DNA from: Saccharicrinis fermentans DSM 9555 = JCM 21142
GTDB lineage: Bacteria; Bacteroidota; Bacteroidia; Bacteroidales; Marinilabiliaceae
Assembly: GCF_000517085.1 (NCBI RefSeq)
Contig: NZ_KI912107.1
Span: 2,108,398 to 2,172,397, forward strand
Reading direction: 5' to 3'
DNA: 64,000 bases
Under the pieces are notes generated by a model. That model saw only the letters and a program-made list of their open reading frames with translations. It did no database searches and was not told the DNA's origin. The position numbers were made by a program, and so were the translations under genes. Below, one piece after another: positions 1 through 64,000 of this stretch. How positions within the stretch are numbered: the first letter of the stretch is position 1; each line of letters opens with the position of its first letter.

Positions 1-1071
1 TTGACCTAACTGGTTAGTTTTCATTAAATTTAGATATCTCCAGTCATTTCCACCCAGTCCCGGCGTAGGATCCTGATACCATACAGCAGGAGCCACCAAT
101 TTTTCGAATACAATATCTGCATAGTTATCGCTTGATGTTGCCGTATGATATTGATACTCATATTCACCAAAGTTTGACGAATAATAATCATCTAAATTAG
201 ATACATTCAATGCTGCTACCAGCTCATTAACGAACAGTAAATCCTTTTGGTCATCACTACCATTTAAACGTTCAGGAGATACCCATTCCCAATCAAACTC
301 ATTAATTACTTTTTCGGCATACAGCAATGCATTTGGCTTATCATTCATTGTGATATAGACTCTTGCTTTGAGTGCCAAAACAGCATAATAATTCATGTGG
401 TACATGCGTTCATTCGGATCAAATAAAATACCAGCATAACTACCAACTATTGGGTCTACTTCTTCAAGTAAAACCTGGGCAGCATCAAGGTCTTCTAAAA
501 TTTTCTCATAAACACCGGCAATAGGAAGATGAGGATACCTCGCCCTCTCATATTTTGTTACATAAGGAATTTGCGGATCTTCATTGGTACCATCTACATA
601 AGCATCACCAAACATTCTTAATAAATCAAAATGAATAAATGCCCTAATAGCAAATGCTTCAGCTTTCATCAATTTTAAATCATCTTGATGAAATAATTCA
701 GCCTTGGCATCAATATTATCCAATATTAAATTATCATTGGCCACAGTTTTATAGAGGTTACTCCAAATAGAGCTAATAGTGGACCTGGCAGCTGATGATT
801 CATAATTAAAATCTGCTATTGGAAAATATGTTGCTGAACCAATATGACTTTGTGCAGCTTGTTCCAATGCGCCATACATTAATTGATGGCCATACAAACT
901 TTGACCTGCCATTGAAAGATAAACTCCATTGAGCATTTCTTTAAAACCATCTGCTGATGTTACCTGAACTTTCAGGTCAATATCTGTTGCAGGTGATACA
1001 TCCAGCCAGTCGCTACAGGCAAAAAATGATTGGCTTATTACGATTATTAAAACAAATATTTTATTTTTCAT
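1..1071 (-). CDS. SusD/RagB-like starch-binding lipoprotein, 3' part outside window
   Basis: The ATG is at 1071 on the minus strand and the frame stays open to base 1, so the C-terminus is missing. The protein starts MKNKIFVLIIVISQSFFACS, a type II signal with a lipobox Cys, as in outer-membrane SusD lipoproteins. The visible 357 residues contain the helical TPR-like pattern of the family, including a stretch reading FAIRAFIHFDLLRMFGDAY that is typical of SusD proteins. It lies 11 bp downstream of the SusC receptor and is therefore its expected partner, capturing glycans and delivering them to the SusC barrel. The substrate cannot be read from the sequence. Family assignment is firm; specificity is unknown. 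Confidence 0.93.
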   Translation of the reverse strand, partial: MKNKIFVLIIVISQSFFACSDWLDVSPATDIDLKVQVTSADGFKEMLNGVYLSMAGQSLYGHQLMYGALEQAAQSHIGSATYFPIADFNYESSAARSTISSIWSNLYKTVANDNLILDNIDAKAELFHQDDLKLMKAEAFAIRAFIHFDLLRMFGDAYVDGTNEDPQIPYVTKYERARYPHLPIAGVYEKILEDLDAAQVLLEEVDPIVGSYAGILFDPNERMYHMNYYAVLALKARVYITMNDKPNALLYAEKVINEFDWEWVSPERLNGSDDQKDLLFVNELVAALNVSNLDDYYSSNFGEYEYQYHTATSSDNYADIVFEKLVAPAVWYQDPTPGLGGNDWRYLNLMKTNQLGQ

Positions 1072-1082
1072 CTTTCTTAAGT

Positions 1083-4000
1083 TTAAAAGTTAGCACGTAA
1101 TCCCATAGAGAAAGAACGAGCATAAGGATACGAAGTACCACGCTCCATCTTAACAGTTGACCAATTAAAAACGTCACTCATATTAAACGAAAGACGCATT
1201 GATTCCATACCCAATTTTGTGTAGAATCTTTCTGGCAGGTAATAATTTATATTCATCGAGCTTAAATTAATATAGCTATAGTCCTGAACAAAACGATCAC
1301 TAGCGGGGGTATAACTCATATTACCCCAGTTAAGTACATTACTTTTAAACCTTACTACATCACCAGGTTCCATCCAGGTTTCTTCCAATACCCTTCTATC
1401 CACATTGTAATACTTATTTGAGTTTTCAACTTTATCAACCAAAGTATAGTTATATTGCTGAGCACCCATGCTATACGAAAAGGTAAAGCTCATTTCCAAG
1501 GGACCATAAGCTACATTTGTTCCAAAGTTTCCTCTAAGTGTAGCTTCTGTATCCCCTACGATTACTTTATCCTCGGCATTCCAAGTAAAAGTTGGCTCTC
1601 CATCCTTGGTAAGGAAAATTTCTTTACCTGTCATAGGATCAATACCTAATGATCTAACCGCATAAATTGCTGTATTGGATTCACCCTCCTCAAACCTTAC
1701 ATAAAAATCATGAGATGTTTCATTAATATAAGAAGTTGACGAACCATTATTCTCTTCGTATTCCTGTAATTCAGCATCGGTTAATCCGGCTTGATCACTC
1801 AATTCATTATATGATTTTAAAGCATTACCTATCCCAAGAATTTTTGATTTATTCTGATAACCAGACAAGTACACATTCCATTTAATTTTATCTCTGTTCA
1901 TCAATTTAGCACGAAGCGCAAACTCAAAACCTTTATTTTCCATCTCTCCAAGATTTTCTTTAAATGAATTGAATCCGATTGAAGGTGGAGTTGTGACATC
2001 CATAATCATATCACTGGTATTCTTATTGTAGTAGTTAAAAGATCCAGATATTATATTGGAAAAGAAACCAAAATCAGCTCCTAGATCCAGGGTGCTGGTG
2101 GTTTGCCAAGTAAGATTCTCATTACCCAAAGCAGCCAGGTAAGTACCTAATCCTCCTAGATACCTAGTACTTTTATAGTACTGTAATACATCTTTAGCCT
2201 GATATGCAGAAAAGTTTACTGAGCCTGTTTCTCCATACGTTCCTTTAATTTTAAACAAACTAATAAAACTATTGCCTTTTAAAAAGTTCTCATGATGAAT
2301 GTTCCAACCTAAACCGGCACTATAAAAACCAGCCGTTTTATCATTTGAACCAAATTGAGATGATCCGTCCAGTCGATAAGTAAAATCCGCAAGAAATCTT
2401 CGATCATACGAATAGTTAACACTAGCCAATCCGCCAATTAAACGAACCGTTTGTTCAGATGCATCAGGAACTTCTCCTGTTGCATAACTACTTGCAAATG
2501 CAGGATTGTCAAAGTTGCTAGCTGCAAACCCAACTGCCTTAAAACCGAGTAATTCTGATGATGAACTAGAAATATTATATCCTAAAGATGCATTAATGAA
2601 ATGGCCATTCATTTCTTTCATATAATTAAATATCGCATTTCCATAATAAGACTCTGTACTTACGTCATCAAAGGCATAAGATCCTCTTTTTTCAGGATCA
2701 CTTACGCTCCAATAAAGATAGGATTCAGGAGAATTAAATTGATGGCTTTTACTATTTTGAAACGTATAGGAAAGATTCGCTTTTAGTTTTAAAGCTGATG
2801 TCATTCTCCATTCCAATGAAAAGTTATTGTTTATATTCGTATATTCTGACTCGTCGGAGTTACCAACTCCTGCCTCATACACAGGATTATATTGAGGAAA
2901 GTAAGTCGTTGAACCCGTATCGTATATCGGAATAGCATAACGCTCTATTGGCTGTCCATTTGCATAATTTATGGGTAAAAAAGAAGGCATTTTTGCATAA
3001 TAATCAAATGAACCATAGGGTGAGTTTTCTGCATTATTTTTATCAACTGATAATCTATTTCTAAAAATAAGTTGATCATTTATATTATAATTTAGTGTTA
3101 ATGCAATACCACTATTTTTACGCCCCGATTCTTTCATTACTCCAGGCTTATCGCTATAATTCACATCCAACATATACCTCATATACTTATCTCCACCCAT
3201 CAAATTCAAAGAGTGTTTTTGCCCCACAGCATTGCGTACAGGTTGAGCAAGCCAGTCGGTATTCACACCTTGAGCTACATATTTCTCAATGGCAGTAACC
3301 TTGTGTACTCCAGTATTCTCGGCCTCCATTAAATAATCATATAGTCCTAGATCTTTTTGTAGCCCAAATAATTCTTCGGCATTTAATATATCATAGGATC
3401 CAAGATCAGGAAAGCTAAAGTCTGTATTTAAATTATAACTCACTTGTAATTTTCCTGCTTCAGGTTGTTTGGTGGTAATTACAATCACCCCATTGGCAGC
3501 TCTTGATCCGTACATTGCTGTTGCGGCAGCATCCTTTAAAATAGTAACTGACTCGATTCTGTTCATATCCATATCAATTACTTTTGTAAGGGTAGTTTCA
3601 AAATCATCCATAATAAATACAGGTTGATTAGGATCTGCGCTTAAACTTGTTCTATCAATGGATGTATTAGGTACACTCAAAATAGCATCACCTCGTAAAC
3701 TAATCTCAGGTAAAACATTGGGATTAGAACCAAACACATTGTTATCTAATATATTCAAAGATGGATCTAATAAAGTCAAGCTTTTAATTACATTATCAGA
3801 ACCCATAGAAATCAATTCTTCGGCTTTAACAATAGTAGCTGTACCCGTAAAGCTTGACTTACTTATTTGCACAATACCCGTTACAACAACCTCATCAATC
3901 TCATCATCAGAATATTGTAGCTGAACATCAATAATTGTTTGAGAGCCCACTGTAAGTTCAATGGTTTTAAAACCCACAAAGCTGATTCTTAAAACAGAAC

Positions 4001-4538
4001 TTGAATCAGCAACAAGAATAGTGTAATTGCCATCACTATCCGTTATGACGCCTCTTCTGGATTTCAAGTCAATGATGGTAGCACCCGGTAATGGAAGACC
4101 TTCCTTATCTATAATGCGACCTTTAACAGCGATCTTTTTATCATACCTCTGATCCCCAAGAGCTTCCTTTTTTTCCATTTGAGGTTTTAAAACAATGACC
4201 AATTCGTCAATTTCAAAATCGACCCCTAACTTAGGCAACACCTCGCCAAGTAATACATCTAATGGCATATTTTGAGCATTTACAGAAACTTTTTCCGTAA
4301 TATCAATTTCTGACTCGCTATATAAAAAGCCAAATCCTGTTTGCTCTTCAATGGATTTTAACATTTCATATAGCGAGCCATTTTGCAAGCTCATACTTAC
4401 CAACTTCAAGTCTAACGAACTGGCCTGAATCTGCACGTTTATAAATGCTAAAAAAAGAAATAAATTTCCCATGATTAAAATTTCTTTTGATTTAGCATAG
4501 TAATAAACAAGAAAGCGTTTGCCTAATTTTCTTCTCAT
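1083..4538 (-). CDS. SusC/RagA-type TonB-dependent receptor with N-terminal STN signalling domain
   Basis: This 1151-residue outer-membrane transporter has, in order: a signal peptide (about 1-40; Met23 is an alternative start), an STN domain (about 45-115), a CarboxypepD_reg-like beta-sandwich (about 135-212), a plug with the SusC hallmark around DAAATAMYGSRAANGVIVIT (about 337-356), and a beta-barrel ending in aromatic ...LRANF. Imported glycan would pass through it to the periplasm using TonB energy. The STN domain is the part of TonB-dependent transducers that contacts FecR-type anti-sigma factors. The fecR-like and ECF sigma genes lie directly upstream, so a ligand-induced autoregulatory loop is inferred. 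A SusD follows after 11 bp. Confidence 0.95.
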   Translation of the reverse strand: MRRKLGKRFLVYYYAKSKEILIMGNLFLFLAFINVQIQASSLDLKLVSMSLQNGSLYEMLKSIEEQTGFGFLYSESEIDITEKVSVNAQNMPLDVLLGEVLPKLGVDFEIDELVIVLKPQMEKKEALGDQRYDKKIAVKGRIIDKEGLPLPGATIIDLKSRRGVITDSDGNYTILVADSSSVLRISFVGFKTIELTVGSQTIIDVQLQYSDDEIDEVVVTGIVQISKSSFTGTATIVKAEELISMGSDNVIKSLTLLDPSLNILDNNVFGSNPNVLPEISLRGDAILSVPNTSIDRTSLSADPNQPVFIMDDFETTLTKVIDMDMNRIESVTILKDAAATAMYGSRAANGVIVITTKQPEAGKLQVSYNLNTDFSFPDLGSYDILNAEELFGLQKDLGLYDYLMEAENTGVHKVTAIEKYVAQGVNTDWLAQPVRNAVGQKHSLNLMGGDKYMRYMLDVNYSDKPGVMKESGRKNSGIALTLNYNINDQLIFRNRLSVDKNNAENSPYGSFDYYAKMPSFLPINYANGQPIERYAIPIYDTGSTTYFPQYNPVYEAGVGNSDESEYTNINNNFSLEWRMTSALKLKANLSYTFQNSKSHQFNSPESYLYWSVSDPEKRGSYAFDDVSTESYYGNAIFNYMKEMNGHFINASLGYNISSSSSELLGFKAVGFAASNFDNPAFASSYATGEVPDASEQTVRLIGGLASVNYSYDRRFLADFTYRLDGSSQFGSNDKTAGFYSAGLGWNIHHENFLKGNSFISLFKIKGTYGETGSVNFSAYQAKDVLQYYKSTRYLGGLGTYLAALGNENLTWQTTSTLDLGADFGFFSNIISGSFNYYNKNTSDMIMDVTTPPSIGFNSFKENLGEMENKGFEFALRAKLMNRDKIKWNVYLSGYQNKSKILGIGNALKSYNELSDQAGLTDAELQEYEENNGSSTSYINETSHDFYVRFEEGESNTAIYAVRSLGIDPMTGKEIFLTKDGEPTFTWNAEDKVIVGDTEATLRGNFGTNVAYGPLEMSFTFSYSMGAQQYNYTLVDKVENSNKYYNVDRRVLEETWMEPGDVVRFKSNVLNWGNMSYTPASDRFVQDYSYINLSSMNINYYLPERFYTKLGMESMRLSFNMSDVFNWSTVKMERGTSYPYARSFSMGLRANF

Positions 4539-4605
4539 AATTAAAATTTATTAATTCTACATTTAAAAAAACTGTTTCTTGAATGATACAGCACATTACC
4601 TATTT

Positions 4606-5790
4606 CTATTTCACATTTTTCACTATCAAAACATTTTCTGTATATTCAAACTTCACACTATTGGTCTTTTCCATAAGCTTTAAAAAGGTTTCGCAATTTT
4701 TAAAACGCGGCAAGATTCCTGAAAAAGTATATTGCTCTGCTGCGGTATTTTCATAAAAAACTTCCACATTATACCAGCGACTCAATTTTTTAAGAATTTG
4801 ACCTAAAGGTTCAGCACGAAATATATATTTACCCTTCGTCCAGGATGTATAGACATCCGTATCGACTGTTTGAATGACTAATTCTTGACTACCATTTTTG
4901 CTAATCAATGCTTGCTGCGAGGGCTCCAAAACGGCAGATTGCTTTAAACCACTTATTTGTTCAATGGCAAATACTTTCCCCTCAACTAAAGTAACATGAG
5001 CAAAATCATCGTCGGAATAGGCTGATACATTAAATTTCGTACCTAATACCTGTATATCAAGCCCAGCTGCATGCACAACAAATGGGTGTATACTATCTTT
5101 TGCTATTTCAAAATAAGCTTCTCCTTGTACAAAAACGCAGCGTTCCTTTTCGTTAAAAACAGAAGGATATTTGATTTCGGTATCTGAATTTAACCACACT
5201 TTTGTTCCATCTGAAAGAGTAAGAAAATACTCACCTCCCCTCGGTATTCTAATGGTATGAAATTCTATGCTCTTAGGATTGCTTAAATCCTTTTTGTATT
5301 TAATTCCTCCAGAATTAATTTCAACCGCAACACTATTATGGGTAGTGTTAAGAATAGTATCCCTTTCGCCAAGCTCGATGATCTTATCTCCGTAGATTAA
5401 CTGGGCTTTGGGCGCTCCTGGTTTTATTTGCGCAATAGGATTATTTATCTCGCCCTGAATATATCCATACAAGTTCCATCCTCCATAGACCGCAGCTATA
5501 GGTATTAAAATAGCAGCTGCATACTTCATCACTGCTTTAAAAGAAAAGATGGACCTTGTTTTTGGGAGACCAATTTTATCTTGAATATTTTTCCAGATAA
5601 GCTCCTTATCCAGTAAACTAATTTTTGCGTCTCTTAAGTCCCTATCCTTTCTATTTCGAATATCTTCAAAAAGAATTTGATTGGCAGGATCTTCCTTAAG
5701 CCATTTTTCAAATTTTTTGTTTTCTTCGATGGTCAAATCATTAGCAAGTTTGCCAAAAATAAGCTTGCTAATATTTATATACGTTTTCAT
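4606..5790 (-). CDS. FecR-family anti-sigma factor
   Basis: This 394-residue inner-membrane protein has a cytoplasmic N-terminal sigma-binding region (1-80), one transmembrane helix around residues 85-110 (AAAILIPIAAVYGGW), a periplasmic FecR domain (about 180-290, with the conserved stretch VWLNSDTEIKYPSVF) and a C-terminal DUF4974/STN-like domain. By family precedent it holds the ECF sigma factor inactive until the loaded SusC receptor signals through its STN domain. It sits between the sigma gene (upstream, 344 bp away) and the SusC gene (67 bp downstream), the standard Bacteroidota arrangement. Length is normal. Confidence 0.93.
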   Translation of the reverse strand: MKTYINISKLIFGKLANDLTIEENKKFEKWLKEDPANQILFEDIRNRKDRDLRDAKISLLDKELIWKNIQDKIGLPKTRSIFSFKAVMKYAAAILIPIAAVYGGWNLYGYIQGEINNPIAQIKPGAPKAQLIYGDKIIELGERDTILNTTHNSVAVEINSGGIKYKKDLSNPKSIEFHTIRIPRGGEYFLTLSDGTKVWLNSDTEIKYPSVFNEKERCVFVQGEAYFEIAKDSIHPFVVHAAGLDIQVLGTKFNVSAYSDDDFAHVTLVEGKVFAIEQISGLKQSAVLEPSQQALISKNGSQELVIQTVDTDVYTSWTKGKYIFRAEPLGQILKKLSRWYNVEVFYENTAAEQYTFSGILPRFKNCETFLKLMEKTNSVKFEYTENVLIVKNVK

Positions 5791-6134
5791 TGAATCTAAA
5801 ACTTTATGTGTTTCACTTTCTTATAAAAAACGCTCAAGTGAAAAACGGGTGACATAAATCAGTATGTTTTACCTAAAAAAATGCAAAGAATTCTTTTTAG
5901 GTATTAAAAAAATTGGCAACGGGAGTGATCAAAGGGTGTTATTAACAAATTCATTTATTTACATATAGTACCCACAAACAATAAAATAAACACACTCCAG
6001 TTTAAAAAGGAGCGAATATTCATTTGTGCCTGTTCGGCAGCCAACAAATAGACAATATTGATGAAAATGTTACTTTACTAATAAAAATGAAAATGAAATA
6101 AGGTTATAGAAAATACAACAAGCGTACAAAATAT
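5791..6134. other. Intergenic region between sigma factor and fecR
   Basis: No coding frame or RNA gene is apparent. The region is AT-rich and lies between two minus-strand genes. It presumably carries the promoter for the fecR-susC-susD unit recognised by the adjacent ECF sigma factor. I could not identify its -35/-10 boxes without an alignment of similar loci. Confidence 0.4.
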
Positions 6135-6698
6135 TTACTTAAGCAATATGTCTGATAATATTAACAATACATAAACGTGATTTTTCAATTTTTCACGCAA
6201 AAGCTTATAGGCACGAAGTTTAAGTGTTTTAACGGTATTAATTGAAACACCTAGTGTTTCAGCGATATCTACATTTTTTGCACCCAACATGCTTAATTCT
6301 ACGATATTTTTTGTTTGGGGAGGCAGATCTGTAAGGGCCGCCTTAATCATTGAAATAGTTTCTTCTTCTATAATTATATTTTTAAAATAATTCCTTTCAT
6401 TTTGCTCAATATAGGCGAGATGTTTGGCGTGCACCTTTTGAGAGCGAAGATAATTAAGCCCCGAATTTTTTATAACAGTGTACATAAAAGCTTTTACTCC
6501 ATCCAAATTTTCAAACTCATTTCGCTTATTCCAGTATGTTAAAAATGCTTCTTGCACAATATCACTAGCTTCATCCTTATCTTTTACCAATTGAATGGAA
6601 AAAAAGGCCAATGAAGGGAAAAAGCTGTCATAAAAATCCTTAAATGCTTTAGTACTACCTCCCGCTATAAGCTTTATTTTTTTATCGATGGAATACAT
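6135..6698 (-). CDS. ECF-type RNA polymerase sigma factor
   Basis: This 187-residue sigma-70 family protein has region 2 at about 25-90 (ASDIVQEAFLTYWNKR is the region 2.2/2.3 signature) and region 4 at about 118-172 with a helix-turn-helix (NVDIAETLGVSINTVKTLKL). It has no region 1 or 3, as expected for ECF factors paired with FecR. It is inferred to transcribe the downstream fecR-susC-susD genes when released by the anti-sigma factor. The C-terminal tail (HVYVLLILSDILLK) is unusually hydrophobic. Confidence 0.95.
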   Translation of the reverse strand: MYSIDKKIKLIAGGSTKAFKDFYDSFFPSLAFFSIQLVKDKDEASDIVQEAFLTYWNKRNEFENLDGVKAFMYTVIKNSGLNYLRSQKVHAKHLAYIEQNERNYFKNIIIEEETISMIKAALTDLPPQTKNIVELSMLGAKNVDIAETLGVSINTVKTLKLRAYKLLREKLKNHVYVLLILSDILLK

Positions 6699-6714
6699 TG
6701 TTAATTATTAGATA

Positions 6715-6722
6715 CAAATGTA
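6715..6722 (-). promoter_or_regulatory. Candidate -7 box (TACATTTG) for the ECF sigma gene
   Basis: The minus strand reads TACATTTG, which fits the Bacteroidota -7 consensus TAnnTTTG. It lies 17 bp upstream of the sigma-factor start codon, implying a very short leader. No TTG box is present 19 bp further upstream, so only half the promoter is supported. Confidence 0.4.
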
Positions 6723-7045
6723 GCTATTTTTATATGTACACTACTATTAATTAATGTATATTTTGCACCTTTACTATTAAATTAAATTAAATTAGGAGCT
6801 ATTACATTCAATTTAATAGCTACAATGTTTTGTTTGTAATAAATTAATAATGACAAAGACAAAAAAAACGAACCCAACTTAGTTGAATTCGGTAAAATGT
6901 AGAGAATATTAAAAAACAAACTGACTCGTACTTAACTACAGGACAAAGTGAAAAATCATAAGTATTACAGTACTTGTAATTGCCTTATTTTCCACTCAAA
7001 GACCCTCATCTAATAAATATTTAACGATGGCGCCATTGACCGATT
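6723..7045. other. Intergenic region with an 8-bp inverted repeat
   Basis: No gene is seen. A perfect inverted repeat, AGCTATTA (6797-6804) and TAATAGCT (6814-6821), could be an operator or a weak hairpin. The rest is low-complexity AT-rich sequence separating the TlpA-like gene from the sigma gene. Confidence 0.35.
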
Positions 7046-7537
7046 TTATTTATACTTTTTAATAAGATCCTGAATGACCTCAGACGTTAGTTCAAAGCCT
7101 TCTAGCTGTGGTAATCCTTCCCAACGAACAATACCCTTGGGGTCGATTAGGATACAGTGAGGAATTCCTCTTACCTCTAACAAGCCCATAACCCTTTTTT
7201 TTGTATCAATAGCACTATAGTACTCTATTGCAGGACCTACATACCTTCCGACTTTTTCTTTAGATTCATCAGTAATTCCTATTACAACTAAATCGTCCTT
7301 AAACTCATTTTGAAATGAATTCAACTCGGGTATGCCTTTTTTGCATGGAGCACACCAAGTGGCCCAAAAATCAACAAGAACAAATTTACCTTGTAAATCA
7401 GGCTTTTCCGAAAGCCACTCCTCTACAATGAGTTCTGGTGCCTTTTGATGAATAAATGACTTTGCCCATATCTTTTTTTTCTGGTTACACGAGCCTAAAC
7501 TTAATAGTATAAGTAAAAAAAATAGTGTATTTTTCAT
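7046..7537 (-). CDS. TlpA/ResA-like thioredoxin-fold lipoprotein
   Basis: This 163-residue protein has a lipoprotein signal (MKNTLFFLLILLSLGSC, lipid Cys17) and a thioredoxin fold of the AhpC/TSA-Redoxin type. The redox motif WCAPC (Cys62, Cys65) sits in FWATWCAPCKKGIP, and the cis-Pro loop in RGIPHCILID. By family it is a membrane-anchored extracytoplasmic thiol-disulfide reductant. No partner gene adjoins it, so its client is unknown. It lies at the border of the accessory region. Confidence 0.88.
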   Translation of the reverse strand: MKNTLFFLLILLSLGSCNQKKKIWAKSFIHQKAPELIVEEWLSEKPDLQGKFVLVDFWATWCAPCKKGIPELNSFQNEFKDDLVVIGITDESKEKVGRYVGPAIEYYSAIDTKKRVMGLLEVRGIPHCILIDPKGIVRWEGLPQLEGFELTSEVIQDLIKKYK

Positions 7538-7765
7538 TTTATAGCGAGTTATTAGTTACGTATTAATCTTTAAACTTTAATTCAAACATATTTCACTCTT
7601 AGTCAACCTATTACATAATCACATTAGATTTATTCTAAGAGTTTATAATCGTATAAAAGACCTAAATTCGGAATCCTACACTCATATAATACAACCCAAA
7701 ACCAACAATGGGTGACAAAAAAGAAAAAAAAGTATTTCAAGGCACAAAGTGAACTAACGAGACAT

Positions 7766-7902
7766 AGGTACATGCAGTATCGTAAGCGCAACACCTGTGA
7801 ACTACAAACTTACAAACTATCCATACGATTAAGGATGCAAATTTATACAACCTTAATAATATCTTTCAAATCAATAAATAGAAATAAAATAACGCTTATC
7901 GT
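7766..7902. repeat. Direct repeat C, copy 1
   Basis: This 137-bp sequence recurs imperfectly at 11336-11470 in the same orientation. The best-kept part reads TGCAAATTTATACAACCTTA and continues to AACGCTTATCGT. The two copies bracket the IS4 element and the DoxX-GPx-OhrR cassette. A short plus-strand frame crossing this copy has no protein-like composition and was not called. Confidence 0.75.
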
Positions 7903-7947
7903 ACAAGGTTTCTTTATGAGATTTTAACAAAGACATCATCGATAGAC

Positions 7948-7980
7948 AAAAAACGCTCCAATCCGGATGTCGATTGGAGC
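7948..7980 (-). terminator. Rho-independent terminator, minus strand
   Basis: GCTCCAATC (7955-7963) pairs with GATTGGAGC (7972-7980) and is followed on the minus strand by six or more U. It lies just downstream of the orphan minus-strand frame ending at 8012, suggesting that frame is the tail of a formerly expressed gene. Confidence 0.75.
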
Positions 7981-8011
7981 ATTGGAATTCTCTAAGTTTT
8001 ACTGGAATCTT

Positions 8012-8152
8012 TTATGTACCAACCTGATTCCTGGTAATCCTTATACAACCCCTTAAAATGTTGTTAATGTCATTCTCATTTTTTGCCATCAAAGAAACGG
8101 CTCTAGCATGAAGGTCGCAATATGTGAAAGACCGAAGACTTACAGTGTATAT
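8012..8152 (-). pseudogene. Orphan C-terminal gene fragment next to the IS insertion
   Basis: A minus-strand frame of about 46 codons reads protein-like (ending ...NNILRGCIRITRNQVGT) and stops 32 bp before a good terminator. Upstream it runs into a stop at 8153 close to the IS4 left end. No family was recognised. It may be the remains of a gene destroyed during insertions here, or a fortuitous frame. Confidence 0.3.
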
Positions 8153-8206
8153 CTATCTAATTCAAATTCACGGTTCTCTATGATGTAGAGAACCCTCCCG
8201 TACGTT

Positions 8207-9601
8207 CAATGTCGTTAAGTTAAGGTCATATCCCTTTAGATGTTAAACCTTTATGTCTTCGCCTGATTGATGTATCAGGTCTTTTAAATGACCTTCCGGG
8301 TCTTATTATTTCTAATCTTTTTGAGAGTATCTCAATTAATTTAGTTATAAAAACCTTGGGGGTACTTGAATATATGATATCTAAAAAGAAATCTTTTAGT
8401 TTAGCTAATGATTGTGTTTTGTTTGCTTGCTGCTTATATTTTCTATTTTTTGTTGACTTTATATTGCTATTTATAGCTTGTGTTCTTATCATCGAAGATA
8501 GATTTAGCATAAAAACCTTTGCATAAAAATCCTGTTTTATTGCAATAGTTGTTTTTCCAGTAAATTGCTCTAAATGAAGTGATTTTTTGAAAGATTTAAA
8601 TCCTTCTTCAACGGACCATCTCATATGGTAAAGTTGCTTAAGGTCATTTAATGTGAAATTTTTTCTATTTGTTAAATTTGTTAGCAAAACTTCCTTTTCT
8701 CCTGATGATAATTCAATGCAAACCAAGCGAAGTCCTTTAATCTCCAAGGGAATATCATATTCCCTAATTTTACTTAAATCTCTATTAGAGCGTCTTTTTA
8801 ATGTAAAATCAATATCACTATTATTACTTTTAACTAATTCAACAGCATCTTTCCAAGCCGTACTTAACCGAAAACAGAATTTATAATTTTCCTTCATTAA
8901 TAATCCAATGAGCCAATGACTTGGATAACCTCTATCAAATACTAAAATGTCAGATTGAGAGCTAAGAATTTCTAGGTGTTTTACAGCAAGATCTAGTTCA
9001 CTTCCTTTTCGTTTTATTATTTGGGCATCTAGCACTAATTCATTGCAAACATCATATGCAAATGATCCTAATGCTCCAATGATAGTTTCATCATGTTGAT
9101 TTCTACTATAGCCAAAGTCGTTTTTAAGTTCCTCTGATGCTGGCAAATTAATCTTCGTCCCATCAATAGCGACAACTCGCTTTTGTTTCCAGTCCTTTTT
9201 ATAAGGTGCATTCTCATTAAAATATTCCAGGTTAGACTTGTTTAACTCAATAAAAGCTTCAGGTTTTAACTTTCTTCTTGATTGGGTAAATGCACTTTTT
9301 GAGATTGTTTGAAATGAATCAGGAGATTTTGAAAGAGCTTTAAAAAACCGATCTAATTCTGTTTGAACACTTGGACGGCTAAAACACATTAGGGATATTA
9401 ATAAATCTTTAAAAGACAACTTTCGATTACGAGTAAAGTCTTCTTCCGAACATTTACTTCTATTGATAAAACCTTCATTATCAATAGTTTTTAGAGAGTG
9501 AGAAAAAAGCCCTTCTACAAAAAGAGCTCCTCTGCTTTTCTTTTCCTTATTACACTTCTAATATACTTAAAAATATCAAGAAATCCTTAACTTAACGACA
9601 T
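8207..9601 (-). mobile_element. Complete IS4-family insertion sequence, 1395 bp
   Basis: The ends are perfect 19-bp inverted repeats: CAATGTCGTTAAGTTAAGG (8207-8225) and its exact complement (9583-9601). The flanking bases CCCGTACGTT occur at 8197-8206 and 9602-9611, a 10-bp target-site duplication. It encodes one DDE transposase on the minus strand. Intact ends, matching duplication and an open transposase frame suggest a recent insertion. The target contained a 9-bp-stem hairpin (8172-8194) and a protein-like plus-strand frame after 9611, both of unknown identity. Confidence 0.95.
8226..9419 (-). CDS. IS4-family DDE transposase
   Basis: The 397-residue transposase has the three catalytic acidic positions in context: VVAIDGTKINLP (first Asp, about residue 88), DILVFDRGYP (second Asp) and the IS4 signature Y-(2)-R-(3)-E-(6)-K, seen as YHMRWSVEEGFKSFKK. 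The stop codon overlaps the inner edge of the left inverted repeat region. A start at 9419 leaves about 160 bp to the right end. Length and motif spacing are normal, so it is probably active. Confidence 0.95.
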   Translation of the reverse strand: MSFKDLLISLMCFSRPSVQTELDRFFKALSKSPDSFQTISKSAFTQSRRKLKPEAFIELNKSNLEYFNENAPYKKDWKQKRVVAIDGTKINLPASEELKNDFGYSRNQHDETIIGALGSFAYDVCNELVLDAQIIKRKGSELDLAVKHLEILSSQSDILVFDRGYPSHWLIGLLMKENYKFCFRLSTAWKDAVELVKSNNSDIDFTLKRRSNRDLSKIREYDIPLEIKGLRLVCIELSSGEKEVLLTNLTNRKNFTLNDLKQLYHMRWSVEEGFKSFKKSLHLEQFTGKTTIAIKQDFYAKVFMLNLSSMIRTQAINSNIKSTKNRKYKQQANKTQSLAKLKDFFLDIIYSSTPKVFITKLIEILSKRLEIIRPGRSFKRPDTSIRRRHKGLTSKGI

Positions 9602-9722
9602 TGCCCGTACGTTAGGAGGCGTAAGAACTTCTTTGCTAGACTATAAGCATAGCGACTGGAAACAATTGTACGATGGGCTTGTAGAATAAATGTAAGAATA
9701 TTAAAAATAATGAATAAGTCGC

Positions 9723-9775
9723 TTGCAAATCAATAAGATAATCATACTTTTGTATCGCACACGATATAATCGTGT
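9723..9775 (+). promoter_or_regulatory. Promoter with OhrR-type operator for doxX-gpx
   Basis: TTG (9723-9725), a 19-bp spacer and TACTTTTG (9745-9752) match the Bacteroidota promoter consensus exactly. Immediately downstream, ACACGAT-ATA-ATCGTGT (9759-9775) is a perfect 17-bp palindrome over the expected transcription start, a position suited to repression. The MarR/OhrR-type gene two genes downstream is the likely binder. Confidence 0.7.
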
Positions 9776-9804
9776 AGTTGATTTTTAAATTTAATTATCA
9801 ATAA

Positions 9805-10254
9805 ATGAAATTATTAGACAATTTACAATGGGGTCTAGGGGTAAAAACAAATTTATTCCAGATAATTTCTCGAATACTACTTGGCCTGGCCCTTTTATTT
9901 GCAGGAATAAGCCACTTAACATTTAACCGTATGGAGTTTGTAGCTCAGGTTCCCAATTGGGTGCCTCTTTCCACCGATTTGGTAGTTATCCTCTCAGGGA
10001 TTGCAGAAATAACACTTGGTGCATCATTAATAGCATTAAATAAATGGAAAGCCTTGGTTGGTTGTACTACTGCTATTTTCTTTGTATTAATATTCCCGGG
10101 AAATATTGCTCAGTATGTGAATCAAGTGGATGCTTTTGGTCTGGATACGGAACAGGCTAGACTTATCCGCTTGTTTTTTCAACCGATTTTAGTTGCTTGG
10201 GCTCTATGGTCAACTGGCGGCTTCAAAGCTTTTATGAATCGTAACAAATCATAA
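9805..10254 (+). CDS. DoxX-family membrane protein
   Basis: This 149-residue protein has four predicted membrane segments (about 19-37, 56-77, 83-102 and 125-142) and the N-terminal DoxX-like motif RILLGLALLFAGISHL. DoxX/MauE-type proteins are inner-membrane components linked to redox or thiol stress. Here it leads a gene pair with a glutathione peroxidase behind a palindromic operator, which supports an oxidative-stress role. The biochemical activity is not established for this subfamily. Confidence 0.8.
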   Translation: MKLLDNLQWGLGVKTNLFQIISRILLGLALLFAGISHLTFNRMEFVAQVPNWVPLSTDLVVILSGIAEITLGASLIALNKWKALVGCTTAIFFVLIFPGNIAQYVNQVDAFGLDTEQARLIRLFFQPILVAWALWSTGGFKAFMNRNKS

Positions 10255-10272
10255 TCTTTTAATATCCTTATA

Positions 10273-10755
10273 ATGGAACAGAATTTTTATCAGTTTGAAG
10301 CTAAAAGTCTTCAAGGGAAAAATATTAGCATGAATGACTATCGTGGTAAATTAGTTCTTATTGTTAATACAGCGAGTAAATGTGGCTTAACTCCTCAATT
10401 CGAAGGACTTGAGAAACTTTATCAGAATTATAAAGATAAAGGTCTTGTAATATTAGGTTTTCCATGCAACCAATTTGCTAACCAAGAGCCAGGTGATGAG
10501 AAATCTATATCAGAAGGTTGTCTTATAAATTATGGTGTAACCTTTCCGATGTTCTCGAAGATAGATGTAAATGGTGAAAACGCTCATCCTCTCTATAAGT
10601 ATCTAAAAAAAGAGTTAAAAGGTACATTACTTAATACCATAAAATGGAACTTTACGAAATTCCTTATTGATACAGAAGGAAACCCCTTAAAAAGGTTTGC
10701 GCCAACAACAAAACCTAAAGAGATTAAAAAATACATTCAAAAACTATTACCATAG
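10273..10755 (+). CDS. Glutathione peroxidase-family thiol peroxidase
   Basis: This 160-residue GPx has its peroxidatic Cys37 in [11 protein letters not shown]. Cys65 is in the family motif LGFPCNQF, and a further Cys83 ([12 protein letters not shown]) is placed like the resolving Cys of thioredoxin-dependent GPx enzymes. The WNF motif (Trp125-Asn126) completes the catalytic tetrad. It reduces hydrogen or organic peroxides, probably with thioredoxin rather than glutathione (inferred). There is no signal peptide, so it is cytoplasmic. It starts 18 bp after doxX and is followed by ohrR. Confidence 0.93.
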
Positions 10756-10766
10756 TAGTGAGTTTA

Positions 10767-10802
10767 AGTCGCAGGCGACTATATCTTCTTTTATTAACTT
10801 TG
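10767..10802 (+). promoter_or_regulatory. Promoter region of the MarR/OhrR gene with palindrome
   Basis: TAACTTTG (10795-10802) fits the -7 consensus. A perfect inverted repeat AGTCGC-AG-GCGACT (10767-10780) lies in the upstream spacer region. No good TTG box is found 19 bp upstream. The palindrome differs from the doxX operator, so it may be an autoregulatory site or a weak hairpin after the gpx stop. Confidence 0.45.
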
Positions 10803-10835
10803 TAGAGTATTCACTGCGATTTAACTTTTTATAAT

Positions 10836-11276
10836 ATGAATTACGAGCGTTTAAAATTAGAGAATCAATTATGTTTTCCCGTATATGCGACATCGCGATT
10901 AATAACTAGAGAGTATCAGCCATATTTGGACGAATTAGGCATAACTTATCCTCAGTATTTAGTACTATTGGTGTTATGGGAAACAGACAGTATTTCTGTT
11001 AATGACATTGCTAAAAAGCTTATACTTAAGACAAATACTCTTACTCCACTTCTCAAGCGAATGGAACAACTAGGTTTGATTCATCGAACCCGTTCAAAGA
11101 ACGACGAACGGAAAGTCATTGTTAATCTATCGAGCAAAGGAAGGGAACTAAGAGAGAAAGCTGTTCTAATTCCTGAAAAATTGATTACGCGGTTATCAGA
11201 TGGACAACTAAGTATTGAGAAATTGATTGAATTAAAAAATAGTCTTACTACCATTATCTCGTTTTTATCAAAATAG
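10836..11276 (+). CDS. ohrR: MarR-family organic-peroxide sensor (OhrR type)
   Basis: This 146-residue winged-helix regulator begins with the OhrR signature: LENQLCFPVYATSR places the reactive Cys13 where OhrR sensors carry theirs. The winged helix spans about 50-110 (ILKTNTLTPLLKRMEQLGLI is the recognition region). Oxidation of this Cys by organic hydroperoxides releases DNA in known OhrR proteins. It follows gpx by 80 bp and probably controls the doxX-gpx promoter through the 9759-9775 palindrome. A Cys-based peroxide sensor beside a peroxidase makes the assignment consistent. Confidence 0.85.
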   Translation: MNYERLKLENQLCFPVYATSRLITREYQPYLDELGITYPQYLVLLVLWETDSISVNDIAKKLILKTNTLTPLLKRMEQLGLIHRTRSKNDERKVIVNLSSKGRELREKAVLIPEKLITRLSDGQLSIEKLIELKNSLTTIISFLSK

Positions 11277-11335
11277 ATTTGATATAAAAATAATCAATGG
11301 ATGCTCGTGTTTGCAAGAAATCGCTCGACTTGCGT

Positions 11336-11470
11336 AGGCACGTGTAGTATCTAAGAACCATACCAGTGAATTACAAGCTTACAGACTACCTAGGATATAA
11401 GGCTGCAAATTTATACAACCTTAATAATTTCTTTGAAATCAATAAATAGAAATAAAATAACGCTTATCGT
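11336..11470. repeat. Direct repeat C, copy 2
   Basis: This is the second, 135-bp copy of the repeat at 7766-7902, same orientation. It follows the ohrR stop by about 60 bp, so the pair encloses about 3.4 kb holding the IS and the peroxide cassette. The sequence ends at the same AACGCTTATCGT boundary in both copies. Confidence 0.75.
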
Positions 11471-11472
11471 GA

Positions 11473-11579
11473 TTAATTATATTCTAAACGTTGCAGCCAG
11501 TTTTTATTGTTTCTTTTCATAAGCGAAATTTCAAGTTCAGGGTATTTATTATTTAATTCCAATAAGTTATAATGTTTAT
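11473..11579 (-). pseudogene. C-terminal remnant, possibly TraB/GumN-like
   Basis: A 33-codon minus-strand frame ends LMKRNNKNWLQRLEYN and stops at 11473, directly against repeat C. The RNNKNW motif resembles the C-terminal RNxxW segment of TraB/GumN-family proteins. An in-frame stop lies just upstream, so only the tail is left. Identification rests on a short motif and is tentative. Confidence 0.3.
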
Positions 11580-11600
11580 CTTATAAACAAACGAACCGCT

Positions 11601-11927
11601 TTATCCAACAGAGATATCTTTATTAGACAATTCATCAATAGTTAACTTAATCGTGTGGACTAAAGTATTTGAAGGCTCATATCCAATATGAAGATATTCT
11701 ATAGAGCCCCGTGTTTCTACACTTGCATTTCCAATGGGAATAGGTTCTTCAAATGAACTCCCATTATTAAGTGACGATATTTTCAAGTTTAAGTTTAGCT
11801 CCTTTAAATCGGTAACACTTATTTCATTAGAAAACATACCTACTAACTTAAAATATCGCTTATCCGCTTTTATGTGTATTGTTGCACCTGAATTATCTTG
11901 GGTTAGTGTTTGATATAGGTAAGCCAT
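11601..11927 (-). CDS. Hypothetical protein, 108 aa
   Basis: No family is recognised. The 108-residue acidic protein is predicted mostly beta, with no signal peptide, membrane segment or Cys. It follows the TAC-like operon on the same strand but is separated from it by a strong terminator (11970-12003), so it is probably expressed independently. It could be a cargo gene of the accessory island. Confidence 0.55.
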   Translation of the reverse strand: MAYLYQTLTQDNSGATIHIKADKRYFKLVGMFSNEISVTDLKELNLNLKISSLNNGSSFEEPIPIGNASVETRGSIEYLHIGYEPSNTLVHTIKLTIDELSNKDISVG

Positions 11928-11969
11928 TAAAATAATTTTAGTATTGTTTTTATAATTCTAATCTATAAA

Positions 11970-12003
11970 AAAAAGGATTCAAGCTTAATTACTGAATCCT
12001 TAT
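11970..12003 (-). terminator. Rho-independent terminator of the TAC-like operon
   Basis: AAGGATTCA (11973-11981) and TGAATCCTT (11993-12001) form a perfect 9-bp stem followed on the minus strand by eight U. It sits 27 bp after the SecB-like gene stop and closes the three-gene operon. Confidence 0.9.
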
Positions 12004-12029
12004 AATTGTTTCTTTTATCCTTAAGTTAA

Positions 12030-12482
12030 TTAACCATTATTTTCATCTTTTAGCCTATTCATTTCTTCAACAACTTGTTTGGGGTCAAGTATAGGAACCG
12101 GAAATTTTGCCCAATCAGTTCCTTTAGTATTAGCTGCTAAAAGCCCTCTGGTTGTACCAATACATACAGCAGCAAGAGATACAATTAAATCATCTTTTAT
12201 TTTCATAAATCCACCTTCCTCTTCAATAATTGCATTTGATAGATTAGTAACTTTAAATGTTATGGTATTAGAAAAGTTCAAAAAATCTCCTTCATAACCA
12301 TTAATCATATAATTAATGATTGTACTGAACTTAAATATGTCATTTTCATTATCAATTTTAAATTGGAAACCCATTCCAAATTTAAGATTTTTCCCAAAAC
12401 TAACCTCCAAATCTGGAGGCAAAGGTTTATAGGAGTATCCTGTTTCTTTAATATCTTGTATGGTAACAGATATATTTTTCAT
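12030..12482 (-). CDS. SecB-like chaperone of a putative TAC system
   Basis: This 150-residue protein has four beta strands followed by a helical C-terminal half, the SecB order. The C-terminal part runs from IVSLAAVCIGTTRGLLAANT through the proline-rich FPVPILDP to a last amphipathic helix, which parallels SecB's ARECI...RGTFPQLNLAPVNFDALF segment in spacing and character. It is the third gene after a toxin-like and an HTH gene, the order of HigB-HigA-SecB(TA) in Mycobacterium tuberculosis, where the chaperone protects the antitoxin. The intergenic gap to the antitoxin is 14 bp. The SecB fold is inferred by eye, not by profile search. Confidence 0.55.
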   Translation of the reverse strand: MKNISVTIQDIKETGYSYKPLPPDLEVSFGKNLKFGMGFQFKIDNENDIFKFSTIINYMINGYEGDFLNFSNTITFKVTNLSNAIIEEEGGFMKIKDDLIVSLAAVCIGTTRGLLAANTKGTDWAKFPVPILDPKQVVEEMNRLKDENNG

Positions 12483-12496
12483 ATTACTTATTTAAA

Positions 12497-12904
12497 CTAG
12501 GCGTAATAACGCGGTTCACACTCTCCCGTAAAAAGTGTATGAAATTGCATTGGTAGAGAAGTTCTTTTTTCAGAAGACGGCATAGAAAATACTGATTCTG
12601 TTACTTCAATTTTCTTTTGTTTTACTTCTGCATTGTCTTGTTTAACTGTTTGCAAAATAGGTTCTCCTAAAACAGCTTCAATTTTTGTTAGTGTTTTCAT
12701 AGTGAAATTATGTGTTCCGGTCATCCATTTACTAATTTCACTTTCTGTTTTCCCTAAGGCTTTGGCCAAATCCTTTTGCTCTTTACCTTGTTTTTGTAGG
12801 ATAAAGTGGATTCTATCTACAATATCGAAAGAACGTTCAACAAATAATTCAACGTCTTTTGATATCTTTTTTCTTCTGGATTCTAGTCGTTTGTTTTTTA
12901 GCAT
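12497..12904 (-). CDS. HTH (XRE/HigA-like) antitoxin with C-terminal tail
   Basis: The 135-residue protein has an N-terminal basic region, then an XRE helix-turn-helix at about 27-85 (KDLAKALGKTESEISKWMTG contains the two HTH helices). It ends in a 50-residue, disordered-looking tail that finishes GECEPRYYA. In TAC systems the antitoxin bears a C-terminal chaperone-addiction (ChAD) segment that makes it depend on the SecB-like chaperone; this tail is the candidate. It sits between the toxin-like gene (14 bp upstream) and the SecB-like gene. It probably represses the operon as well. Confidence 0.7.
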   Translation of the reverse strand: MLKNKRLESRRKKISKDVELFVERSFDIVDRIHFILQKQGKEQKDLAKALGKTESEISKWMTGTHNFTMKTLTKIEAVLGEPILQTVKQDNAEVKQKKIEVTESVFSMPSSEKRTSLPMQFHTLFTGECEPRYYA

Positions 12905-12918
12905 TCTAGTTTCTGTTA

Positions 12919-13389
12919 TTACAGATTGAATTTTAAATTACCTAATAACTGCTTTTGATAAATGGCTAGTTTACCTTCTCTTACTCTTGTTTTAATAAAA
13001 CGATCGATGTTTTGTAAAAGTTCAACATGTGTACTAAGTATTGGGTCTTCGTTATAGGTACGAGTAGTTTTTACACCTCCATTTCCAATGATTAAAATTT
13101 CTTCGGATATTCTTATTACATAAAGTCGAAGGTTTGAGGTTTCAATTGGAATAGCCCATATCTGGTCATTTGCTCTGGACTCAGGACGGAAATAGCGCTC
13201 AAGCGCTCCTGTTTTTCCAATTTTATCCATCCATTTAATGATAATGTCAATGTCTTCATCATATTTACAACCTTCGGGGAACTGATCTAAAAACTTATCT
13301 ACCTCAGTTTCTTCTCCTTGAAACCGGAGCGTATAGAAATTGATACACTCGTGTTCTTCAAATAGTTCTATGTTTATAATTGACTTCAC
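12919..13389 (-). CDS. Putative toxin (RelE/HigB-like) of the TAC operon
   Basis: This 156-residue soluble protein is the first gene of the three-gene operon. Its middle and C-terminal part (about 65-135) has a HigB/RelE-like order: basic residues, two or three strands (LRLYVIRISEEILIIGNGG), then K/R-rich turns and a helix (LLQNIDRFIKTRVREGKLAI). The N-terminal 60 residues are acidic and longer than in usual HigB. Catalytic residues cannot be assigned with confidence. The role is inferred chiefly from position before an XRE gene and a SecB-like gene. Confidence 0.5.
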   Translation of the reverse strand: MKSIINIELFEEHECINFYTLRFQGEETEVDKFLDQFPEGCKYDEDIDIIIKWMDKIGKTGALERYFRPESRANDQIWAIPIETSNLRLYVIRISEEILIIGNGGVKTTRTYNEDPILSTHVELLQNIDRFIKTRVREGKLAIYQKQLLGNLKFNL

Positions 13390-13449
13390 TTATAAGTTAA
13401 TTGCAAATTAAGTAAATTTATTTAAAAAAATGATCCATTGGACAACTAA

Positions 13450-13646
13450 TTAACATTTTTCTAATCTTTTTTTAACAATGTTTTCGGATGTTAATACCGA
13501 AACAGCTTCTTCCGTGGAGTAAAAACAATACTTCCAGGCTGTTGTATTGGATTCTTTCAAACCTTCTTTACCTGAACATAGTAGTCTTTAATAAATTCCT
13601 TTTTGTTCTCGTCAGGTAGTATTTTTAGGAGTTGGGTAGTTTTCAT
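13450..13646 (-). pseudogene. Small frameshifted gene
   Basis: A minus-strand frame starts MKTTQLLKILPDENKKEF at 13646 and stops after 29 codons. A frame change in the run around GTAAAGAAGGTTTG gives a continuation of about 35 codons to a stop at 13450 (ending NIVKKRLEKC). Both parts look coding. No family is recognised. It lies in the IS graveyard upstream of the TAC operon. Confidence 0.35.
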
Positions 13647-13725
13647 TGATTAACAATTGATATCGATATAATTCAAACCCTGTTCATTTATATGTGACAT
13701 ACACACAAAATAGAAAGGATCATAT

Positions 13726-14610
13726 TTGCCATTCTCTTTTTTGTTAAATTCCTTATCGAGGTCAACAAAACCAATTATGATTTCCAGGGTTAAATCAGAA
13801 AGAAACAATGATTATTACCTCAAAGTAAAAAGCGAAGCAAAAAAGCTGAAGGAGCATTCGATGAACGAGCAGTTCCAAGCCAGGTTCGAAGAAGGACTTC
13901 GAAAAATTAACGAAAGCCTGAGCAAAAAAGGAGGCGTAAAACGCTTGGGTAAAGTTCATGAACGCATAGGTCGGTCAAAGCAGAAATACCCATCGATACA
14001 AAGATATTATAATATTGAAGTCAATACCCTTGCGGAAGAAAAAGGTACAAGGGGCAAGAAGACACAAAAGCATCCACTCGCATCGTCAATAGAATGGTCT
14101 GTAAAAGAAAACACTGAAATCAATGCTCGCAGTGGGATATATTTTCTGCGCACTTCACTTGAAAACTATGATGAAGATGTTTTATGGAGTTTTTACAATA
14201 CCATCCGGGAGATTGAAGCTTCTTTTCGAGTTTTAAAAACCGATCTTGATTTACGCCCAATTTATCACAAAACCGATTCAAGTACAATGGCTCATCTGCA
14301 CCTTGGGTTGTTGGCATATTGGGTAGTGAATACAATCAGGTATCAACTAAAAAGTAAAGGGATAAACCATGGATGGAAAGAAATCGTCCGCATAATGAAT
14401 ACACAAAAGGCGGTTACAACAACTGCTCAAAACGTAGAGGATCAAACTATTTCAATAAGACGTTGCTCTGAGCCTAACGAAAAAGTAAAACAATTATATG
14501 ATGCTCTGAAATACAAATATGCTCCCTTTACCCGAAAAAAATCTGTAGTACACAAAATGAAAATCAAAAAAACGCAAGTTGATACAAAACAAGAATCTCC
14601 GCCAATTTAG
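13726..14610 (+). pseudogene. Truncated IS1634/IS4-type transposase, C-terminal half
   Basis: The open frame of 294 codons carries only the C-terminal half of an IS1634-type DDE transposase. It includes a linker like VKRLGKVHERIGRSKQKYPS and the distal catalytic region YNTIREIEASFRVLKTDLDL (about 161-180). Full-length relatives are about 550-600 residues, so the N-terminal half with the first Asp residues is missing. Homology seems to start near Met18; the first 17 residues are probably not original. No inverted repeats were found. It is inactive. Confidence 0.8.
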
Positions 14611-14912
14611 CTGCAATGTGGGTTAAGAACCTTGTGCTTCCCAAGAAAGGCAAATGTAACCAAGAAGAAGCAGAGCAGGAGCGTTAAACCATTTTCAAGA
14701 AGCTGCGCAACAAACACAGTGCCATCGAATCAAACATTAACGAGCTGGAGAACAGAGGACTAGATCATTGTCCGGATCACGGATACCACAACTTCAAAAG
14801 GTATGTTGGCTTGGCCATTAGCGCCTACAATCTAAGAAAGATTGGTGCCGAATTAATCCATCGAGCACGGAGTAGTTCCAATACAGGCGAACAGAACAAA
14901 ATAGCAACCTAG
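14610..14912 (+). pseudogene. Transposase C-terminal fragment with internal stop
   Basis: A 101-codon frame reads as the last part of a transposase common in Bacteroidota (KLRNKHSAIESNINELENRG, then a CPDHG...NFKRYVGLAISAYNLRKIG segment). It contains a premature TAA after about 25 codons and begins directly at the stop of the previous fragment. It is thus a second, different IS remnant abutting the first. The family is probably an ISNCY-type group, assigned from memory of the motif only. Confidence 0.7.
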
Positions 14913-15155
14913 TAAAATTCTGAATATGTGTTATTTATACATAAAAAAAAGGAAGAATTATGCCCAATAGTCAACAAAATTGGCTAAATATTATGCGCAG
15001 GGTCTTGTTTTGCTATAAAACTCAGCTTTGACACCTAAAATCACCATCATCAACAAAAATAAAGTTCACGTTTGGCGATATTCTACTCGCCTATTTTTGA
15101 AAACATGAGTTTTCTTGCCGAGACTAAATATCTTTTGGGGCATCATCAGGACCTT

Positions 15156-16457
15156 CTACATTTCGCTAAAGGTTAAATTATAAATCAAGTCATTTTGATC
15201 CCATAATAATACAGTTCCATTTTTTGTCACCATCATATGCCTTAGGTAAAAATAATTTTCAGCTTCTTCAGATCTGGTCAAAAGATTATTGCTGATACTA
15301 TACTTATATACCCTTAGATCATTAGCATAAATAAATAGATCATTACCTTGTACACAAAAGTCTATAATTTGAATATTTGAAAATTCATTATTGGGAAGAG
15401 TAATATAATCACTCCAGGTAGCACCTTTGTTCACTGAACGCATAATGGTTCTTTCACTAGATATACTTTTAGAACTATACATGATACCTGATTCATCCAT
15501 TCTAAATAGTCTTTTATAAGACAAAAAATCCCAAGAGTCACCCTTATCTTCGGAATATAGAATATCATCCCATCCGTCCAACTTATATAAGGTTCCATCT
15601 GGATGTGCATAAAGCTCATGAATAGCTACATCGTTAAAATAACCTTGCTCTATCAATTGCCAGTCGTTTCCATTATTAACCGACCTATACGTCTCTCCAT
15701 AAACACTATAGAATAAAACGTCATTATCAACAGATTGCAGATTAATATACGAGCCAGAAATTGTCTTTAAATATTCCCACTTCAAATTATCTGAGAACCG
15801 CCATATCTCAGAATATGTTGTACTAACAAATAAGTCACCGTCTTCCTGGACTTCAACTCCTTTAATACCATTAGAAAAAGGAACTTCCGACAACACAGAC
15901 CAACTGATCCCATGATCATACGAAACATATACGCATGGATCATTTTCTGCAACCAAATATAAGGTTCCATCTTTTGGATCAACAGCAATATCCTCGATAT
16001 ACCTTCCTAAAGGAAAACATGCTAAACCAAAATTCGAAGGATATGATATATTAGAAGAAACAACTAAAGAGTCTCTATAAACATGTTCACTATCGACCAA
16101 ATAAACATTCATTTTATATATCCCACTTTCGCAATCCCCCTTCCAATAACAATATGTTCTACCAATTGAGTCGGTTAAGCCATAGTCGTATAAAACAGAA
16201 CCATTAATGGGTTCATATTTAATTTTCACTCGCGGTACAGGTACATTATTCCCATCTGTCACCTCAAACACGATACTGTCTTTTAGCTCTTCGTTGAACA
16301 CTCCATTTTGACTATCCCCATATACCAGTTTAAGTTTTAATTCGGTATGGATGGTTTGCGGATTATAATCATTATCATCCTGATTGTTTTTGCACGAAGT
16401 ATATAACAAACACAATATCAAGATAGTACCGACACAAAACACTTTTATACTTTTCAT
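15156..16457 (-). CDS. Lipoprotein with Asp-box beta-propeller
   Basis: This 433-residue lipoprotein (lipid Cys22 in LCLLYTSCKNN) has a short Ig/Big-like N-terminal domain (about 40-135, including ITDSIGRTYCYW-like turns) and then a sialidase-type propeller. At least four Asp boxes are visible: SYDHGISWSV, SVNNGNDWQL, SEDKGDSWDF and SVNKGATWSD. It is the last gene of a five-lipoprotein run and its start overlaps the previous stop by 4 bp. Catalytic sialidase residues were not seen, so a binding role is as likely as hydrolysis. Confidence 0.7.
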   Translation of the reverse strand: MKSIKVFCVGTILILCLLYTSCKNNQDDNDYNPQTIHTELKLKLVYGDSQNGVFNEELKDSIVFEVTDGNNVPVPRVKIKYEPINGSVLYDYGLTDSIGRTYCYWKGDCESGIYKMNVYLVDSEHVYRDSLVVSSNISYPSNFGLACFPLGRYIEDIAVDPKDGTLYLVAENDPCVYVSYDHGISWSVLSEVPFSNGIKGVEVQEDGDLFVSTTYSEIWRFSDNLKWEYLKTISGSYINLQSVDNDVLFYSVYGETYRSVNNGNDWQLIEQGYFNDVAIHELYAHPDGTLYKLDGWDDILYSEDKGDSWDFLSYKRLFRMDESGIMYSSKSISSERTIMRSVNKGATWSDYITLPNNEFSNIQIIDFCVQGNDLFIYANDLRVYKYSISNNLLTRSEEAENYFYLRHMMVTKNGTVLLWDQNDLIYNLTFSEM

Positions 16458-17158
16458 TCGACTTTCATTGGGTTTAATATGGTTACTTCAGAATGGTATT
16501 CTTCCTTTTCGGTTTCCTGATTGTAAGAGCTCATCGTCTCATAAGAATTTTTTATGGTCACTATAAAATAGATATTCTGAGCAGACATAAGAGGATAGGG
16601 TACTTTTTGAAGATCAATGCTAAAGAATATAGAATTTTCGTAAAACGATTTATTAACTGAAGATTGATAGATATAGCTACTGGTAGATACATTCATAGAA
16701 TCGGACCAATACACACTACATTCTCCATAAACAAAAGTATCCAGTACCATCTCAACATTGACTATATCATCTTCTCTGCTCACAGAAACAAATTTAGTTT
16801 CGATCTTGGGTTGTTCGTAAATAGTAATCTTATTATTAAAAAAGTAAGGGACATCACCTCCTATAATAGGAATGCTATATATCTTTTTAAATCCAAAGCC
16901 ATCATCCTGAAAAGCTATATTATACGTACCTGGCTCAATATCTTTTATACTGAATCTACCATTTTCATCAGTAACCCCATAGAAGTCGGATTCTCCAACA
17001 GTTACCTTTACACTATCTAGATCGTGATATTCATCACCGTAAACGTCTATCAATTCAACAAATCCAAGTAATTCTCCCCTAAGAGAAGGCTTTATCGTTT
17101 CATTACTACAGCTTGCTAATCCACAGAATAAGCATAATGTATATATAAGTTTTTGCAT
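16454..17158 (-). CDS. Lipoprotein with carboxypeptidase-regulatory-like domain
   Basis: This 234-residue lipoprotein (MQKLIYTLCLFCGLASC, lipid Cys17) has a transthyretin-like CarboxypepD_reg domain at about 25-115, with the turn signature DENGRFSIKDIEPGTYNIAF. A second beta-rich domain follows. It shares this plan with the two genes upstream (same distance from signal to domain, and an IGGD/FGGL/LGGD motif after the turn), so the three are paralogues. Function unknown. Surface exposure is inferred. Confidence 0.65.
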   Translation of the reverse strand: MQKLIYTLCLFCGLASCSNETIKPSLRGELLGFVELIDVYGDEYHDLDSVKVTVGESDFYGVTDENGRFSIKDIEPGTYNIAFQDDGFGFKKIYSIPIIGGDVPYFFNNKITIYEQPKIETKFVSVSREDDIVNVEMVLDTFVYGECSVYWSDSMNVSTSSYIYQSSVNKSFYENSIFFSIDLQKVPYPLMSAQNIYFIVTIKNSYETMSSYNQETEKEEYHSEVTILNPMKVE

Positions 17159-17186
17159 TTTAAAATTTTTCTAATGAATGAATAAA

Positions 17187-17933
17187 CTAGTATTCTTCAG
17201 CCTCAGATATAGTAAATGAGCCTTTTGAGGACATATCTGTGTTAGCAGTATAATAGACTTTTTTACCTGTTTCAGGATCAAAATAATAAGCTTTAGAGGC
17301 AACAGTGTATAATTTAATATACCATTTTGAATTCTCAGGAAATTTCTCGTAATCACTTATTAAGTGAAAATAATCAGATATAAAATAAATATTTTTGAAG
17401 AATGAATATTCGTAATGTTGCAAGTCAATATTATCATTTTTACTTAATAACAATAAACACATTGTATTCGTCTCTTCTATTTTTTCATATTCTATTTCAA
17501 TATTTAAGTTAGAAGAATAATTACCTTTTACACCATTTGTTTTAATATCACCGATAACAATTTTTTCATTCAGAAGCTCATAAAGACTTATAGTGTTTAA
17601 CTGTACCGGAATAAGCCCTCCAAAAACCTGAACCCCATAATCAATAAATGTCGAGTAACCTTCTTTCGAATAAAACAAATTATAGGTACCAATGGGAATA
17701 TCATTGAACTCAAACAATCCGGTTGAATCTGTTGTTGTTTCAACATTATAATTTCCTGCCTGTAACTTTACGGTGGCCTTATTCAAAGCGGCAAAAGTAT
17801 ACGACTGGCTGTCTAATGATACAATCGTACCATGAAGGTTTCCGAATTGCTCCTCTTTAATCTCTTTGGTGCACCCTATGGAAAAAAACAAGACAATAGA
17901 CGAGAGGATTTGATATATAAATTTTATTTTCAT
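17187..17933 (-). CDS. Lipoprotein with carboxypeptidase-regulatory-like domain
   Basis: This 248-residue lipoprotein (lipid Cys21 in LFFSIGCTKE) has a CarboxypepD_reg-like domain at about 32-120 (DSTGLFEFNDIPIGTYNLFY) and a C-terminal beta domain. It is a paralogue of its two neighbours, 28 bp before the next gene and 11 bp after the previous one, so cotranscription is very likely. No catalytic motif is visible. Confidence 0.65.
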   Translation of the reverse strand: MKIKFIYQILSSIVLFFSIGCTKEIKEEQFGNLHGTIVSLDSQSYTFAALNKATVKLQAGNYNVETTTDSTGLFEFNDIPIGTYNLFYSKEGYSTFIDYGVQVFGGLIPVQLNTISLYELLNEKIVIGDIKTNGVKGNYSSNLNIEIEYEKIEETNTMCLLLLSKNDNIDLQHYEYSFFKNIYFISDYFHLISDYEKFPENSKWYIKLYTVASKAYYFDPETGKKVYYTANTDMSSKGSFTISEAEEY

Positions 17934-17944
17934 TTTAATTTCAT

Positions 17945-18640
17945 TTAATTATTAGAATAACCTACTACATTAGAAGGTGTACCAATACCACCATAGTAGA
18001 AGTCATAAAAATCCGGAACCCCGCACACCACACAGTAAAAACTGTCGAGCGCACTTCCATACAATTCGGTTTCAAACTCATTATACTCATTTATAGCAAC
18101 ATACACAACATACGATGAAGTATTGTTTACCGGAGATACTGCAGATGTATCATGAAAATATATAATAATACGCCGATAAAAATTTTCGGTATTTGGACTT
18201 TGTTCATTGACAATTCGGCCACTTAAATATAAGCTACCATTTTTATTAGTTATTGCCAGGTCTGAAACAATTGATGTAGAAGGTTGAGCCAAGCTAAAAT
18301 TACTTAGTTGCCATAAATCTCCACCTAAAAACTGTACCCCTTCAATTTTTCTTGTCACAAAACCTGGTGCTGTGACAAAAATATTATACGATCCTGTTGT
18401 GAATTCAGTTATTTCATAATTTCCTACTGAATCAACCTCTGCCATAAATTCCTTATCTGTGTCGGTAAAAGTTATGGCCACATTGGAATAGTCGCTCATT
18501 ACTTCACCAAATTGAGAAAACAAATTTATTTTACCTTTTACTTTGACTTGCAATTCCAACCTATCAATTTCCTTTTCTGTGCATGAAATCAATGCAAGAG
18601 TTAAAGACAGAAACAGTAAGTTTTTATACATTATTTTCAT
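17945..18640 (-). CDS. Lipoprotein with carboxypeptidase-regulatory-like domain
   Basis: This 231-residue lipoprotein (lipid Cys20 in LTLALISCTEK) has a CarboxypepD_reg-like domain at about 32-115 (DSVGNYEITEFTTGSYNIFV) and a second domain beginning TNKNGSLYLSGRI. Its ATGAAA start codon is the end of two tandem copies of repeat B. An alternative start is the ATG three codons in (MYKNLL). Function unknown. Confidence 0.65.
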   Translation of the reverse strand: MKIMYKNLLFLSLTLALISCTEKEIDRLELQVKVKGKINLFSQFGEVMSDYSNVAITFTDTDKEFMAEVDSVGNYEITEFTTGSYNIFVTAPGFVTRKIEGVQFLGGDLWQLSNFSLAQPSTSIVSDLAITNKNGSLYLSGRIVNEQSPNTENFYRRIIIYFHDTSAVSPVNNTSSYVVYVAINEYNEFETELYGSALDSFYCVVCGVPDFYDFYYGGIGTPSNVVGYSNN

Positions 18641-18820
18641 ATGTTTATAATTTGTTTCTTAATGGTCATATGGAACTCGCCGTGATAATCATTCTCCTGT
18701 GTGAGAGATCACTCTCATGGCTCGTTTCATATGTTTAATTTTATCTTTCAATGCTCATATAGAACTCGCCTAAATGAATCATTCCCTTGTGTGTGAAACA
18801 ATTCTCATGGCGCACTTTAT
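18641..18820 (-). repeat. Repeat B, two tandem 90-bp copies
   Basis: On the minus strand two units of exactly 90 bp lie head to tail, bounded by ATAAAG (18820), ATGAAA (18730) and ATGAAA (18640). The last is the start of the 231-residue lipoprotein gene. Shared core: CACACAGGAGAATGATT and GGCGAGTTCCATATGACC. The unit nearer the gene could encode a 13-residue upstream peptide starting MKRAMRVISH. See the finding on element B. Confidence 0.9.
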
Positions 18821-18834
18821 AGTCCAATAGTATC

Positions 18835-20670
18835 CTATTTTATTTCTTTAAACTCAACTAATACCTGCCGGTAATTTTCAGGAAATAACGACACAATCAC
18901 GATGTTGTCTTTCGTCGATAAAACATATTGAGGCCTACCTTTCATCGTATACTCCTCTTCTTGAATCATTTTACTTAGAGAGTATTTCACCAGCTTAATA
19001 TCATCATAACCTGTTTCGTATCCATACGTGATACCATATATTGCATCTTTAGCTTCCTTAATGCAATAAGAACCATAATTATAATATAAATTACCATAAT
19101 CTTTTAGCTCTCCCAAATAAGTCATCTTATCATCAGCCGCATAAATAACACCATTATAATGTGTGATGCAGTAACTTCCAAGGTCTGAAATAGCGAATAT
19201 TTCGGAACTTAATGGATAAGATCCATGCTGCGAATCATTTTTAGAAATAGTTATTTCTCCATCGTCATCCCATTCATAATAAGCCATGCCTGCGGGCATT
19301 AGATTGGTTGTTATAGAAATAGCCGCATTTTCACCAGGAATCTTTCTAAATTCCAACTTACTATTTTCTCCAGTTTTACTTACCACATTACCGTTGGTCA
19401 AATCAACTACATGGCTACTTTCTCCCCAAACGCTATAATAGTTAGAGTTCAGCATTACCTTATCATTACCCATATACATAATATCGAAAGTTGATAAATT
19501 ATAGCTTATTTCCTTCAGTAGCGAGAGGTCTTGACTTGAATAAACATATATTTTTCCTACACCATCAACTGCATAAATATTCCCATCCTCTTCCTGATCA
19601 ACGTCTATAGCAACAATATCAGAAGGAAGATCTTTTTCGAATTCTATTGTCAACTCTTCTAAATCATATTTCAATAATTTTCCTTCGTTTTTACCCCAAA
19701 GTATCAATCCTTTTTGGTTCTTTGTAACAAAAGCATCATCAGGAACAAGATCAATTATCTCTCCGTTAGGTTGTTCAACTTTTATTAAATTACTGATACT
19801 GTATAGCTCTAAATAATTTCTCACCCGCACAGAATAATATACTTCATCTTTAAATGGAGGAAATAAATCTGTATACGTAATACAGTTTCTATCCTCGATT
19901 TGTGCAATTCTTTTTAATCCTATTTCGCCTTGAGAATCGCTACTAATATATATATCATACGATTTAAAATCATCACTTAAACTTGGCTCCCAGCTTAACG
20001 CTACGCAACCATATCTTCGTTCTGCTTTTAACAATTGAATTTTTTCTGGAGTTCCATATTGAATACGAAGAACCTTGCTATACTTTATACCATTTGTATT
20101 AGTCACATTTATTTGTAGGGTATGTAATCCAAGCGACAAATCATTCTCACTAATATCAAGCATTCCCTCTTCAGACAAAGTCCCTTCAAATAAAACACCA
20201 TCAATACTACTCGTGATGCTTATTTTTAAATCCTGATTGTTTTCAACATTGGTTCCGTCAATATTAAAACTAACCGTCTCGCTAGGTAAAAAAACATCGC
20301 AATCTTTTGGTTCAACCACCTGAACTACAGGAACATTGTCAGGAAGAACAGAAGAGCGTAATTGAAGGTTTAGATAATTCGTTCCATCATTTTTTTCAAC
20401 TTTTGCTTGGGCACCTCCATATAAAGGATTGTATGCATACACGGTATCTGCTAAATCGAAAGATCCGTTTAGTACGGCTATTCCAAGGTTATTGGTTGTT
20501 ACAACTTCCTTTTCCGGTTCAACAAACACATATGCACCTTCGATGGGTTCATTGTTGTAACTTACATTAACATATATTCTGTCTGGATCATGTAGAGTTC
20601 TTAATTCGTCTTTAGTACAAGAAAATAAGCTTAAGAAACATAAACTAATCAGTAATATTTTACACTTCAT
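18835..20670 (-). CDS. Large lipoprotein with Fn3-like and beta-propeller regions
   Basis: This 611-residue lipoprotein (MKCKILLISLCFLSLFSC, lipid Cys18) has an N-terminal transthyretin-like domain (about 28-105), an Ig-like domain (about 110-200), an Fn3-like domain (about 207-300, AERRYGCVALSWEPS) and a C-terminal propeller of six or so WD-like repeats (about 305-605). It is the first and largest member of the five-lipoprotein cluster. No enzymatic motif is visible; recognition of a polymer or cell-surface partner is the simplest guess. Confidence 0.65.
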   Translation of the reverse strand: MKCKILLISLCFLSLFSCTKDELRTLHDPDRIYVNVSYNNEPIEGAYVFVEPEKEVVTTNNLGIAVLNGSFDLADTVYAYNPLYGGAQAKVEKNDGTNYLNLQLRSSVLPDNVPVVQVVEPKDCDVFLPSETVSFNIDGTNVENNQDLKISITSSIDGVLFEGTLSEEGMLDISENDLSLGLHTLQINVTNTNGIKYSKVLRIQYGTPEKIQLLKAERRYGCVALSWEPSLSDDFKSYDIYISSDSQGEIGLKRIAQIEDRNCITYTDLFPPFKDEVYYSVRVRNYLELYSISNLIKVEQPNGEIIDLVPDDAFVTKNQKGLILWGKNEGKLLKYDLEELTIEFEKDLPSDIVAIDVDQEEDGNIYAVDGVGKIYVYSSQDLSLLKEISYNLSTFDIMYMGNDKVMLNSNYYSVWGESSHVVDLTNGNVVSKTGENSKLEFRKIPGENAAISITTNLMPAGMAYYEWDDDGEITISKNDSQHGSYPLSSEIFAISDLGSYCITHYNGVIYAADDKMTYLGELKDYGNLYYNYGSYCIKEAKDAIYGITYGYETGYDDIKLVKYSLSKMIQEEEYTMKGRPQYVLSTKDNIVIVSLFPENYRQVLVEFKEIK

Positions 20671-20907
20671 GAAAAACTAAATTAGGGATAAGTTAAAAGG
20701 GAATTCCTTCATTAAAATTCAAGGAAAATTAATATTTGTGCGTATCATAAAACAACTTTGCAATATAAACGCCACTTGTAAAGTAGGATATTAGGAAGAT
20801 AGAGCTTGCATATCATTAGTTTGGTTAATCGTTATCTGAGCACGAAAGTATAAAAATGAAATGAAATTGAAAAATGGATCCGTAGGTTCGTTTACAGAGC
20901 AGGCATA
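20671..20907. other. Intergenic region upstream of the lipoprotein cluster
   Basis: The region presumably carries the promoter of the minus-strand lipoprotein cluster. I found no full TTG-N19-TAnnTTTG match and no other structure. Confidence 0.3.
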
Positions 20908-20946
20908 AAAAAAGCACCCAAGATATTAATCCTAAGTGCTTTTTAT
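20908..20946 (-). terminator. Rho-independent terminator after tRNA-Leu
   Basis: On the minus strand an AAAAAGCAC...GTGCTTTTTTT hairpin lies 16 bp after the 3' end of the tRNA gene. The stem is about 8 bp and the U run is long. Confidence 0.8.
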
Positions 20947-20961
20947 CTTTATATTATGTAG

Positions 20962-21045
20962 TGCCCAGAACAGGACTCGAACCTGCACACCCTTACGAGC
21001 ATTGGCTCCTGAAGCCAACGTGTCTACCAATTTCACCATCTGGGC
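20962..21045 (-). tRNA. tRNA-Leu (anticodon CAG)
   Basis: The minus strand folds as a class II tRNA. Acceptor GCCCAGA pairs with TCTGGGC; the D arm has GGTAGACAC; anticodon stem TTGGC/GCCAA carries the loop TTCAGGA (anticodon CAG); a long variable arm is present; the T arm contains GGTTCGAGTCC. The discriminator base is A and CCA is not encoded. Length is 84 nt. Confidence 0.97.
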
Positions 21046-21212
21046 AAATGAGTAATCCAACAAAAAATAAGTGCTCACGAAATCCCCCTAAAGGATTAGC
21101 GCAAGCAAATTTAACAACAATAATTTATAAGTCCATCCAAAAAACAAACTAAAATCGCACAAAAATAGCTTCCAATACCATCTAATTTGCTTACACGAAC
21201 CCGTCATCCTAC

Positions 21213-22073
21213 TTATTCTCCTGTTTCAGAAGCACTCTCACGACAAATTTCGTCCAAAGATTTATGATTGCGCTTGGCCACTTTTTCAAAGTCCGACTCA
21301 AGCTCATATTTACCCGTCCTTATGCCTTCATAAATACCGCCAATAATGGTTCCTAAAAAATCGCCCAATGCAGCTTTGCGTTCTACAATATAATCTTCCA
21401 CAGAAATACTCTTATAAAACAAATTCAGTTGATATGCTTTATTGATAGCATCCGTTAGTTGTTGTTGGCTTACCAATTCACCACACAAATGATAGATTCC
21501 TGATAGCAAATCATCATTTGTAAGAAGCTTAAAGTACGCGTATGCAAGTTCATCTCTTGAAGTATAACCACACTTACCATCAGCTGCACAATTAATTATT
21601 CCACCCTTTTTTTTATAAACATCCACATATTCCAGGTCGGGCTCTATATAAATTCCATTTCTTCCTATAGCCCATTGCATGCCTGAATTTTTCACATCCT
21701 CCTCGGTTTGGCGATTGCTAGCCACAATGGGGCTAAAAGCATTCCCCTTCTCGGCACCAATAATACTGGTATAAACAATTTTTTTAACACCATTTTGCTT
21801 GGCAGCCTCAATCACATTACGATGTTGACCAACTCGTTTATCCGGATGATCCATGCCCGACACCAACAAAACAGCATCAACCCCCTTAAGAGCCATCAAA
21901 AAATCTTCTTTATTGTTATAATCACCCTTCCTAATTTCAACACCCAAAGTACTTGCTTTCTCGGGCGTACGAGCTATACCAATCACATTCTCCGCTCCTA
22001 TTTCAACTACTAATCTTTTAACAATGGCAGCACCTAAATTTCCGCTTGCTGCAGTAACCGCTATCTTCATCAT
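21213..22073 (-). CDS. NmrA/QorB-like NAD(P)-binding reductase
   Basis: This 286-residue atypical SDR has the N-terminal nucleotide-binding motif AVTAASGNLGAAIV (about 5-18) and the conserved segments VLLVSGMDHPDKRVGQHRN and IVYTSIIGAE. The length matches E. coli QorB (quinone oxidoreductase 2), which uses NADPH. It lacks a catalytic Tyr-x3-Lys pair in the usual place, as expected for the NmrA branch. It sits downstream of the racemase, separated by a palindromic repeat. Confidence 0.85.
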   Translation of the reverse strand: MMKIAVTAASGNLGAAIVKRLVVEIGAENVIGIARTPEKASTLGVEIRKGDYNNKEDFLMALKGVDAVLLVSGMDHPDKRVGQHRNVIEAAKQNGVKKIVYTSIIGAEKGNAFSPIVASNRQTEEDVKNSGMQWAIGRNGIYIEPDLEYVDVYKKKGGIINCAADGKCGYTSRDELAYAYFKLLTNDDLLSGIYHLCGELVSQQQLTDAINKAYQLNLFYKSISVEDYIVERKAALGDFLGTIIGGIYEGIRTGKYELESDFEKVAKRNHKSLDEICRESASETGE

Positions 22074-22202
22074 AATTTAATATTTTAATTTTAACGAAGG
22101 TAGGTGTTTGTACACCTAAAAGAAAGGTTAATTTACGCCAAACTAAGGTAAAAATGGAAGATAAAAAAGATCATTATTGCACTGTCATCATATCCTCTGC
22201 CC

Positions 22203-22267
22203 GTTTAACCCGAATGATACATTAGAACATCTCAATAGATTTTCTAATGCATTTTTCGGGATTAACT
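22203..22267. repeat. Repeat D, compact palindromic copy
   Basis: Two arms, TTAACCCGAATGATACATTAG and the near-complement CTAATGCATTTTTCGGGATT, make a hairpin of more than 20 bp around a loop of about 15 nt. The element ends at the racemase stop codon and may act as its terminator. Related sequences occur at 51456-51550, 54870-54930 and in the 61.6-62.6 kb tract. Confidence 0.8.
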
Positions 22268-22971
22268 CAAATACTAACACAACGCTTAACAATGGCATCC
22301 ACATGAATCCTTGTCGTATTCAGAAAAGGAAGATCCAAATACTTTTCGTGCTTAAACATCAAAGGAAACTCGGTACAGCCTAAAATGACTGCATCAATAT
22401 TATGCTTCTCTTTTAAATCCGATACGATCCCCAATATTTCATCTTTGGTTTCATCTTTAAAAACACCCAGTTCCAATTCCTTAAATAGTTTGGAGTTTAT
22501 CCATTCTATTTGTGCATTATCAGGAACAATGATCTCAATGTTTCGTCGCAGGAAATTTTGCTTATAAAAGTCACTCTGCATCGTAAATTTTGTTCCCAAC
22601 AAAGCACAACGTTTTGCTCCAATCGCTTGTGCTTTCTCAGCGCATACCTCCACAATACTAATCAAAGGTAAATCAACTTTAGCTTGAATTTCCTGAAACA
22701 ACAGATGCGGTGTATTGGCACTTAACACAGCAAAATTGGCTCCAGCACTTTTAATTTTATGCAAACACTGTATCAAATATTCGGACGCTTCGGTATATTT
22801 TTCATCCTGAAGTAAGCCAATAAATTTTGCCATCGTTACACTATAGACCACAATCTCAGGATAATTCAGACTACCATCACCATTCATCTTATCAAAAGCT
22901 TTGATTATTTCCTTATAATAATCAACGGTAGCCTCTGGTCCCAATCCTCCTAATATTCCAATTGTTTTCAT
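22267..22971 (-). CDS. Aspartate/glutamate racemase family protein
   Basis: From Met at 22971 (preferred because MKTIGILGGLGPEAT is the conserved N-terminus; six upstream codons follow a GTG) the protein is 234 residues. It has the C-terminal catalytic Cys in VILGCTEFPLM, while the first catalytic motif reads VLSANTPH, without the Cys of symmetric racemases. This asymmetric site resembles E. coli YgeA-type enzymes with Thr/Ser and Cys. It would interconvert L- and D-Asp or Glu; the substrate is not certain. Confidence 0.85.
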   Translation of the reverse strand: MKTIGILGGLGPEATVDYYKEIIKAFDKMNGDGSLNYPEIVVYSVTMAKFIGLLQDEKYTEASEYLIQCLHKIKSAGANFAVLSANTPHLLFQEIQAKVDLPLISIVEVCAEKAQAIGAKRCALLGTKFTMQSDFYKQNFLRRNIEIIVPDNAQIEWINSKLFKELELGVFKDETKDEILGIVSDLKEKHNIDAVILGCTEFPLMFKHEKYLDLPFLNTTRIHVDAIVKRCVSI

Positions 22972-23036
22972 TCGCTTTTCAATTAACACAACTATTTAAA
23001 CACTCTCACTTGCAATAACTTATCCATTACAAAAAA

Positions 23037-23477
23037 TTAGTATTTGATCCTGTTTAATATGGCCTTTCCATTTAATATTTGTTCAGAAAGCGATTTGATG
23101 GTTTCTGTTTTTGCAATCTCAAAAAATCCGTCACGTACAACTTTGTATTTATCATGCAAAGGACAAGGATTATCATTATGACATTCCTTTAAGCCAAATC
23201 CACACTTATGAAAACTAGCATCACCCTCAATCACATGTATTACTTTATACAAGGTAAGATCCGACTGATAATCATTAAAAAAGAATCCACCACCACGACC
23301 TTTCATGGAATCCATCAACTTATTTTTTGTAAGTATTTGGAGTATTTTAGCCGTATAAGCTTCCGGAGCTTCAATCTCTTTTGCTATTTCTCCCACTCCC
23401 GGTCTTTTTTCTTCCCAATTTCTCAATTGCACAAAAACCAAAGCCCTGATGGCATACTCGGTACTTTTCGACAACAT
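23037..23477 (-). CDS. nsrR: Rrf2-family NO-sensing regulator (NsrR-like)
   Basis: This 146-residue winged-helix regulator begins MLSKSTEYAIRALVFV. Its cluster-ligand motif has Cys92, Cys99 and Cys105 (KCGFGLKECHNDNPCPLH), almost the spacing of NsrR [Fe-S] ligands. It is encoded 3 bp after the NO-repair gene and faces a NO reductase across a shared control region, which strongly supports NO sensing over other Rrf2 roles such as IscR. It probably represses both promoters until NO damages its cluster. Confidence 0.82.
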   Translation of the reverse strand: MLSKSTEYAIRALVFVQLRNWEEKRPGVGEIAKEIEAPEAYTAKILQILTKNKLMDSMKGRGGGFFFNDYQSDLTLYKVIHVIEGDASFHKCGFGLKECHNDNPCPLHDKYKVVRDGFFEIAKTETIKSLSEQILNGKAILNRIKY

Positions 23478-23480
23478 AAC

Positions 23481-24206
23481 TTATTCGTTTATTAATTCTC
23501 GCTCCAAATTTAACGCTTTCTTAAATAGAATGTTGTTTTCTAAATGAATATGTCGATGTAAATCATTTTCAAAATCCTTCAAGGTTTGATAACTTACCCT
23601 ATATGTACTACATCCATCTGCAGGACAAGTATAGGAAGATGTTAGTTTAGCAATCTTTTCAAAACGTTCCCCTTCACTTTCATGTTCTGCCTGCATCACT
23701 TCAATGGCACTTTTCCCTTTATCGAAAACTACTACACCACTAATACCTTCCTTTTTATATTTTACCATTTTCCGTATATAAGGAAAAAGAATAAGTTCCT
23801 CTTTTTTCATATGGGCACTTAAATTTACCGCAGTCGCATCAAACAGTTCTCTAATTTCAAAAAGCTCAGGATGTCTTTCTCCATGTACATCACATAGCTT
23901 CTGCAACTTCTGTTGAATAAAAGGAATATTCTCGGTTACATAGGCATGGTGTCTTTTCTCTATATAATCACAGAGCACATCCAATTCCAATCCGTCGATA
24001 TACGCTGAATCAGGATCCTTTTGTGCGATCAATGCTTCTAATTCAGGAAGCAGCTGACTAACATCTACCTTTGATCTTTCACAGGCTTCCTTCAAACTAA
24101 TGCCACCTCCACAGCAAAAATCAATATTATTTTTATCAAATAATTGAGCCGTTTTAAAATTCGCTTTAACAATTTCTCCAACGCTTGTTTTTTCATTTAC
24201 ATTCAT
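23481..24206 (-). CDS. ric: Iron-sulfur cluster repair di-iron protein (RIC/ScdA/YtfE)
   Basis: This 241-residue cytoplasmic protein has an N-terminal ScdA_N domain with the CC motif NNIDFCCGGG (Cys31-Cys32) and a hemerythrin-like di-iron domain. Visible metal ligands are in RHHAYV, HMKKEELILFPYI, MQAEHESEGERF and DLHRHIHLENNILF. The family repairs nitrosylated Fe-S clusters and reacts with NO. It is first in the operon with nsrR, transcribed from the divergent promoter shared with norZ. Confidence 0.93.
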   Translation of the reverse strand: MNVNEKTSVGEIVKANFKTAQLFDKNNIDFCCGGGISLKEACERSKVDVSQLLPELEALIAQKDPDSAYIDGLELDVLCDYIEKRHHAYVTENIPFIQQKLQKLCDVHGERHPELFEIRELFDATAVNLSAHMKKEELILFPYIRKMVKYKKEGISGVVVFDKGKSAIEVMQAEHESEGERFEKIAKLTSSYTCPADGCSTYRVSYQTLKDFENDLHRHIHLENNILFKKALNLERELINE

Positions 24207-24288
24207 GATATCATCTTTTATTTTTTACAAAGATATCATTTTTTTATAAAAGGACATGTATATCTTTTTATAAAAAATGATATCTTTG
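24203..24288. promoter_or_regulatory. Mirror-image divergent promoter/operator between ric-nsrR and norZ
   Basis: A 24-bp arm at 24228-24251 and a 23-bp arm at 24266-24288 are inverted copies, differing only by one A in a run. Each arm ends in TATCTTTG reading outward, a TAnnTTTG -7 box, and contains GATATC within AAGATATCAT. A further ATGATATCAT palindrome overlaps the ric start codon (24203-24215). The half-site AAGATATCATTT resembles the enterobacterial NsrR half-site AAGATGCATTT. Coordinated NsrR control of both units is inferred. Confidence 0.7.
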
Positions 24289-24482
24289 CCAGCATTCAAC
24301 CCAACTCATATGTTAAAACCTCTTCTTGCGTATTGAAATAGCACAAAGAAAGCTTTACGGAAATAAAGCGCGACACCTTTAGGTGAATGAAAGTAAAGCA
24401 AGGCCGTTTTTTAATTAGATGCAATTTCATTGTAGAACAGATTTTCTAATACATGGGCTGGTATAACCTAAACACAAAAGTC

Positions 24483-26726
24483 ATGAATACAAAAAAACTT
24501 TGGATTGGATTTACACTTGTAATGGTCATCTCCTTTGGAGTATTAGGGTATTATGGAAGGGAAATTTATCGTCAAGCCCCTCCTATACCCGAAAAAGTAG
24601 TGACAAGTAATGGTACCGTTTTATTCACCGGACAAAACATTAGAGATGGACAAAACATTTGGCAGTCCATGGGAGGACAAGAAGTAGGCACAATATGGGG
24701 GCATGGAGCATACCAGGCTCCAGACTGGACCGCAGATTGGTTACATAAAGAAGCAGTATATCTGTTGAATCGCTTTGCTCAGATAGAGTTCTCCTGTGAC
24801 TATAAAGATTTAAATGAAGAAGAGCAAGCCATGCTACAGGTGAGACTTCAAAAGGAAATGCGCACCAATAGCTACGATAAGCATACCCAAACCCTGCACA
24901 TCTCAGCACTCCGGGCAGAGGCTATCAAAGCAGTGAGCAGTCATTATGCAGGTTTATTTATGGATGACGAAAAGCTTGCTGATTTGCGCGAGGCCTATGC
25001 TATTCCGGCCAATAGCATCAAAGACAAAGATCGCATGTTCAAAATGAACACTTTTTTTTTCTGGGCTACGTGGGCCACGGTAACAGAACGTCCGGGACAA
25101 GAAGTTACCTATACCAATAATTGGCCGGCGGAAAAACTAGTTGGTAATGTACCCACAGGTTCTTTACATCTATGGACAGGGTTTAGTGTCATTATTTTAT
25201 TACTTGGCATAGGATTGTTAGCTTGGTATTATGCCACCCGAAGAGAAGAACACGAAGAAGGTGCAAACGTTCCTGCAGTGAATCCTTTATCAGGCATCAA
25301 ACAAACACCATCCATGAAAGCCACCCTGAAATATTTTTGGGTAGTAACGGCTCTTATTCTTGTGCAAATTATGATGGGGGTCATTACTGCGCATTATGGA
25401 GTGGAAGGAAACGGATTTTATGGATTACCACTGGCTGATATACTCCCCTACTCTATCTCACGCACATGGCACATTCAACTAGCCATATTCTGGATAGCTA
25501 CCTCATGGTTGGCCACTGGTTTGTTTATTGCTCCTGCCGTATCGGGTAAGGAACCTAAATTTCAAAAGCTGGGTGTTGATATACTATTTGTCGCACTATT
25601 GGTGATTGTACTGGGTTCATTAGCCGGACAATGGATGGGAATTATGCAAAAATTAGGTCTATCCGAAAATTTTTGGTTTGGTCATCAGGGCTACGAGTAT
25701 GTGGATTTAGGTCGTTTTTGGCAAATATTTCTTTTCCTGGGTTTATTTATCTGGCTTTTTCTAATGGGAAGAGCATTGTTACCTGCACTAAAAGAGCACA
25801 ATGAGAACCGTCATTTACTATGGATGTTTTTAATTGCTTCCATTGCCATTGCAGCTTTTTATGGTGCTGGTTTAATGTGGGGACAACAAACACACCTGGC
25901 TATTGCTGAATATTGGCGCTGGTGGGTAGTACATTTGTGGGTTGAAGGATTTTTTGAAGTCTTTGCCACTGTAGCTATTGCCTTTTTATTTGTACGTATG
26001 CAATTATTAAAAGCCAGCGTAGCCACATCAAGTGTACTTTTCTCCACCATTATTTTCTTGTCAGGTGGAATACTCGGAACGTTTCATCATTTATATTTCT
26101 CAGGAACCCCCACTTCAGTGTTGGCATTGGGTGCCACATTTAGCGCATTAGAAGTAGCTCCACTGGTATTTATGGGATTCGAAGCTTATCACAACTTAAA
26201 ACTCAGTCGTGTAAAAGAATGGGTAAGCGCCTACAAATGGCCCATTTATTTTTTCATTGCAGTAGCATTTTGGAATTTATTAGGTGCCGGTATCTTCGGG
26301 TTCTTAATCAATCCTCCTATTGCACTATACTATATGCAAGGATTGAATACAACGCCTGTTCATGGACATACGGCCATGTTTGGTGTATACGGGTTCCTGG
26401 GCATTGGTCTAATGCTTTTTGTACTGAGAGATATGGATATTACATTAAAATGGAAAGAAAAACCAATAAAAATAGCCTTTTGGGCAATGAATATCGGACT
26501 ACTATTGATGGTATTAATCAGTGTATTGCCGGTTGGCTTGGCACAAACAGTAGCTAGTGTAAAATACGGCCTATGGTATGCACGCTCTGCCGAATTTTTA
26601 GGTACGCCTGCCATGGAAACCTTGCGATGGCTTAGAGCTATTGGAGATACTATTTTTGCAATTGGGGCCGTATATTTAGCCTATTTTATCTTTGGTTTAA
26701 AAGGAGGATGGTCTCTGACGAAATAG
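24483..26726 (+). CDS. norZ: Quinol-dependent nitric oxide reductase (qNOR)
   Basis: From Met at 24483 (MNTKKLWIGF; the upstream ATG at 24453 overlaps a repeat-like sequence and adds no conserved residues) the protein is 747 residues, normal for single-subunit qNOR. It has an N-terminal periplasmic cytochrome-c-like fold without a heme c motif (WQSMGGQEVGTIWGHGAY) and a heme-copper-oxidase-like core of about 13 helices. Heme/FeB ligands are in THLAIAEYWRWWVVHLWVEG, LGTFHHLYFSG and PVHGHTAMFG; the essential Glu is in LWVEGFFEVF. It reduces NO to N2O with electrons from menaquinol. It detoxifies NO or serves respiration. Confidence 0.96.
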   Translation: MNTKKLWIGFTLVMVISFGVLGYYGREIYRQAPPIPEKVVTSNGTVLFTGQNIRDGQNIWQSMGGQEVGTIWGHGAYQAPDWTADWLHKEAVYLLNRFAQIEFSCDYKDLNEEEQAMLQVRLQKEMRTNSYDKHTQTLHISALRAEAIKAVSSHYAGLFMDDEKLADLREAYAIPANSIKDKDRMFKMNTFFFWATWATVTERPGQEVTYTNNWPAEKLVGNVPTGSLHLWTGFSVIILLLGIGLLAWYYATRREEHEEGANVPAVNPLSGIKQTPSMKATLKYFWVVTALILVQIMMGVITAHYGVEGNGFYGLPLADILPYSISRTWHIQLAIFWIATSWLATGLFIAPAVSGKEPKFQKLGVDILFVALLVIVLGSLAGQWMGIMQKLGLSENFWFGHQGYEYVDLGRFWQIFLFLGLFIWLFLMGRALLPALKEHNENRHLLWMFLIASIAIAAFYGAGLMWGQQTHLAIAEYWRWWVVHLWVEGFFEVFATVAIAFLFVRMQLLKASVATSSVLFSTIIFLSGGILGTFHHLYFSGTPTSVLALGATFSALEVAPLVFMGFEAYHNLKLSRVKEWVSAYKWPIYFFIAVAFWNLLGAGIFGFLINPPIALYYMQGLNTTPVHGHTAMFGVYGFLGIGLMLFVLRDMDITLKWKEKPIKIAFWAMNIGLLLMVLISVLPVGLAQTVASVKYGLWYARSAEFLGTPAMETLRWLRAIGDTIFAIGAVYLAYFIFGLKGGWSLTK

Positions 26727-26765
26727 CTGACCCATAAAATTATTAAAAGCAAAACTTACAACTAC

Positions 26766-26803
26766 AAAAAAAGGCTGGCCTGCATTACGCAAGTCAGCCT
26801 TAT
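26766..26803. terminator. Bidirectional terminator
   Basis: AAGGCTG (26771-26777) pairs with CAGCCTT (26795-26801). An A7 run on one side gives a U run on the minus strand, and an AU-rich run follows on the plus strand. It lies between the convergent norZ and M49-like genes. Confidence 0.7.
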
Positions 26804-26908
26804 ATTTTATGATATAAAATCATCAACAACGAAGCTATCCACCTTAAAGAACAGGCATGCTACATCAAATATTTTCAAGTAAAATATTCCCCATCTCCCA
26901 TCAAATCA

Positions 26909-28554
26909 CTACCACTGAAGCATTTTCACACCTTGTTCAAAAACAATATCACGTGGTATACCAGCTTCAGCAATCTTATCCAAATCTGCTTGTAATTCAG
27001 GTTGAATAAAACCAAGTTCCTGGATCATCTTTTGCGCTTTGGCATAATCACCATCTCCTTGCAACACCAATATCTCTCTCGAGAGCTCAATCATCGCTAT
27101 GCGCATCTTATCAAAATCCACTTTGTATTTTCCACTGGCTTCATCCTTGGTAAATGCTCCTTTATCTTTAAAATAATTAAAACGGATCATATTGGCTTTT
27201 CCGTGCGAACTAGATGCTCCAAAACGAATAGATCGGAACAAACCGGCCATAAATGTCACATAGTTATCCATCAACACCTGATCTTCACCCAGCTCGTTCA
27301 TTTGTGTCAACATATCCACCATATACAAACCTAAAATATCAGCTTTTCCTTCTTCAATGGCCGTTGATGTCTCTTTCAAGGCCTCACGAACAGTACCCGA
27401 ACCATTCAAGGTATTCTTAATTCCCAAACCGTGCGCTACCTCATGAAACATGGTATTCTCAAAAAAAGCGTCAAAAGTCACGTTATTTTGTTGTTCATCA
27501 ACAATCAGCAACTCACTAATGGGCAGTAAGATCTTATCAAACTTAGCTCTCATAGAGTTCTTCAATTGTATCTTACGGCTTCCTTTTTGCAAATGTACTT
27601 TAGGATCGTTAGGCAAATTAATGGCAATTGTTTTACTACCTGCATTACAATCGCCACCATAATAAACCACATCATAAGCTCCTAAATCGGAATCACATCC
27701 TGGAATTTCTGCTTTATATTTAGCATCCACTGGCAGTTCCTTTTGAAGCTTAGGCAATAAAGATGCAAAATGCGCCAGCTTTTCCGACCATTCCATATCT
27801 TTAATCAAGATATATGCTTCAAAGGATGTTTTTGCACCCAAAAGAGCATCTTCATAGTTTTCTATAGGCCCCACCACAAAGTCTATCTGATTATTCTTCA
27901 TACTCATCCAAGCCAAATCACTCTCAAAGTACTCGCTATTTAATAATGCTTTCGCTCTTTTCTCCAAATAATCTTTAAAACCATCATCCTCAGCCAAGAC
28001 TGCTGCTTGTTTAAGCAAGTCTGCTGCTTTTTTCAACGCTCCGGCATAGGCCACGTGATAGGGGATTACTTTCAGTTTTCCCTCACCATCTCTTTCAATA
28101 ATCGTATACTGACTATTTTTTGCCTCATCTTCCAAAGCTTCAAATTCCTCCTTGGTCATATCATGTGGATAAAATTGCGCACCCGCTGGCTTCTTACCAA
28201 TTCCTTCAATGAAAGAGGAATTTCCATTCAGCCGTTCCCATGGACCATAATTAATTTCCAGGTACTTTTTGACATACGGGTCATCCACCCTCGACATCAA
28301 AGCTTGCTTATCTCCCCATGCTTGTTGCCAGAAAAGATCATCCATAACTTGAGCCGCTTCAAACAAGAGAGGTAACATTTTTTTTGATTGACAGATAAGG
28401 AAGAAACGTCAGCTGTAAGTTTAAACGAAGCAAACTCTTCCACTTTCTCCTTTACATTTGGGATAGATGCTGCATATTTGGTTTCCTCAGCCTCAGGACA
28501 CTGACAAGAAAACAAAAAAACACCCAACCCGAATAGATACAAATAATTCTTCAT
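26909..28554 (-). pseudogene. M49-like zinc peptidase lipoprotein, frameshifted at an A8 tract
   Basis: Two overlapping frames make one gene. The first (28554 downward) gives a lipoprotein signal (MKNYLYLFGLGVFLFSC) and 60 mature residues ending VNQKK. The second (from 28378) gives 489 residues with HEVAHGLG (HExxH zinc site) and EEGKAD (the third ligand Glu, like EECRAD/E of dipeptidyl peptidase III relatives). The minus strand has 8 A before TGTTACC; nine would join CAA-AAA-AAA-ATG-TTA in one frame of about 549 codons. It may be a true mutation, slippage-corrected expression or a base-calling error. The catalytic domain itself is intact but would lack export. Confidence 0.8.
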
Positions 28555-28723
28555 TTTTTCTATATTTTGTTATTGGATACTATTGACAGCAAATATAGTT
28601 AATTTTAACCGGGCTCCACACTGAATTTTATCCACTTTCAGGCAGCCCCCTCTATTAAAACAGGGGCAACCATAAAATCACTATAAAAAAAACACCTCAT
28701 CAAAGAATAAAAATGTTCTTTCA

Positions 28724-30982
28724 TTAAAAACGGATACTCATTAAACCAAACACATTTCTACCGGGAGCAAAAATAGGACCAGATGTTCCATGTACCGAAC
28801 GACTTAAATGTTCATAATAGTTTTCATTAAACAAGTTATTCACTCCCGCACTCACTTGAATAGAATGAGAAATCGTATATGAAAGTTTTACGTCTAGCAA
28901 TGAAAACGAAGGTGTTTTAGTTTCTCCAAATTCATTAGACACACGCGATTGCTCCATCACGTGACGAAAACTAAGTTCTGGTTGCAATTTTTCACTAAAA
29001 TAATCACCTCGCAATAAATACCTAAAATCAAGAGGTGCTATTTCAGGCAAAGGCTCTTCTCTTTTTAAATCCTGGGCATAAGTATAGGCAATACCTAACT
29101 GATGCTGTAATCCAGCTCCAAGGCGCTGCGTCCAGTTAATTTCAAATCCGGTTTTAAATGCCTTATCAATATTTACAAAACGACGCACACCTGGACTCGT
29201 AGCTAATTGTGCCGTTAAATTAGTATCAATAACTGATGAAATAAAATCCTGCATATACGACGCAAAAACATCCAAGTTAAATACAGATTTTCCAGTGAGC
29301 CATTGCACGGTCATATCCAATTGATTATTCACCTCCGCATCTAACTGAGGGTTACCCAACATCTCATAAGGATCTTGACCCACAGAAAAATAGTTGATAA
29401 AACGCTCAGTCAGTCCTCCACTACGCTGTGCCCTACCTAGCCAAAGTCCAACCGTAGTCGACTGATTTAATTTTCGAGATGCGCCCACACTAAAGCTTGG
29501 ATTCACTTGTAGCTGATTCACATCGCCATATACTTGAGTAAATTCATCACTACCATCATTTACTTTAGCACTATTCACCTCGATCCTTCCCGAGAAAACA
29601 AAATGATATTGACCTGTCTGCAAGTGATACTCCCCAAAAAAACCATTTTTTGCAATATAACTATCCTGCCAGGCATTATCTTCAAATGACTTTCCGGCAT
29701 TGGATCCCATCAAAAACTCACGGGTACGTGTTCCTTCAGCTCCTTCTACACGCCAGTCGGCACCAGCAAACAGACTCCCTTTTGCAAAGCTCCACACTCC
29801 CTCTGTACGCGCACCATAATTATACGTACTAGCCGGTGTTCTTGCGTTCATCATACGTGGTTCAATTTTTTTAAGAAGATTATCCATCAGGTGATCCACA
29901 AAAGAGGCAAAGACAGTCGTATTCCATGACTTTAGCTTTGTATTATCCATACGAATCGTATGTCGCGCATTCATTATCCAGGTATCATCCTTTCTAAGAT
30001 CCATACCCAAGGCGGGAAAATCCACATCCCGGGCCCTATTGTATATGGCAGAAACGTTCAATTCCTGAGTATTACCAAGCTTAAGCCCTATATTCGTTCC
30101 AAAGCTAGCTCTTTCAAAGTCTGACTGAACCGTCTGATTATTTCCTGTTTCGTAATCACCACCTTGGGTCCAGGCACCAAAAAGACTAATATCATAGCTT
30201 TCTCCTCTAAAGCCAATTTGCGCCTCACTGGTTAATACAGAACCATTACTTTGATAACCGGATGACAAACGCCCGTAAGCATCATTTTGTCGGGTAAATC
30301 TAAGCTTAGAAGGTACCAAATTCACGGTTCCTCCGAAGCCTGTTCCATACCGTAATGCATGCGGACCTTTCAACACCTCTATCCTATCTATCATATTAGG
30401 AGCCATTTGGCTAGTTGGAGGATCCATTCTATTGGGACAAGCGGCCGTGGTACTTTGCACCCCATTTAAAACAATATTAAGCTGATCATATTTAAAACCT
30501 CTAAAAACAGGATCAAAACCATAGTTCCCACTTTTTCGAATACTGTTTAACATGGGTGTTTGATTTAAAATACCTGCGGCATCGTGCGCCATTCGATCGT
30601 GATATTCAAGTTTGATACCTAACGAGGGTGTTTGTTTGGAGCGAACCGCCAAAATCGTTACCGGAAAAATACGCACCGATATACTTTTTCGATATCCATA
30701 TCCCTTTTTAGCCAGGACCTGGAGCTGTTGATCAGTCCATATCCACTCACCATAGTTAATATGAGAAAATTGCATACCAATACCATCCTTTCGCTCATAT
30801 TCGACTATTCCATTCGAATCAGAAATCCCTGCTTGTGTTCCATATGTATACGTAGCTCCTTTTATGGGTAGAAAACTCTCCTCATCCAACAACCTAATCT
30901 GCTGTTGCCCATAGCTAACTATTATATTAGTCAATAACAAGATAGCCATCAACCAATAGACTAATATTCTTTTAAAATTCAT
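28724..30982 (-). CDS. TonB-dependent copper receptor (OprC/NosA type)
   Basis: This 752-residue outer-membrane receptor has a signal peptide (about 1-26), a short carboxypeptidase-like extension (27-110), a plug (about 120-230; IDRIEVLKGPHALRYGTGFG) and a barrel ending in Phe. Two motifs point to copper. ACPNRMDPPTS holds Cys182-x3-Met186, and FVDHLMDN holds His364-x-Met366. Together they match the CxxxM plus HxM copper site known from Pseudomonas OprC. Copper import is inferred from these residues. A Cys-rich small protein gene lies upstream. Confidence 0.85.
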   Translation of the reverse strand: MNFKRILVYWLMAILLLTNIIVSYGQQQIRLLDEESFLPIKGATYTYGTQAGISDSNGIVEYERKDGIGMQFSHINYGEWIWTDQQLQVLAKKGYGYRKSISVRIFPVTILAVRSKQTPSLGIKLEYHDRMAHDAAGILNQTPMLNSIRKSGNYGFDPVFRGFKYDQLNIVLNGVQSTTAACPNRMDPPTSQMAPNMIDRIEVLKGPHALRYGTGFGGTVNLVPSKLRFTRQNDAYGRLSSGYQSNGSVLTSEAQIGFRGESYDISLFGAWTQGGDYETGNNQTVQSDFERASFGTNIGLKLGNTQELNVSAIYNRARDVDFPALGMDLRKDDTWIMNARHTIRMDNTKLKSWNTTVFASFVDHLMDNLLKKIEPRMMNARTPASTYNYGARTEGVWSFAKGSLFAGADWRVEGAEGTRTREFLMGSNAGKSFEDNAWQDSYIAKNGFFGEYHLQTGQYHFVFSGRIEVNSAKVNDGSDEFTQVYGDVNQLQVNPSFSVGASRKLNQSTTVGLWLGRAQRSGGLTERFINYFSVGQDPYEMLGNPQLDAEVNNQLDMTVQWLTGKSVFNLDVFASYMQDFISSVIDTNLTAQLATSPGVRRFVNIDKAFKTGFEINWTQRLGAGLQHQLGIAYTYAQDLKREEPLPEIAPLDFRYLLRGDYFSEKLQPELSFRHVMEQSRVSNEFGETKTPSFSLLDVKLSYTISHSIQVSAGVNNLFNENYYEHLSRSVHGTSGPIFAPGRNVFGLMSIRF

Positions 30983-31079
30983 AAGGTGATTTTAAGATGG
31001 GTTATACTTACATAGTAAACATAATACTCTACAGCCTATACAATTGTACACGCCCACAAATACACTCAAAACCTATGTA

Positions 31080-31332
31080 GTGGCTGCAAGAAAACGACTG
31101 TTTTTTCTGTCTTTGATAAGAAACGAGCATGAATTTTAGCATTCTAAAATACACACAGAAGAATGATTAAAATTCATCGGGAGTTCCATATGACCATTGA
31201 AAGACAAATTATAATCATATGAAAGCTTCAAAGACAAGGCTTTCGATATTTTTGAAACCAAGGAGTTTACTGATTGTAAATGACTGTTTCAAAAATGAGA
31301 ATAACGCAGTATTTGAAGTCTTCTTGCAAAGA
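31080..31332. repeat. Element A copy 1, interrupted by element B
   Basis: The ends GTGGCTGCAAG and CTTGCAAAGAC are those of the 153-bp element A (see 38654 and 61218). A 7-bp direct repeat CTATGTA flanks it (31073-31079 and 31333-31339), suggesting a target duplication. After removal of a 100-bp insertion at 31124-31223 the remainder is 153 bp. Confidence 0.85.
31124..31224 (+). repeat. Element B inserted inside element A
   Basis: This copy of element B has the arms ATGAATTTTA and TAAAATTCAT around a CATTCT...AGAATG inner stem. GAAA is present on both sides (31120-31123 and 31221-31224), so the insertion point in element A and a short duplication can be read directly. It shows that element B is or was mobile. 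Confidence 0.85.
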
Positions 31333-31355
31333 CTATGTACTGAGCTAACAATACA

Positions 31356-31736
31356 TCACGATATGAACTGAGGAGGTCTGAAAAACCTATGTGCGAAAAA
31401 AGATATTTTAAAAGGTGAGATAAAATTCAGCTTCTGTTTTGTGCGAACCAAAGCATTGCACTTTAGAACCAAGTTACATTCAGGCATCAACAAATTTAAA
31501 GCGGACACCTCCTTAAAAATCTTGGGCTTATCTTCTTCTGAACTTTCACTTACTTTTTTCAATTGTTTCTTTAAATGGCACTTACCATTGCAAGAACTTT
31601 GTGGTTTATCCTTATTTATACAGAGAACCCGAGCTATATAATCACGGTGTATATTAAAATCCACCATAATACAAAGCCTACTGATGCTTGGCATCAAAAA
31701 AACAATGACTATTAGTATGGATATAACTTGTTTCAA
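31356..31736 (-). CDS. Small Cys-rich membrane-anchored protein next to copper receptor
   Basis: The TTG at 31736 is preferred because it directly precedes a hydrophobic segment (KQVISILIVIVFLMPSISRL). Upstream codons of the longer frame run into a fragment of element A. The 127-residue product has the motif CINKDKPQSSCNGKCHLKKQ (three Cys), then a charged stretch, and ends FRPPQFIS. Proteins of this plan often sit beside TonB-dependent metal receptors in Bacteroidota (from memory). A role in metal uptake is inferred only from context and the Cys motif. Confidence 0.65.
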   Translation of the reverse strand: MKQVISILIVIVFLMPSISRLCIMVDFNIHRDYIARVLCINKDKPQSSCNGKCHLKKQLKKVSESSEEDKPKIFKEVSALNLLMPECNLVLKCNALVRTKQKLNFISPFKISFFAHRFFRPPQFIS

Positions 31737-31844
31737 TGATCGGGTATCTTTATAACTTTTGCAGTAATTTAATGAATTAATGATGAAGATTTCGCATAAA
31801 CAACCAACAAATACAAACATTTGTTCATAATCAATAGATAATAG

Positions 31845-31868
31845 CTGCAAGAAAACCACTGTTTTTTT
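31845..31868. repeat. Partial element A end
   Basis: A stretch starting GCTGCAAGAAAACCACTGTT matches the left terminus of element A; the rest is absent. It probably marks a deleted copy. It supplies the false N-terminus of the longer frame at 31356-31859. Confidence 0.6.
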
Positions 31869-31879
31869 AATTGGTCAGA

Positions 31880-33226
31880 TTAAAGTGTACTTACATTTCT
31901 ATTCTTTACATAAAGTGCCGCCTGATCATGAACAATAAACGCCGGAGGATCGTAGTGATAAGGTATGGTAAAAGAAAAAACAGAACCTTTATCAACTTCG
32001 CTTTCCACTTCAATTTTACCGCCTAATAAACCCACATATGCTTTAGTAATGGCTAAACCGATGCCAGCACCTTGATGTGCCATTATATTGGTTATATCTG
32101 CCTGTACAAAATGCTTAAAAATTTCCCTTTGCTTTTCTTTGGGTATTCCTATTCCAGAATCGGCCACTAAGAATCGAAAACAATCTGATTCCTGCACATA
32201 TTCAGAAGTAATATGAACATAACCTGTGTTGGTATATTTTATGGCATTCTTTACAAGATTAGCCAGCACCGCATAGAGCTTTTCCTTATCCGTGTGCATT
32301 GTATTTTTACTTTCAGGAATATGGTTTACCAATTTCATCTCCAGTCCCTTAAGCTCTGCCTCTGGTTTAAAGAAAGTATAAATAAAATTCAGATTCGCAT
32401 TGATATCCGTCTCCCCTAGCTGAATTTTCATCAACCCCGCCTCAATCTTAGAAATGTCAATAATATCGTTGATAATATTCAGCATACGCCGCCCACTATT
32501 CTCTATTAGTTCAATATATTCTCGCCTTAAATCACTACTAAGCTGCTGTTCTTTAAGAATTTCAAGAAAACCCAATATACCATTCATAGGCGTTCTTATT
32601 TCGTGACTCATATTGGCTAAGAATGCTGATTTGAGTTGATCGGATCTTATGGCGCGCTGCCTTTGTTTATAAAACTCAACCTTCACCACATACAATAAGA
32701 AAATTAATAGGAGGGCATAAAAAAACAGGTTGAGAAATATATCGGTACTGCGGGTGTGATGATCTGAGTAATTCAATATATCTGCAGTAGCGTGATAGTC
32801 TATGTAATATAATAATAGAAGGTTAATAAAATAGCCAACCAAAATAACCACCAAAGCCTTACCTTCCCAAACCCATAACACCAAAGCTCCAAACATCAAA
32901 ATGTAAAACAAAACAGGACCATTGGATAAAAACTTAGCATACCATGTAAGATCCAGCATCACTAGACCAAATACAGTTAAAACCAATTTGGGTATAAAGA
33001 CTGTGTTCTTAAAATGTACCAGATAATACATCCCAGACATAACAATAGAACTCCCCCCTGCCAGAATAACAGGCTGCATCGAAAATCCCATCAACAAATG
33101 AAATACACACAAAATCACCAAAAAAATGGCAGATACAAAACAGGTAATTGATACAAAATATTTCTCCGAACTAATTGAATCAGTATCTCCAAATAATTCA
33201 ATAGCCAAGGACTGCAGTTTCGACAT
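31880..33226 (-). CDS. Membrane sensor histidine kinase
   Basis: This 448-residue kinase has five or six N-terminal membrane helices (about 25-185) and no obvious extracellular sensor domain. A HisKA domain follows (AFLANMSHEIRTPMNGILGF, phospho-His about 207), then a HATPase_c domain with N box (NLVKNAIKYT), G1 (FLVADSGIGIP) and G2 (HQGAGIGLAI). No receiver domain is fused and no response regulator is adjacent, so the partner is unknown. The signal may be sensed within the membrane. Confidence 0.9.
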   Translation of the reverse strand: MSKLQSLAIELFGDTDSISSEKYFVSITCFVSAIFLVILCVFHLLMGFSMQPVILAGGSSIVMSGMYYLVHFKNTVFIPKLVLTVFGLVMLDLTWYAKFLSNGPVLFYILMFGALVLWVWEGKALVVILVGYFINLLLLYYIDYHATADILNYSDHHTRSTDIFLNLFFYALLLIFLLYVVKVEFYKQRQRAIRSDQLKSAFLANMSHEIRTPMNGILGFLEILKEQQLSSDLRREYIELIENSGRRMLNIINDIIDISKIEAGLMKIQLGETDINANLNFIYTFFKPEAELKGLEMKLVNHIPESKNTMHTDKEKLYAVLANLVKNAIKYTNTGYVHITSEYVQESDCFRFLVADSGIGIPKEKQREIFKHFVQADITNIMAHQGAGIGLAITKAYVGLLGGKIEVESEVDKGSVFSFTIPYHYDPPAFIVHDQAALYVKNRNVSTL

Positions 33227-33344
33227 TATCTTCTCTAATATTTATTTTGCTAAATATTTGCCAAATATATTTTAAAACTCTGACACTATTGAATTATTTA
33301 TATGAATCCATCCGGCTTTTTTATGATCGTTTATTATAAGGCTA

Positions 33345-34571
33345 CTAAAATCCTTCACCTTCAAACACAGGAACCCCATCGGCCTTCAATAATATATTAT
33401 CCACCGAACCACTTCCATGAAACTCTATGGAAGTTCCCAGTATTTGTCCGATCGATTTTTCATAGGAGACTTCAAGCACCGTATCCCTATTCATCACCAA
33501 CTTTACATTTTTTTCCTGGTTCAAAATATGAATATCTTGCCATTTGCTTCTATCCAGCGTAAGATAGGTTAAGTCGTATTGAAAACCTGTTTTCATCACT
33601 TCTCCCACTTCATAATTAGCATAGGAACTACATCCTTCACTTACCAGTTTAAACTGTATTTTACCTTGATCTCCTTCAATGGTAATAATGGATGAATAAC
33701 ATCTAATTGCAGGCCAAAAAATACTATTTTTTAATGTGACTTGATAGAAAAACCGATCTCCGCTTATATGGGTTTGTTTATAATTTGACAGGTGTACCGA
33801 CACAATCTGTGTAGTATCAATACCTAAAGATGAAATGGTACGTGGGGCAACATGAAAATATCCTTGTTGCAAAGCTTTTTCCAAAGGAATAGGATAATAG
33901 CGCATTTTTGTTTCTGCATCATAGGTTCCTGCATAATAATATGCAAATGCCTGCCAGTTATCGGTAGCCACCAATATTTTTTTTGATTCAGCCAATATTT
34001 CCCCATCACATTGCAAGGTTGCCACAAATTGACCCGGATAAGCATAAAAATGCGATAAAATAGTTTGATGATTCACGAGCTGTTTTTGTGAATCATCACC
34101 AAAATCAACAAATACGGGATCTTGTATTTGGGATATATCCAATTGAAAATAAGCCGTTTTAGGACAAGTTCCTTCAGTTTTAATAAGTTCTATTCTTCCT
34201 TCTACCGCTCCCTTATAATTTTGTGTTTCCTCATTCCACAGATAAACAACCATGCCCAGCACTGTCACAAGGACTGCAAATATGGCAAAGCGAACAAGTG
34301 TATGGGGCTTTCTGATTGAAACTTCATCAGAGTTATAACCCGAAAAATCAGCCAACGCCTTCATGGTACTCTCCTGTGGCGAATAATTTTTGTCTGTCTT
34401 TACTTTTCCAAATATCCTTTTTAAGGTAGCCACACTGATCAAGACTTTCGTTTCTTGATGGACAATAAAACTAAGGTCTTCAAAATCTCTATTTTTCCAA
34501 GTATCTCGCTTTCCGCGATTAAACTTTTTCTCTACCTGTTTTATTATTTTATGGATGACACGTTTGTTCAT
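33345..34571 (-). CDS. Membrane-tethered putative regulator with PKD-like ectodomain
   Basis: This 408-residue protein has an N-terminal cytoplasmic helical domain (1-100), with VLISVATLKRIFGKVKTDK and a conserved LADFSGYNS, as in a Bacteroidota family of HTH-like proteins. One membrane helix (about 106-126) follows, then a periplasmic part with a PKD-like domain (PVFVDFGDDSQKQLVNHQTI; AYPGQFVATL) and a beta-rich C-terminus. It is divergently placed to the galactan locus that starts 170 bp away. A one-component, membrane-bound regulator of that locus is inferred. DNA binding is unproven. Confidence 0.65.
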   Translation of the reverse strand: MNKRVIHKIIKQVEKKFNRGKRDTWKNRDFEDLSFIVHQETKVLISVATLKRIFGKVKTDKNYSPQESTMKALADFSGYNSDEVSIRKPHTLVRFAIFAVLVTVLGMVVYLWNEETQNYKGAVEGRIELIKTEGTCPKTAYFQLDISQIQDPVFVDFGDDSQKQLVNHQTILSHFYAYPGQFVATLQCDGEILAESKKILVATDNWQAFAYYYAGTYDAETKMRYYPIPLEKALQQGYFHVAPRTISSLGIDTTQIVSVHLSNYKQTHISGDRFFYQVTLKNSIFWPAIRCYSSIITIEGDQGKIQFKLVSEGCSSYANYEVGEVMKTGFQYDLTYLTLDRSKWQDIHILNQEKNVKLVMNRDTVLEVSYEKSIGQILGTSIEFHGSGSVDNILLKADGVPVFEGEGF

Positions 34572-34742
34572 TATTATATTTTACAAAAACAACCAATCAT
34601 ATAGAACATTGATTGTCTATTACTTAACTTATTCACCCCTTTGTATCGGGAAAGAATAAGCGAATATGAAAAAATTTCTGATCTTATTAATAGCTTTAAG
34701 CTAGAAATCCGTATTTAAAACAAAAAAAAAAATTTAGACATC

Positions 34743-36011
34743 ATGAAATCATATCTACTAATCTTACTTTCTTTAACACTTTTCACATCCTGCATTCGTC
34801 AAAAAGAAGCAAAAATTCCCGACACGCCCTTTCCCTATACCGTCACACAAGAAACGGGAGATAGAGAGATGAGTGTAGCCATGAAACGTAGCTTTAAAAA
34901 CTACAGTGCCATTCACCCCAGAAACAACGAGTTGTATTCTCAGTTTAAATATACACCTCTAAAGGGACTGGACTACCACAATCACGATGGAACCATCACC
35001 CGACGCGACCCCTCAAAAATCATTTTTGAAAACGGCCAATATTACGTCTGGTACACTAAACGAGACACGCCTGTGATTCCTGTCGGCGCAAAGAATGCAG
35101 AAAAAGCAAATGACACCATCCCTTCCACAGATTGGGATCTATCGGAAATATGGTACGCTACCAGTAAAGATGGATTCACATGGAAAGAGCAAGGTGTAGC
35201 AGTACCACGACCTCCTAAACCCATTGTGGGCTGGCGCTCTGTTACCACCACCGACATATTAAAGTTTAAAGGAAAATATTACCTATACTATCAAGGCTTC
35301 ATGGAAGCCAGTGGTCTAAAAGGAGATTATTGTCCTGTAGCTGTGTCTTATGCTGATTCGCCAGACGGCCCTTGGACACCAACCAACGAAATAGTGATTC
35401 CCAATGGTCCGGAGGGTGCCTGGGATCAATATGCCATTCATGACCCTTACCCCTTGGTACACAACGGAAAAATATACTTATATTACAAATCAGCATTCAA
35501 CCGCCCTGGGAATGTATGGGTAGCTGGTGGATTAGCGATTGCTGATCATCCACTAGGTCCATTCAAGAAACATCCTCTAAATCCTGTATTAAATTCAGGT
35601 CATGAAGTTACTTTGTTTCCATTTAAAGAAGGTGTAGCTGCCATCGTTGCAAAAGACGGGAATGAACACTTTACGATACAATATGCCAAGGACTGGGTAA
35701 ATTTTGAGATTGCATCTATTACCGAGATGGTTCCCATTGCCACAGGCCCCTTTGTGCCCGATGCATTTACCAATACATCTGATGGACGCGGAATTACTTG
35801 GGGGCTTTGCCATTTTGTAAATGCTGGACAATATGGTGTGAACCAGCACTCTATTTTAGCTCGTTTCGATTGCGACCTAAGCCTTGATGTTGATGACCCA
35901 ACCATGAAAGCAACAGGTATCTGGCAAGCACCGAATATTTACTTTCAGCAAGGATTAAATAACCTACAACGAGAACGTATCGAAAATCAAAACAAACTCC
36001 TACAAAAGTAA
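34743..36011 (+). CDS. GH117-like alpha-1,3-(3,6-anhydro-L-galactosidase)
   Basis: This 422-residue lipoprotein (lipid Cys17 in LTLFTSCIRQ) has a five-bladed propeller. It carries GH117-type landmarks: GTITRRDPSK with the likely base Asp89, DQYAIHDPYP with Asp234, and NSGHEVTLFPFKEG with His287-Glu288 (GH117 uses an unusual His acid). The segments YYVWYTKR, DWDLSEIWYATSKDGFTW and WRSVTTTDILKFKGKYYLYY are also as I recall for this family. It would release 3,6-anhydro-L-galactose from neoagaro-oligosaccharides. It is the first gene of the galactan locus; the next gene is a shortened paralogue. Confidence 0.78.
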   Translation: MKSYLLILLSLTLFTSCIRQKEAKIPDTPFPYTVTQETGDREMSVAMKRSFKNYSAIHPRNNELYSQFKYTPLKGLDYHNHDGTITRRDPSKIIFENGQYYVWYTKRDTPVIPVGAKNAEKANDTIPSTDWDLSEIWYATSKDGFTWKEQGVAVPRPPKPIVGWRSVTTTDILKFKGKYYLYYQGFMEASGLKGDYCPVAVSYADSPDGPWTPTNEIVIPNGPEGAWDQYAIHDPYPLVHNGKIYLYYKSAFNRPGNVWVAGGLAIADHPLGPFKKHPLNPVLNSGHEVTLFPFKEGVAAIVAKDGNEHFTIQYAKDWVNFEIASITEMVPIATGPFVPDAFTNTSDGRGITWGLCHFVNAGQYGVNQHSILARFDCDLSLDVDDPTMKATGIWQAPNIYFQQGLNNLQRERIENQNKLLQK

Positions 36012-36020
36012 ACGCATAAA

Positions 36021-36956
36021 ATGCCAAGTGAAAAACCTGATTTTCCTCTAAGTGCAGCAGCTGAGCGAATGTTTGAATCCCCAGCCCCACGTGCTCAGGA
36101 CAATGAGCTTTATACGCAGTTTAAATATACGCGATTAAAAGGCCTCGATTACAATAATGGTGATGGTACAGTCTCTCGACGTGACCCTTCTCGTCCTATT
36201 TGGGTGGGTGATAGATACTATTTATATTTCCAAGCGTTTAACGAACCAAGTGGTACCAAGGGTGATTGGTGCCCTATTTCAATGGCCTATGCCGATTCAC
36301 CCGATGGTCCTTGGACACGAGTAGGTAAAATGATGGTTCCCTTTGGTAAAAAAGGAGAGTGGGATGAGGATCAGACCCAAGATCCTCATCCAATCATCTA
36401 CAAAGGAAAAATATACTTATACTATAAAGCAGCCTATAACAAATGGCCCGACATACGTGATAAATACGCAGTAGCGCACGGCTTAGCCATCGCTGATAAC
36501 CCAATGGGACCTTTTAAAAAACACCCCTTAAATCCTGTTCTAAATTCAGGACATGAAACAACCTATTTCCCTTTTAAAGAAGGCATTGCGGCTTTAGCCA
36601 TTAAAGATGGCAACGAGGCAAACACCATACAGTATGCCAAAGATGGTGTTAATTTTAACATTGCAGCAACAGTTGAACTAACCCCTACAGCTGCAGGAGC
36701 TTTTACCCCTGATGCTTTTACAGGCACAGATTACGGCAGAGGTATCACATGGGGCATGTGCCACTTTATCAATGCTGCCACAACACGCGATAAACAACAT
36801 TCTATCATCGCTCGTTTCGACTGCGATTTAAGTCTGGATTGCAACGAACCTTCACTTAAAAGTACAGGTGTTTGGCACAGACCTGAAGTTTATTTTAAGC
36901 AAGGCTTGGGTAAACTAAGGAAAAAGAGAGAAAAAACTCAAATTGAGAATAACTAA
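36021..36956 (+). CDS. Shortened GH117-like paralogue lacking one blade
   Basis: The 311-residue protein starts 9 bp after the previous stop. It aligns with the upstream GH117 from QFKYTRLKGLDY through VSRRDPSR (Asp55) and onward to the C-terminus, but 80 residues matching 101-180 of the paralogue are absent: RYY is followed directly by LYFQAFNEPSG. The later DEDQTQDPHP and SGHETTYFPFKEG motifs remain. It has no signal peptide, so it would be cytoplasmic unless the start is wrong. Either a real in-frame deletion or a distinct subfamily is possible. Confidence 0.7.
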   Translation: MPSEKPDFPLSAAAERMFESPAPRAQDNELYTQFKYTRLKGLDYNNGDGTVSRRDPSRPIWVGDRYYLYFQAFNEPSGTKGDWCPISMAYADSPDGPWTRVGKMMVPFGKKGEWDEDQTQDPHPIIYKGKIYLYYKAAYNKWPDIRDKYAVAHGLAIADNPMGPFKKHPLNPVLNSGHETTYFPFKEGIAALAIKDGNEANTIQYAKDGVNFNIAATVELTPTAAGAFTPDAFTGTDYGRGITWGMCHFINAATTRDKQHSIIARFDCDLSLDCNEPSLKSTGVWHRPEVYFKQGLGKLRKKREKTQIENN

Positions 36957-36984
36957 GAAAATAAATCAATAATAAAGTCAAAAA

Positions 36985-38640
36985 ATGGGACAAATAGATA
37001 TTATCGCCATCTTTGTTTTTACAGCACTCGTTTTTATCTGTGGGATGAGTTTCTCTCGTTCCGGGAAGAATATGAAATCATTTTTTGCTGCAGGAGGGGC
37101 CCTGCCATGGTGGATGAGTGGACTCTCTCTTTTTATGAGTTTCTTTTCTGCAGGAACATTTGTTGTTTGGGGCTCTATTGCCTATCAAAGCGGATGGGTG
37201 GCCATCGCCATACAATGGACCATGTGTATAGCTGGACTCATCATTGGTTTTGTAATTGCACCTAAATGGCAAAAGACCAAAGCTCTTACTGCGGCTGAGT
37301 ATATAACCGATCGATTAGGTTATAAAACACAAAAGATTTACACCTACTTATTTTTGTTTATATCCATATTTTCCACAGGAGCATTTCTATATCCTGTGGC
37401 CAAAATTGTTGAGGTGTCTACAGGCATACCCATCTATGCAAGCATCGTTTTTCTGGGTGTGTTAATATTAATTTATACTGCCGTTGGAGGATTATGGGCC
37501 GTTATTGTAACCGATGTATTGCAATTTGTAGTGCTAACTGCTGCAGTGCTAATTGTTGTTCCCTTGTCGTTTGATGCCATCGGAGGAATAGATCATTTTA
37601 TTGCGCAGGCCCCTGAACACTTTTTTACTTTTGTAAACGAAGAATATTCACCTTCGTTTTTGGTAGCATTTGGACTGTATAATCTGTTCTTTATTGCTGG
37701 CAATTGGGCCTACGTGCAACGATACACCAGTGTTGCCTCACCCAAAGATGCCAAGAAAGTGGGCTGGCTATTTGGAGGATTATATGCTATAAGTCCTTTG
37801 ATTTGGATGTTACCTCCTATGATTTACCGCGTATTAAATCCAGATTTAACCGGATTGGCAGATGAAGGCGCCTACCTTTTAATGTGTAAAGAAGTCCTTC
37901 CGGTTGGAATGTTAGGATTAATGCTGGGTGGTATGGTCTTCGCCACTTCCAGTTCGGTTAATACTACCTTAAATATTTCTGCCGGAGTGCTGGCCAACGA
38001 CGTATACAAACATTTTAAACCAGAGACCAGTGACAAACAATTGGTAATGGTCGGAAAGTGGTCAACGGTGGGACTTGGCATTCTAACCATCATCATAGCA
38101 CTATTGGTACCTTATTTTGGCGGTATTGTAGAAGTGGTCATGAGTGTGGCGGCTTTAACAGGAGGCGCTATGTTCCTACCTCCTATTTGGTCGTTATTCT
38201 CTAAAAATCAAACAGGAAAATCAGCAATCACTGTTACTTTAATTTCATTGGCAACAAATTCTTTCTTTAAGTTTTTAGCTCCTGACTTATTGAATATTGA
38301 ATTAGGTAGAGCCATGGAAATGACCTTGGGTGTTGGCTTACCTGTTCTTCTGATGGCCATCTATGAAATCATACTAATACAAAAACAAGCCAAACCTTTA
38401 CAGTATCTCGAATACCAAAAAAGACTGGCTGCTAAAAGCACTGAGGAATTGGGTGCTGCCGAAGGGAACAAAAGGGGCGCCCGGGTAATAGGAATCGGTG
38501 TTGCCACCACTGGAACCATCATCCTACTTCTTTCCTTTCTGGCTAAAAATGAAACTACATTAGTAGGGAGCATGGGACTTATTGTTGGCATAATAGGTTC
38601 TGTGATTATTTATAAAAATAGAGAAAAAAAAGAAGCTTGA
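36985..38640 (+). CDS. Sodium:solute symporter (SSS family)
   Basis: This 551-residue inner-membrane protein has about 13-14 helices and SSS features: an N-terminal GMSFSRSGKNMKSFFAAGGALPWWMSGLS-type segment (positions 20-48), LTAAEYITDRLGY and YTAVGGLWAVIVTDVLQFVV. It probably imports the monosaccharide or short oligosaccharide released by the neighbouring glycosidases with Na+. It is 28 bp after the second GH117-like gene, so it belongs to the same operon. Specificity cannot be read. Confidence 0.92.
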   Translation: MGQIDIIAIFVFTALVFICGMSFSRSGKNMKSFFAAGGALPWWMSGLSLFMSFFSAGTFVVWGSIAYQSGWVAIAIQWTMCIAGLIIGFVIAPKWQKTKALTAAEYITDRLGYKTQKIYTYLFLFISIFSTGAFLYPVAKIVEVSTGIPIYASIVFLGVLILIYTAVGGLWAVIVTDVLQFVVLTAAVLIVVPLSFDAIGGIDHFIAQAPEHFFTFVNEEYSPSFLVAFGLYNLFFIAGNWAYVQRYTSVASPKDAKKVGWLFGGLYAISPLIWMLPPMIYRVLNPDLTGLADEGAYLLMCKEVLPVGMLGLMLGGMVFATSSSVNTTLNISAGVLANDVYKHFKPETSDKQLVMVGKWSTVGLGILTIIIALLVPYFGGIVEVVMSVAALTGGAMFLPPIWSLFSKNQTGKSAITVTLISLATNSFFKFLAPDLLNIELGRAMEMTLGVGLPVLLMAIYEIILIQKQAKPLQYLEYQKRLAAKSTEELGAAEGNKRGARVIGIGVATTGTIILLLSFLAKNETTLVGSMGLIVGIIGSVIIYKNREKKEA

Positions 38641-38653
38641 TATTCCTTACAGA

Positions 38654-38806
38654 GTGGCTGCAAGAAAACTACTGTTTTTTTTGTCTTTGATAAGAAAATT
38701 TCAAAGACAAGACTTTCGATATTTCTGAAACCAAGTAGTTTACTGATTGTAGATGACTGTTTCAAAAATAAGAATAACGCAGAATTTGGAGTTTTCTTGC
38801 AAAGAC
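38654..38806. repeat. Element A copy 2 (153 bp)
   Basis: Termini GTGGCTGCAAGAAAAC and GTTTTCTTGCAAAGAC. The inner hairpins TGTCTTTGA/TCAAAGACA and TGAAAC...GTTTCA are conserved with copies 1 and 3. It occupies most of the gap between the symporter and the FAD oxidoreductase genes and has no coding capacity. Confidence 0.9.
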
Positions 38807-38834
38807 TACATAGAATACTATAAAATATAAAACA

Positions 38835-41114
38835 ATGATAGTAGAAAAATATACAACAGAAAAACGAAATAACAAACAGGTGCAGATACTGGCCGACTTT
38901 GTAGTGGTAGGTGGAGGTTTATCGGGGGTCTGTGCAGCCATAACTGCAGCACGAAAAGGAACAAAAACAGTACTGGTACAAGACAGACCAGTGCTTGGAG
39001 GAAATGCTTCATCCGAAATACGTTTATGGGCCTTGGGAGCAACATCACATATGGGCAACAACAACCGTTGGAGTCGCGAAGGTGGTGTGATTGATGAAAT
39101 AATGGTAGAAAACCTTTATCGTAACAAAGAAGGAAATCCTGTTATTTTTGATACCGTTTTGTTAGAAAAAGTAAAAAACGAAGAGAACATCACCCTCCTT
39201 CTGAATACAGCTGTTTCAAGTATTGAAAAAGCGGATAGTAGAAAGATTAAAAGTGTATATGCTTTTAACAGTCAAAATTCTATTGATTATACAATTTCTG
39301 CCCCCTTATTTTGTGATGCTTCTGGTGATGGAATCGTTGCATTTCAGGCAGGAGCCAGTTTCCGTATAGGCGCAGAATCTAAAGATGAGTTCAATGAGTC
39401 CTTTGCTCCAGATGAAGCTTACGGCCAGTTGCTGGGACACTCTATGTTTTTTTATACCAAAGAGCTTGACCATCCGGTTAAATATGTGGCGCCATCATAT
39501 GCTTTAAAAGATATCAGCCAGATACCTCGTCATAAGATCATCCGTAAAGACATGACAGGATGTAATTTCTGGTGGTTCGAATATGGTGGCCGCTTAGATA
39601 CTATTCATGAAACTGAAGAAATAAAATGGGAGCTGTCAAAAGTGATTTTTGGCGTATGGGACTACATTAAAAACTCAGGAAAATTCGAAGATGTTGAAAA
39701 CCTCACTTTAGAATGGGTCGGTAATGTTCCCGGTAAACGAGAAAGCCGCCGTTTCGAAGGTTTATATATGATGAAACAACAGGATGTAATCAAGCAGCAT
39801 TGTTTTGATGATGCCGTAGCTTTTGGCGGATGGGCCCTGGATCTTCACCCGGCAGATGGAATCTATAGTACCCACTCCGGATGTACGCAATGGCACGCCA
39901 AAGGAGTGTATGATATTCCTTACCGTTGTTTCGTAAGCAAGGATATTGATAACCTGTTCCTTGCAGGAAGAATTATAAGCGCCTCTCATGTCGCTTTTGG
40001 ATCTACCCGTGTGATGGTAACCTGCGGGTTTGGAGCTCAAGCTGTAGGAATGGCCGCTTCTATATGTACTGAGGAAAAAATGCTACCTGCTCATATACTT
40101 GAAAATGGAAACATCAAAAAACTCCAAAACGAACTGAATCTGGCAGGACAAAGTATTTTAAATACGCCCATCGCCTCATCTTGCAATTTAATCAACCAAG
40201 GCCATGTATCAGCTACTTCAAACCTAGTATTATCAGAAATACCTGCCAATGCGGGATGGCTCAAACTAGATGTATCAGCAGCTCAGTTGCTACCTCTAAG
40301 TGCTGACCAAAAATACTCCTTTAATATACATGTGAAGGCTGAGAAGGAAACAAAACTAGAAGTACAATTGCGTCGATCTGAATCATCGTCGAATTACACG
40401 CCGGAGATTATACTTGAATCAAAAAACATATCCTTAAAACAAGGAGAGCAAGTCATAGACTTTGGATTTGATGCTACCATCAAAGAAAATTCATATGCTT
40501 TTATCACATTTATGCACAACGAAAACGTCAGCATCCGCGAAAGCGAAAATTTATATAGTGGCGTGATGTCTGTATTCAATGGGGAAAACGAAAAAGTATC
40601 CAATAAGGGAAAACAAACACCACCCGAAGGAATTGGAGTAGACAGCTTTGAATTCTGGATTCCCAAACGCAGACCACAAGGTAAAAATATTGCCATGAAA
40701 ATAACCCCTGCCATCAAGGCTTTTGAAGCCCAAAATATAGGAAATGGATATGTAAGACCATGGAAAATGGCCAATGCATGGGTGGCTGATTTGACCGATA
40801 AAAATCCTACACTGAAAATTCAATGGGATGAAGAAAAAGAAATTTCAGAGATTAGGCTGTTTTTCGATACTGACTATGATCACGCCATGGAAACAGTTCA
40901 ATATGGACATCCTGAAGATGTAATTCCTTTTTGTGTTAGAAATTATACTATCCAAACTTTATCTGGGGATGTGATAAAAGAAGTAAAAGGAAATTATCAA
41001 ACGATACATAAAATTAAATTAGAAAACCCTATAAGAACAAAGCAACTAAACATAGCAGTTGAACACCCATCAAATCATGTTCCTGCTTCAATTTTCGAAG
41101 TGGTTTGTAGATAA
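38835..41114 (+). CDS. FAD-dependent oxidoreductase with C-terminal beta domains
   Basis: This 759-residue protein has no signal peptide. The N-terminal FAD_oxidored domain starts ADFVVVGGGLSGVCAAITAARKG (the GxGxxG-type site, about 19-40) and has a second FAD motif near residue 400 (GRIISASHVAFGSTRVMVTC, then GFGAQAVGMAA). The C-terminal 300 residues look like two beta-sandwich modules. Enzymes of this type occur in glycan loci, where they may oxidise or activate a sugar, but the reaction here is unknown. Same strand as the locus; a 153-bp repeat separates it from the symporter. Confidence 0.82.
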   Translation: MIVEKYTTEKRNNKQVQILADFVVVGGGLSGVCAAITAARKGTKTVLVQDRPVLGGNASSEIRLWALGATSHMGNNNRWSREGGVIDEIMVENLYRNKEGNPVIFDTVLLEKVKNEENITLLLNTAVSSIEKADSRKIKSVYAFNSQNSIDYTISAPLFCDASGDGIVAFQAGASFRIGAESKDEFNESFAPDEAYGQLLGHSMFFYTKELDHPVKYVAPSYALKDISQIPRHKIIRKDMTGCNFWWFEYGGRLDTIHETEEIKWELSKVIFGVWDYIKNSGKFEDVENLTLEWVGNVPGKRESRRFEGLYMMKQQDVIKQHCFDDAVAFGGWALDLHPADGIYSTHSGCTQWHAKGVYDIPYRCFVSKDIDNLFLAGRIISASHVAFGSTRVMVTCGFGAQAVGMAASICTEEKMLPAHILENGNIKKLQNELNLAGQSILNTPIASSCNLINQGHVSATSNLVLSEIPANAGWLKLDVSAAQLLPLSADQKYSFNIHVKAEKETKLEVQLRRSESSSNYTPEIILESKNISLKQGEQVIDFGFDATIKENSYAFITFMHNENVSIRESENLYSGVMSVFNGENEKVSNKGKQTPPEGIGVDSFEFWIPKRRPQGKNIAMKITPAIKAFEAQNIGNGYVRPWKMANAWVADLTDKNPTLKIQWDEEKEISEIRLFFDTDYDHAMETVQYGHPEDVIPFCVRNYTIQTLSGDVIKEVKGNYQTIHKIKLENPIRTKQLNIAVEHPSNHVPASIFEVVCR

Positions 41115-41172
41115 CAAAATACGGAACAAGCCTCCATATCATGAAACACCTTATAAAAGATAATTAGAATAT

Positions 41173-41366
41173 ATGAAACGAACATGAATTTTAGCATTCT
41201 AAAATACACGCAGGAGAATGATTAAAATTCATCGAGAGTTCCATATGGCAATTGAAAGATAAATTTAAACATGAAACGAGCCATGAGAGTGACCTCTCAC
41301 ACAGGTGAATGATTATCACGGCGAGTTCCATATGACCATTAAGAAACAAATTATAAACATATGAAA
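41173..41366 (+). repeat. Element B, two tandem copies ending at a GH2 start codon
   Basis: ATGAAA occurs at 41173, 41271 and 41361; units of 98 and 90 bp lie between. The first unit has the A/T-rich stem ATGAATTTTA/TAAAATTCAT, the second the GTGA/TCAC-type stem. The last ATGAAA is the start of the GH2 gene. The sequence left of 41173 reads GAATATATGAAA, so an original start site may have been duplicated. Confidence 0.9.
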
Positions 41367-43070
41367 TACATCTATCTAATAATAATTGCATTCAGCATTC
41401 ACATATACACAACAGCACAACAGCCTTCTATTTCGTTAAATGGAAGATGGAATTTTTTTGCATCTAACACCCAAACTGAATATGAAGTTCTGGCTAACTA
41501 TCAAATCCATTGGGATCGCATTACAGTTCCAGGCAACTGGGATGTGATGGACAAATATGCCACATATGTAGGAAAAGGATATTACCAAAGAGAATTTGAA
41601 GTGCCTGTTTCTTGGAAAGGCAGGCAAGTGTATATTAAATTTGATGCTGTATATCAAACTTCAAAAGTTTGGGTTAATGGGAAACAATTGGGAGAACATA
41701 TTGGAGGCTATACTCCTTTTGAGTATAACATCTCGGACATAGTAAATTATGACAAGCCTAATACAGTATTGGTGATGGCTGATAATTCATACAAAAGAGG
41801 AGCTTGGTGGGCATGGGGAGGAATTAGTCGTGATGTCTCCCTAAATGTTAGCAATGATGTTAGAATGATCTATCAGCATATTACGGCTATCCCAGATTTT
41901 GATGCAAACAGCGTAAAGTTTATCTTTAAATATAAACTTGAAAACAACTCCTGTAAAAACTACAAAGGACGTATTATCTCGAAAACTTCAGATAAGTCAG
42001 ACCCCATCATTACAAAAATATCTTTGGATGGTCACCAGACCAAAACCGAAGAAGTGACTTTTGAAAATAAACTTTCGGATTATGAATTATGGGATTTCGA
42101 TAACCCAAAGTTATATACCTTAAACAGCAAACTGGAAATAAAAGGAAAAGTATTTGGTTCTCTCTCCAATCAATTTGGCATTCGCAAACTGGAGGCTCGT
42201 GGAGAACAATTATTCCTCAACAACAAAGTAGTCAGAATGAACGGAATAAATCGTATTCACGACCACCCCCTCTATGGAAATACGGAACCCGATCAGTTAG
42301 TCAAACAGGATATGCTCGACATTAAGTCAATGGGCTGCAATTTTGCCAGATTAATGCATGCTCCTTTATCTAAAAATTTATTAAACCTATGTGACAGTAT
42401 CGGTTTTCTAATCATCGAGGAGATTCCTGTTTGGGGTAATGATGATCCTCAATCATTTCCTGACAATCCCCTTACCGAAAAATGGCTAAAGGAAATGATT
42501 GAAAGAGACTATAACCACCCTTGCGTAGTTGGTTGGAGCGTGGGCAATGAGTTAAGAGATTCACTACCTAACTGGGGGAAAAAACTTTTAACATCTGCTC
42601 AGCACGATTATATTGTTTCTATGCTTGATTATATCGATATCCTAGACACTACACGTCTAAAAACCTACGTCAGTCTCACCTGCTATAGTGAAGGTGTAAA
42701 CTACAGTAATGAACCCATTGATAAAGTAGACTTAATTTGCTTAAATTCATATGGTAACTCCCCCCAAGCAGTACGTACAACGCATGAAAATTTTCCAGGT
42801 AAACCTATCTTCTTATCTGAAGTAGGCCTGAATCAAATAGGACCAGCTCCTGATGCAATGCTTCAGGATAGGCTGATAAGGTATATGAATGAAATGAAAA
42901 CATATCCTTATTTGGTTGGCATATCTTACTGGTGCTATAACGACTATCGGAGCAACTATAAGGGAACGCCGGAATCCGGCTTTCGTGAATGGGGAGTAGT
43001 GGATGAACAGCGAAAACCCAAGACTGCTTATCAGCAATTAAAAGAAATCTACAAAAATTGGAATCAATAA
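41361..43070 (+). CDS. GH2-family glycoside hydrolase (beta-galactosidase-like)
   Basis: This 569-residue secreted protein has a signal peptide (about 1-19, ending TTAQQ), a sugar-binding jelly roll (about 25-170; LNGRWNFFA and ITVPGNWD), an Ig-like domain (about 175-280) and a TIM barrel. The acid/base is Glu397 in VGWSVGNELRD and the nucleophile Glu487 in PIFLSEVGLNQ. It is short for GH2, ending right after the barrel. In this context it probably removes beta-linked galactose from galactan oligosaccharides. It is followed after 18 bp by a larger GH2. Confidence 0.88.
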   Translation: MKYIYLIIIAFSIHIYTTAQQPSISLNGRWNFFASNTQTEYEVLANYQIHWDRITVPGNWDVMDKYATYVGKGYYQREFEVPVSWKGRQVYIKFDAVYQTSKVWVNGKQLGEHIGGYTPFEYNISDIVNYDKPNTVLVMADNSYKRGAWWAWGGISRDVSLNVSNDVRMIYQHITAIPDFDANSVKFIFKYKLENNSCKNYKGRIISKTSDKSDPIITKISLDGHQTKTEEVTFENKLSDYELWDFDNPKLYTLNSKLEIKGKVFGSLSNQFGIRKLEARGEQLFLNNKVVRMNGINRIHDHPLYGNTEPDQLVKQDMLDIKSMGCNFARLMHAPLSKNLLNLCDSIGFLIIEEIPVWGNDDPQSFPDNPLTEKWLKEMIERDYNHPCVVGWSVGNELRDSLPNWGKKLLTSAQHDYIVSMLDYIDILDTTRLKTYVSLTCYSEGVNYSNEPIDKVDLICLNSYGNSPQAVRTTHENFPGKPIFLSEVGLNQIGPAPDAMLQDRLIRYMNEMKTYPYLVGISYWCYNDYRSNYKGTPESGFREWGVVDEQRKPKTAYQQLKEIYKNWNQ

Positions 43071-43088
43071 TATGCTATTAATTAAAAA

Positions 43089-46000
43089 ATGAAATATCTA
43101 CAAATTACATGTGTAATACTAACCCTTTTTAGCTCTATTAACGCTCAAAATCGTTCCAATAAAGAGCAATTATCTTTAAACGGAAACTGGAAGTTTCATA
43201 CCATCTATGGCGAGGGTTCTAATTACATGAATATTCAAGAAACAGCAAGTGATCTTGTGATAGACAACCAGGATCCTAATGTTGAGGTACAAGGTAAATG
43301 GCAGACCTCTCAAAAAGGAGCGCGCGACACCCAATTTTATGGTACCGACTATAGGCAGCACTATTTTTCATTAACTGACCTACAAAAAGGTGGTCACTCA
43401 GATAGTTCATATGTCCGTTTTTACCCACATTTCACAAAGTCTGGATACTACGAGGTTTTTACAAAATATCCATTTGCATCTCACCTCACAGCTCAATATA
43501 ATATAAACCATGCAGGTGGCATCACCACCAAGTATGTAAGTCAAAGAGTATTCTGTGGAGAATGGAATAGCCTAGGTATATATGAATTTAACACTTCCCA
43601 TAAAAACTATGTGGAGCTCACTGCCATTGTAAGTGGCACTGTTGCTGCTGATGCAGTCATGTTCAGAGAAATATCAAAAGAAAAATATATACGCGCAAAA
43701 GAAGAACCTAAACAAGTGTATCTAAGTAATTTTGATGACACTGATTGGCACCAGCTAACGGTACCAGGACATTGGGGAATGCTAAATGAATATTCAAACT
43801 ATACCGGCATTGGTTGGTATCGAAAAACACTGGTTCTTCCAGCGTCCTGGACTAAAAATTCTGATGAAAGATATTATTTAAAGTTTGGCGGTGTTTATCA
43901 TCTTTCCAGGGTCTATCTGAACGGTAAATTTATGGGAATAAATAGAGGTGGCTTTACTCCATTTGAATTTGATGTGACCGAAGCCCTCAACTTCGAAGGC
44001 AAGAATGTCATTGTTGTTCAAGCCGATAACAGTGCCATCGTAGGAGCTACTTGGAACTGGGGGGGAATCATCAGAGATGTAAGACTGACAAGGAACAAAG
44101 ATATTAGAATTAACTATCAGTACATCCATGCAGAACCAAATCTAAAAAATGGTACCGCACTGATAAAATTAAAGGTAAAAGTAGAGAATAATTCTTCGCA
44201 AAAACGAAGAATACAAGTAAACGCTCAAATTCTCAACGAAAAAAGAATAGGAACCTTAAAGGGCAGCCTCGAAATAGATCCTCATACGTCAAATGACATT
44301 CACTTAGAAACAATGCTAAAATCAAAAGATGTGGAATTATGGCATTTTGACAACCCTAAACTTTACCAGGTAAAAACAAGTATTACAGAAGGGAAAACGA
44401 TCTTAAATCAACGACAAGATTATTTTGGAATACGAAAAATAGAGCTAACAGATTCTCAAATGTTACTCAATGGAGAACCGGTTCGCTTGGCAGGATTTAA
44501 CCGAGTAAGTGAACACCGTTTTTGGGGTTCTTCGGAACCATTAGAAGTGCTGGAAAAGGATGTGGACCTAATGAAAGAAGCGGGCGCTAATTTTATGAGA
44601 ATTATGCACGGAACACAAAACGAAAAACTCATTGATTTATGCGATAAAAAAGGAATAATGATTTTTGAAGAAATCAATGTAAGAGATCTGGATAATGATG
44701 AATTTAGGGCCAACTACTATCCACTTGCTCAATTTGAAAAAGAAACAAACAGTAAGCTTGACAGCGAAAATGAGGAAATTTTAATGCTCGATGAACCCTA
44801 TGTGAGACTTACCGATAAACATGGCATATCTGTAAAAGAAAAAAATTACTTTCTTGCTAAATATTGGCTAAAAGGAATGATTGAACGCGACATAAATCAC
44901 CCCAGCATTATTGGTTGGAGCGTTGGTAACGAATTAAATAACCATTATGAATATGCTAAAGCAGCTATTGATTATGTAAAAAAAGATTTGGATCCCTATC
45001 GACTACTTACCTGTGTAAGTAATTCAGGACGGAAAAAAGAATATACTCCCCAAACCGATGCAAATACTCATGTAGATTTAATCATGCACAATATGTACCG
45101 TTGGCAAGGTGATCCGCAAGAGATATTAACCACCTTAAGAACTAAATGGCCCGACAAACCTATTTTTATATCTGAGTTTGGTTTCGACCCATTTCCCTCA
45201 ACAGCCTTGGACGCTGATAAGGAAATTTTCTCGGAATGGATCAACCATTTCAGACATAAAAACGAATTTGTGATTGGAACATCCATGTGGACTTTCAATG
45301 ATTACAGAAGCGGATATGCAGGTACAACAGCTGAAGAAAACAGGGTGTGGGGAGTAATTACCTCATGGAGACAAAAAAGAAGGCTATTTCCACGCATAAA
45401 AAAAGAACATGCACCGGTAAAGGATATCGAAATCTCAAATATTGACTTTGAGAAAAACACTGCCAATGTAAGAATCCCTGTAAGAAGCGTCAGCGATTAC
45501 CCTAGTCATACCATGCGTAACTATAAATTAGTCTACCAATTTAAAAATAGTAAAGGTCAAACAATTTTCGATAACTATATTCTTCTGCCTGATATAAAAC
45601 CAGCGGACAAAGAATGGCAAGGTACTATTTCATGGAAGGCATTACCCTCCGACCTATTGGAATTAAGGGTCAGCCTGGTAACACCCACAAACTATTCCCG
45701 TTTTGATAAAACAGTCTCTTTCCGACAAGCAATCACACCTGAAATATCAAATATCGTTGCGGGAAAAAATGCAGTGCGAATCCAATTCAATCATGTACCT
45801 AATGCTACTGAATATTTCGTTAAGTATACAGCTAATAATGAAGAAGAAAAAGAATCTTACAAAACAATTGATCGTTATATAGATATTAAAGGCCTTGAAG
45901 ACACCAAGGAATATAGCTTCCAACTATATGCCACAAATGACAAAGGAATTAGTAAAGCATCTAAAACAGTTAAAGCTAGTACAACCACAAAGAGCTTACC

Positions 46001-46247
46001 TCCTATTATTTGGGATGCTTTTATAAGTAATCACAAATTGGTCATTGGATACTCCAGCGATTTTAACGATGGAATATACACCATAAAATATGGAAACGAC
46101 GAAAAAAAACTGAATAAAATATTTACCTCAAACGTAAGAGGTATGCTATCGATAGATGTAGAAGCAGAAGAAAAAGTTTATTTTAAGATGAAGCGAATGA
46201 CAAAGAATGGAGAAAGCAAATGGTCGGAGATAGTGGAAGTCCATTAA
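43089..46247 (+). CDS. GH2-family hydrolase with inserted golvesin-like and C-terminal Fn3 domains
   Basis: This 1052-residue secreted enzyme has a signal peptide (1-19). The GH2 jelly roll starts LSLNGNWKFHT and is interrupted by about 140 residues (56-195) of golvesin-like character (LVIDNQDPNVEVQGKW, NHAGGITTKYVSQ, GEWNSLGIYEF, VAADAVMF), then resumes at HQLTVPGHWG. The TIM barrel has acid/base Glu615 (IGWSVGNELNN) and nucleophile Glu696 (PIFISEFGFDP). An Fn3-like domain (about 885-970) and a short beta tail follow. The insert may bind polysaccharide. Confidence 0.85.
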   Translation: MKYLQITCVILTLFSSINAQNRSNKEQLSLNGNWKFHTIYGEGSNYMNIQETASDLVIDNQDPNVEVQGKWQTSQKGARDTQFYGTDYRQHYFSLTDLQKGGHSDSSYVRFYPHFTKSGYYEVFTKYPFASHLTAQYNINHAGGITTKYVSQRVFCGEWNSLGIYEFNTSHKNYVELTAIVSGTVAADAVMFREISKEKYIRAKEEPKQVYLSNFDDTDWHQLTVPGHWGMLNEYSNYTGIGWYRKTLVLPASWTKNSDERYYLKFGGVYHLSRVYLNGKFMGINRGGFTPFEFDVTEALNFEGKNVIVVQADNSAIVGATWNWGGIIRDVRLTRNKDIRINYQYIHAEPNLKNGTALIKLKVKVENNSSQKRRIQVNAQILNEKRIGTLKGSLEIDPHTSNDIHLETMLKSKDVELWHFDNPKLYQVKTSITEGKTILNQRQDYFGIRKIELTDSQMLLNGEPVRLAGFNRVSEHRFWGSSEPLEVLEKDVDLMKEAGANFMRIMHGTQNEKLIDLCDKKGIMIFEEINVRDLDNDEFRANYYPLAQFEKETNSKLDSENEEILMLDEPYVRLTDKHGISVKEKNYFLAKYWLKGMIERDINHPSIIGWSVGNELNNHYEYAKAAIDYVKKDLDPYRLLTCVSNSGRKKEYTPQTDANTHVDLIMHNMYRWQGDPQEILTTLRTKWPDKPIFISEFGFDPFPSTALDADKEIFSEWINHFRHKNEFVIGTSMWTFNDYRSGYAGTTAEENRVWGVITSWRQKRRLFPRIKKEHAPVKDIEISNIDFEKNTANVRIPVRSVSDYPSHTMRNYKLVYQFKNSKGQTIFDNYILLPDIKPADKEWQGTISWKALPSDLLELRVSLVTPTNYSRFDKTVSFRQAITPEISNIVAGKNAVRIQFNHVPNATEYFVKYTANNEEEKESYKTIDRYIDIKGLEDTKEYSFQLYATNDKGISKASKTVKASTTTKSLPPIIWDAFISNHKLVIGYSSDFNDGIYTIKYGNDEKKLNKIFTSNVRGMLSIDVEAEEKVYFKMKRMTKNGESKWSEIVEVH

Positions 46248-46410
46248 TAACTATTTTACATTTGTATGTAGATTGTATTGCATTTCAACAAACAAGTATA
46301 CCCCATCATGTATACCTATTTGTAAATCTAAAAATACCTAAGGAATCAACACTGAACTATATTCGCCTGTAATAAAGGCAAGATTCATAATGACATTTAA
46401 AAGATATATC

Positions 46411-47493
46411 ATGAAATATTTAATTGCTATCATAGCTATCTTACTGACAATGAATTCGTGTCAGACGCATTCAAAAAAATCAAAAGAATTTAAACTACAG
46501 TTGGGTAAGGTTGCCCAACATTCTATATTTAGCGGCGGCGATACCATAACCCATTGGGGAGGCTCATTGGTAAAAGGTGAAGATGGTCTTTATCACATGT
46601 TCTACGCTCGATGGAAAAAAAATTTGGGATGGGCTTGGGTTACCCATTCTGAGATTGCACACGCTGTGTCCGCATCTCCCTTTGGCCCTTTTAAACATAA
46701 AGACATTGTGCTTCCAGCCCGAGGTGCAACATATTGGGACGGTTTGTGTACTCATAATCCCACTATTCATAAGTTTGATGGAAAATATTACCTATACTAT
46801 ATGGGAAATACGGGCGATGGAATAAATCCCTGTGTGCCAGGTAAGTTAAAGTACAACTGGAAACACCGTAATAATCAACGTATCGGCGTAGCTGTAGCTG
46901 ATAATCCCAATGGTCCCTGGAAACGCTCTGATGCCCCCTTAATCGATGTAAGCTCCGACAGCACAGCTATGGATGCTTTATTGGTAAGCAATCCCTCCAT
47001 TACCCAAGGTCCGGATGGAGCCTACTTGATGGTATATAAAGCGGTTGGAAAAAAGAAGAAAGGAATAGCCGGTGGACCTGTTGTTCATTGTGTTGCTACT
47101 TCCGATAACCCTACTGGACCATTTAAAAAATATGATTTTCCGGTATTTACAGCCGAAGGTCATGACTTTCCGGCTGAAGACCCTTCTATTTGGTATCAGG
47201 ATGGAAAATATAGAGCCATCGTAAAAGATATGCACGGCGCATTTACCAGTGCAGGCCAAGCATTGGTGCTATTTGAGTCAAACGACGGTTTCCACTGGAA
47301 ATTGGCTTCTAAACCTTTGGTTTCAAAGCTTGAGCTAAATATGAAAAACGGTAAACATTTAAAATTAAATCATTTGGAACGCCCCCAAATATATAAAGAA
47401 AATGGTCAAGCCATTGCCTTACTCTGTGCCGCTGATACGATTGATTCAAAGGGGGTAATACATGCATGGAATGTTCAAATCCCATTAAAATAA
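46411..47493 (+). CDS. Five-bladed beta-propeller glycosidase-like lipoprotein
   Basis: The ATG at 46411 is preferred because MKYLIAIIAILLTMNSC is a clean lipoprotein signal (lipid Cys17); the ATG at 46390 only adds seven residues. The 360-residue protein has propeller repeats such as WDGLCTHNPTIHKFDGKYYL, SNPSITQGPDGAYLMVYKA, PAEDPSIWYQDGKYRAIVK and HLERPQIYKENGQAIALLCA. These acidic strand starts are GH43/GH117-superfamily-like, but I cannot assign a CAZy family or the catalytic residues. It is a close paralogue of the gene at 48851. Confidence 0.7.
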   Translation: MKYLIAIIAILLTMNSCQTHSKKSKEFKLQLGKVAQHSIFSGGDTITHWGGSLVKGEDGLYHMFYARWKKNLGWAWVTHSEIAHAVSASPFGPFKHKDIVLPARGATYWDGLCTHNPTIHKFDGKYYLYYMGNTGDGINPCVPGKLKYNWKHRNNQRIGVAVADNPNGPWKRSDAPLIDVSSDSTAMDALLVSNPSITQGPDGAYLMVYKAVGKKKKGIAGGPVVHCVATSDNPTGPFKKYDFPVFTAEGHDFPAEDPSIWYQDGKYRAIVKDMHGAFTSAGQALVLFESNDGFHWKLASKPLVSKLELNMKNGKHLKLNHLERPQIYKENGQAIALLCAADTIDSKGVIHAWNVQIPLK

Positions 47494-47499
47494 TAAATC

Positions 47500-48753
47500 A
47501 TGAAAAAAAATATTTACAGAAGTTTAATATTGATCATTGGCATACAGGTCATTGGCCTAAACATCCATGCCCAACTACCCTCTTCAATTGATACTACGCA
47601 AAATTGGTTCCTCTCGTGGAGCGATGATTTCAATGAGGAAGATCCACAATTAGATAATAAATGGGAAAGTCAGAATGGACCAAGTGGGCATATTTTATGT
47701 AGCCGCTGGAGAGAGAATGCTGTTGTAAAGAATGGTGTTCTTGAACTTCAGGCCAGAAAAGAAAAACGAGGGGGACAGGAATGGACTGCAGGAAACATCT
47801 GGACCAAAAAACGCTTCAAATACGGGTATTTTGAATGTCGTTACAAATATGCGGCAGCTGAAGCCACCAATAATTCATTTTGGTTAATGACCAAAGGTAA
47901 TGAACCTACTGAAGGAAAAAGATTTGAAATCGATATAAACGAAGGACATTATCCCAACGAGGTAAATACCAATATTCATCAATGGTCCGACATAACCATT
48001 GACAAGCAAGGAAAAAAAACACATTATTCCTACCATAAAGGTTTTCCTTTTGGGGCAAAACCAGGTTATTCTATTCAACTGGAAATTCCCATATCTGTCA
48101 AGAAAGTCAGATTGACATCCAGAAACCATGCACGGTTTAACATAGGCGAGTTCCGCGTTTATGGAGTAAATGATGGTAAGTACCCCGATGTGATGTCACC
48201 CACAGCCCACAAAGACATAGCCGGATTAAAAAATTTAGCTTCAGCAGAAAATGTAAAAATCACATCCAGCGGTTCATATAAAAACAATCAGTCAGAAAAT
48301 AAACTGACAGATGGTAATCCCAAGTCTGCTTGGAGCACCCAAGAAATGGGTGAAAAATGGGTCCAATTTGAATGGGATGAAGACATCACAATCGGATGTA
48401 TTCAATTTTTAAATGGATGGCAAGACAAACATAATAATTGGCACGGCCTAATGAGTAATTATCAGTTACAGTACTTCAAAAATGGTAAATGGATAGATAT
48501 TACAGAATTGGATGTGACCCAGAGTTACAATTTTGCAGAAGAATTTCACACCTATGGCTTATTATGGAATGAAAAAGAAATTATTTTTTATTTTGATGGA
48601 AAAGAAATCCGAAGAGAAGTTAACTCCTTCTGCTATAGCGAAACACCTATATGGTTAAGCTTGGCAATTATCCCTTGGTCTGGCCCGGTGACCGATGCCA
48701 TAGATGGTACAAGCATGAAAGTTGACTATGTAAAGTATTATCAACAAAAATAA
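47500..48753 (+). CDS. GH16-family endo-hydrolase with an internal discoidin-like insertion
   Basis: This 417-residue secreted protein (signal about 1-24) has the GH16 catalytic motif EIDINE (Glu143 nucleophile, Asp145, Glu148 acid/base). The second half of the jelly roll, EEFHTYGLLWNEKEIIFYFD, only appears at 348-367. Residues about 182-342 between them read as an F5/8C (discoidin) domain in permuted order: KKVRLTSRNHARFNIGEFRV first, then NLASAENVKITSSG and WVQFEWDEDITIGCIQF. Endo-cleavage of agar-, porphyran- or carrageenan-type galactan is inferred. It lies 6 bp after the preceding propeller gene. Confidence 0.85.
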   Translation: MKKNIYRSLILIIGIQVIGLNIHAQLPSSIDTTQNWFLSWSDDFNEEDPQLDNKWESQNGPSGHILCSRWRENAVVKNGVLELQARKEKRGGQEWTAGNIWTKKRFKYGYFECRYKYAAAEATNNSFWLMTKGNEPTEGKRFEIDINEGHYPNEVNTNIHQWSDITIDKQGKKTHYSYHKGFPFGAKPGYSIQLEIPISVKKVRLTSRNHARFNIGEFRVYGVNDGKYPDVMSPTAHKDIAGLKNLASAENVKITSSGSYKNNQSENKLTDGNPKSAWSTQEMGEKWVQFEWDEDITIGCIQFLNGWQDKHNNWHGLMSNYQLQYFKNGKWIDITELDVTQSYNFAEEFHTYGLLWNEKEIIFYFDGKEIRREVNSFCYSETPIWLSLAIIPWSGPVTDAIDGTSMKVDYVKYYQQK

Positions 48754-48759
48754 ACAAGC

Positions 48760-48856
48760 ATGAAACGAGCCATACTAAAGTATTTCTCACACAGGAGTAT
48801 GATTAGTTTTGGTGAGTTCCATATGGCCTTTAAAAGAAAATTATAAAGCTATGAAA
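48760..48856 (+). repeat. Element B, single copy ending at a lipoprotein start codon
   Basis: ATGAAA at 48760 and 48851 bound a 91-bp unit. Its stem reads ACTAA/TTAGT instead of the GTGAT/ATCAC or ATTTTA/TAAAAT of other copies. The core CTCACACAGGAGTATGATT is kept. The right ATGAAA starts the next gene. Confidence 0.9.
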
Positions 48857-49969
48857 AACTTAATGATCATAACAATAACCTTTTTGTTTATTGCATGTAA
48901 CACCACTCATAAAGAAAAAACAAAACAAATTCCAGATTATAAGATAGAATTAGGTAAAGTAGCCAGACACGCAGTATTTAGTGGAGGTGATACCGTTAGT
49001 CACTGGGGAGGATCAGTGGTTAAAGGAAAAGATGGGCTTTACCACATGCTATACGCACGCTGGCCTAAAAAAATTGGCTGGGAATGGGTAAATTACTCAG
49101 AGATCGCCCATGCAATTGCAAAATCACCCTTTGGCCCCTATAAGCATGTAGGAATAGCTTTACCAGAACGAAGCACCGATTATTGGGATGGATCTGCCAC
49201 CCATAACCCTACGATACATAAATTCAATGGGAAATATTATTTATACTATATGGGAAACGTTGGCGACAAAAAAATTGTTAGTGTACCCGGCAAAGCTCGT
49301 ATCAACTGGACACACCGAAACAATCAACGTATTGGTGTGGCGGTTGCTGATGATCCCAGTGGTCCTTGGAAACGCTTTCCTAACCCCGTACTGGATATCA
49401 CGCACAACGATTCAACAGCCCATGACGCTTTAATGACTTCCAACCCCTCTGTGTGCCAAATGCCGGATGGAAAAATACTAATGATATATAAGGCCGTAGG
49501 AAAACAATTTTCTCTTCCTCAAGGAGGACCTGTGGTTCACATGGTAGCTATTGCAGACAATCCTACTGGTCCATTTACCAAATATCCCAATCCAATATTT
49601 TTAGAAGAAGGGGTGCGTTTTCCAGCCGAAGATCCCTATATCTGGTATGCTGACGGCAAATATCGTGCTATCGTCAAATATATCCAACACCAAGGTAAAA
49701 GACGCATCTTTTCACTCGTGCATTACGATTCAACGAACGGTATCGATTGGAAAAAAGCAAAAAACTTTCATATCTCTGATCGTACAGTAACCTGGCAGGA
49801 TGGTACCACTCAACAATTCGATCATCTGGAACGTCCTCAGGTATTGATCGAAGACGGAAAACCTATTGCTTTAATTTGTGCGGCAGACATCTATGATGAA
49901 AATTATGTACGTCAATCGTTTAACATACAAATTCCCATCATCATTAAAAAAGAATACCCTAAACAATAA
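48851..49969 (+). CDS. Five-bladed beta-propeller glycosidase-like lipoprotein, second copy
   Basis: The start at 48851 gives MKNLMIITITFLFIACN (lipid Cys16); a longer frame from a TTG at 48809 lies inside element B and is rejected. The 372-residue protein shares the repeats of the 46411 gene (WDGSATHNPTIHKFNGKYYL; PAEDPYIWYADGKYRAIVKY; HLERPQVLIEDGKPIALICA). The pair flanks the GH16 gene and probably arose by duplication. An exo-acting hydrolase on galactan oligosaccharides is the best guess. Confidence 0.7.
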   Translation: MKNLMIITITFLFIACNTTHKEKTKQIPDYKIELGKVARHAVFSGGDTVSHWGGSVVKGKDGLYHMLYARWPKKIGWEWVNYSEIAHAIAKSPFGPYKHVGIALPERSTDYWDGSATHNPTIHKFNGKYYLYYMGNVGDKKIVSVPGKARINWTHRNNQRIGVAVADDPSGPWKRFPNPVLDITHNDSTAHDALMTSNPSVCQMPDGKILMIYKAVGKQFSLPQGGPVVHMVAIADNPTGPFTKYPNPIFLEEGVRFPAEDPYIWYADGKYRAIVKYIQHQGKRRIFSLVHYDSTNGIDWKKAKNFHISDRTVTWQDGTTQQFDHLERPQVLIEDGKPIALICAADIYDENYVRQSFNIQIPIIIKKEYPKQ

Positions 49970-49974
49970 CCCCC

Positions 49975-51402
49975 ATGAAACTAAAAATGATTATAATTCT
50001 TCTGAGTATCCTTTGGATTGATTTGCATATTTCGGCACAGAAGAAACCAAATATACTTTGGATAAACTGTGATGATCTGGGTCGTGAATTAACTTGTTAT
50101 GGCAATCCTGATGTATATACTCCCAACATGGATCAATTGGCTAAGGAGGGAGTGCTCTTTAAAAATGCCTATTCCAATGCATCGGTATGCTCAGCCAGTC
50201 GCTCATCTCAAATAACAGGCATGTACCCCAGTACCATCAACTGTTTAAATCATCGAACAGTAGACAAACAACCCCTACCCGATGGTATCCTTCCGGTGAT
50301 GGAGATATTTAGAAGAGAAGGCTATTTTTGCACAAACGGATGGGCGCATGCCATGAATCAAAAAGGCAAAGAAGACTACAACTTTGCAGGCCACGATTTT
50401 TTTGACGGCACAGACTGGAATCAACGTGCCCAAGGTCAGCCATTTTTCGCACAAATACAGATACATGAACCGCATCGTACTTTTGTGAGAGATCAAGAGA
50501 ACCCTGTCAACCCCGATAACCTAACATTACCTGGGTGTTACCCGAACCATCCGCTCTTACGTGCCGATTGGGCCATGTATTTAGAGAGTGTTCAAACCGC
50601 CGATAAAAGAGTAGGCTATATACTCAAGCGACTAAAAGAAGAAAACTTATTAGATAATACCATTATCTTTTTATTCGGTGATCATGGCCGCCCACACCTT
50701 CGCGATAAACAATGGTTATACGAAGGCGGCCTCCAAATTCCTCTAATAATCCGATATCCCCATAAGGCAAAAGCAGGTACCCAAAGAGAAGATTTGATTA
50801 GCCTGATAGATGTTACTGCCAGCTCTTTGGCATATGCAGGTATTGATATCCCCAAAAACATGCATGGAAAAGACATCCTTGGTGGAAAAAAACGCAACTA
50901 TGTATATGGTTTTAGACAACGCTGTGGAGATGCGGTGGACAATATTCGCTCCATTAGCAACGGCCATTATAAATTAATATGGAATCGTATGCCAGCGCTT
51001 CCTTATATGCAACTCACATCATACAAGAAACTACAATATCCAGCCTTTACTTTGTATAAAATAATGGATAAAAATGGAGAACTAAAAGCGCCATATAACC
51101 AGTTTATGGCAAAAAGCCGACCCGAATTTGAGCTATATGATTTAAGTAATGACCCCAATGAATTAAATAATATTTCGAACAACCCAAACTATCAAAATAT
51201 ACTAAAAAAACTACGCAAAAAACTACAAAACACCCTGATAAGCATTGAAAATAACACAGTGCAAGAATCGCCCCAAGCAACAATTAAAGCAAAACAAGGC
51301 TCTCATTTATTTCTGCTTAAAGGATTGAAGAAAAAAGGATTACCAGAAGATGCCAGCGATGAAGAAATTCTTCAACATTGGGAGAAGTGTTTACTAAAAT
51401 AA
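49975..51402 (+). CDS. S1-type formylglycine-dependent sulfatase
   Basis: This 475-residue secreted protein (signal about 1-21) has N-terminal metal ligands in NILWINCDDLGRE (Asp33, Asp34). The modification motif is CSASR (Cys72 in SVCSASRSSQITG), where Cys is converted to formylglycine. A C-terminal metal site is in FLFGDHGRPHLRDK. It would remove sulfate esters from the galactan, giving access to the glycosidases. It is 5 bp after the propeller gene and followed by a terminator, so it is the last gene of the locus. The S1 subfamily is not assigned. Confidence 0.93.
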   Translation: MKLKMIIILLSILWIDLHISAQKKPNILWINCDDLGRELTCYGNPDVYTPNMDQLAKEGVLFKNAYSNASVCSASRSSQITGMYPSTINCLNHRTVDKQPLPDGILPVMEIFRREGYFCTNGWAHAMNQKGKEDYNFAGHDFFDGTDWNQRAQGQPFFAQIQIHEPHRTFVRDQENPVNPDNLTLPGCYPNHPLLRADWAMYLESVQTADKRVGYILKRLKEENLLDNTIIFLFGDHGRPHLRDKQWLYEGGLQIPLIIRYPHKAKAGTQREDLISLIDVTASSLAYAGIDIPKNMHGKDILGGKKRNYVYGFRQRCGDAVDNIRSISNGHYKLIWNRMPALPYMQLTSYKKLQYPAFTLYKIMDKNGELKAPYNQFMAKSRPEFELYDLSNDPNELNNISNNPNYQNILKKLRKKLQNTLISIENNTVQESPQATIKAKQGSHLFLLKGLKKKGLPEDASDEEILQHWEKCLLK

Positions 51403-51404
51403 GA

Positions 51405-51438
51405 GCACGATACAACCATAGTATCGTGCCCTTATTTT
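51405..51438 (+). terminator. Rho-independent terminator of the galactan locus
   Basis: GCACGATAC (51405-51413) and GTATCGTGC (51421-51429) form a perfect 9-bp stem with a 7-nt loop, followed by CCTTATTTT. It starts 3 bp after the sulfatase stop. Confidence 0.85.
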
Positions 51439-51455
51439 AACTTAAAAGATAGACT

Positions 51456-51550
51456 AAAACCCGGATAGATGTATTAGAACTTTGTAATGAGAATTAAAAA
51501 TACTTGATTGGAAGCAATTTTAATTCACAATAAATTCCTAATGCATTCTT
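51456..51550. repeat. Repeat D, complete palindromic copy
   Basis: A left arm containing GATGTATTAGAAC and a right arm containing CCTAATGCATTC are inverted relatives and enclose TTGGAAGCAATTTTAATTC. It fills the gap between the convergent sulfatase and propeller genes. Confidence 0.75.
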
Positions 51551-51554
51551 TGAT

Positions 51555-54500
51555 TTAAATCTTTAAAAATCGAAAAGACTGCATGTGTGTTTTCCCATTA
51601 ATTTTTAACACATAAATACCTGGTAGCAGATCTTCCACAATAAATGCCTTATTAGAATCAAATAATTTCACCCTCTGCCCCGCAATATTAATAACTTCGG
51701 CATAAGAATAAATATTCAGATTTTTTACTTTTAATTCAGATTTAACAGGATTAGGATAGACATAAAGTTCATCTGCACCATATTCCTTTACTGCAACATC
51801 TTGATGAATAGTCACCACACTAAAATCAGCATACCGTCCATCCGCTGTTGTAGCCCAAATTTTAACATGTCCTTTTTTTATCGGTGTCACCAATCCGTTT
51901 ACATCAACGGTGGCCACTTCCGGATTCTCCGACTTCCATATGATTGTTTCTCCGTTGAAGTCAGCGTTTATAACAGAAGCACTCAACTGAACTGGAGCTT
52001 TATCGCCTATATCAACAACTGAGGGAGCTATTTTAACAACTTGCACTTCATCTCCATCCTCAATAGTACCACGATAAAAACCGGTCCCTAAGGTCGCTAA
52101 CCACATTTTTCCTGGGTTCAATATATCAAATTTCACATCTTCAATTTCTTGAGGTATCACAATATTCTTATTGCTTTTAGCCCAAGTTTTACCCCGATCT
52201 CTACTAACATACACACCTGGATTTTTTGACATAAACTTACAAGTTACAACAATCAGGTTATGATCAAATGGCGACACATCAATACATTCTGTACCCGGAT
52301 ACTCAAAAATCTGCGTCCAGTTATCTCCAAAATCATCCGTATACCAAACACCAGCTCCGGCACCTCTGTACCCTGTTGTAATATACATACGATTGGTATG
52401 ATCTATCTCAATAAATTGAACACCTTTCACCTCTGGTGGAGTATTCACCTTAGTCCAACTAACTCCTCTATTGGATGAATGATACAAGCCTCCTACAGCT
52501 TGAGGCAGGTCGTAGGTGAACTCGTAATTTTCTGCCGCTACAAATAAAGATGCCATAGAATAATCGCGCGGATCAAATTTAATATCATTAATTCGAGCTG
52601 GAGAAGGTAAACCGTTGTTACTTTGATGAAAAGTTTTACCGTAATCATCAGAATAAAAGAAACCTCCCTTTGTACTTTTATTGGCATCCACTATTTTAGT
52701 AATACCCAAATACATAAATTGGTTTTCTATGGGGTCAATAGTAAGCCCATTGGTATAAAAATCATCTAACCACTTATTGGTTGCTGGTGTTGCAACGCCA
52801 TAGTTTTCCCAATGCTCACCGCCATCGATACTCCTAAATATGTTCTGCTTATTTTCTTGTCTATTGGAGGTGGCATAGACTATTTTTGCATTGTAAGGAT
52901 CAAATGCAATATTACTCACTGTAGGCTGTGTACTACTCACAAATTTAATAGCCTGTCGTTCATCCGGACTATCATCCACCGGGATCCACAAATTATGTTC
53001 CCCTGAACCCAAAAGCGTTGTTTCATATCGTCGATCCTGTGCAATAGTCAAAGCTGGCAAATTACTGTTTCCATGCCCCACAATAGCTCCTGACGGAGTA
53101 TAATCTTCATCCACCTGTTTCCATGTAGCACCGTGGTCAGTACTTAACATCGTACTGTGGTCAGAAATAATCATCACACTACCATCCACTCCCACATCAA
53201 GGCCTCTAGTGGAACGTAATGCATAATCACTGCCAAACCGCATATGTGGGGATGCGTGACCAACCTCCATATTCTCATTCCAAGGATTACCTCGTTCTTC
53301 CCAATAGTCTTTATCTTTCTCCCAGCTATCTTCATATAACCGAGCCGTATTAATCCACTTGGCTCCATTATTACTTGTTGTCCATACACGACCAGGCATA
53401 ATAGAGTTCGCCACCTGGGGATCGGCAAAGCCAATATACACCGCACCCTCACGACTAGGATCTGTGCTGAGCATATTAAAATATTGCAGAGCACTGGTTG
53501 GCAATTCCGGATAGGTAGATTTAGCTTCACTTTCAGAAATGCCAAACCACATGGCTATATACTTATAATAATTAGCTGGTACACCTCCTGATAAACGATT
53601 AATATCCAAACCTAAGTCCCCATTCATATTTATCCACGTTACTCCTTCATCTTCAGAACGGAAAACACCACCGGTACACAAAGTCGTATTGCCGTTTGCC
53701 AAGTACTGAACCTGATCGATGACATATAACAGAAAATTACCACTTACTTCATCATAATAGTAATCCATATCCATGATAATATCATTGTCCAACTTACCAT
53801 CCGAAATATGTATCCAACTGGATCCTCCATTATCAGATTTATAAACCCCATAATTAGAAGATGCAAAAACCTGTTGTGAATTTTTGGGGTTAACGATGAT
53901 ACGACCTATCTGGGCCTTAGGATCCAGACCATTATTTACTAAAGACCAGCTTTCTCCACCATCTGTTGTTTTATAAAGTTTTCCCTCATAATCTGAACTT
54001 TTACCATGAGGATTTGCCGCCGTCACATCCTGATAGCAAGACATCCAATCTTGTCCACGTACATTTGTACCTCCGGCCACAAACCATACATCAGCATTAT
54101 TAGGATCGATCGCGACTGCTGCCACTTTCCTTTTCCACCCCTCTTTATCACTTCCGTCGGTATCTAACTTATACCACAAACAATTGGGAACCACCCTAAA
54201 GGTGCGTCCCGTATCATTTGACACCCATAACTCCGATGTAGCTATGGCTATAGCCAACTTAGGATTACTCATCGAGTACTCTATATCTAACATACGCCCG
54301 AAAGAACCATCTCCATCGGGATCAACTGTACTATACCAACGTTCGCCATTATTATCACTTTGGTAGTGATTCCACATATCCTGACAAAAAGCTACCTTAC
54401 CCGGAATAGTTGGATGGTAACGTAAAAGGTTGGCAAATCCGGAATTACCTGGTGATACTTGCTCCCAAACAATGGTATTCCCTGATTCTACGCGTTCATT

Positions 54501-54617
54501 TTTCAACTGATCCCAAAACTGAGAATAAGTATGCGACGATTGAAACACGAGAAGGGTGCTCAAGATAAACCACAGCATCCTATTTCCTGCTTTCATTTTT
54601 AACTTTCGATTTTTCAT
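51555..54617 (-). CDS. T9SS-secreted Asp-box (VPS10/sortilin-like) beta-propeller protein
   Basis: This 1020-residue protein has an N-terminal signal (start may be Met8 or Met14) and then two large propellers with about eleven Asp boxes, for example TTDGGESWSL, SDNGGSSWIH, STDHGATWKQ and SRDRGKTWAK. A Big2-like Ig domain spans about 860-935 (ENPEVATVDVNGLVTPIKKG). A C-terminal type A T9SS sorting domain spans about 945-1020 (VYPNPVKSELKVKNL). Export through the type IX system and surface anchoring follow. Related architectures include xyloglucanase-like GH74 propellers, but no catalytic Asp pair was identified. Convergent with the sulfatase gene. Confidence 0.82.
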   Translation of the reverse strand: MKNRKLKMKAGNRMLWFILSTLLVFQSSHTYSQFWDQLKNERVESGNTIVWEQVSPGNSGFANLLRYHPTIPGKVAFCQDMWNHYQSDNNGERWYSTVDPDGDGSFGRMLDIEYSMSNPKLAIAIATSELWVSNDTGRTFRVVPNCLWYKLDTDGSDKEGWKRKVAAVAIDPNNADVWFVAGGTNVRGQDWMSCYQDVTAANPHGKSSDYEGKLYKTTDGGESWSLVNNGLDPKAQIGRIIVNPKNSQQVFASSNYGVYKSDNGGSSWIHISDGKLDNDIIMDMDYYYDEVSGNFLLYVIDQVQYLANGNTTLCTGGVFRSEDEGVTWINMNGDLGLDINRLSGGVPANYYKYIAMWFGISESEAKSTYPELPTSALQYFNMLSTDPSREGAVYIGFADPQVANSIMPGRVWTTSNNGAKWINTARLYEDSWEKDKDYWEERGNPWNENMEVGHASPHMRFGSDYALRSTRGLDVGVDGSVMIISDHSTMLSTDHGATWKQVDEDYTPSGAIVGHGNSNLPALTIAQDRRYETTLLGSGEHNLWIPVDDSPDERQAIKFVSSTQPTVSNIAFDPYNAKIVYATSNRQENKQNIFRSIDGGEHWENYGVATPATNKWLDDFYTNGLTIDPIENQFMYLGITKIVDANKSTKGGFFYSDDYGKTFHQSNNGLPSPARINDIKFDPRDYSMASLFVAAENYEFTYDLPQAVGGLYHSSNRGVSWTKVNTPPEVKGVQFIEIDHTNRMYITTGYRGAGAGVWYTDDFGDNWTQIFEYPGTECIDVSPFDHNLIVVTCKFMSKNPGVYVSRDRGKTWAKSNKNIVIPQEIEDVKFDILNPGKMWLATLGTGFYRGTIEDGDEVQVVKIAPSVVDIGDKAPVQLSASVINADFNGETIIWKSENPEVATVDVNGLVTPIKKGHVKIWATTADGRYADFSVVTIHQDVAVKEYGADELYVYPNPVKSELKVKNLNIYSYAEVINIAGQRVKLFDSNKAFIVEDLLPGIYVLKINGKTHMQSFRFLKI

Positions 54618-54968
54618 TTTTCTGATTTAAAATAACAATGCTAAAATTGATAAAATACAATGCTAAACACGGTGACATTTTAGAAGAAAAAGGTGGGTAA
54701 TAATTGTCTAACCTCTCAAAACGGCTATACTTTTACTGAACAAGAAGACGACTAAGCTATTTATGCTGCTTTTTATTTTCTTGAGCATATACAACAATAG
54801 GGTAAACAAATTCATAATATAATTCCTTACTTTTATGGAACCATAGGAAACAAATTAACAGGAGACTTGATTGGCAGCAATTTTAATTTGTAATAGATTT
54901 TCTAATGCATTTTCCGGGTTCAACATAAATTATATCATTGTATTTCATTATACCATAAGCACCATACT
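54618..54968. other. Intergenic region with a half copy of repeat D
   Basis: The divergent promoters of the T9SS propeller and the macroglobulin gene should lie here. The right arm of repeat D (ACTTGATTGGCAGCAATTTT and the following CTAATGCATTTTCCGGGTT) is at about 54867-54930. No gene or RNA was seen. Confidence 0.6.
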
Positions 54969-57900
54969 ATGCTAAACCATTTTTTAATACTCGCCCTTAT
55001 TATTCTCATGTCAGCGCAGAACTGCCTGACACAAAACACAAGCATAAAACATGACAGCTGGTACGATATGCAATTTGAGTTAGCTGATTCTTTAGAAAAG
55101 GAAGGACTCCCACGGGAGGCAGCCAATGTTTACGATGTGATTTTCGATCGTGCTATACAAGATAAAAAGTATATCGAACAACTCCGTGCCATAGACAGCC
55201 GTATGGTAAACCAATACCATTACGAAGAAAATGCCTTGGTAAAGGTTATTCATCAATTAAAAAGCGATACAAAAAACATGGACTTTCCAGTCAACCAAAT
55301 CGCTCATTCTATACTAGGAAATCTATATTGGCAATATTATCAACAAAACCGATGGAGAATACACCAACGTACTACCCTACAAAAAGATGCAGGAGATAAC
55401 CTGGAGACTTGGGATCTAAAAAGAATCATCAGTGAGACCATTCTCGAAATAAACTATTCCCTTGAAAATCCTTCCCGATTATATGAAACCCCCATAGATA
55501 CTTTCAAATATTTATTACAAGGAGATTCTACTACCCGTAAATACAGACCCACCGTACTTGATTTATTGAGCCATCGCGCCCTAACTCTTTATGCTAATGA
55601 TGAAACCGGTTTAACATCTCCGGCCAATGTATTTTCAGTATGTGATCCATGCTTGTTTAGTTTATCCAGTGATTTTGTTACCCAGGAGTTAACAAGTAAT
55701 GACTCTCTTAACCTGATCTTTAAATCTTTGCAAATATTCCAACAATTAACACACTATCACCTAAAAAACAAAGCATATGAAGCACTGCTTGATTTAGAAT
55801 TAAACCGCCTGAACTTCGTTTATAACAAAAGCACACACCAACAAAAAGATTTACTTTACAAGACCTCCTTACTAAAACTTAGTGAACAAAACTCCAACCC
55901 GGATATGAAAATAAGGGTACAGTACCAACTGGCTTACTTCTTTTATACGCTGGAATCCGGAGGTTCCACCAATTATTATAAAAAAGCCAGCCGCATATGC
56001 AAGCAGGTACTTCAACAATACCCCCATCATAAACAAGCCACCCTATTTACCCAATTACTTCAAAAAATTGAAGAGCCATCACTATCTCTCCAGTCAGAAA
56101 AACTATTAACTCCTGATGTTCCTAATCTGGTAAAAATCAATTACAAAAACCTAGACACCGTTTATTTTAAAGTGTATAAACTGTGGTCAAATGATCTTAA
56201 AGAAAACCGTATTTCTCAACTCAACAAGTTAGATTATTACCAACAAAAAACAGCTATTTTAGAATGGTCACAAATAATACCTCCTATAAATGATTATAGG
56301 ACACATCAAATAGAAGTTCCAATAAAATCGCTGGAAAAAGGTTTCTACACCATCATCGCTTCAGATAATAAGGATCTAAAACAAGGCATTAACGCCATTG
56401 CTACGCTCAATAATTCAACCCACCTACTGTTACTAAGCAAAACACTTAACGACAACAAAATACGTTACTCTATATATAATAAACAGACAGGAATGCCCAC
56501 CACAAAAGCAAAGTTGCAGATTTATAAAAGTGAATACGACAATAAAGATAGAAAGTATAAAAATACGCTGACTGACGAATTATTTACCGACAACAATGGT
56601 TATGTTGATTATAGAGATAACAGCTCCTACTATAGGAGAAAAGCTTTGGTTGTTTCATACCAAGGAGATACGCTAATCCTCTGGGATTACAACAGCCATA
56701 GAAAACCGCACATCAGTGCTGCAAATCGTAAAGCGATTCTGTATACCGACAGAAGTATCTACCGTCCCGGACAGACCATATATTTTAAGGGACTCATGCT
56801 GGATATGCATGGGGATACATGCAGCATCATCGCTAACAAGTCAAATAAGGTAAGCCTCCACGATCCCAATGGACAAGAACTTGGTAACCTACAAGTAAAA
56901 ACCAATGAATATGGCACCTTCAGTGGCTCTTTTACTATCCCAACCGGACTCTTAAATGGTCGTTTCAGCTTACGCTGTAACTACGCCTACCAAACAATTA
57001 GGGTAGAAGAATACAAACGTCCCACATTTGAAATCAACTATCGCCCTATCACCCATACTTATGGCTTTAACGACTCAGTTAAAATAAAGGGTTCTGCAAA
57101 AGCATATGCAGGCTACCCCATCAGCCATGCCCAAATATCCTATCGTATTAGTCGAAAAACAGAATCACGTTGGCAATGGTATCATCATCACTTTGAACAA
57201 GAAGACAAGGTAATATCCGTTGGAAACACAACAACCGATAAAGACGGGGATTTCACTGTTGCCTATTTCACGGCCGACCATGATATTAAAGACAGAAATC
57301 AAATATATGCCTATCATTTAACAGTTGATATAACCGATGACAGTGGCGAAACAAAAACAGCCACACATATCTTACGGGTAAGTCAATCTCCTTTGCTCAT
57401 CAAGGCAAATTTACCAGATGTGATTTTTAACTATGCTATACCTGCTTTACAAATAGAAACCAACAATATAAATGGAGGCAAGGTAGATGCAGATATGTGT
57501 ATTTCCACCACGCAACTAATAGCCCCTCAGCAGCTATTGTTTAATCGTGCATGGGAAACACCCGATCAATTTTTATATGAGGAGGAAGAATTTAGGCGTC
57601 TCTTCCCCAACAGGGTTTATAAACAAGAAAACGATCCTAACAATTGGAAACAGGGCAAAACAGTTTTTACATCTTCCCACAAAAGTAACGCCGACAACAA
57701 AGGCTTACAAAAAGCACTCTCTAAACTTAATCAAGGCTACTACTTAGTTAAAATAAGCGCTAAAGACAGTAATAAACAGGAAGCTAATTGGCAAAAAATA
57801 ATACATGTTATCTCCTCTAAACCACAAATGCCATTGTGTTTAAAAGATTGGATTATTCCTGTTAAAACAAGTGGTGAACCAGGTGATATAGCTGAATTTT

Positions 57901-60900
57901 GGGTAGCTTCATTAAATACCGAAGCCCCCATACGTTATGAATTATTACATGGCGACAAAGTGATTGTGTCTAAAGATTTATGGCCTGGAAAAAAAGTGAG
58001 TAAAATAAAAATCCCTATTACCGAAGAATACCGGGGTGGCTTCGCAGTACAATTTGCCCAAGTAGCACATGGACAAGCTTTTACATCACTTCAAGAAGTA
58101 AGCGTTCCCTATACCAACAAAAAATTGGACATTTCTTTTATTTCATTCAGAAACAAACTGTTACCCGGAGAACAGGAACAGTGGAAACTCAGCATCAAAA
58201 ACAAAAACGGTGAAAAAGAAACCGCCGAAATGATGGCCACTCTTTATGATGCCTCTTTAGACGCATTTGCACCTTTAAAATGGCAAAGCGATTTTATAAA
58301 TATCAAAAACCATAGCTGGCACAAATGGAATGCTTATCTGACACAGCGAATAGCCAATACTTACTATATTTCAACCAACATCTTGACTTTGCGCAACCAA
58401 GTTAAAGTATACGAGACACTGCACTTAAGATATCCTTACTACGGAACTTACAATTCCCATTACCAACACAGTGCCATCGCCTTCAGGAAACAAAGAAAAG
58501 AAGCACTTGCAGGTACCGTGTCAGCAAAACAGGTTGAAGAAATCTCCATAGTTGACGATGATATAGAAATGGAGGAAAATTTGATTTTGGACGAAGAAGA
58601 AACCATACCATCCATAAGTCTGGAAAAAAAAGAAAATAAACTTCTTCTTCCGTCCATCGCGACGCGTAAGAACTTCAACGAAACAGCCTTTTTTTACCCT
58701 CACTTACAAACCAATGAAAAAGGAGAAGTGAGTATAGACTTTACCATCCCAGAATCCTTAAGCCGCTGGAATATGAAGGGCTTTGCCCATACCAAAGATT
58801 TTAAAACCGGTAGCATCAGTCAATCTTTGATTACCCAAAAAGATGTATCTATACAAGTAAATACGCCCAGATTCCTCCGGGAAAATGATACGCTTTATTT
58901 TGTTGCCAAAATAAATAACCTTAGTGAAAACACCATTAATGGTAAGGCATATATACAGCTTTATAATGCCATCAACAATCAGGCAATCGATTCACTTCTA
59001 TTGCTATCTGATGTAAAAATACCCTTTTCCATAGCAAAAAAGCAAAGTCAAGGTGTACGCTGGAAGCTGGTGATCCCAGCGGGTATACAAGCCGTTCATT
59101 ACAAGGTGATGGCACAAGCTGATAAACACAGCGATGGCGAAGAAAATATTTTACCGGTATTGGTCAACAGTCTGTTAGTTACCGAAAGCCTGCCCTTTAT
59201 GTTGAGACCCAATGAAATAGCTAGCTATCGCTTCGATAAAATGGTAGATCAATCTTCCAGCACTCTTCGCAACGAATCGTACACCATTGAATACACCTCT
59301 AACCCCACATGGTATGCCATACAAGCAATGCCCTACCTTATGGAGTATCCTTATGAGTGCGCAGAACAGGTATTTTCCAGATTTTTTGCCAACACCCTCT
59401 CCTATAAAATCATCAACAGCTCACCTCGTATTCGTGAGGTTTTTAAAACCTGGGAAACAATCCAACCGGATGCCCTAAGTTCTAATTTAGAGAAGAACCA
59501 GGAGCTGAAAGAATTACTCATTCAAGAAACCCCCTGGTTACGAAATGCACAAAATGAATCAGAACGTAAGAAACGTCTTAGTCTGCTCTTCGACCTAAAT
59601 CAGATGCATCATCAGATGCAATCTGCACTACATAAATTAGAAGACAAACAAACCAACAATGGTGGATTCGCATGGTTCCAAGGAATGCCGGACAACAGAT
59701 ATATCACCCAACATATTACCATGGGTTTGGCTCAGCTACAACACTTACATGCCATTGGTTCCAACTACAATCAAAAGGTAAACCATATAATATCCAAAGC
59801 AATAAAATACCTGGACGAACGCATTATTGAGGACTACCAACACTTGCAAGAGCAAGAAAAAAAAGGAATACTGAAGATGGATGATGATCACCTAACAAAT
59901 ATTCACATACATTACCTTTATTGTAAAAGTTTCTTTTCCACAGTTGAACCTAATCCTTCACTAAGCGAAGCTTACAAATATTTTTATCATCAGGCTAAAA
60001 AATATGCTCTTACAAAAGATATCTATTCTCAAGCTATGATTGCCATTACATTAGAGAGAAACCACGACAAAAAAGTTGCTCAACAGGTGGTGAAATCACT
60101 CAGTAATAGGGCTATCCGCTCCAAAGAAATGGGTATGTACTGGAGTAATAACCGCAATAGCTACTATTGGTACCAGGCTCCCATTGAAACACAAGCTATG
60201 CTTATAGAAGCCTTTCACGAAGTAAGTCATGATACCACTGCTATTGAGGAGATGAAAATATGGCTGTTACGCAACAAACAAACCTCCGACTGGAAAACCA
60301 CAAAAGCAACTGTAGCCGCCTGTTATGCACTAATATTACAAGATAAATACCAAATGAACAATACCTCACCTCTACAGCTTACTGTGGGAGGAAAACCACT
60401 AGAGGAATTAAAAAATATACTTGCAGAAGCAGGTACGGGCTATGTGAAAACAAGCTTTACGGGCGATGAAATAAAACCTGATATGGGTAAGCTAAAAATA
60501 CACAATACCCATAACGGTGTTGCATGGGGAGCTGCTTATTGGCAATATTTTGAAGAGTTGGACAAAATTACTTCTGCCCAAACAAACCTAAAAATAACCA
60601 AAAGACTTTACGTAAAAGAATATGCAGAAACAGGTGTATCACTAAAGGAAATACAAGCAGATTTACCCATAAAAGTAGGCGACGAGGTGGTAGTGAGAAT
60701 AGAAATATTTAGCGATAGAGACTATGAATATATACATCTAAAGGACATGCGGGCTTCTGGTTTTGAGCCAATGAGCACAGTATCTCAATATAAATATCGT
60801 GATGGCCTGGGTTATTACGAGAGCGTTAAAGATGCCTCGCAAAACTTCTTTATTGACCATATGCGTAAAGGTGTTTATGTGTTTGAATATAGTTTAAGAG

Positions 60901-61010
60901 CTGTACATGCAGGATACTTCTCTAACGGAATAACCACTATGCAGTGTATGTATGCACCGGAGTTCAGTGCCCATTCCAAAGGGCTAAGAATAAATATAGT
61001 AAAACCATAA
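54969..61010 (+). CDS. Alpha-2-macroglobulin family protein with thioester motif
   Basis: This 2013-residue protein has a signal peptide (about 1-22), a helical N-terminal region (about 25-370) and MG domains including an MG2-like start SIYRPGQTIYFKG (about 594). The A2M core carries FTIPESLSRWNMKGFAHT (about 1260), and the thioester domain has CAEQ (Cys1464, Gln1467) in PYECAEQVFSRFF. A receptor-like C-terminal domain follows. Bacterial A2Ms trap attacking proteases by covalent linkage in the periplasm or on the surface. No pbpC partner is adjacent. Start at the ATG 54969 gives a proper signal. It is longer than E. coli YfhM. Confidence 0.92.
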   Translation: MLNHFLILALIILMSAQNCLTQNTSIKHDSWYDMQFELADSLEKEGLPREAANVYDVIFDRAIQDKKYIEQLRAIDSRMVNQYHYEENALVKVIHQLKSDTKNMDFPVNQIAHSILGNLYWQYYQQNRWRIHQRTTLQKDAGDNLETWDLKRIISETILEINYSLENPSRLYETPIDTFKYLLQGDSTTRKYRPTVLDLLSHRALTLYANDETGLTSPANVFSVCDPCLFSLSSDFVTQELTSNDSLNLIFKSLQIFQQLTHYHLKNKAYEALLDLELNRLNFVYNKSTHQQKDLLYKTSLLKLSEQNSNPDMKIRVQYQLAYFFYTLESGGSTNYYKKASRICKQVLQQYPHHKQATLFTQLLQKIEEPSLSLQSEKLLTPDVPNLVKINYKNLDTVYFKVYKLWSNDLKENRISQLNKLDYYQQKTAILEWSQIIPPINDYRTHQIEVPIKSLEKGFYTIIASDNKDLKQGINAIATLNNSTHLLLLSKTLNDNKIRYSIYNKQTGMPTTKAKLQIYKSEYDNKDRKYKNTLTDELFTDNNGYVDYRDNSSYYRRKALVVSYQGDTLILWDYNSHRKPHISAANRKAILYTDRSIYRPGQTIYFKGLMLDMHGDTCSIIANKSNKVSLHDPNGQELGNLQVKTNEYGTFSGSFTIPTGLLNGRFSLRCNYAYQTIRVEEYKRPTFEINYRPITHTYGFNDSVKIKGSAKAYAGYPISHAQISYRISRKTESRWQWYHHHFEQEDKVISVGNTTTDKDGDFTVAYFTADHDIKDRNQIYAYHLTVDITDDSGETKTATHILRVSQSPLLIKANLPDVIFNYAIPALQIETNNINGGKVDADMCISTTQLIAPQQLLFNRAWETPDQFLYEEEEFRRLFPNRVYKQENDPNNWKQGKTVFTSSHKSNADNKGLQKALSKLNQGYYLVKISAKDSNKQEANWQKIIHVISSKPQMPLCLKDWIIPVKTSGEPGDIAEFWVASLNTEAPIRYELLHGDKVIVSKDLWPGKKVSKIKIPITEEYRGGFAVQFAQVAHGQAFTSLQEVSVPYTNKKLDISFISFRNKLLPGEQEQWKLSIKNKNGEKETAEMMATLYDASLDAFAPLKWQSDFINIKNHSWHKWNAYLTQRIANTYYISTNILTLRNQVKVYETLHLRYPYYGTYNSHYQHSAIAFRKQRKEALAGTVSAKQVEEISIVDDDIEMEENLILDEEETIPSISLEKKENKLLLPSIATRKNFNETAFFYPHLQTNEKGEVSIDFTIPESLSRWNMKGFAHTKDFKTGSISQSLITQKDVSIQVNTPRFLRENDTLYFVAKINNLSENTINGKAYIQLYNAINNQAIDSLLLLSDVKIPFSIAKKQSQGVRWKLVIPAGIQAVHYKVMAQADKHSDGEENILPVLVNSLLVTESLPFMLRPNEIASYRFDKMVDQSSSTLRNESYTIEYTSNPTWYAIQAMPYLMEYPYECAEQVFSRFFANTLSYKIINSSPRIREVFKTWETIQPDALSSNLEKNQELKELLIQETPWLRNAQNESERKKRLSLLFDLNQMHHQMQSALHKLEDKQTNNGGFAWFQGMPDNRYITQHITMGLAQLQHLHAIGSNYNQKVNHIISKAIKYLDERIIEDYQHLQEQEKKGILKMDDDHLTNIHIHYLYCKSFFSTVEPNPSLSEAYKYFYHQAKKYALTKDIYSQAMIAITLERNHDKKVAQQVVKSLSNRAIRSKEMGMYWSNNRNSYYWYQAPIETQAMLIEAFHEVSHDTTAIEEMKIWLLRNKQTSDWKTTKATVAACYALILQDKYQMNNTSPLQLTVGGKPLEELKNILAEAGTGYVKTSFTGDEIKPDMGKLKIHNTHNGVAWGAAYWQYFEELDKITSAQTNLKITKRLYVKEYAETGVSLKEIQADLPIKVGDEVVVRIEIFSDRDYEYIHLKDMRASGFEPMSTVSQYKYRDGLGYYESVKDASQNFFIDHMRKGVYVFEYSLRAVHAGYFSNGITTMQCMYAPEFSAHSKGLRINIVKP

Positions 61011-61089
61011 TACAGAGGTATTATAGTTTACAAAGCGAGAATAATACGGGGCAGTGCCAAAAGTTGGGAATAAATGTTGTTTATAGTTG

Positions 61090-61215
61090 TCATGCAAATA
61101 TTTTTGTTAATCTGAACAAGAAGAACTTTTCATCAACAACACCTCTGAATTGTCTTCTGAAATCCTTTACTTTTGCATTGAAAGATTCTGCTGCAGCATA
61201 GGTACTTCCGTAATC
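61090..61215 (-). pseudogene. Transposase C-terminal remnant (ISL3/IS204-like)
   Basis: The minus-strand frame ends AAAESFNAKVKDFRRQFRGV then DEKFFLFRLTKIFA, the C-terminal signature of a common Bacteroidota transposase resembling the IS204/IS1001/IS1165 type. Only about 40 codons remain; element A abuts it at 61218 and cuts it off. Confidence 0.7.
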
Positions 61216-61217
61216 TA

Positions 61218-61370
61218 GTGGCTGCAAGAAAACGACCGTTTTTTCTGTCTTTGATAAGAAAGCTTCAAAGACAAGGCTTTCGATATTTTTGAAACCAAGG
61301 AGTTTACTGATTGTAAATAACTGTTTCAAAAATGAGAATAACGCAGTATTTGGAGTTTTCTTGCAAAGAC
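61218..61370. repeat. Element A copy 3 (153 bp)
   Basis: This is an intact copy with termini GTGGCTGCAAGAAAAC and GTTTTCTTGCAAAGAC. Flanks read AATCTA on the left and TATCTA on the right, a possible degenerate 6-bp target duplication. It is inserted at the edge of a transposase remnant. Confidence 0.9.
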
Positions 61371-61440
61371 TATCTAATTGAGAGCAATGTTTCTAACTTA
61401 TTTGATTATTTTCTTTGCTTTTGAAACTTCCGTTAATGTC

Positions 61441-61927
61441 CTTTTTACTCGGGAAAGTATATTTTAAAAGGTCCTCATGATCAGGCTTCGCCGAATTATT
61501 CGGGGAGGTTTGTTTTCAAAGACCCTCATGATCAGGCTTCGCCGAATTACTCGGGAAGGTATATTTTTAAAGGTCCTCATGATAACTTCGTTATTGTCAT
61601 TGCCATAAAAAGGACCCAAAAGGTCTAGAATAATAGATCACTATCTGCCCGCATCGACCAACCCAAATGATGTATTAGAACTTCGTTATGAGCATTGAAA
61701 TGGCAATAAAAGAAGGCTTTTCTGAGACGAGGCATAACAGAGCCTAAGATGAGAATATCAATATGCTTGTAACTTAAAAATAATCATCGTTTTAGAGTGA
61801 ACTATTTTTTACTTCGTACTTGGTATATTGCTTGCTTTTAATATTTCCATATATGTCCTTTTTATCATTGCCATAAAAAGGACCAAAAAGGTCTAGAACA
61901 ATAGATCACTACCTCCCCGGCATCAGC
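61441..61927. repeat. Long direct repeat E, copy 1
   Basis: This 487-bp noncoding unit recurs at 62411-62846. It begins with tandem 51-bp subunits containing CCTCATGATCAGGCTTCGCC and a CCGAAT-TATTCGG hairpin. It continues with a half repeat-D arm (GATGTATTAGAACTTCGT) and ends near a perfect 11-bp stem GTCCTTTTTAT/ATAAAAAGGAC. It has one more 51-bp subunit than copy 2. Confidence 0.85.
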
Positions 61928-61929
61928 GA

Positions 61930-62100
61930 ACCCAAATGATGTATTAGAACTTCGTCATGAAAATTAAAAGTGCAATCAATCAAGAACTTGTTGAGATGAG
62001 GCATAGCACCAGCTATGGTGAATTGAAACAAGTTAGCGGGCGACTTGATTGGCAGCAATTTTAATTCGTAATAGATTTTCTAATGCAGCTTTTGGGTAAT
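61930..62100. repeat. Repeat D, extended copy
   Basis: Left arm with GATGTATTAGAACTTCGTCA (about 61939) and right arm ending CTAATGCAGC (about 62093), about 155 bp apart, with non-coding sequence between. The arms match those at 51456-51550. Confidence 0.7.
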
Positions 62101-62102
62101 AA

Positions 62103-62214
62103 TTCCGTCCGGCACACACTTCTTTCGCACTAGGCCAACCGCACTACCACCTCAAGTGCGCCCAGGAAAACTTCTCGCCAGCGCCGGCCACGGCTATTGT
62201 TCTGGCCAACCCTG
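62103..62214. repeat. GC-rich direct repeat F, copy 1
   Basis: This 112-bp segment starts TTCCGTCCGGCACACACTTC and ends GGCCAACCCTG. It is clearly richer in GC than its surroundings and recurs at 62853-62966. No coding frame is convincing. Confidence 0.8.
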
Positions 62215-62410
62215 TAATCGATTTGTTGGAGGTTGGGTATATAAATGGGAATTATCCATTCATTGAGAGTTATTGAATATGGTTTTTATAATTGAGAACT
62301 TCTATGTTTTACTTGAATGCATTTATTAAATTGGAAATATTGATTCTGTATAGAGAGGATAGATTGATTCTTTTGATACACACCTTGCTCTTGCTGCTTA
62401 TTGATATGTT
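62215..62410. other. Noncoding segment between repeat copies
   Basis: AT-rich sequence, part of which (GGTTGGGTATATAAATGGG) recurs in degenerate form after the second F copy (AGTTGGGTATTTAAATGGGG). No gene is seen. Confidence 0.5.
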
Positions 62411-62846
62411 CTTTTTACTCGGGAAGGTTTATTTTCAAAGGCCCTCATGATCAGGCTTCGCCGAATTATTCGGGAAGGCTTGTTTTAAAGGTCCTCATGA
62501 TAACTGCGTCATTGTCATTGCCATAAAAAGGACCCAAAAAGTCTAGAACAATAGATCACTACCTGCCCTACAGCGACCAACCCAAATGATGTATTAGAAC
62601 TTCGTCATGAGCATTAAAATGGCAATAAAAGAAGGCTTTTCTGAGACGAGGCATAACAGAGCCTAAGATGAGAATATCAATATGCTTGTAACTTAAAAAT
62701 AATCATCGTTTTAGAGTGAACTATTTTTTACTTAGTACTTGGTATATTGCTTGCTTTTAATATTTCCATATATGTCCTTTTTATCATTGCCATAAAAAGG
62801 ACCAAAAAGGTCTAGAACAATAGATCACTAGCTCCCCGGCATCAGC
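62411..62846. repeat. Long direct repeat E, copy 2
   Basis: This 436-bp copy is the same sequence as 61441-61927 with few differences, 51 bp shorter because one tandem subunit is missing. The E and F pairs together indicate a duplicated block of about 0.9 kb. Confidence 0.85.
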
Positions 62847-62852
62847 TTCCCT

Positions 62853-62966
62853 TTCCGTCCGGCACACACTTCTTTCGCACTAGGCCAACCGCACTACCAC
62901 CTCAAGTGCGCCCAGGAAAACTTCTCGCCAACGCCGGCCCCGGGGCTATTGTTCTGGCCAACCCTG
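62853..62966. repeat. GC-rich direct repeat F, copy 2
   Basis: Near-identical to 62103-62214. It lies 6 bp after repeat E copy 2, whereas F copy 1 lies 175 bp after E copy 1 with repeat D in between. Confidence 0.8.
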
Positions 62967-63099
62967 CGGTCTTTATTTTGATAGTTGGGTATTTAAATGG
63001 GGATTACTTATTGATTGAGAATTACGAAATATGGTTGTAAATAGAAACTTTGTACCATCAAATTTTCGCAATTGAAAATCATCATTTGTAAAGACAAAA

Positions 63100-63144
63100 A
63101 TAGCCTTCATCTTTAAGTTGCAAAACAGAAACGAAGAAGGCTAT
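63100..63144 (+). promoter_or_regulatory. Hairpin overlapping the istA start codon
   Basis: ATAGCCTTC (63100-63108) and GAAGGCTAT (63136-63144) are perfect complements, and the second arm includes the first two bases of the istA ATG. An mRNA starting upstream would bury the start codon, a common way for insertion sequences to limit readthrough expression. It may also belong to the IS end. Confidence 0.5.
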
Positions 63145-64000
63145 GAATAAAAACAAAAAAATTTTTATGTGGTACAAAGTTAAAGAATTATCATCACAAG
63201 GACTAAACCAAAGTCAAATCAAATTAGAGTTGGGTATCGACAGGGGAACTGTACGTAAATACCTTTCCATGAGCGTAGCACAATTTCTAGCATGGATTAG
63301 TACTCCACGGCGAATGCCAAAAAACTAAATGAGTATTATAATTTTGTCAAAGAATTACTGGAGAGAGGCCCCTATTTATCAGCAGCTCAGATTGAAGATA
63401 GATTAAAAGAACATTATTCTGATCTGCCGAATGTAAGTAGTAAAACAGTCTATAATTTTGTTCAAACAGTAAGAAAGGAACAAAATATACCCAAACATAA
63501 AGAGAAACTTCCACGCCAATACGAGAAGCTTCCCGAAACAGAATATGGAGAAGAGGCACAAGTAGATTTTGGATCATACCGAATGCTTAGTAGTGGAAGT
63601 GGCAGAATTAAGATTTACTTTTTTACAATGGTACTTTCCCGTTCCCGGCAAAAGTTTGTTTACTGTCAACGAATACCATTTACTACAGAGACAGCAAATT
63701 ATGCACATGAACTGGCATTCGAATATTTTGAGGGAATCCCCCGTCGAATAATCTACGATCAGGATCGTGTTTTTGTAAAAGATGAAAATCTTGGCGATGT
63801 TCTTCTTACTGATGGATTTATGCAGTTTACAAATGCACATCCCTTTGAGGTAATATTTTGCAGAAAAGCTGACCCTGAAAGCAAAGGAAAAGTTGAAAAT
63901 GTAGTAAAATACGTAAAACACAATTATCTGAAAGGAAGAGTATTCCAAGATATTGACAGGTTGCAAAAAGAAGTTTTACAATGGCTTGATCGCACTGGAA
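63143..64000 (+). pseudogene. istA: IS21-family transposase IstA, frameshifted, 3' end outside window
   Basis: The first frame gives an HTH (VKELSSQGLNQSQIKLELGI; GTVRKYLSM) and stops at 63326. The protein continues one frame over from about 63301 (ANAKKLNEYYNFVKELLERG) to the window end, with rve-type catalytic segments EYGEEAQVDFG (first Asp), RIIYDQDRVFV and ADPESKGKVENVVKYVK (last Glu). The frame change lies between about 63265 and 63301, where no classic slippery heptamer is obvious. It could be a decayed copy, programmed frameshifting or a sequence error. istB is not in the window. Confidence 0.85.

Follow-up and report, generated by a model that had tools for sequence, protein, structure and literature searches.

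Short (about 90-base) folded DNA elements, here termed element B, are present in more than 100 copies in the genome of Saccharicrinis fermentans. The interpretation that we favour, with a probability of roughly 0.65, is that element B is a non-autonomous mobile element of Bacteroidales-type bacteria, folded by means of an internal guide, which inserts on the 3' side of ATGAAA and in doing so rebuilds the start codon. Within this interpretation, it is highly probable that the element is mobile and start-rebuilding, while an IS200/IS605-like (HUH/Y1) enzyme acting by a single-strand route may be proposed as the best, though still tentative, guess at its mode of movement.

Copies in the window

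All six copies of the original prediction are present in the window, i.e. the whole 64 000-nucleotide stretch of S. fermentans DNA that was analysed (Table 1). The prediction that the right ATGAAA serves as the start of the next ORF at three loci was also borne out, these being a 231-aa ORF (18640; below-cut-off CarboxypepD_reg match only), a GH2 gene (41361) and an ORF at 48851. The ATG-to-ATG units computed for five copies (90, 101, 98, 90 and 91 bp) agree with those reported previously except for the copy inside element A, where 101 replaces 100. When 35 copies from other genomes and two from the window were used to build a covariance model, five of the six were recovered with E values of 1.6e-4 or better; the older minus-strand copy 2 (18725-18820), which has its right ATGAAA in common with copy 1 and at which a partial repeat was also detected, is not reported.

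Table 1. Positions of element B copies, internal guide and empty sites in the window
Feature	Position	Strand	Details
Copy 1, young subfamily	18635..18730	-	Left ATGAAA 18725-18730; core 18667-18678; right ATGAAA 18635-18640 is start of 231-aa ORF
Copy 2, older	18725..18820	-	Adjoins copy 1 on its upstream side; ATAAAG as left hexamer, read by eye
Copy 3, inside element A	31118..31224	+	Host AAGAAA 31118-31123; inserted unit 31124-31224, ATGAAA at its end
Copy 4	41173..41276	+	Left member of tandem; inner hairpin type as in copy 3
Copy 5, young subfamily	41271..41366	+	Right ATGAAA 41361-41366 is GH2 gene start
Putative internal guide of copy 5, GTTCCATATG	41325..41334	+	From fold and covariation; stem I, guide GTT pairs with AAC 41275-41277, guide C is linker; stem II, guide CATATG pairs with CATATG 41358-41363, start codon included
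Copy 6	48760..48856	+	Right ATGAAA 48851-48856 starts ORF with partial GH43 match
Empty site in a second element A copy	38684..38697	+	GATAAGAAA without element after it
Empty site in third element A copy	61248..61261	+	GATAAGAAA, then GCTTC

Copy number and position relative to start codons

The repeat noted in the window is genuine, and its occurrence extends far beyond that stretch. A search of the S. fermentans genome for the core, with up to one mismatch allowed, gave 194 sites, compared with 21 for the core read backwards; the left-end pattern (at most two mismatches) gave 163 sites and its control 4, and the joint core-to-ATGAAA pattern 98 sites against 0 in the control. There are 26 copies that are at least 93 % identical, 21 of which precede ORFs of at least 80 aa, and near-identical copies stand before unrelated genes and within element A. 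Tandem arrangement is common, in that 22 of 58 complete copies sit to the right of another copy. The joint pattern identified 107 copies in a relative, genome G025; no match was obtained when viral contigs were searched with the strict pattern, or phage and plasmid records with one window copy.

Genome-wide tabulation of distances to starts, as called for by the original prediction, placed most copies at start codons: among 106 exact-core copies examined in the S. fermentans genome, an ORF ATG lies 29-38 nt past the core start in 70, with ATGAAA at 64 of those 70 ORF starts. Eleven of the 106 abut another copy, and the share at starts becomes 70/85 without these 11 left tandem members and 10 copies in element A. 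When ORF starts were compared with other intergenic ATGAAA sites, occupied sites divided 42:5 against a background of 41:111, an enrichment, whereas G025 gave 6:16 against 3:31, with no significant start preference. The association with start codons stands, but the target is the motif ATGAAA (also AAGAAA, GTGAAA and a few others) and not the start codon as such, since 16 of 22 G025 copies (left tandem members left out) lie in intergenic DNA at a distance from any ORF start.

Orthologous loci were checked in same-genus genomes, and their starts show ATGAAA at 19 of 26 loci, these 26 being the ones among 45 relative matches that were given as loci. The motif is found at orthologue starts of leuB (7/7), argF (8/8), aqpZ (2/2) and ksgA (1/1), but is rare in pepT (1/7) and absent from comB (0/1). 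One of the eight argF loci bears its own degenerate element. The proposal that the element inserts at or rebuilds start codons and places its own 5' leader before the gene is supported, and the contrary outcomes (most copies away from start codons; empty sites without ATGAAA) were not what was found in the S. fermentans genome.

Empty sites and insertion edges

Comparison of 8 empty and 11 filled element A sites within one genome indicates insertion after AAGAAA, the filled sites having AAGAAA on the left and an ATGAAA, supplied by the element, on the right. At another locus (L025), a copy identical to the young consensus has GTGAAA on its left and ATGAAA on its right. Such edges, with a host hexamer on the left and the element's ATGAAA on the right, are also compatible with duplication of 4 nt, GAAA. 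The two edges of the original prediction are therefore not equivalent: the hexamer on the left belongs to the host, and the ATGAAA on the right comes with the element. Judged from the sequence, each copy immediately follows a host ATGAAA (or AAGAAA or GTGAAA), which stays on the left, and a second ATGAAA stands at the right end; at a gene start, Met-Lys is in this way rebuilt and preceded by a new AT-rich leader.

Predicted fold and internal guide

The sense strand is predicted to fold into two stems. Stem I is formed by AAC-GA-GC and GC-GA-GTT, with a tandem GA that is invariant on both arms and an inner hairpin that is variable, and in stem II CATXXG is paired with CX'X'ATG. Both stems are built around a single internal guide, GTTC-CATXXG, and this guide shows covariation with CX'X'ATG at the right end of the same element: complementarity was found in 149 of 179 copies, compared with a shuffle mean of 32.3 and maximum of 47, and in 65 of 83 copies from named genomes, the pair having changed jointly through at least 10 combinations. 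The pairs of the structure are formed at 95.6 %, as against 14-36 % when slid, pair 80-116 occurs as AU, CG, GC and UA, and RNAalifold recovers both stems unprompted. Two of five covariation measures were not above shuffling (double-change pairs, 4 versus 4.0; further pair types, 11 versus 10.9). RNA folding of four copies gave z values of -3.1, -2.1, -1.9 and -4.4, two of the four beating all 200 shuffles, and the single-stranded DNA fold was not significant (z -1.67). A wobble test of strand identity on 21 single mismatches yielded 9 G.T on the sense strand, 6 A.C and 6 others.

All six stem II pairs are kept in 29 of 29 young copies as against 14 of 29 old ones, a decay that would be as expected if pairing serves movement; the partial retention in old copies leaves room for regulation. 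The guide also nearly complements the target ATGAAAC (GTTcCAT versus ATGaAAC), pairing with the left target being a matter of complementarity only. Specificity of the guide for the three bases before the target was considered and rejected: overall, 20 of 108 solitary copies agreed, compared with 6.2 when shuffled, and there was no excess within G000, G025, G029 or G035.

Search for a mobilizing enzyme

Y1 genes are present in 51 of 61 genomes, none of them linked to element B, and genomes G014 and G022 carry elements yet have no Y1 match. No linked Y1/RAYT mobilizer was found in the S. fermentans genome, in the 61 genomes and 31 loci scanned, or in at least 20 loci read whole or in part. Copies do occur near or in Y1 genes at L157/L188 (G008) and L237 (G035); at L219 a left end lies about 1.1 kb from a Y1 gene and at L224 a copy lies inside a broken RAYT-like gene. 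The element B copies at all these loci were judged to be neighbours of the genes and not their ends. Reverse transcriptase, with 29 matches in the S. fermentans genome, was rejected as a universal mobilizer, as 4 of 11 carriers tested (G025, G009, G013 and G022, the last 76 % complete) are without a match. A longer autonomous copy was likewise rejected, since 21 left ends in 20 regions each meet a right half within about 115 bases; the right half at L240 is doubtful. Six loci chosen by eye without a recognized left half contained no transposase-like ORF visible by eye.

Copies showed no lagging-strand bias in excess of the one that genes have: 18 of 26 young copies and 55 of the 100 listed were codirectional, compared with 136 of 215 ORFs, in a test limited by the position of copies at gene starts. 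Rfam gave no match in the window (gathering scores) or at nine element loci (E up to 1). No description of such an element was found in the open-licence PMC literature, an absence that carries little weight.

Discussion

In our working model, the guide would read the target and the right end of the element itself in turn. A single folded strand would in this way position the two cleavage sites, with the enzyme provided in trans, much as in single-strand 'peel and paste' transposition. The right end of an existing copy is itself a target, so new copies would often land there and give rise to tandems, and insertion at a start codon may be tolerated because the reading frame is untouched.

The alternative that we take most seriously, while holding it unlikely, is a cis-regulatory RNA leader in which stem II masks the start codon until it is released when the guide pairs with the left ATGAAAC, the unit being a selected translational switch whose spread is secondary. 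The inclusion of the start codon in a paired region, the stability of two of four RNA folds relative to all 200 shuffles, the position of copies before genes and the 14 of 29 old copies with intact stem II are all in keeping with such a switch; near-identical copies before unrelated genes and in element A, the decay of pairing in old copies, the lack of an Rfam family and the 16 of 22 G025 copies that are intergenic and off ORF starts are not. Spread by host replication, through template switching at shared ATGAAA and stems without a dedicated enzyme, would leave a host hexamer on the left and the element's on the right, as seen, and accords with the failure to find a mobilizer, but two precise switches at 6-base identity would be hard to achieve for 26 near-identical copies without an enzyme, and we consider it improbable.

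Still less credit can be given to a retroposed SINE-like element copied via RNA by reverse transcriptase, which the folded, RNA-like unit and the 29 reverse-transcriptase matches might suggest; it was already disfavoured by the carriers without a match, which include G025 with its 107 copies. Least probable of all is the remnant of a classical DDE transposon (MITE) with ATGAAA as a 6-bp target duplication: it would account for many copies with ATGAAA at both edges, but the two ends of element B (CGAGC... and ...CX'X'ATGAAA) do not form inverted repeats, the edges of the element A copy are unequal (AAGAAA left, ATGAAA right) and the covarying guide is left unexplained.

A mobile, guide-folded element can be compared with several known systems. 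In IS200/IS605 elements, the left target and the right end are both contacted by the guide (PMC6006769). Element B would resemble these elements and their non-autonomous derivatives in inserting 3' of a short motif and in having folded ends and a guide of this kind. Unlike them, with a tetranucleotide 5' of each hairpin, element B has one guide between two stems, its guide pairing is 6 bp and covarying, no Y1 gene is inside or linked, and there is no strand bias. It is short, folded, many-copy and non-autonomous, as are REP sequences with TnpA_REP/RAYT. The REP of Bacteroidetes subclass 2.6, compared here by description, are said to have 'atypical' structures (PMC6006769). In contrast to REP, the element B consensus has no GT[AG]G foot and instead a fixed ATGAAA end, and the subclass-2.6-like genes examined here are flanked by other palindromes. 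Single element B copies lie near or in RAYT-like genes at L219 and L224. HEARO/IscB-associated elements insert at ATGA or GTGA but are much larger than element B, since they comprise a long RNA together with a gene for an endonuclease. Group II introns use an internal guide to read a site of roughly 6 nt and insert on its 3' side, as element B appears to do, yet element B is about 90 nt, has no known ribozyme core and occurs in four of 11 carriers without a reverse-transcriptase match.

A more far-reaching possibility, which we advance tentatively, is that element B represents a new type of mobile element, directed by its guide to start codons. Within the folded single strand, one internal guide would read the ATGAAA of the host as well as the covarying right end of the element itself, insertion would exchange one ATGAAA for another and swap the 5' leader while leaving the protein untouched, the enzyme would be neither Y1 nor reverse transcriptase, and leaders would have been supplied to many genes across Bacteroidales.

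As a rule, mobile elements either disrupt genes or come to lie in the gaps between them. Element B would land on a start codon and restore it at the same time, which could keep the cost of its spread low, and a standard leader could replace the translation-start region of many unrelated genes. The guide/right-end combinations, at least 10 in number, would offer a direct way to test, by mutation, how recognition of target and own end is achieved in a short folded strand. For the genomes that carry it, element B is also a caution for start-codon annotation.

Distribution and placement of element B

The six copies of element B in the window, a repeat of about 90 bp with a host ATGAAA-type hexamer on its left and its own ATGAAA on its right, were confirmed with small coordinate corrections. 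When the 5.98-Mb genome was searched with the core GAGTTCCATATG (at most one mismatch), 194 sites were found, against 21 for the reversed pattern; the left end ATGAAACGAGCCATG (at most two mismatches) gave 163 against 4 for its reversed control, and the joint core-to-ATGAAA pattern 98 against 0. The original prediction that most copies lie at start codons was borne out among the 106 distinct exact-core copies within the loci fetched at that stage: in 70, an ORF (minimum 80 aa, or open up to the locus end) had its ATG 29-38 nt past the core start, the spacing being 37 or 38 nt in 58 of these and the ORF start reading ATGAAA in 64. Another copy abutted on the right in 11 of the 106, 10 lay inside element A, another dispersed repeat, and 15 were at neither an ORF start, a tandem nor element A. 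The left hexamer was ATGAAA in 62, another hexamer in 14 and unrecognized in 30. For the window ORF at 48809-49969, a mechanical caller picks a TTG inside element B, 42 nt upstream of ATGAAA; copies with 37-nt spacing keep such an upstream frame open, so that gene starts may be misannotated.

Of the 71 genomes searched within the family, 41 had matches to the element B pattern, as did 11 of 395 genomes of a phylum sample, where, the own genome aside, the guide (GTTC-CATXXG within the element) fitted the right end by inspection in G234 (nine matches), G103 and G390; the other seven look like chance matches. In named genomes at least 120 stretches matched, and carriers among the 80 loci listed include Marinilabilia, Anaerophaga, Thermophagus, Geofilum, Saccharicrinis, Breznakibacter and Paludibacter, together with Parabacteroides, Proteiniphilum, Mariniphaga, Dysgonamonadaceae, a Prevotella MAG and Bacterium BMS3Abin03. 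Viral contigs gave no match to the strict pattern, and phage and plasmid records none to one window copy used as query.

Target and mode of insertion

Start and intergenic positions were compared for complete copies only (left ATGAAACG and right ATGAAA intact; others dropped), with the remaining ATGAAA sites of the same loci as background. The ratio of ORF start to intergenic in the own genome was 42:5, against 41:111 in the background (Fisher 1e-14); the remaining 11 of the 58 complete copies comprised five within called ORFs, five left members of tandems and one in element A. Corresponding ratios were 9:2 against 1:16 in G020 (p 7e-5; 14 of 95 copies read), 7:7 against 0:16 in G035 (p 0.002; 16 of 280 read), 10:5 against 11:30 in G029 (p 0.01; 29 of 92 read) and 6:16 against 3:31 in G025 (p 0.13; 30 of 107 read). 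From these genome-by-genome counts, the proposal that the element inserts at start codons stands in that starts are favoured in most genomes, but they are not obligatory and the target is the motif ATGAAA. This preference arises from targeting, selection or both. In the named genomes, 78 of 83 copies (80 loci among the matches listed) had no further copy after them, and 55 of these 78 stood at an ORF with a minimum length of 80 aa, or of 40 where it remained open.

Element A, of which at least 19 dispersed copies occur in the fetched loci, 11 with element B inside, offered empty and filled sites within one genome (8 and 11, respectively). The empty site reads TTTGATAAGAAA|GCTTC and the filled site TTTGATAAGAAA|CGAAC...CATATGAAA|GCTTC; one empty copy reads GATATGAAA, and two of the 11 filled sites hold a second element B in tandem. 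Insertion keeps the host hexamer on the left, and the right ATGAAA is supplied by element B. Because the filled copies probably descend from a single insertion later duplicated with element A, we count them as one event. The copy at locus L025, identical to the young consensus, has GTGAAA on its left and ATGAAA on its right. Neighbouring tandem copies have one ATGAAA in common, and 22 of the 58 complete own-genome copies lie directly right of another; L118 paralogues carry one or two copies each, and the arrangement at L077 resembles a tandem that recombination between cores has collapsed.

The expectation that orthologous sites lacking the element would show ATGAAA agreed with its presence at the start in 19 of 26 loci of same-genus genomes, although these are not clean empty sites because the upstream regions are too diverged for base-by-base alignment. 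Relatives' matches for leuB and argF start at, or adjoining, the first residue. Element B lies at the same argF start codon in two species (L195 in G008; L216 in the own genome); the G008 copy is degenerate, and the shared site therefore reflects shared ancestry or repeated hits. At the own-genome pepT locus (L189), ATGACAAATAT left of element B resembles the pepT start ATGACAAACATAAAAGAT of several relatives, either as a possible remnant of the native start or by chance.

A second diverged repeat of the own genome, ATGAAACTGGCATGG ... GAAGTTTCGCTAATTTTTAA(C)..ATGAA, likewise stops at the start of an ORF (of 241, 468 or 370 aa) or immediately left of a copy of element B.

Positions of element A in the window and of the second diverged repeat in own-genome loci
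Feature	Sequence	Position
Element A	window	31075-31335
Element A	window	38649-38808
Element A	window	61213-61372
Second diverged repeat	L250	695
Second diverged repeat	L093	1573
Second diverged repeat	L105	215
Second diverged repeat	L045	1425

Guide and predicted fold

The core co-varies with the right end in relatives (CAT-ATG with CAT-ATGAAA, CAT-CTG with CAG-ATGAAA, CAT-GTG with CAC-ATGAAA), with the further guide/right-end combinations CCG/CGG, CAG/CTG, TCG/CGA and TAG/CTA in family genomes and AAG/CTT, ACG/CGT and TTG/CAA among the matches listed from named genomes. Complementarity was full in 149 of 179 copies from 11 genomes (shuffled mean 32.3, maximum 47). Blind to the guide, RNAalifold recovered both stem I and stem II from an alignment of 35 of 50 representatives and two window copies. 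Stem pairs were formed in 95.6% of alignment cells, against 14-36% with slid partners; the covariation score was 0.272 against 0.074 shuffled, double-changed cells numbered 50 against 15 shuffled, and at pair 80-116 AU, CG, GC and UA all occur. Shuffling was not exceeded by two measures: how many pairs show at least one double change, and how many further pair types occur.

Stem I crosses the left boundary, because GTT pairs with the element's first C and the host-derived AA of the target; stem II stops three bases short of the right boundary, and an invariant C links GTT and CAT of the guide. GTTCCAT complements the target ATGAAAC save for one base, and no guide-following was seen further upstream at solitary targets within each of the own genome, G025, G029 and G035. 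GA is invariant on both stem I arms (CGAG opposite CGAG), which, with the known behaviour of tandem G.A pairs, suggests that the sense strand is the folded strand. Strand bias of element B did not exceed that of genes.

Mobility and the search for a mobilizing enzyme

Our literature search returned no account of an element like element B. An account of IS200/IS605 elements (PMC6006769) gives guide rules for their ends, and element B resembles such ends in several working respects. The likeness does not make it a member of that family, for which a cognate transposase gene would be expected; no such gene was found in the genomes examined. Neither the Y1 nor the reverse-transcriptase matches of the genomes examined yielded a mobilizing enzyme. 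Y1 genes are widespread (51 of 61 genomes) and also present in genomes lacking element B, and RAYT-like genes whose flanks were read mostly have other palindromes there. Those of subclass-2.6 type in relatives (L219, L221, L223, L225, L229, L231) are flanked by their own palindromes, for example GGATTGCAAATCC-like or CACGATACAATCGTG-like repeats. With motifs read by eye, the sole Y1 match of G025 is subclass-2.6-like, those of G035 are an IS200-type gene and a 1014-aa protein, and those of the own genome are short or broken, apart from a single intact gene of 202 aa that neighbours cas-like genes; no Y1 type is therefore common to the three. Weak Y1_Tnp matches lie within proteins of 1014-1399 aa in G035:C198, G020:C335 and G029:C10 (L234-L236), at least two of which adjoin other large genes, e.g. 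an ATPase/OLD-like gene in L235 (names by eye). Reverse-transcriptase matches were absent from G025, G009, G022 and G013 and present in the other seven of 11 carriers tested; the own genome has 29, several clustered at about 3.25-3.33 Mb of contig G000:C3 and on G000:C4. Our working model is that a guide-folded single strand would be moved by an enzyme acting in trans, for which an IS200/IS605-like enzyme is the likeliest candidate, tentatively at about one chance in three.

Element B has been mobile recently, as follows from its near-identical copies (26 with at least 93% identity to one consensus, 21 of them preceding ORFs of at least 80 aa) and from 135 own-genome matches to the own-subfamily pattern, against 1, 1, 1, 6, 13, 2, 12 and 12 in eight same-genus genomes. 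When young and older copies were both picked by the exact left end, all six stem II pairs were intact in 29 of 29 young copies but in 14 of 29 older ones. Such a pattern would be expected if the pairing had a role in movement and decayed afterwards, and its partial retention in older copies leaves room for a possible regulatory use of stem II.

What the first reader, a model, noticed from the sequence alone, without database searches (positions are those of the whole stretch)
18641..48856. Element B: a repeated leader whose edges are ATGAAA start codons
Six copies (two at 18641-18820 minus, one at 31124, two at 41173-41366, one at 48760). Each begins and ends at ATGAAA (ATAAAG once; only GAAA flanks the copy inside element A). 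At three loci the right edge is the start codon of the next gene (231-aa lipoprotein, GH2, propeller lipoprotein). Units are 90, 90, 90, 91, 98 and 100 bp. It looks like an element that inserts at or rebuilds start codons and places its own 5' leader before the gene.
Basis: seen in the sequence. Interest (0 to 1): 0.82.

Follow-up and report, generated by a model that had tools for sequence, protein, structure and literature searches.

The report
Mini-transposon that lands on start codons
A DNA unit of about 90 letters, repeated many times in this bacterium, sits on the start signals of genes and hands each gene a new start signal; it looks like a stripped-down relative of RNA-guided jumping genes whose guide RNA appears to spell out a gene's start.

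Summary
The core matches 177 places in this 5.98-Mb genome (6 for the reversed pattern). Of 105 distinct copies read, 91 end at ATGAAA; in 62 that ATG opens a frame of at least 60 codons, 11 run into another copy, 10 more lie in element A.

Best reading: a non-autonomous ~90-bp 'mini-IS' of the IS110 family. In related Bacteroidota, IS110 transposons carry the same left end and core, most with the same right end. A second IS110, six copies in this genome, ends at ATGAAA gene starts in 6 of 6. Its predicted bridge RNA holds a guide reading TTTCAT (ATGAAA), while the other guide follows the left flank across five homologues (46 of 50 bases; 1 of 120 permutations).

So these elements appear programmed for translation starts, and B brings its own ATG, which keeps the gene readable. 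Same-genus leuB, ksgA and hemH show no intact copy.

Not shown: movement, RNA expression, which enzyme moved B in this genome (no matching recombinase remains), any effect on translation. Selection against insertions inside genes may contribute to the start-codon bias.

The parts
18731..18820 (-). element B copy 1 of a tandem pair; left edge ATAAAG, right edge ATGAAA of the next copy
18641..18730 (-). element B copy 2; right edge is the ATG at 18640
17945..18640 (-). 231-aa ORF whose start codon is the right edge of B; CarboxypepD_reg match below the curated cut-off
31118..31224 (+). element B inside the hairpin loop of element A (GATAAGAAA|B|GCTTC)
31075..31335 (+). element A interrupted by B; A without B at 38649-38808 and 61213-61372
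41173..41270 (+). element B copy 1 of a tandem pair (98 bp subtype)
41271..41360 (+). element B copy 2 (90 bp, burst subtype); right edge is the ATG at 41361
41361..43070 (+). 569-aa GH2 gene whose start codon is the right edge of B
48760..48850 (+). element B (91 bp); right edge is the ATG at 48851
48851..49969 (+). 372-aa GH43-type protein whose start codon is the right edge of B

Best explanation
Element B is a non-autonomous mini-IS of the IS110 family: about 50 bp of left end (ATGAAAC.. to the CACACAGGNGAATGATT core) followed by about 40 bp ending in a right end like AAATTATAAACAN. A DEDD recombinase supplied in trans, guided by a bridge- or seekRNA whose guides contain ATGAAA, joins the element to a target at ATGAAA, which is often the start of a gene. 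For B the crossover falls inside the shared GAAA, so the left junction keeps the old start codon and the right junction carries the element's own ATG plus the rest of the gene. The reading frame survives, the old start becomes a short upstream ORF, and the gene gets a structured leader of about 90 nt. Repeated insertion at the rebuilt ATGAAA makes tandems. Shown in sequence: edges, copy number, ends shared with IS110 transposons, guide/target covariation, orthologs without an intact copy. Inferred: movement in trans, RNA expression, the recombinase that served in this genome.
For: Edges and ORF starts in 105 own copies. IS110 genes directly after the core in L158/L094, L189 and L208 (found through the core, so selected for it); in a search by protein alone, 4 of the 5 relatives with at least 57% identity have the B-type left end (L226 by eye; L225 is L158 again). 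Right ends of L208, L189 and L222 read AATTATAAACA[GT]|ATGAAA like B. Two bases before ATGAAA in RNA motif M2 equal the right end in 6 of 6 elements (4 of 720 permutations). Own second IS110: 6 of 6 at ATGAAA gene starts; left guide follows the left flank, 46 of 50, 1 of 120 permutations; right guide holds TTTCAT in 5 of 5. Element A empty and filled sites. leuB, ksgA, hemH orthologs. A mini IS with LE 50 bp and RE 46 bp moves in trans for ISEc11 (passage in PMC11187229).
Against: No L208-type transposase matches in this genome, so the mobiliser here is missing. The downstream RNA of the L208 type is only partly decoded: M1 fits the left flank in 3 of 5 and the antisense guides were not found. 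L224 (57% identity) has neither the B-type left end nor the same right end, and L189 and L158 do not end at a long ORF. P1 and P3 do not covary within this genome's copies. In other genomes 82 of 170 core hits have no ATGAAA edge within 75 nt. 10 of 30 further right flanks of the second IS110 type are not ATGAAA. IS621-like loops are not both clean in the whole-leader fold.
Confidence: 0.8

Rival explanations
1. B is an unrelated, REP-like repeat that IS110 elements use as a landing pad, as IS621 uses REP and IS1111 uses QMITE2; the L208-type elements merely interrupt B copies.
For: The second IS110 does sit at B right edges in L216, L218 and L220 (by eye) and at B left edges in 7 of 30 further copies. 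IS110s aiming at repeats are known (passages in PMC11208160; abstract of PMC5896051).
Against: In the L208 type the middle segment of B (GGNNNTTCCATNNG) is missing from both halves (by eye), so these are not B copies cut in two. M2 matches the element's own right end plus ATGAAA in 6 of 6, as expected if the ends lie at ATGAAA.
Confidence: 0.12
2. The guide only specifies a short ATGAAA/GAAA word; start codons stand out because insertions elsewhere are lost by selection. Not exclusive with the best explanation, but it lowers the claim of start-codon programming.
For: Insertion in element A at AAGAAA; left edges GTGAAA, CTGAAA, ATAAAA in a minority; ATGAAA words open a 60-codon frame in 28% even without B.
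Against: The left guide of the second IS110 extends to AAACAGAT, a context upstream of starts, and its own targets match it at 8 to 10 of 10 bases.
Confidence: 0.35
3. B is a cis-regulatory leader RNA (riboswitch-like) that spread by duplication or gene conversion, not by transposition.
For: Structured (z -2.6 to -4.1 for four window copies); P1 and P3 covary in other genomes; sits directly before genes.
Against: No Rfam match; unrelated downstream genes; insertion in element A; tandems; absence from same-genus orthologs; shared ends with IS110.
Confidence: 0.05
4. B is a REP/RAYT- or IS200/IS605-type element moved by a Y1 transposase.
For: Hairpin ends beside a fixed tetranucleotide; four Y1 matches in the genome.
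Against: Two of the four have stop codons inside, the other two are in open frames of 141 and 105 codons; the one in L002 reads, by eye, into element A, not B. No Y1 gene was seen between B-type ends in the loci I read.
Confidence: 0.03

Closest known systems
IS621 / IS110 family with bridge RNA (PMC11208160, passages read)
   Same: DEDD recombinase; leader RNA with two loops; left guide sense, right guide antisense, core in each guide; no target duplication beyond a short core
   Different: Targets a translation start (AAACANATGAAA) instead of REP; accompanied by a 90-bp derivative without a recombinase gene
IS1111 family and seekRNA, ISEc11 mini IS (PMC11187229, abstract and passages read)
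   Same: Non-coding region downstream of the transposase in the L208 type; mini IS of LE 50 bp + RE 46 bp moves in trans, close to the size of B
   Different: No subterminal inverted repeats found in L208; the mini IS there is man-made, B is natural and abundant
QMITE2, a MITE targeted by IS1111 (PMC5896051, abstract read)
   Same: Small repeat used as target by an IS1111-family element
   Different: There the repeat is a target with REP; here the repeat shares both ends with the IS and sits on start codons
REP elements and RAYTs (recalled)
   Same: Short structured repeats beside a fixed tetranucleotide, many copies
   Different: The partner is a DEDD recombinase, not a Y1 transposase

Membership tests
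IS110 family (B as non-autonomous derivative) | A DEDD_Tnp_IS110 / Transposase_20 gene between the same ends in autonomous relatives | tested here: met
   L208 414 aa with PF01548 and PF02371; B-type left end in L208, L189, L158, L222, L223; L224 lacks it
IS110 family (B as non-autonomous derivative) | Seamless insertion around a short shared core, no further target duplication | tested here: met
   element A empty and filled sites share only GAAA; one clean case
IS110 family (B as non-autonomous derivative) | Guide RNA complementary to target and donor | tested here: inconclusive
   L208 type: M2 6 of 6, M1 3 of 5, antisense guides not found; B itself not shown to carry or use one
IS110 family (B as non-autonomous derivative) | Circular intermediate, recombination activity | not testable with these tools
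   needs PCR and plasmid assays
IS110 group with IS621-type bridge RNA (own second IS110, L215 type) | Upstream RNA with left/right target and donor guides | tested here: met
   guides by position in the 219-nt leader; left guide covaries, right guide fixed; RNA itself not observed
IS1111 group (L208 type) | Non-coding region downstream of the transposase | tested here: met
   conserved region between tnp stop and right end in six elements
IS1111 group (L208 type) | Subterminal inverted repeats | tested here: not met
   no inverted pair at both ends of L208
Classical MITE | Terminal inverted repeats and target duplication | tested here: not met
   by eye from copies; direct ATGAAA edges instead
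REP/RAYT or IS200/IS605 derivative | Y1 transposase with the same ends | tested here: not met
   four Y1 matches in the genome, none intact-looking with B ends
Known RNA family (Rfam 15) | Match at gathering score | tested here: not met
   window: only one tRNA; L215, L208, L222: none at E 0.1

The most novel reading that the evidence does not exclude
Element B is a self-guiding RNA parasite of translation starts. Its middle segment is the reverse complement of its own joined right and left ends (at least 12 of 14 bases in 12 of 33 copies from other genomes, 0 of 33 with shuffled letters, but 0 of 40 in this genome), so its transcript could act as guide or splint for whichever IS110 recombinase is present. 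The hairpin that encloses the borrowed AUG would also put scores of unrelated genes under one structured leader: a regulon made by RNA-guided transposition.
Probability: 0.15. Interest if true: 0.95.

Novelty: new variant of a known kind. Interest (0 to 1): 0.82.

Why it matters
Bridge-RNA transposons are known to aim at repeats such as REP. Here two IS110 lineages and a 90-bp derivative appear aimed at the translation start, a site present at thousands of genes, and B arrives with a replacement ATG, so that even core genes (leuB, ksgA, hemH) carry it. That would be a safe-harbour strategy for an RNA-guided element, a natural mini-IS showing how little sequence suffices, and a way by which one family rewrites 5' leaders across a genome. 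The natural guide variants (TAATGAGAT, GTTGTTAT, AAACAGAT, with ATGAAA fixed) are ready-made tests of target programming. I found no paper on start codons as IS110 targets or on IS110-derived mini-IS families in the listings (open-access library only; most listed papers were not opened).

Tried and rejected
Y1/RAYT mobiliser: four matches, two with stops, one reading into element A. Known RNA families: none. Phage and plasmid records: no match with one copy at E 1e-5, with the note that records near this genome may be left out. Chain of overlapping ATGA stop/start codons: the left ATG's frame ends at or before the right ATG in 67 of 67 copies with an ATG left edge, but copies are related and the chain is not kept in older copies, so I do not claim it. 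RNAalifold on 68 aligned copies (5 of 73 representatives dropped beforehand) gave no structure with default settings and -8.7 kcal/mol with RIBOSUM; I used arm-against-arm tests instead. There 60 of 73 representatives could be parsed. Own-genome copies show no P1/P3 covariation (928 and 1844 of 5000 shuffles reach the observed value) and no 12-of-14 splint match (0 of 40): I read this as decay plus one dominant sequence, but it does not support the structure. In other genomes 82 of 170 core hits have no ATGAAA edge within 75 nt and 12 are cut off; some are hits in unrelated phyla, many come from two Bacteroidales MAGs with longer cargo (by eye). Script slips: the left edge of L012 (GTGAAA) and L038 (ATAAAA) is misassigned; the right-flank field of L315 took a later match, and I use the flank read. 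Gaps: the 107 hits became 88 because both edges were required.
Full report
OBSERVATION. The six copies are real. The core CACACAGGAGAATGATT with up to 3 mismatches occurs 6 times in the window against 0.20 expected and 177 times in the genome against 6 for the reversed pattern. BLAST with one copy finds 55 places, with 40 of 229 first-look candidates scored. I read 105 distinct copies (107 hits) in fetched stretches and the window; about 70 hits were not fetched. Of the 105, 91 end at ATGAAA: in 62 this ATG opens a frame of at least 60 codons (one of them, L023, inside element A), 11 are followed by another copy, 10 more lie in element A, 8 are none of these; 14 have no such edge. In the same loci 186 of 673 ATGAAA words open such a frame. 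A first pass with a 50-codon limit gave 66 of 107 against 2.2% of random 57-nt windows. These are mechanical ORF starts.

EDGES. Of 88 own copies with both edges found, the left edge is ATGAAA in 67, AAGAAA in 11 (the element-A copies), ATAAAA in 5, GTGAAA in 3, CTGAAA in 2; two of the rarer ones (L012, L038) are script misassignments. Element A gives an empty site: GATAAGAAA directly followed by A sequence at 38689 and 61253, and GATAAGAAA-[B]-GCTTC from 31115. The shared sequence is GAAA. So the ATG at the right junction belongs to B: after insertion the gene's start codon is the element's own.

ORTHOLOGS. leuB in 7, ksgA in 8 and hemH in 8 same-genus genomes show no intact copy in the 150-190 nt before the gene, judged by eye; this genome has one at each. 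A possible decayed remnant lies upstream of leuB in G002. Starts there are ATGAAA in 7 of 7 (leuB), ATGAAA, ATGAAG or ATGAGA (ksgA), ATGAAA, ATGAG[CT] or ATGAGA (hemH). Upstream spacers are not conserved, so these loci date the insertions but give no base-exact empty sites.

WHO CARRIES IT. The exact core with one free base occurs in 21 of 198 genomes, this one included, with 0 for the reversed control: 47 here, 0 to 5 in each of 8 same-genus genomes, 50 in G120 of another family. Of 170 copies in L085-L214, 76 have an ATGAAA edge within 75 nt; 36 of these open a frame of at least 60 codons, 21 are tandem, 19 neither; 82 have no such edge, 12 are cut off.

AUTONOMOUS PARTNERS. In L158/L094, L189 and L208 an IS110 transposase follows the core directly. 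L208 (Algoriphagus MAG) is intact: 414 aa with PF01548 and PF02371. Its left end reads ATGAAATATCCATGACGGGAGCGCGACACACAGGGGGATGATTAT, its right end CAATTATAAACAG|ATGAAA, the start of a DivIC gene; a B copy lies immediately to its left. A search of 149 genomes with this protein matched 34, not this genome. Of the five matches with at least 57% identity, L222 (same genus, intact), L223, L225 (L158 again) and L226 (by eye) have the B-type left end, L224 has not. Right edges of six elements: ORF of at least 60 codons in L208, L222 and L224; a B copy in L223; no long ORF in L189 and L158. Downstream of the transposase a conserved region holds two ATGAAA motifs. In M2 the two bases before ATGAAA equal those of the right end in 6 of 6 (4 of 720 permutations); in M1 they equal the left flank in 3 of 5 (4 of 120). 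I read them as left donor and left target guides (inference). The pair AT, commonest at the right edge of this genome's copies (24 of 40 representatives), equals M2 of L222, so an L222-like enzyme is a plausible former mobiliser.

THE SECOND IS110. This genome has six identical 1256-bp copies of another IS110 (337 aa) and a seventh, divergent one. All six have ATGAAA on the right: the frame is 243 codons in L216 and open to the end of the stretch (294 codons) in the other five; the left flank is like AAACATAT or AAACAGAT. The 219-nt leader contains, between CTGCTG and CAGCAG..TATTAAACAGAT AGATTGAATCTA AGTTTCATATTAAG.., and between TTGAGT and ACTCAA..AGAGTATTTA GGGCAGAACCC ACTATCACGATG... By the IS621 rules (passages of PMC11208160) these fit left and right target guides for AAACAG-AT-GAAAC and left and right donor guides for GAGT-AT-CGT. 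Four homologues (68-90% identity) have left guides TTAAACACAT, ATAATGAGAT, TTGTTGTTAT, ATAAACATAG beside left flanks TTAAACATAT, ATAATGAGAT, TTGTTGTTAT, ATAAACATAT; with the own element this is 46 of 50, reached by 1 of 120 permutations, while the right guide holds TTTCAT in 5 of 5. Of 30 further right flanks, 20 are ATGAAA (all those from G041, G002, G022 and G064): 7 open a frame of at least 91 codons or to the end of the stretch, 7 are the left edge of a B copy, 6 neither. The 10 from G070 and G033, more distant subfamilies, are ATGTAT, ATGAAT or ATGTGC. The whole-leader fold does not show both loops cleanly; the RNA was not observed.

STRUCTURE OF B. Four window copies fold better than shuffles (z -2.6 to -4.1). 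In 25 representatives from other genomes the left arm and middle segment (P1), and the middle CATNNG and right edge NNNATG (P3), covary (0 of 5000 shuffles each); in 35 own representatives they do not. The middle segment thus resembles the reverse complement of the joined right and left ends (12 of 33 other-genome copies at 12 of 14 or better, 0 of 40 own). P3 holds the start codon: predicted AUG accessibility 0.13 (63 B-led starts, related copies) against 0.38 (109 other starts), p=0.006; translation was not measured.

MECHANISM. Best supported: RNA-guided IS110-type recombination at ATGAAA, with B as a natural mini-IS. Precedent for size: LE 50 bp + RE 46 bp suffice for ISEc11 in trans (passage of PMC11187229). 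Selection surely contributes: a start codon is one of few places where a unit ending in ATATGAAA leaves a gene whole. For the L215 type the guide evidence argues that targeting is encoded; for B it is inferred from ends shared with the L208 type.

LITERATURE. Seen: abstract, section list and passages of PMC11187229; passages of PMC11208160, PMC9769881, PMC10969869, PMC4596501; abstract and section list of PMC5896051; listing only of PMC11208158. IS110s aiming at REP and IS1111 aiming at a MITE are in print; nothing on start codons as targets or IS110-derived mini-IS families appeared in the listings.

Noticed in passing
window 31075-31335, 38649-38808, 61213-61372; L002: Element A overlaps, by eye, the reading frame of a RAYT-like Y1 fragment in L002 and may be a RAYT-type unit; it carries B in its hairpin loop in 11 of the own copies read.
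   Followed up: partly
L006, L028, L070, L080; window 41165-41172: Some B copies end in AATTAGAGTAT|ATGAAA, the right end of the other IS110 (L215 type): chimeric right ends, unexplained.
   Followed up: no
L134 (7433 and 7902 on the minus strand), other JAIPBW and PWNQ loci: Two Bacteroidales MAGs have the B left end and core followed by longer, repetitive cargo; one pair is 469 bp apart.
   Followed up: no
L224 2902-3702: An IS110 relative without B-type left end sits at the start codon of an rRNA adenine dimethylase gene.
   Followed up: no
L269 (G076): leuB of another family in the order has a B-like leader with a degenerate core directly before ATGAAA (by eye).
   Followed up: no
L316 (G077): An L215-type IS110 with guide TTGTTGTTAT appears by eye to have landed on the start of an IS3-like orfA frame.
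   Followed up: no
window 61415-63036: Cluster of direct repeats (D2-D5, D9, D10), apparently unrelated to B.
   Followed up: no
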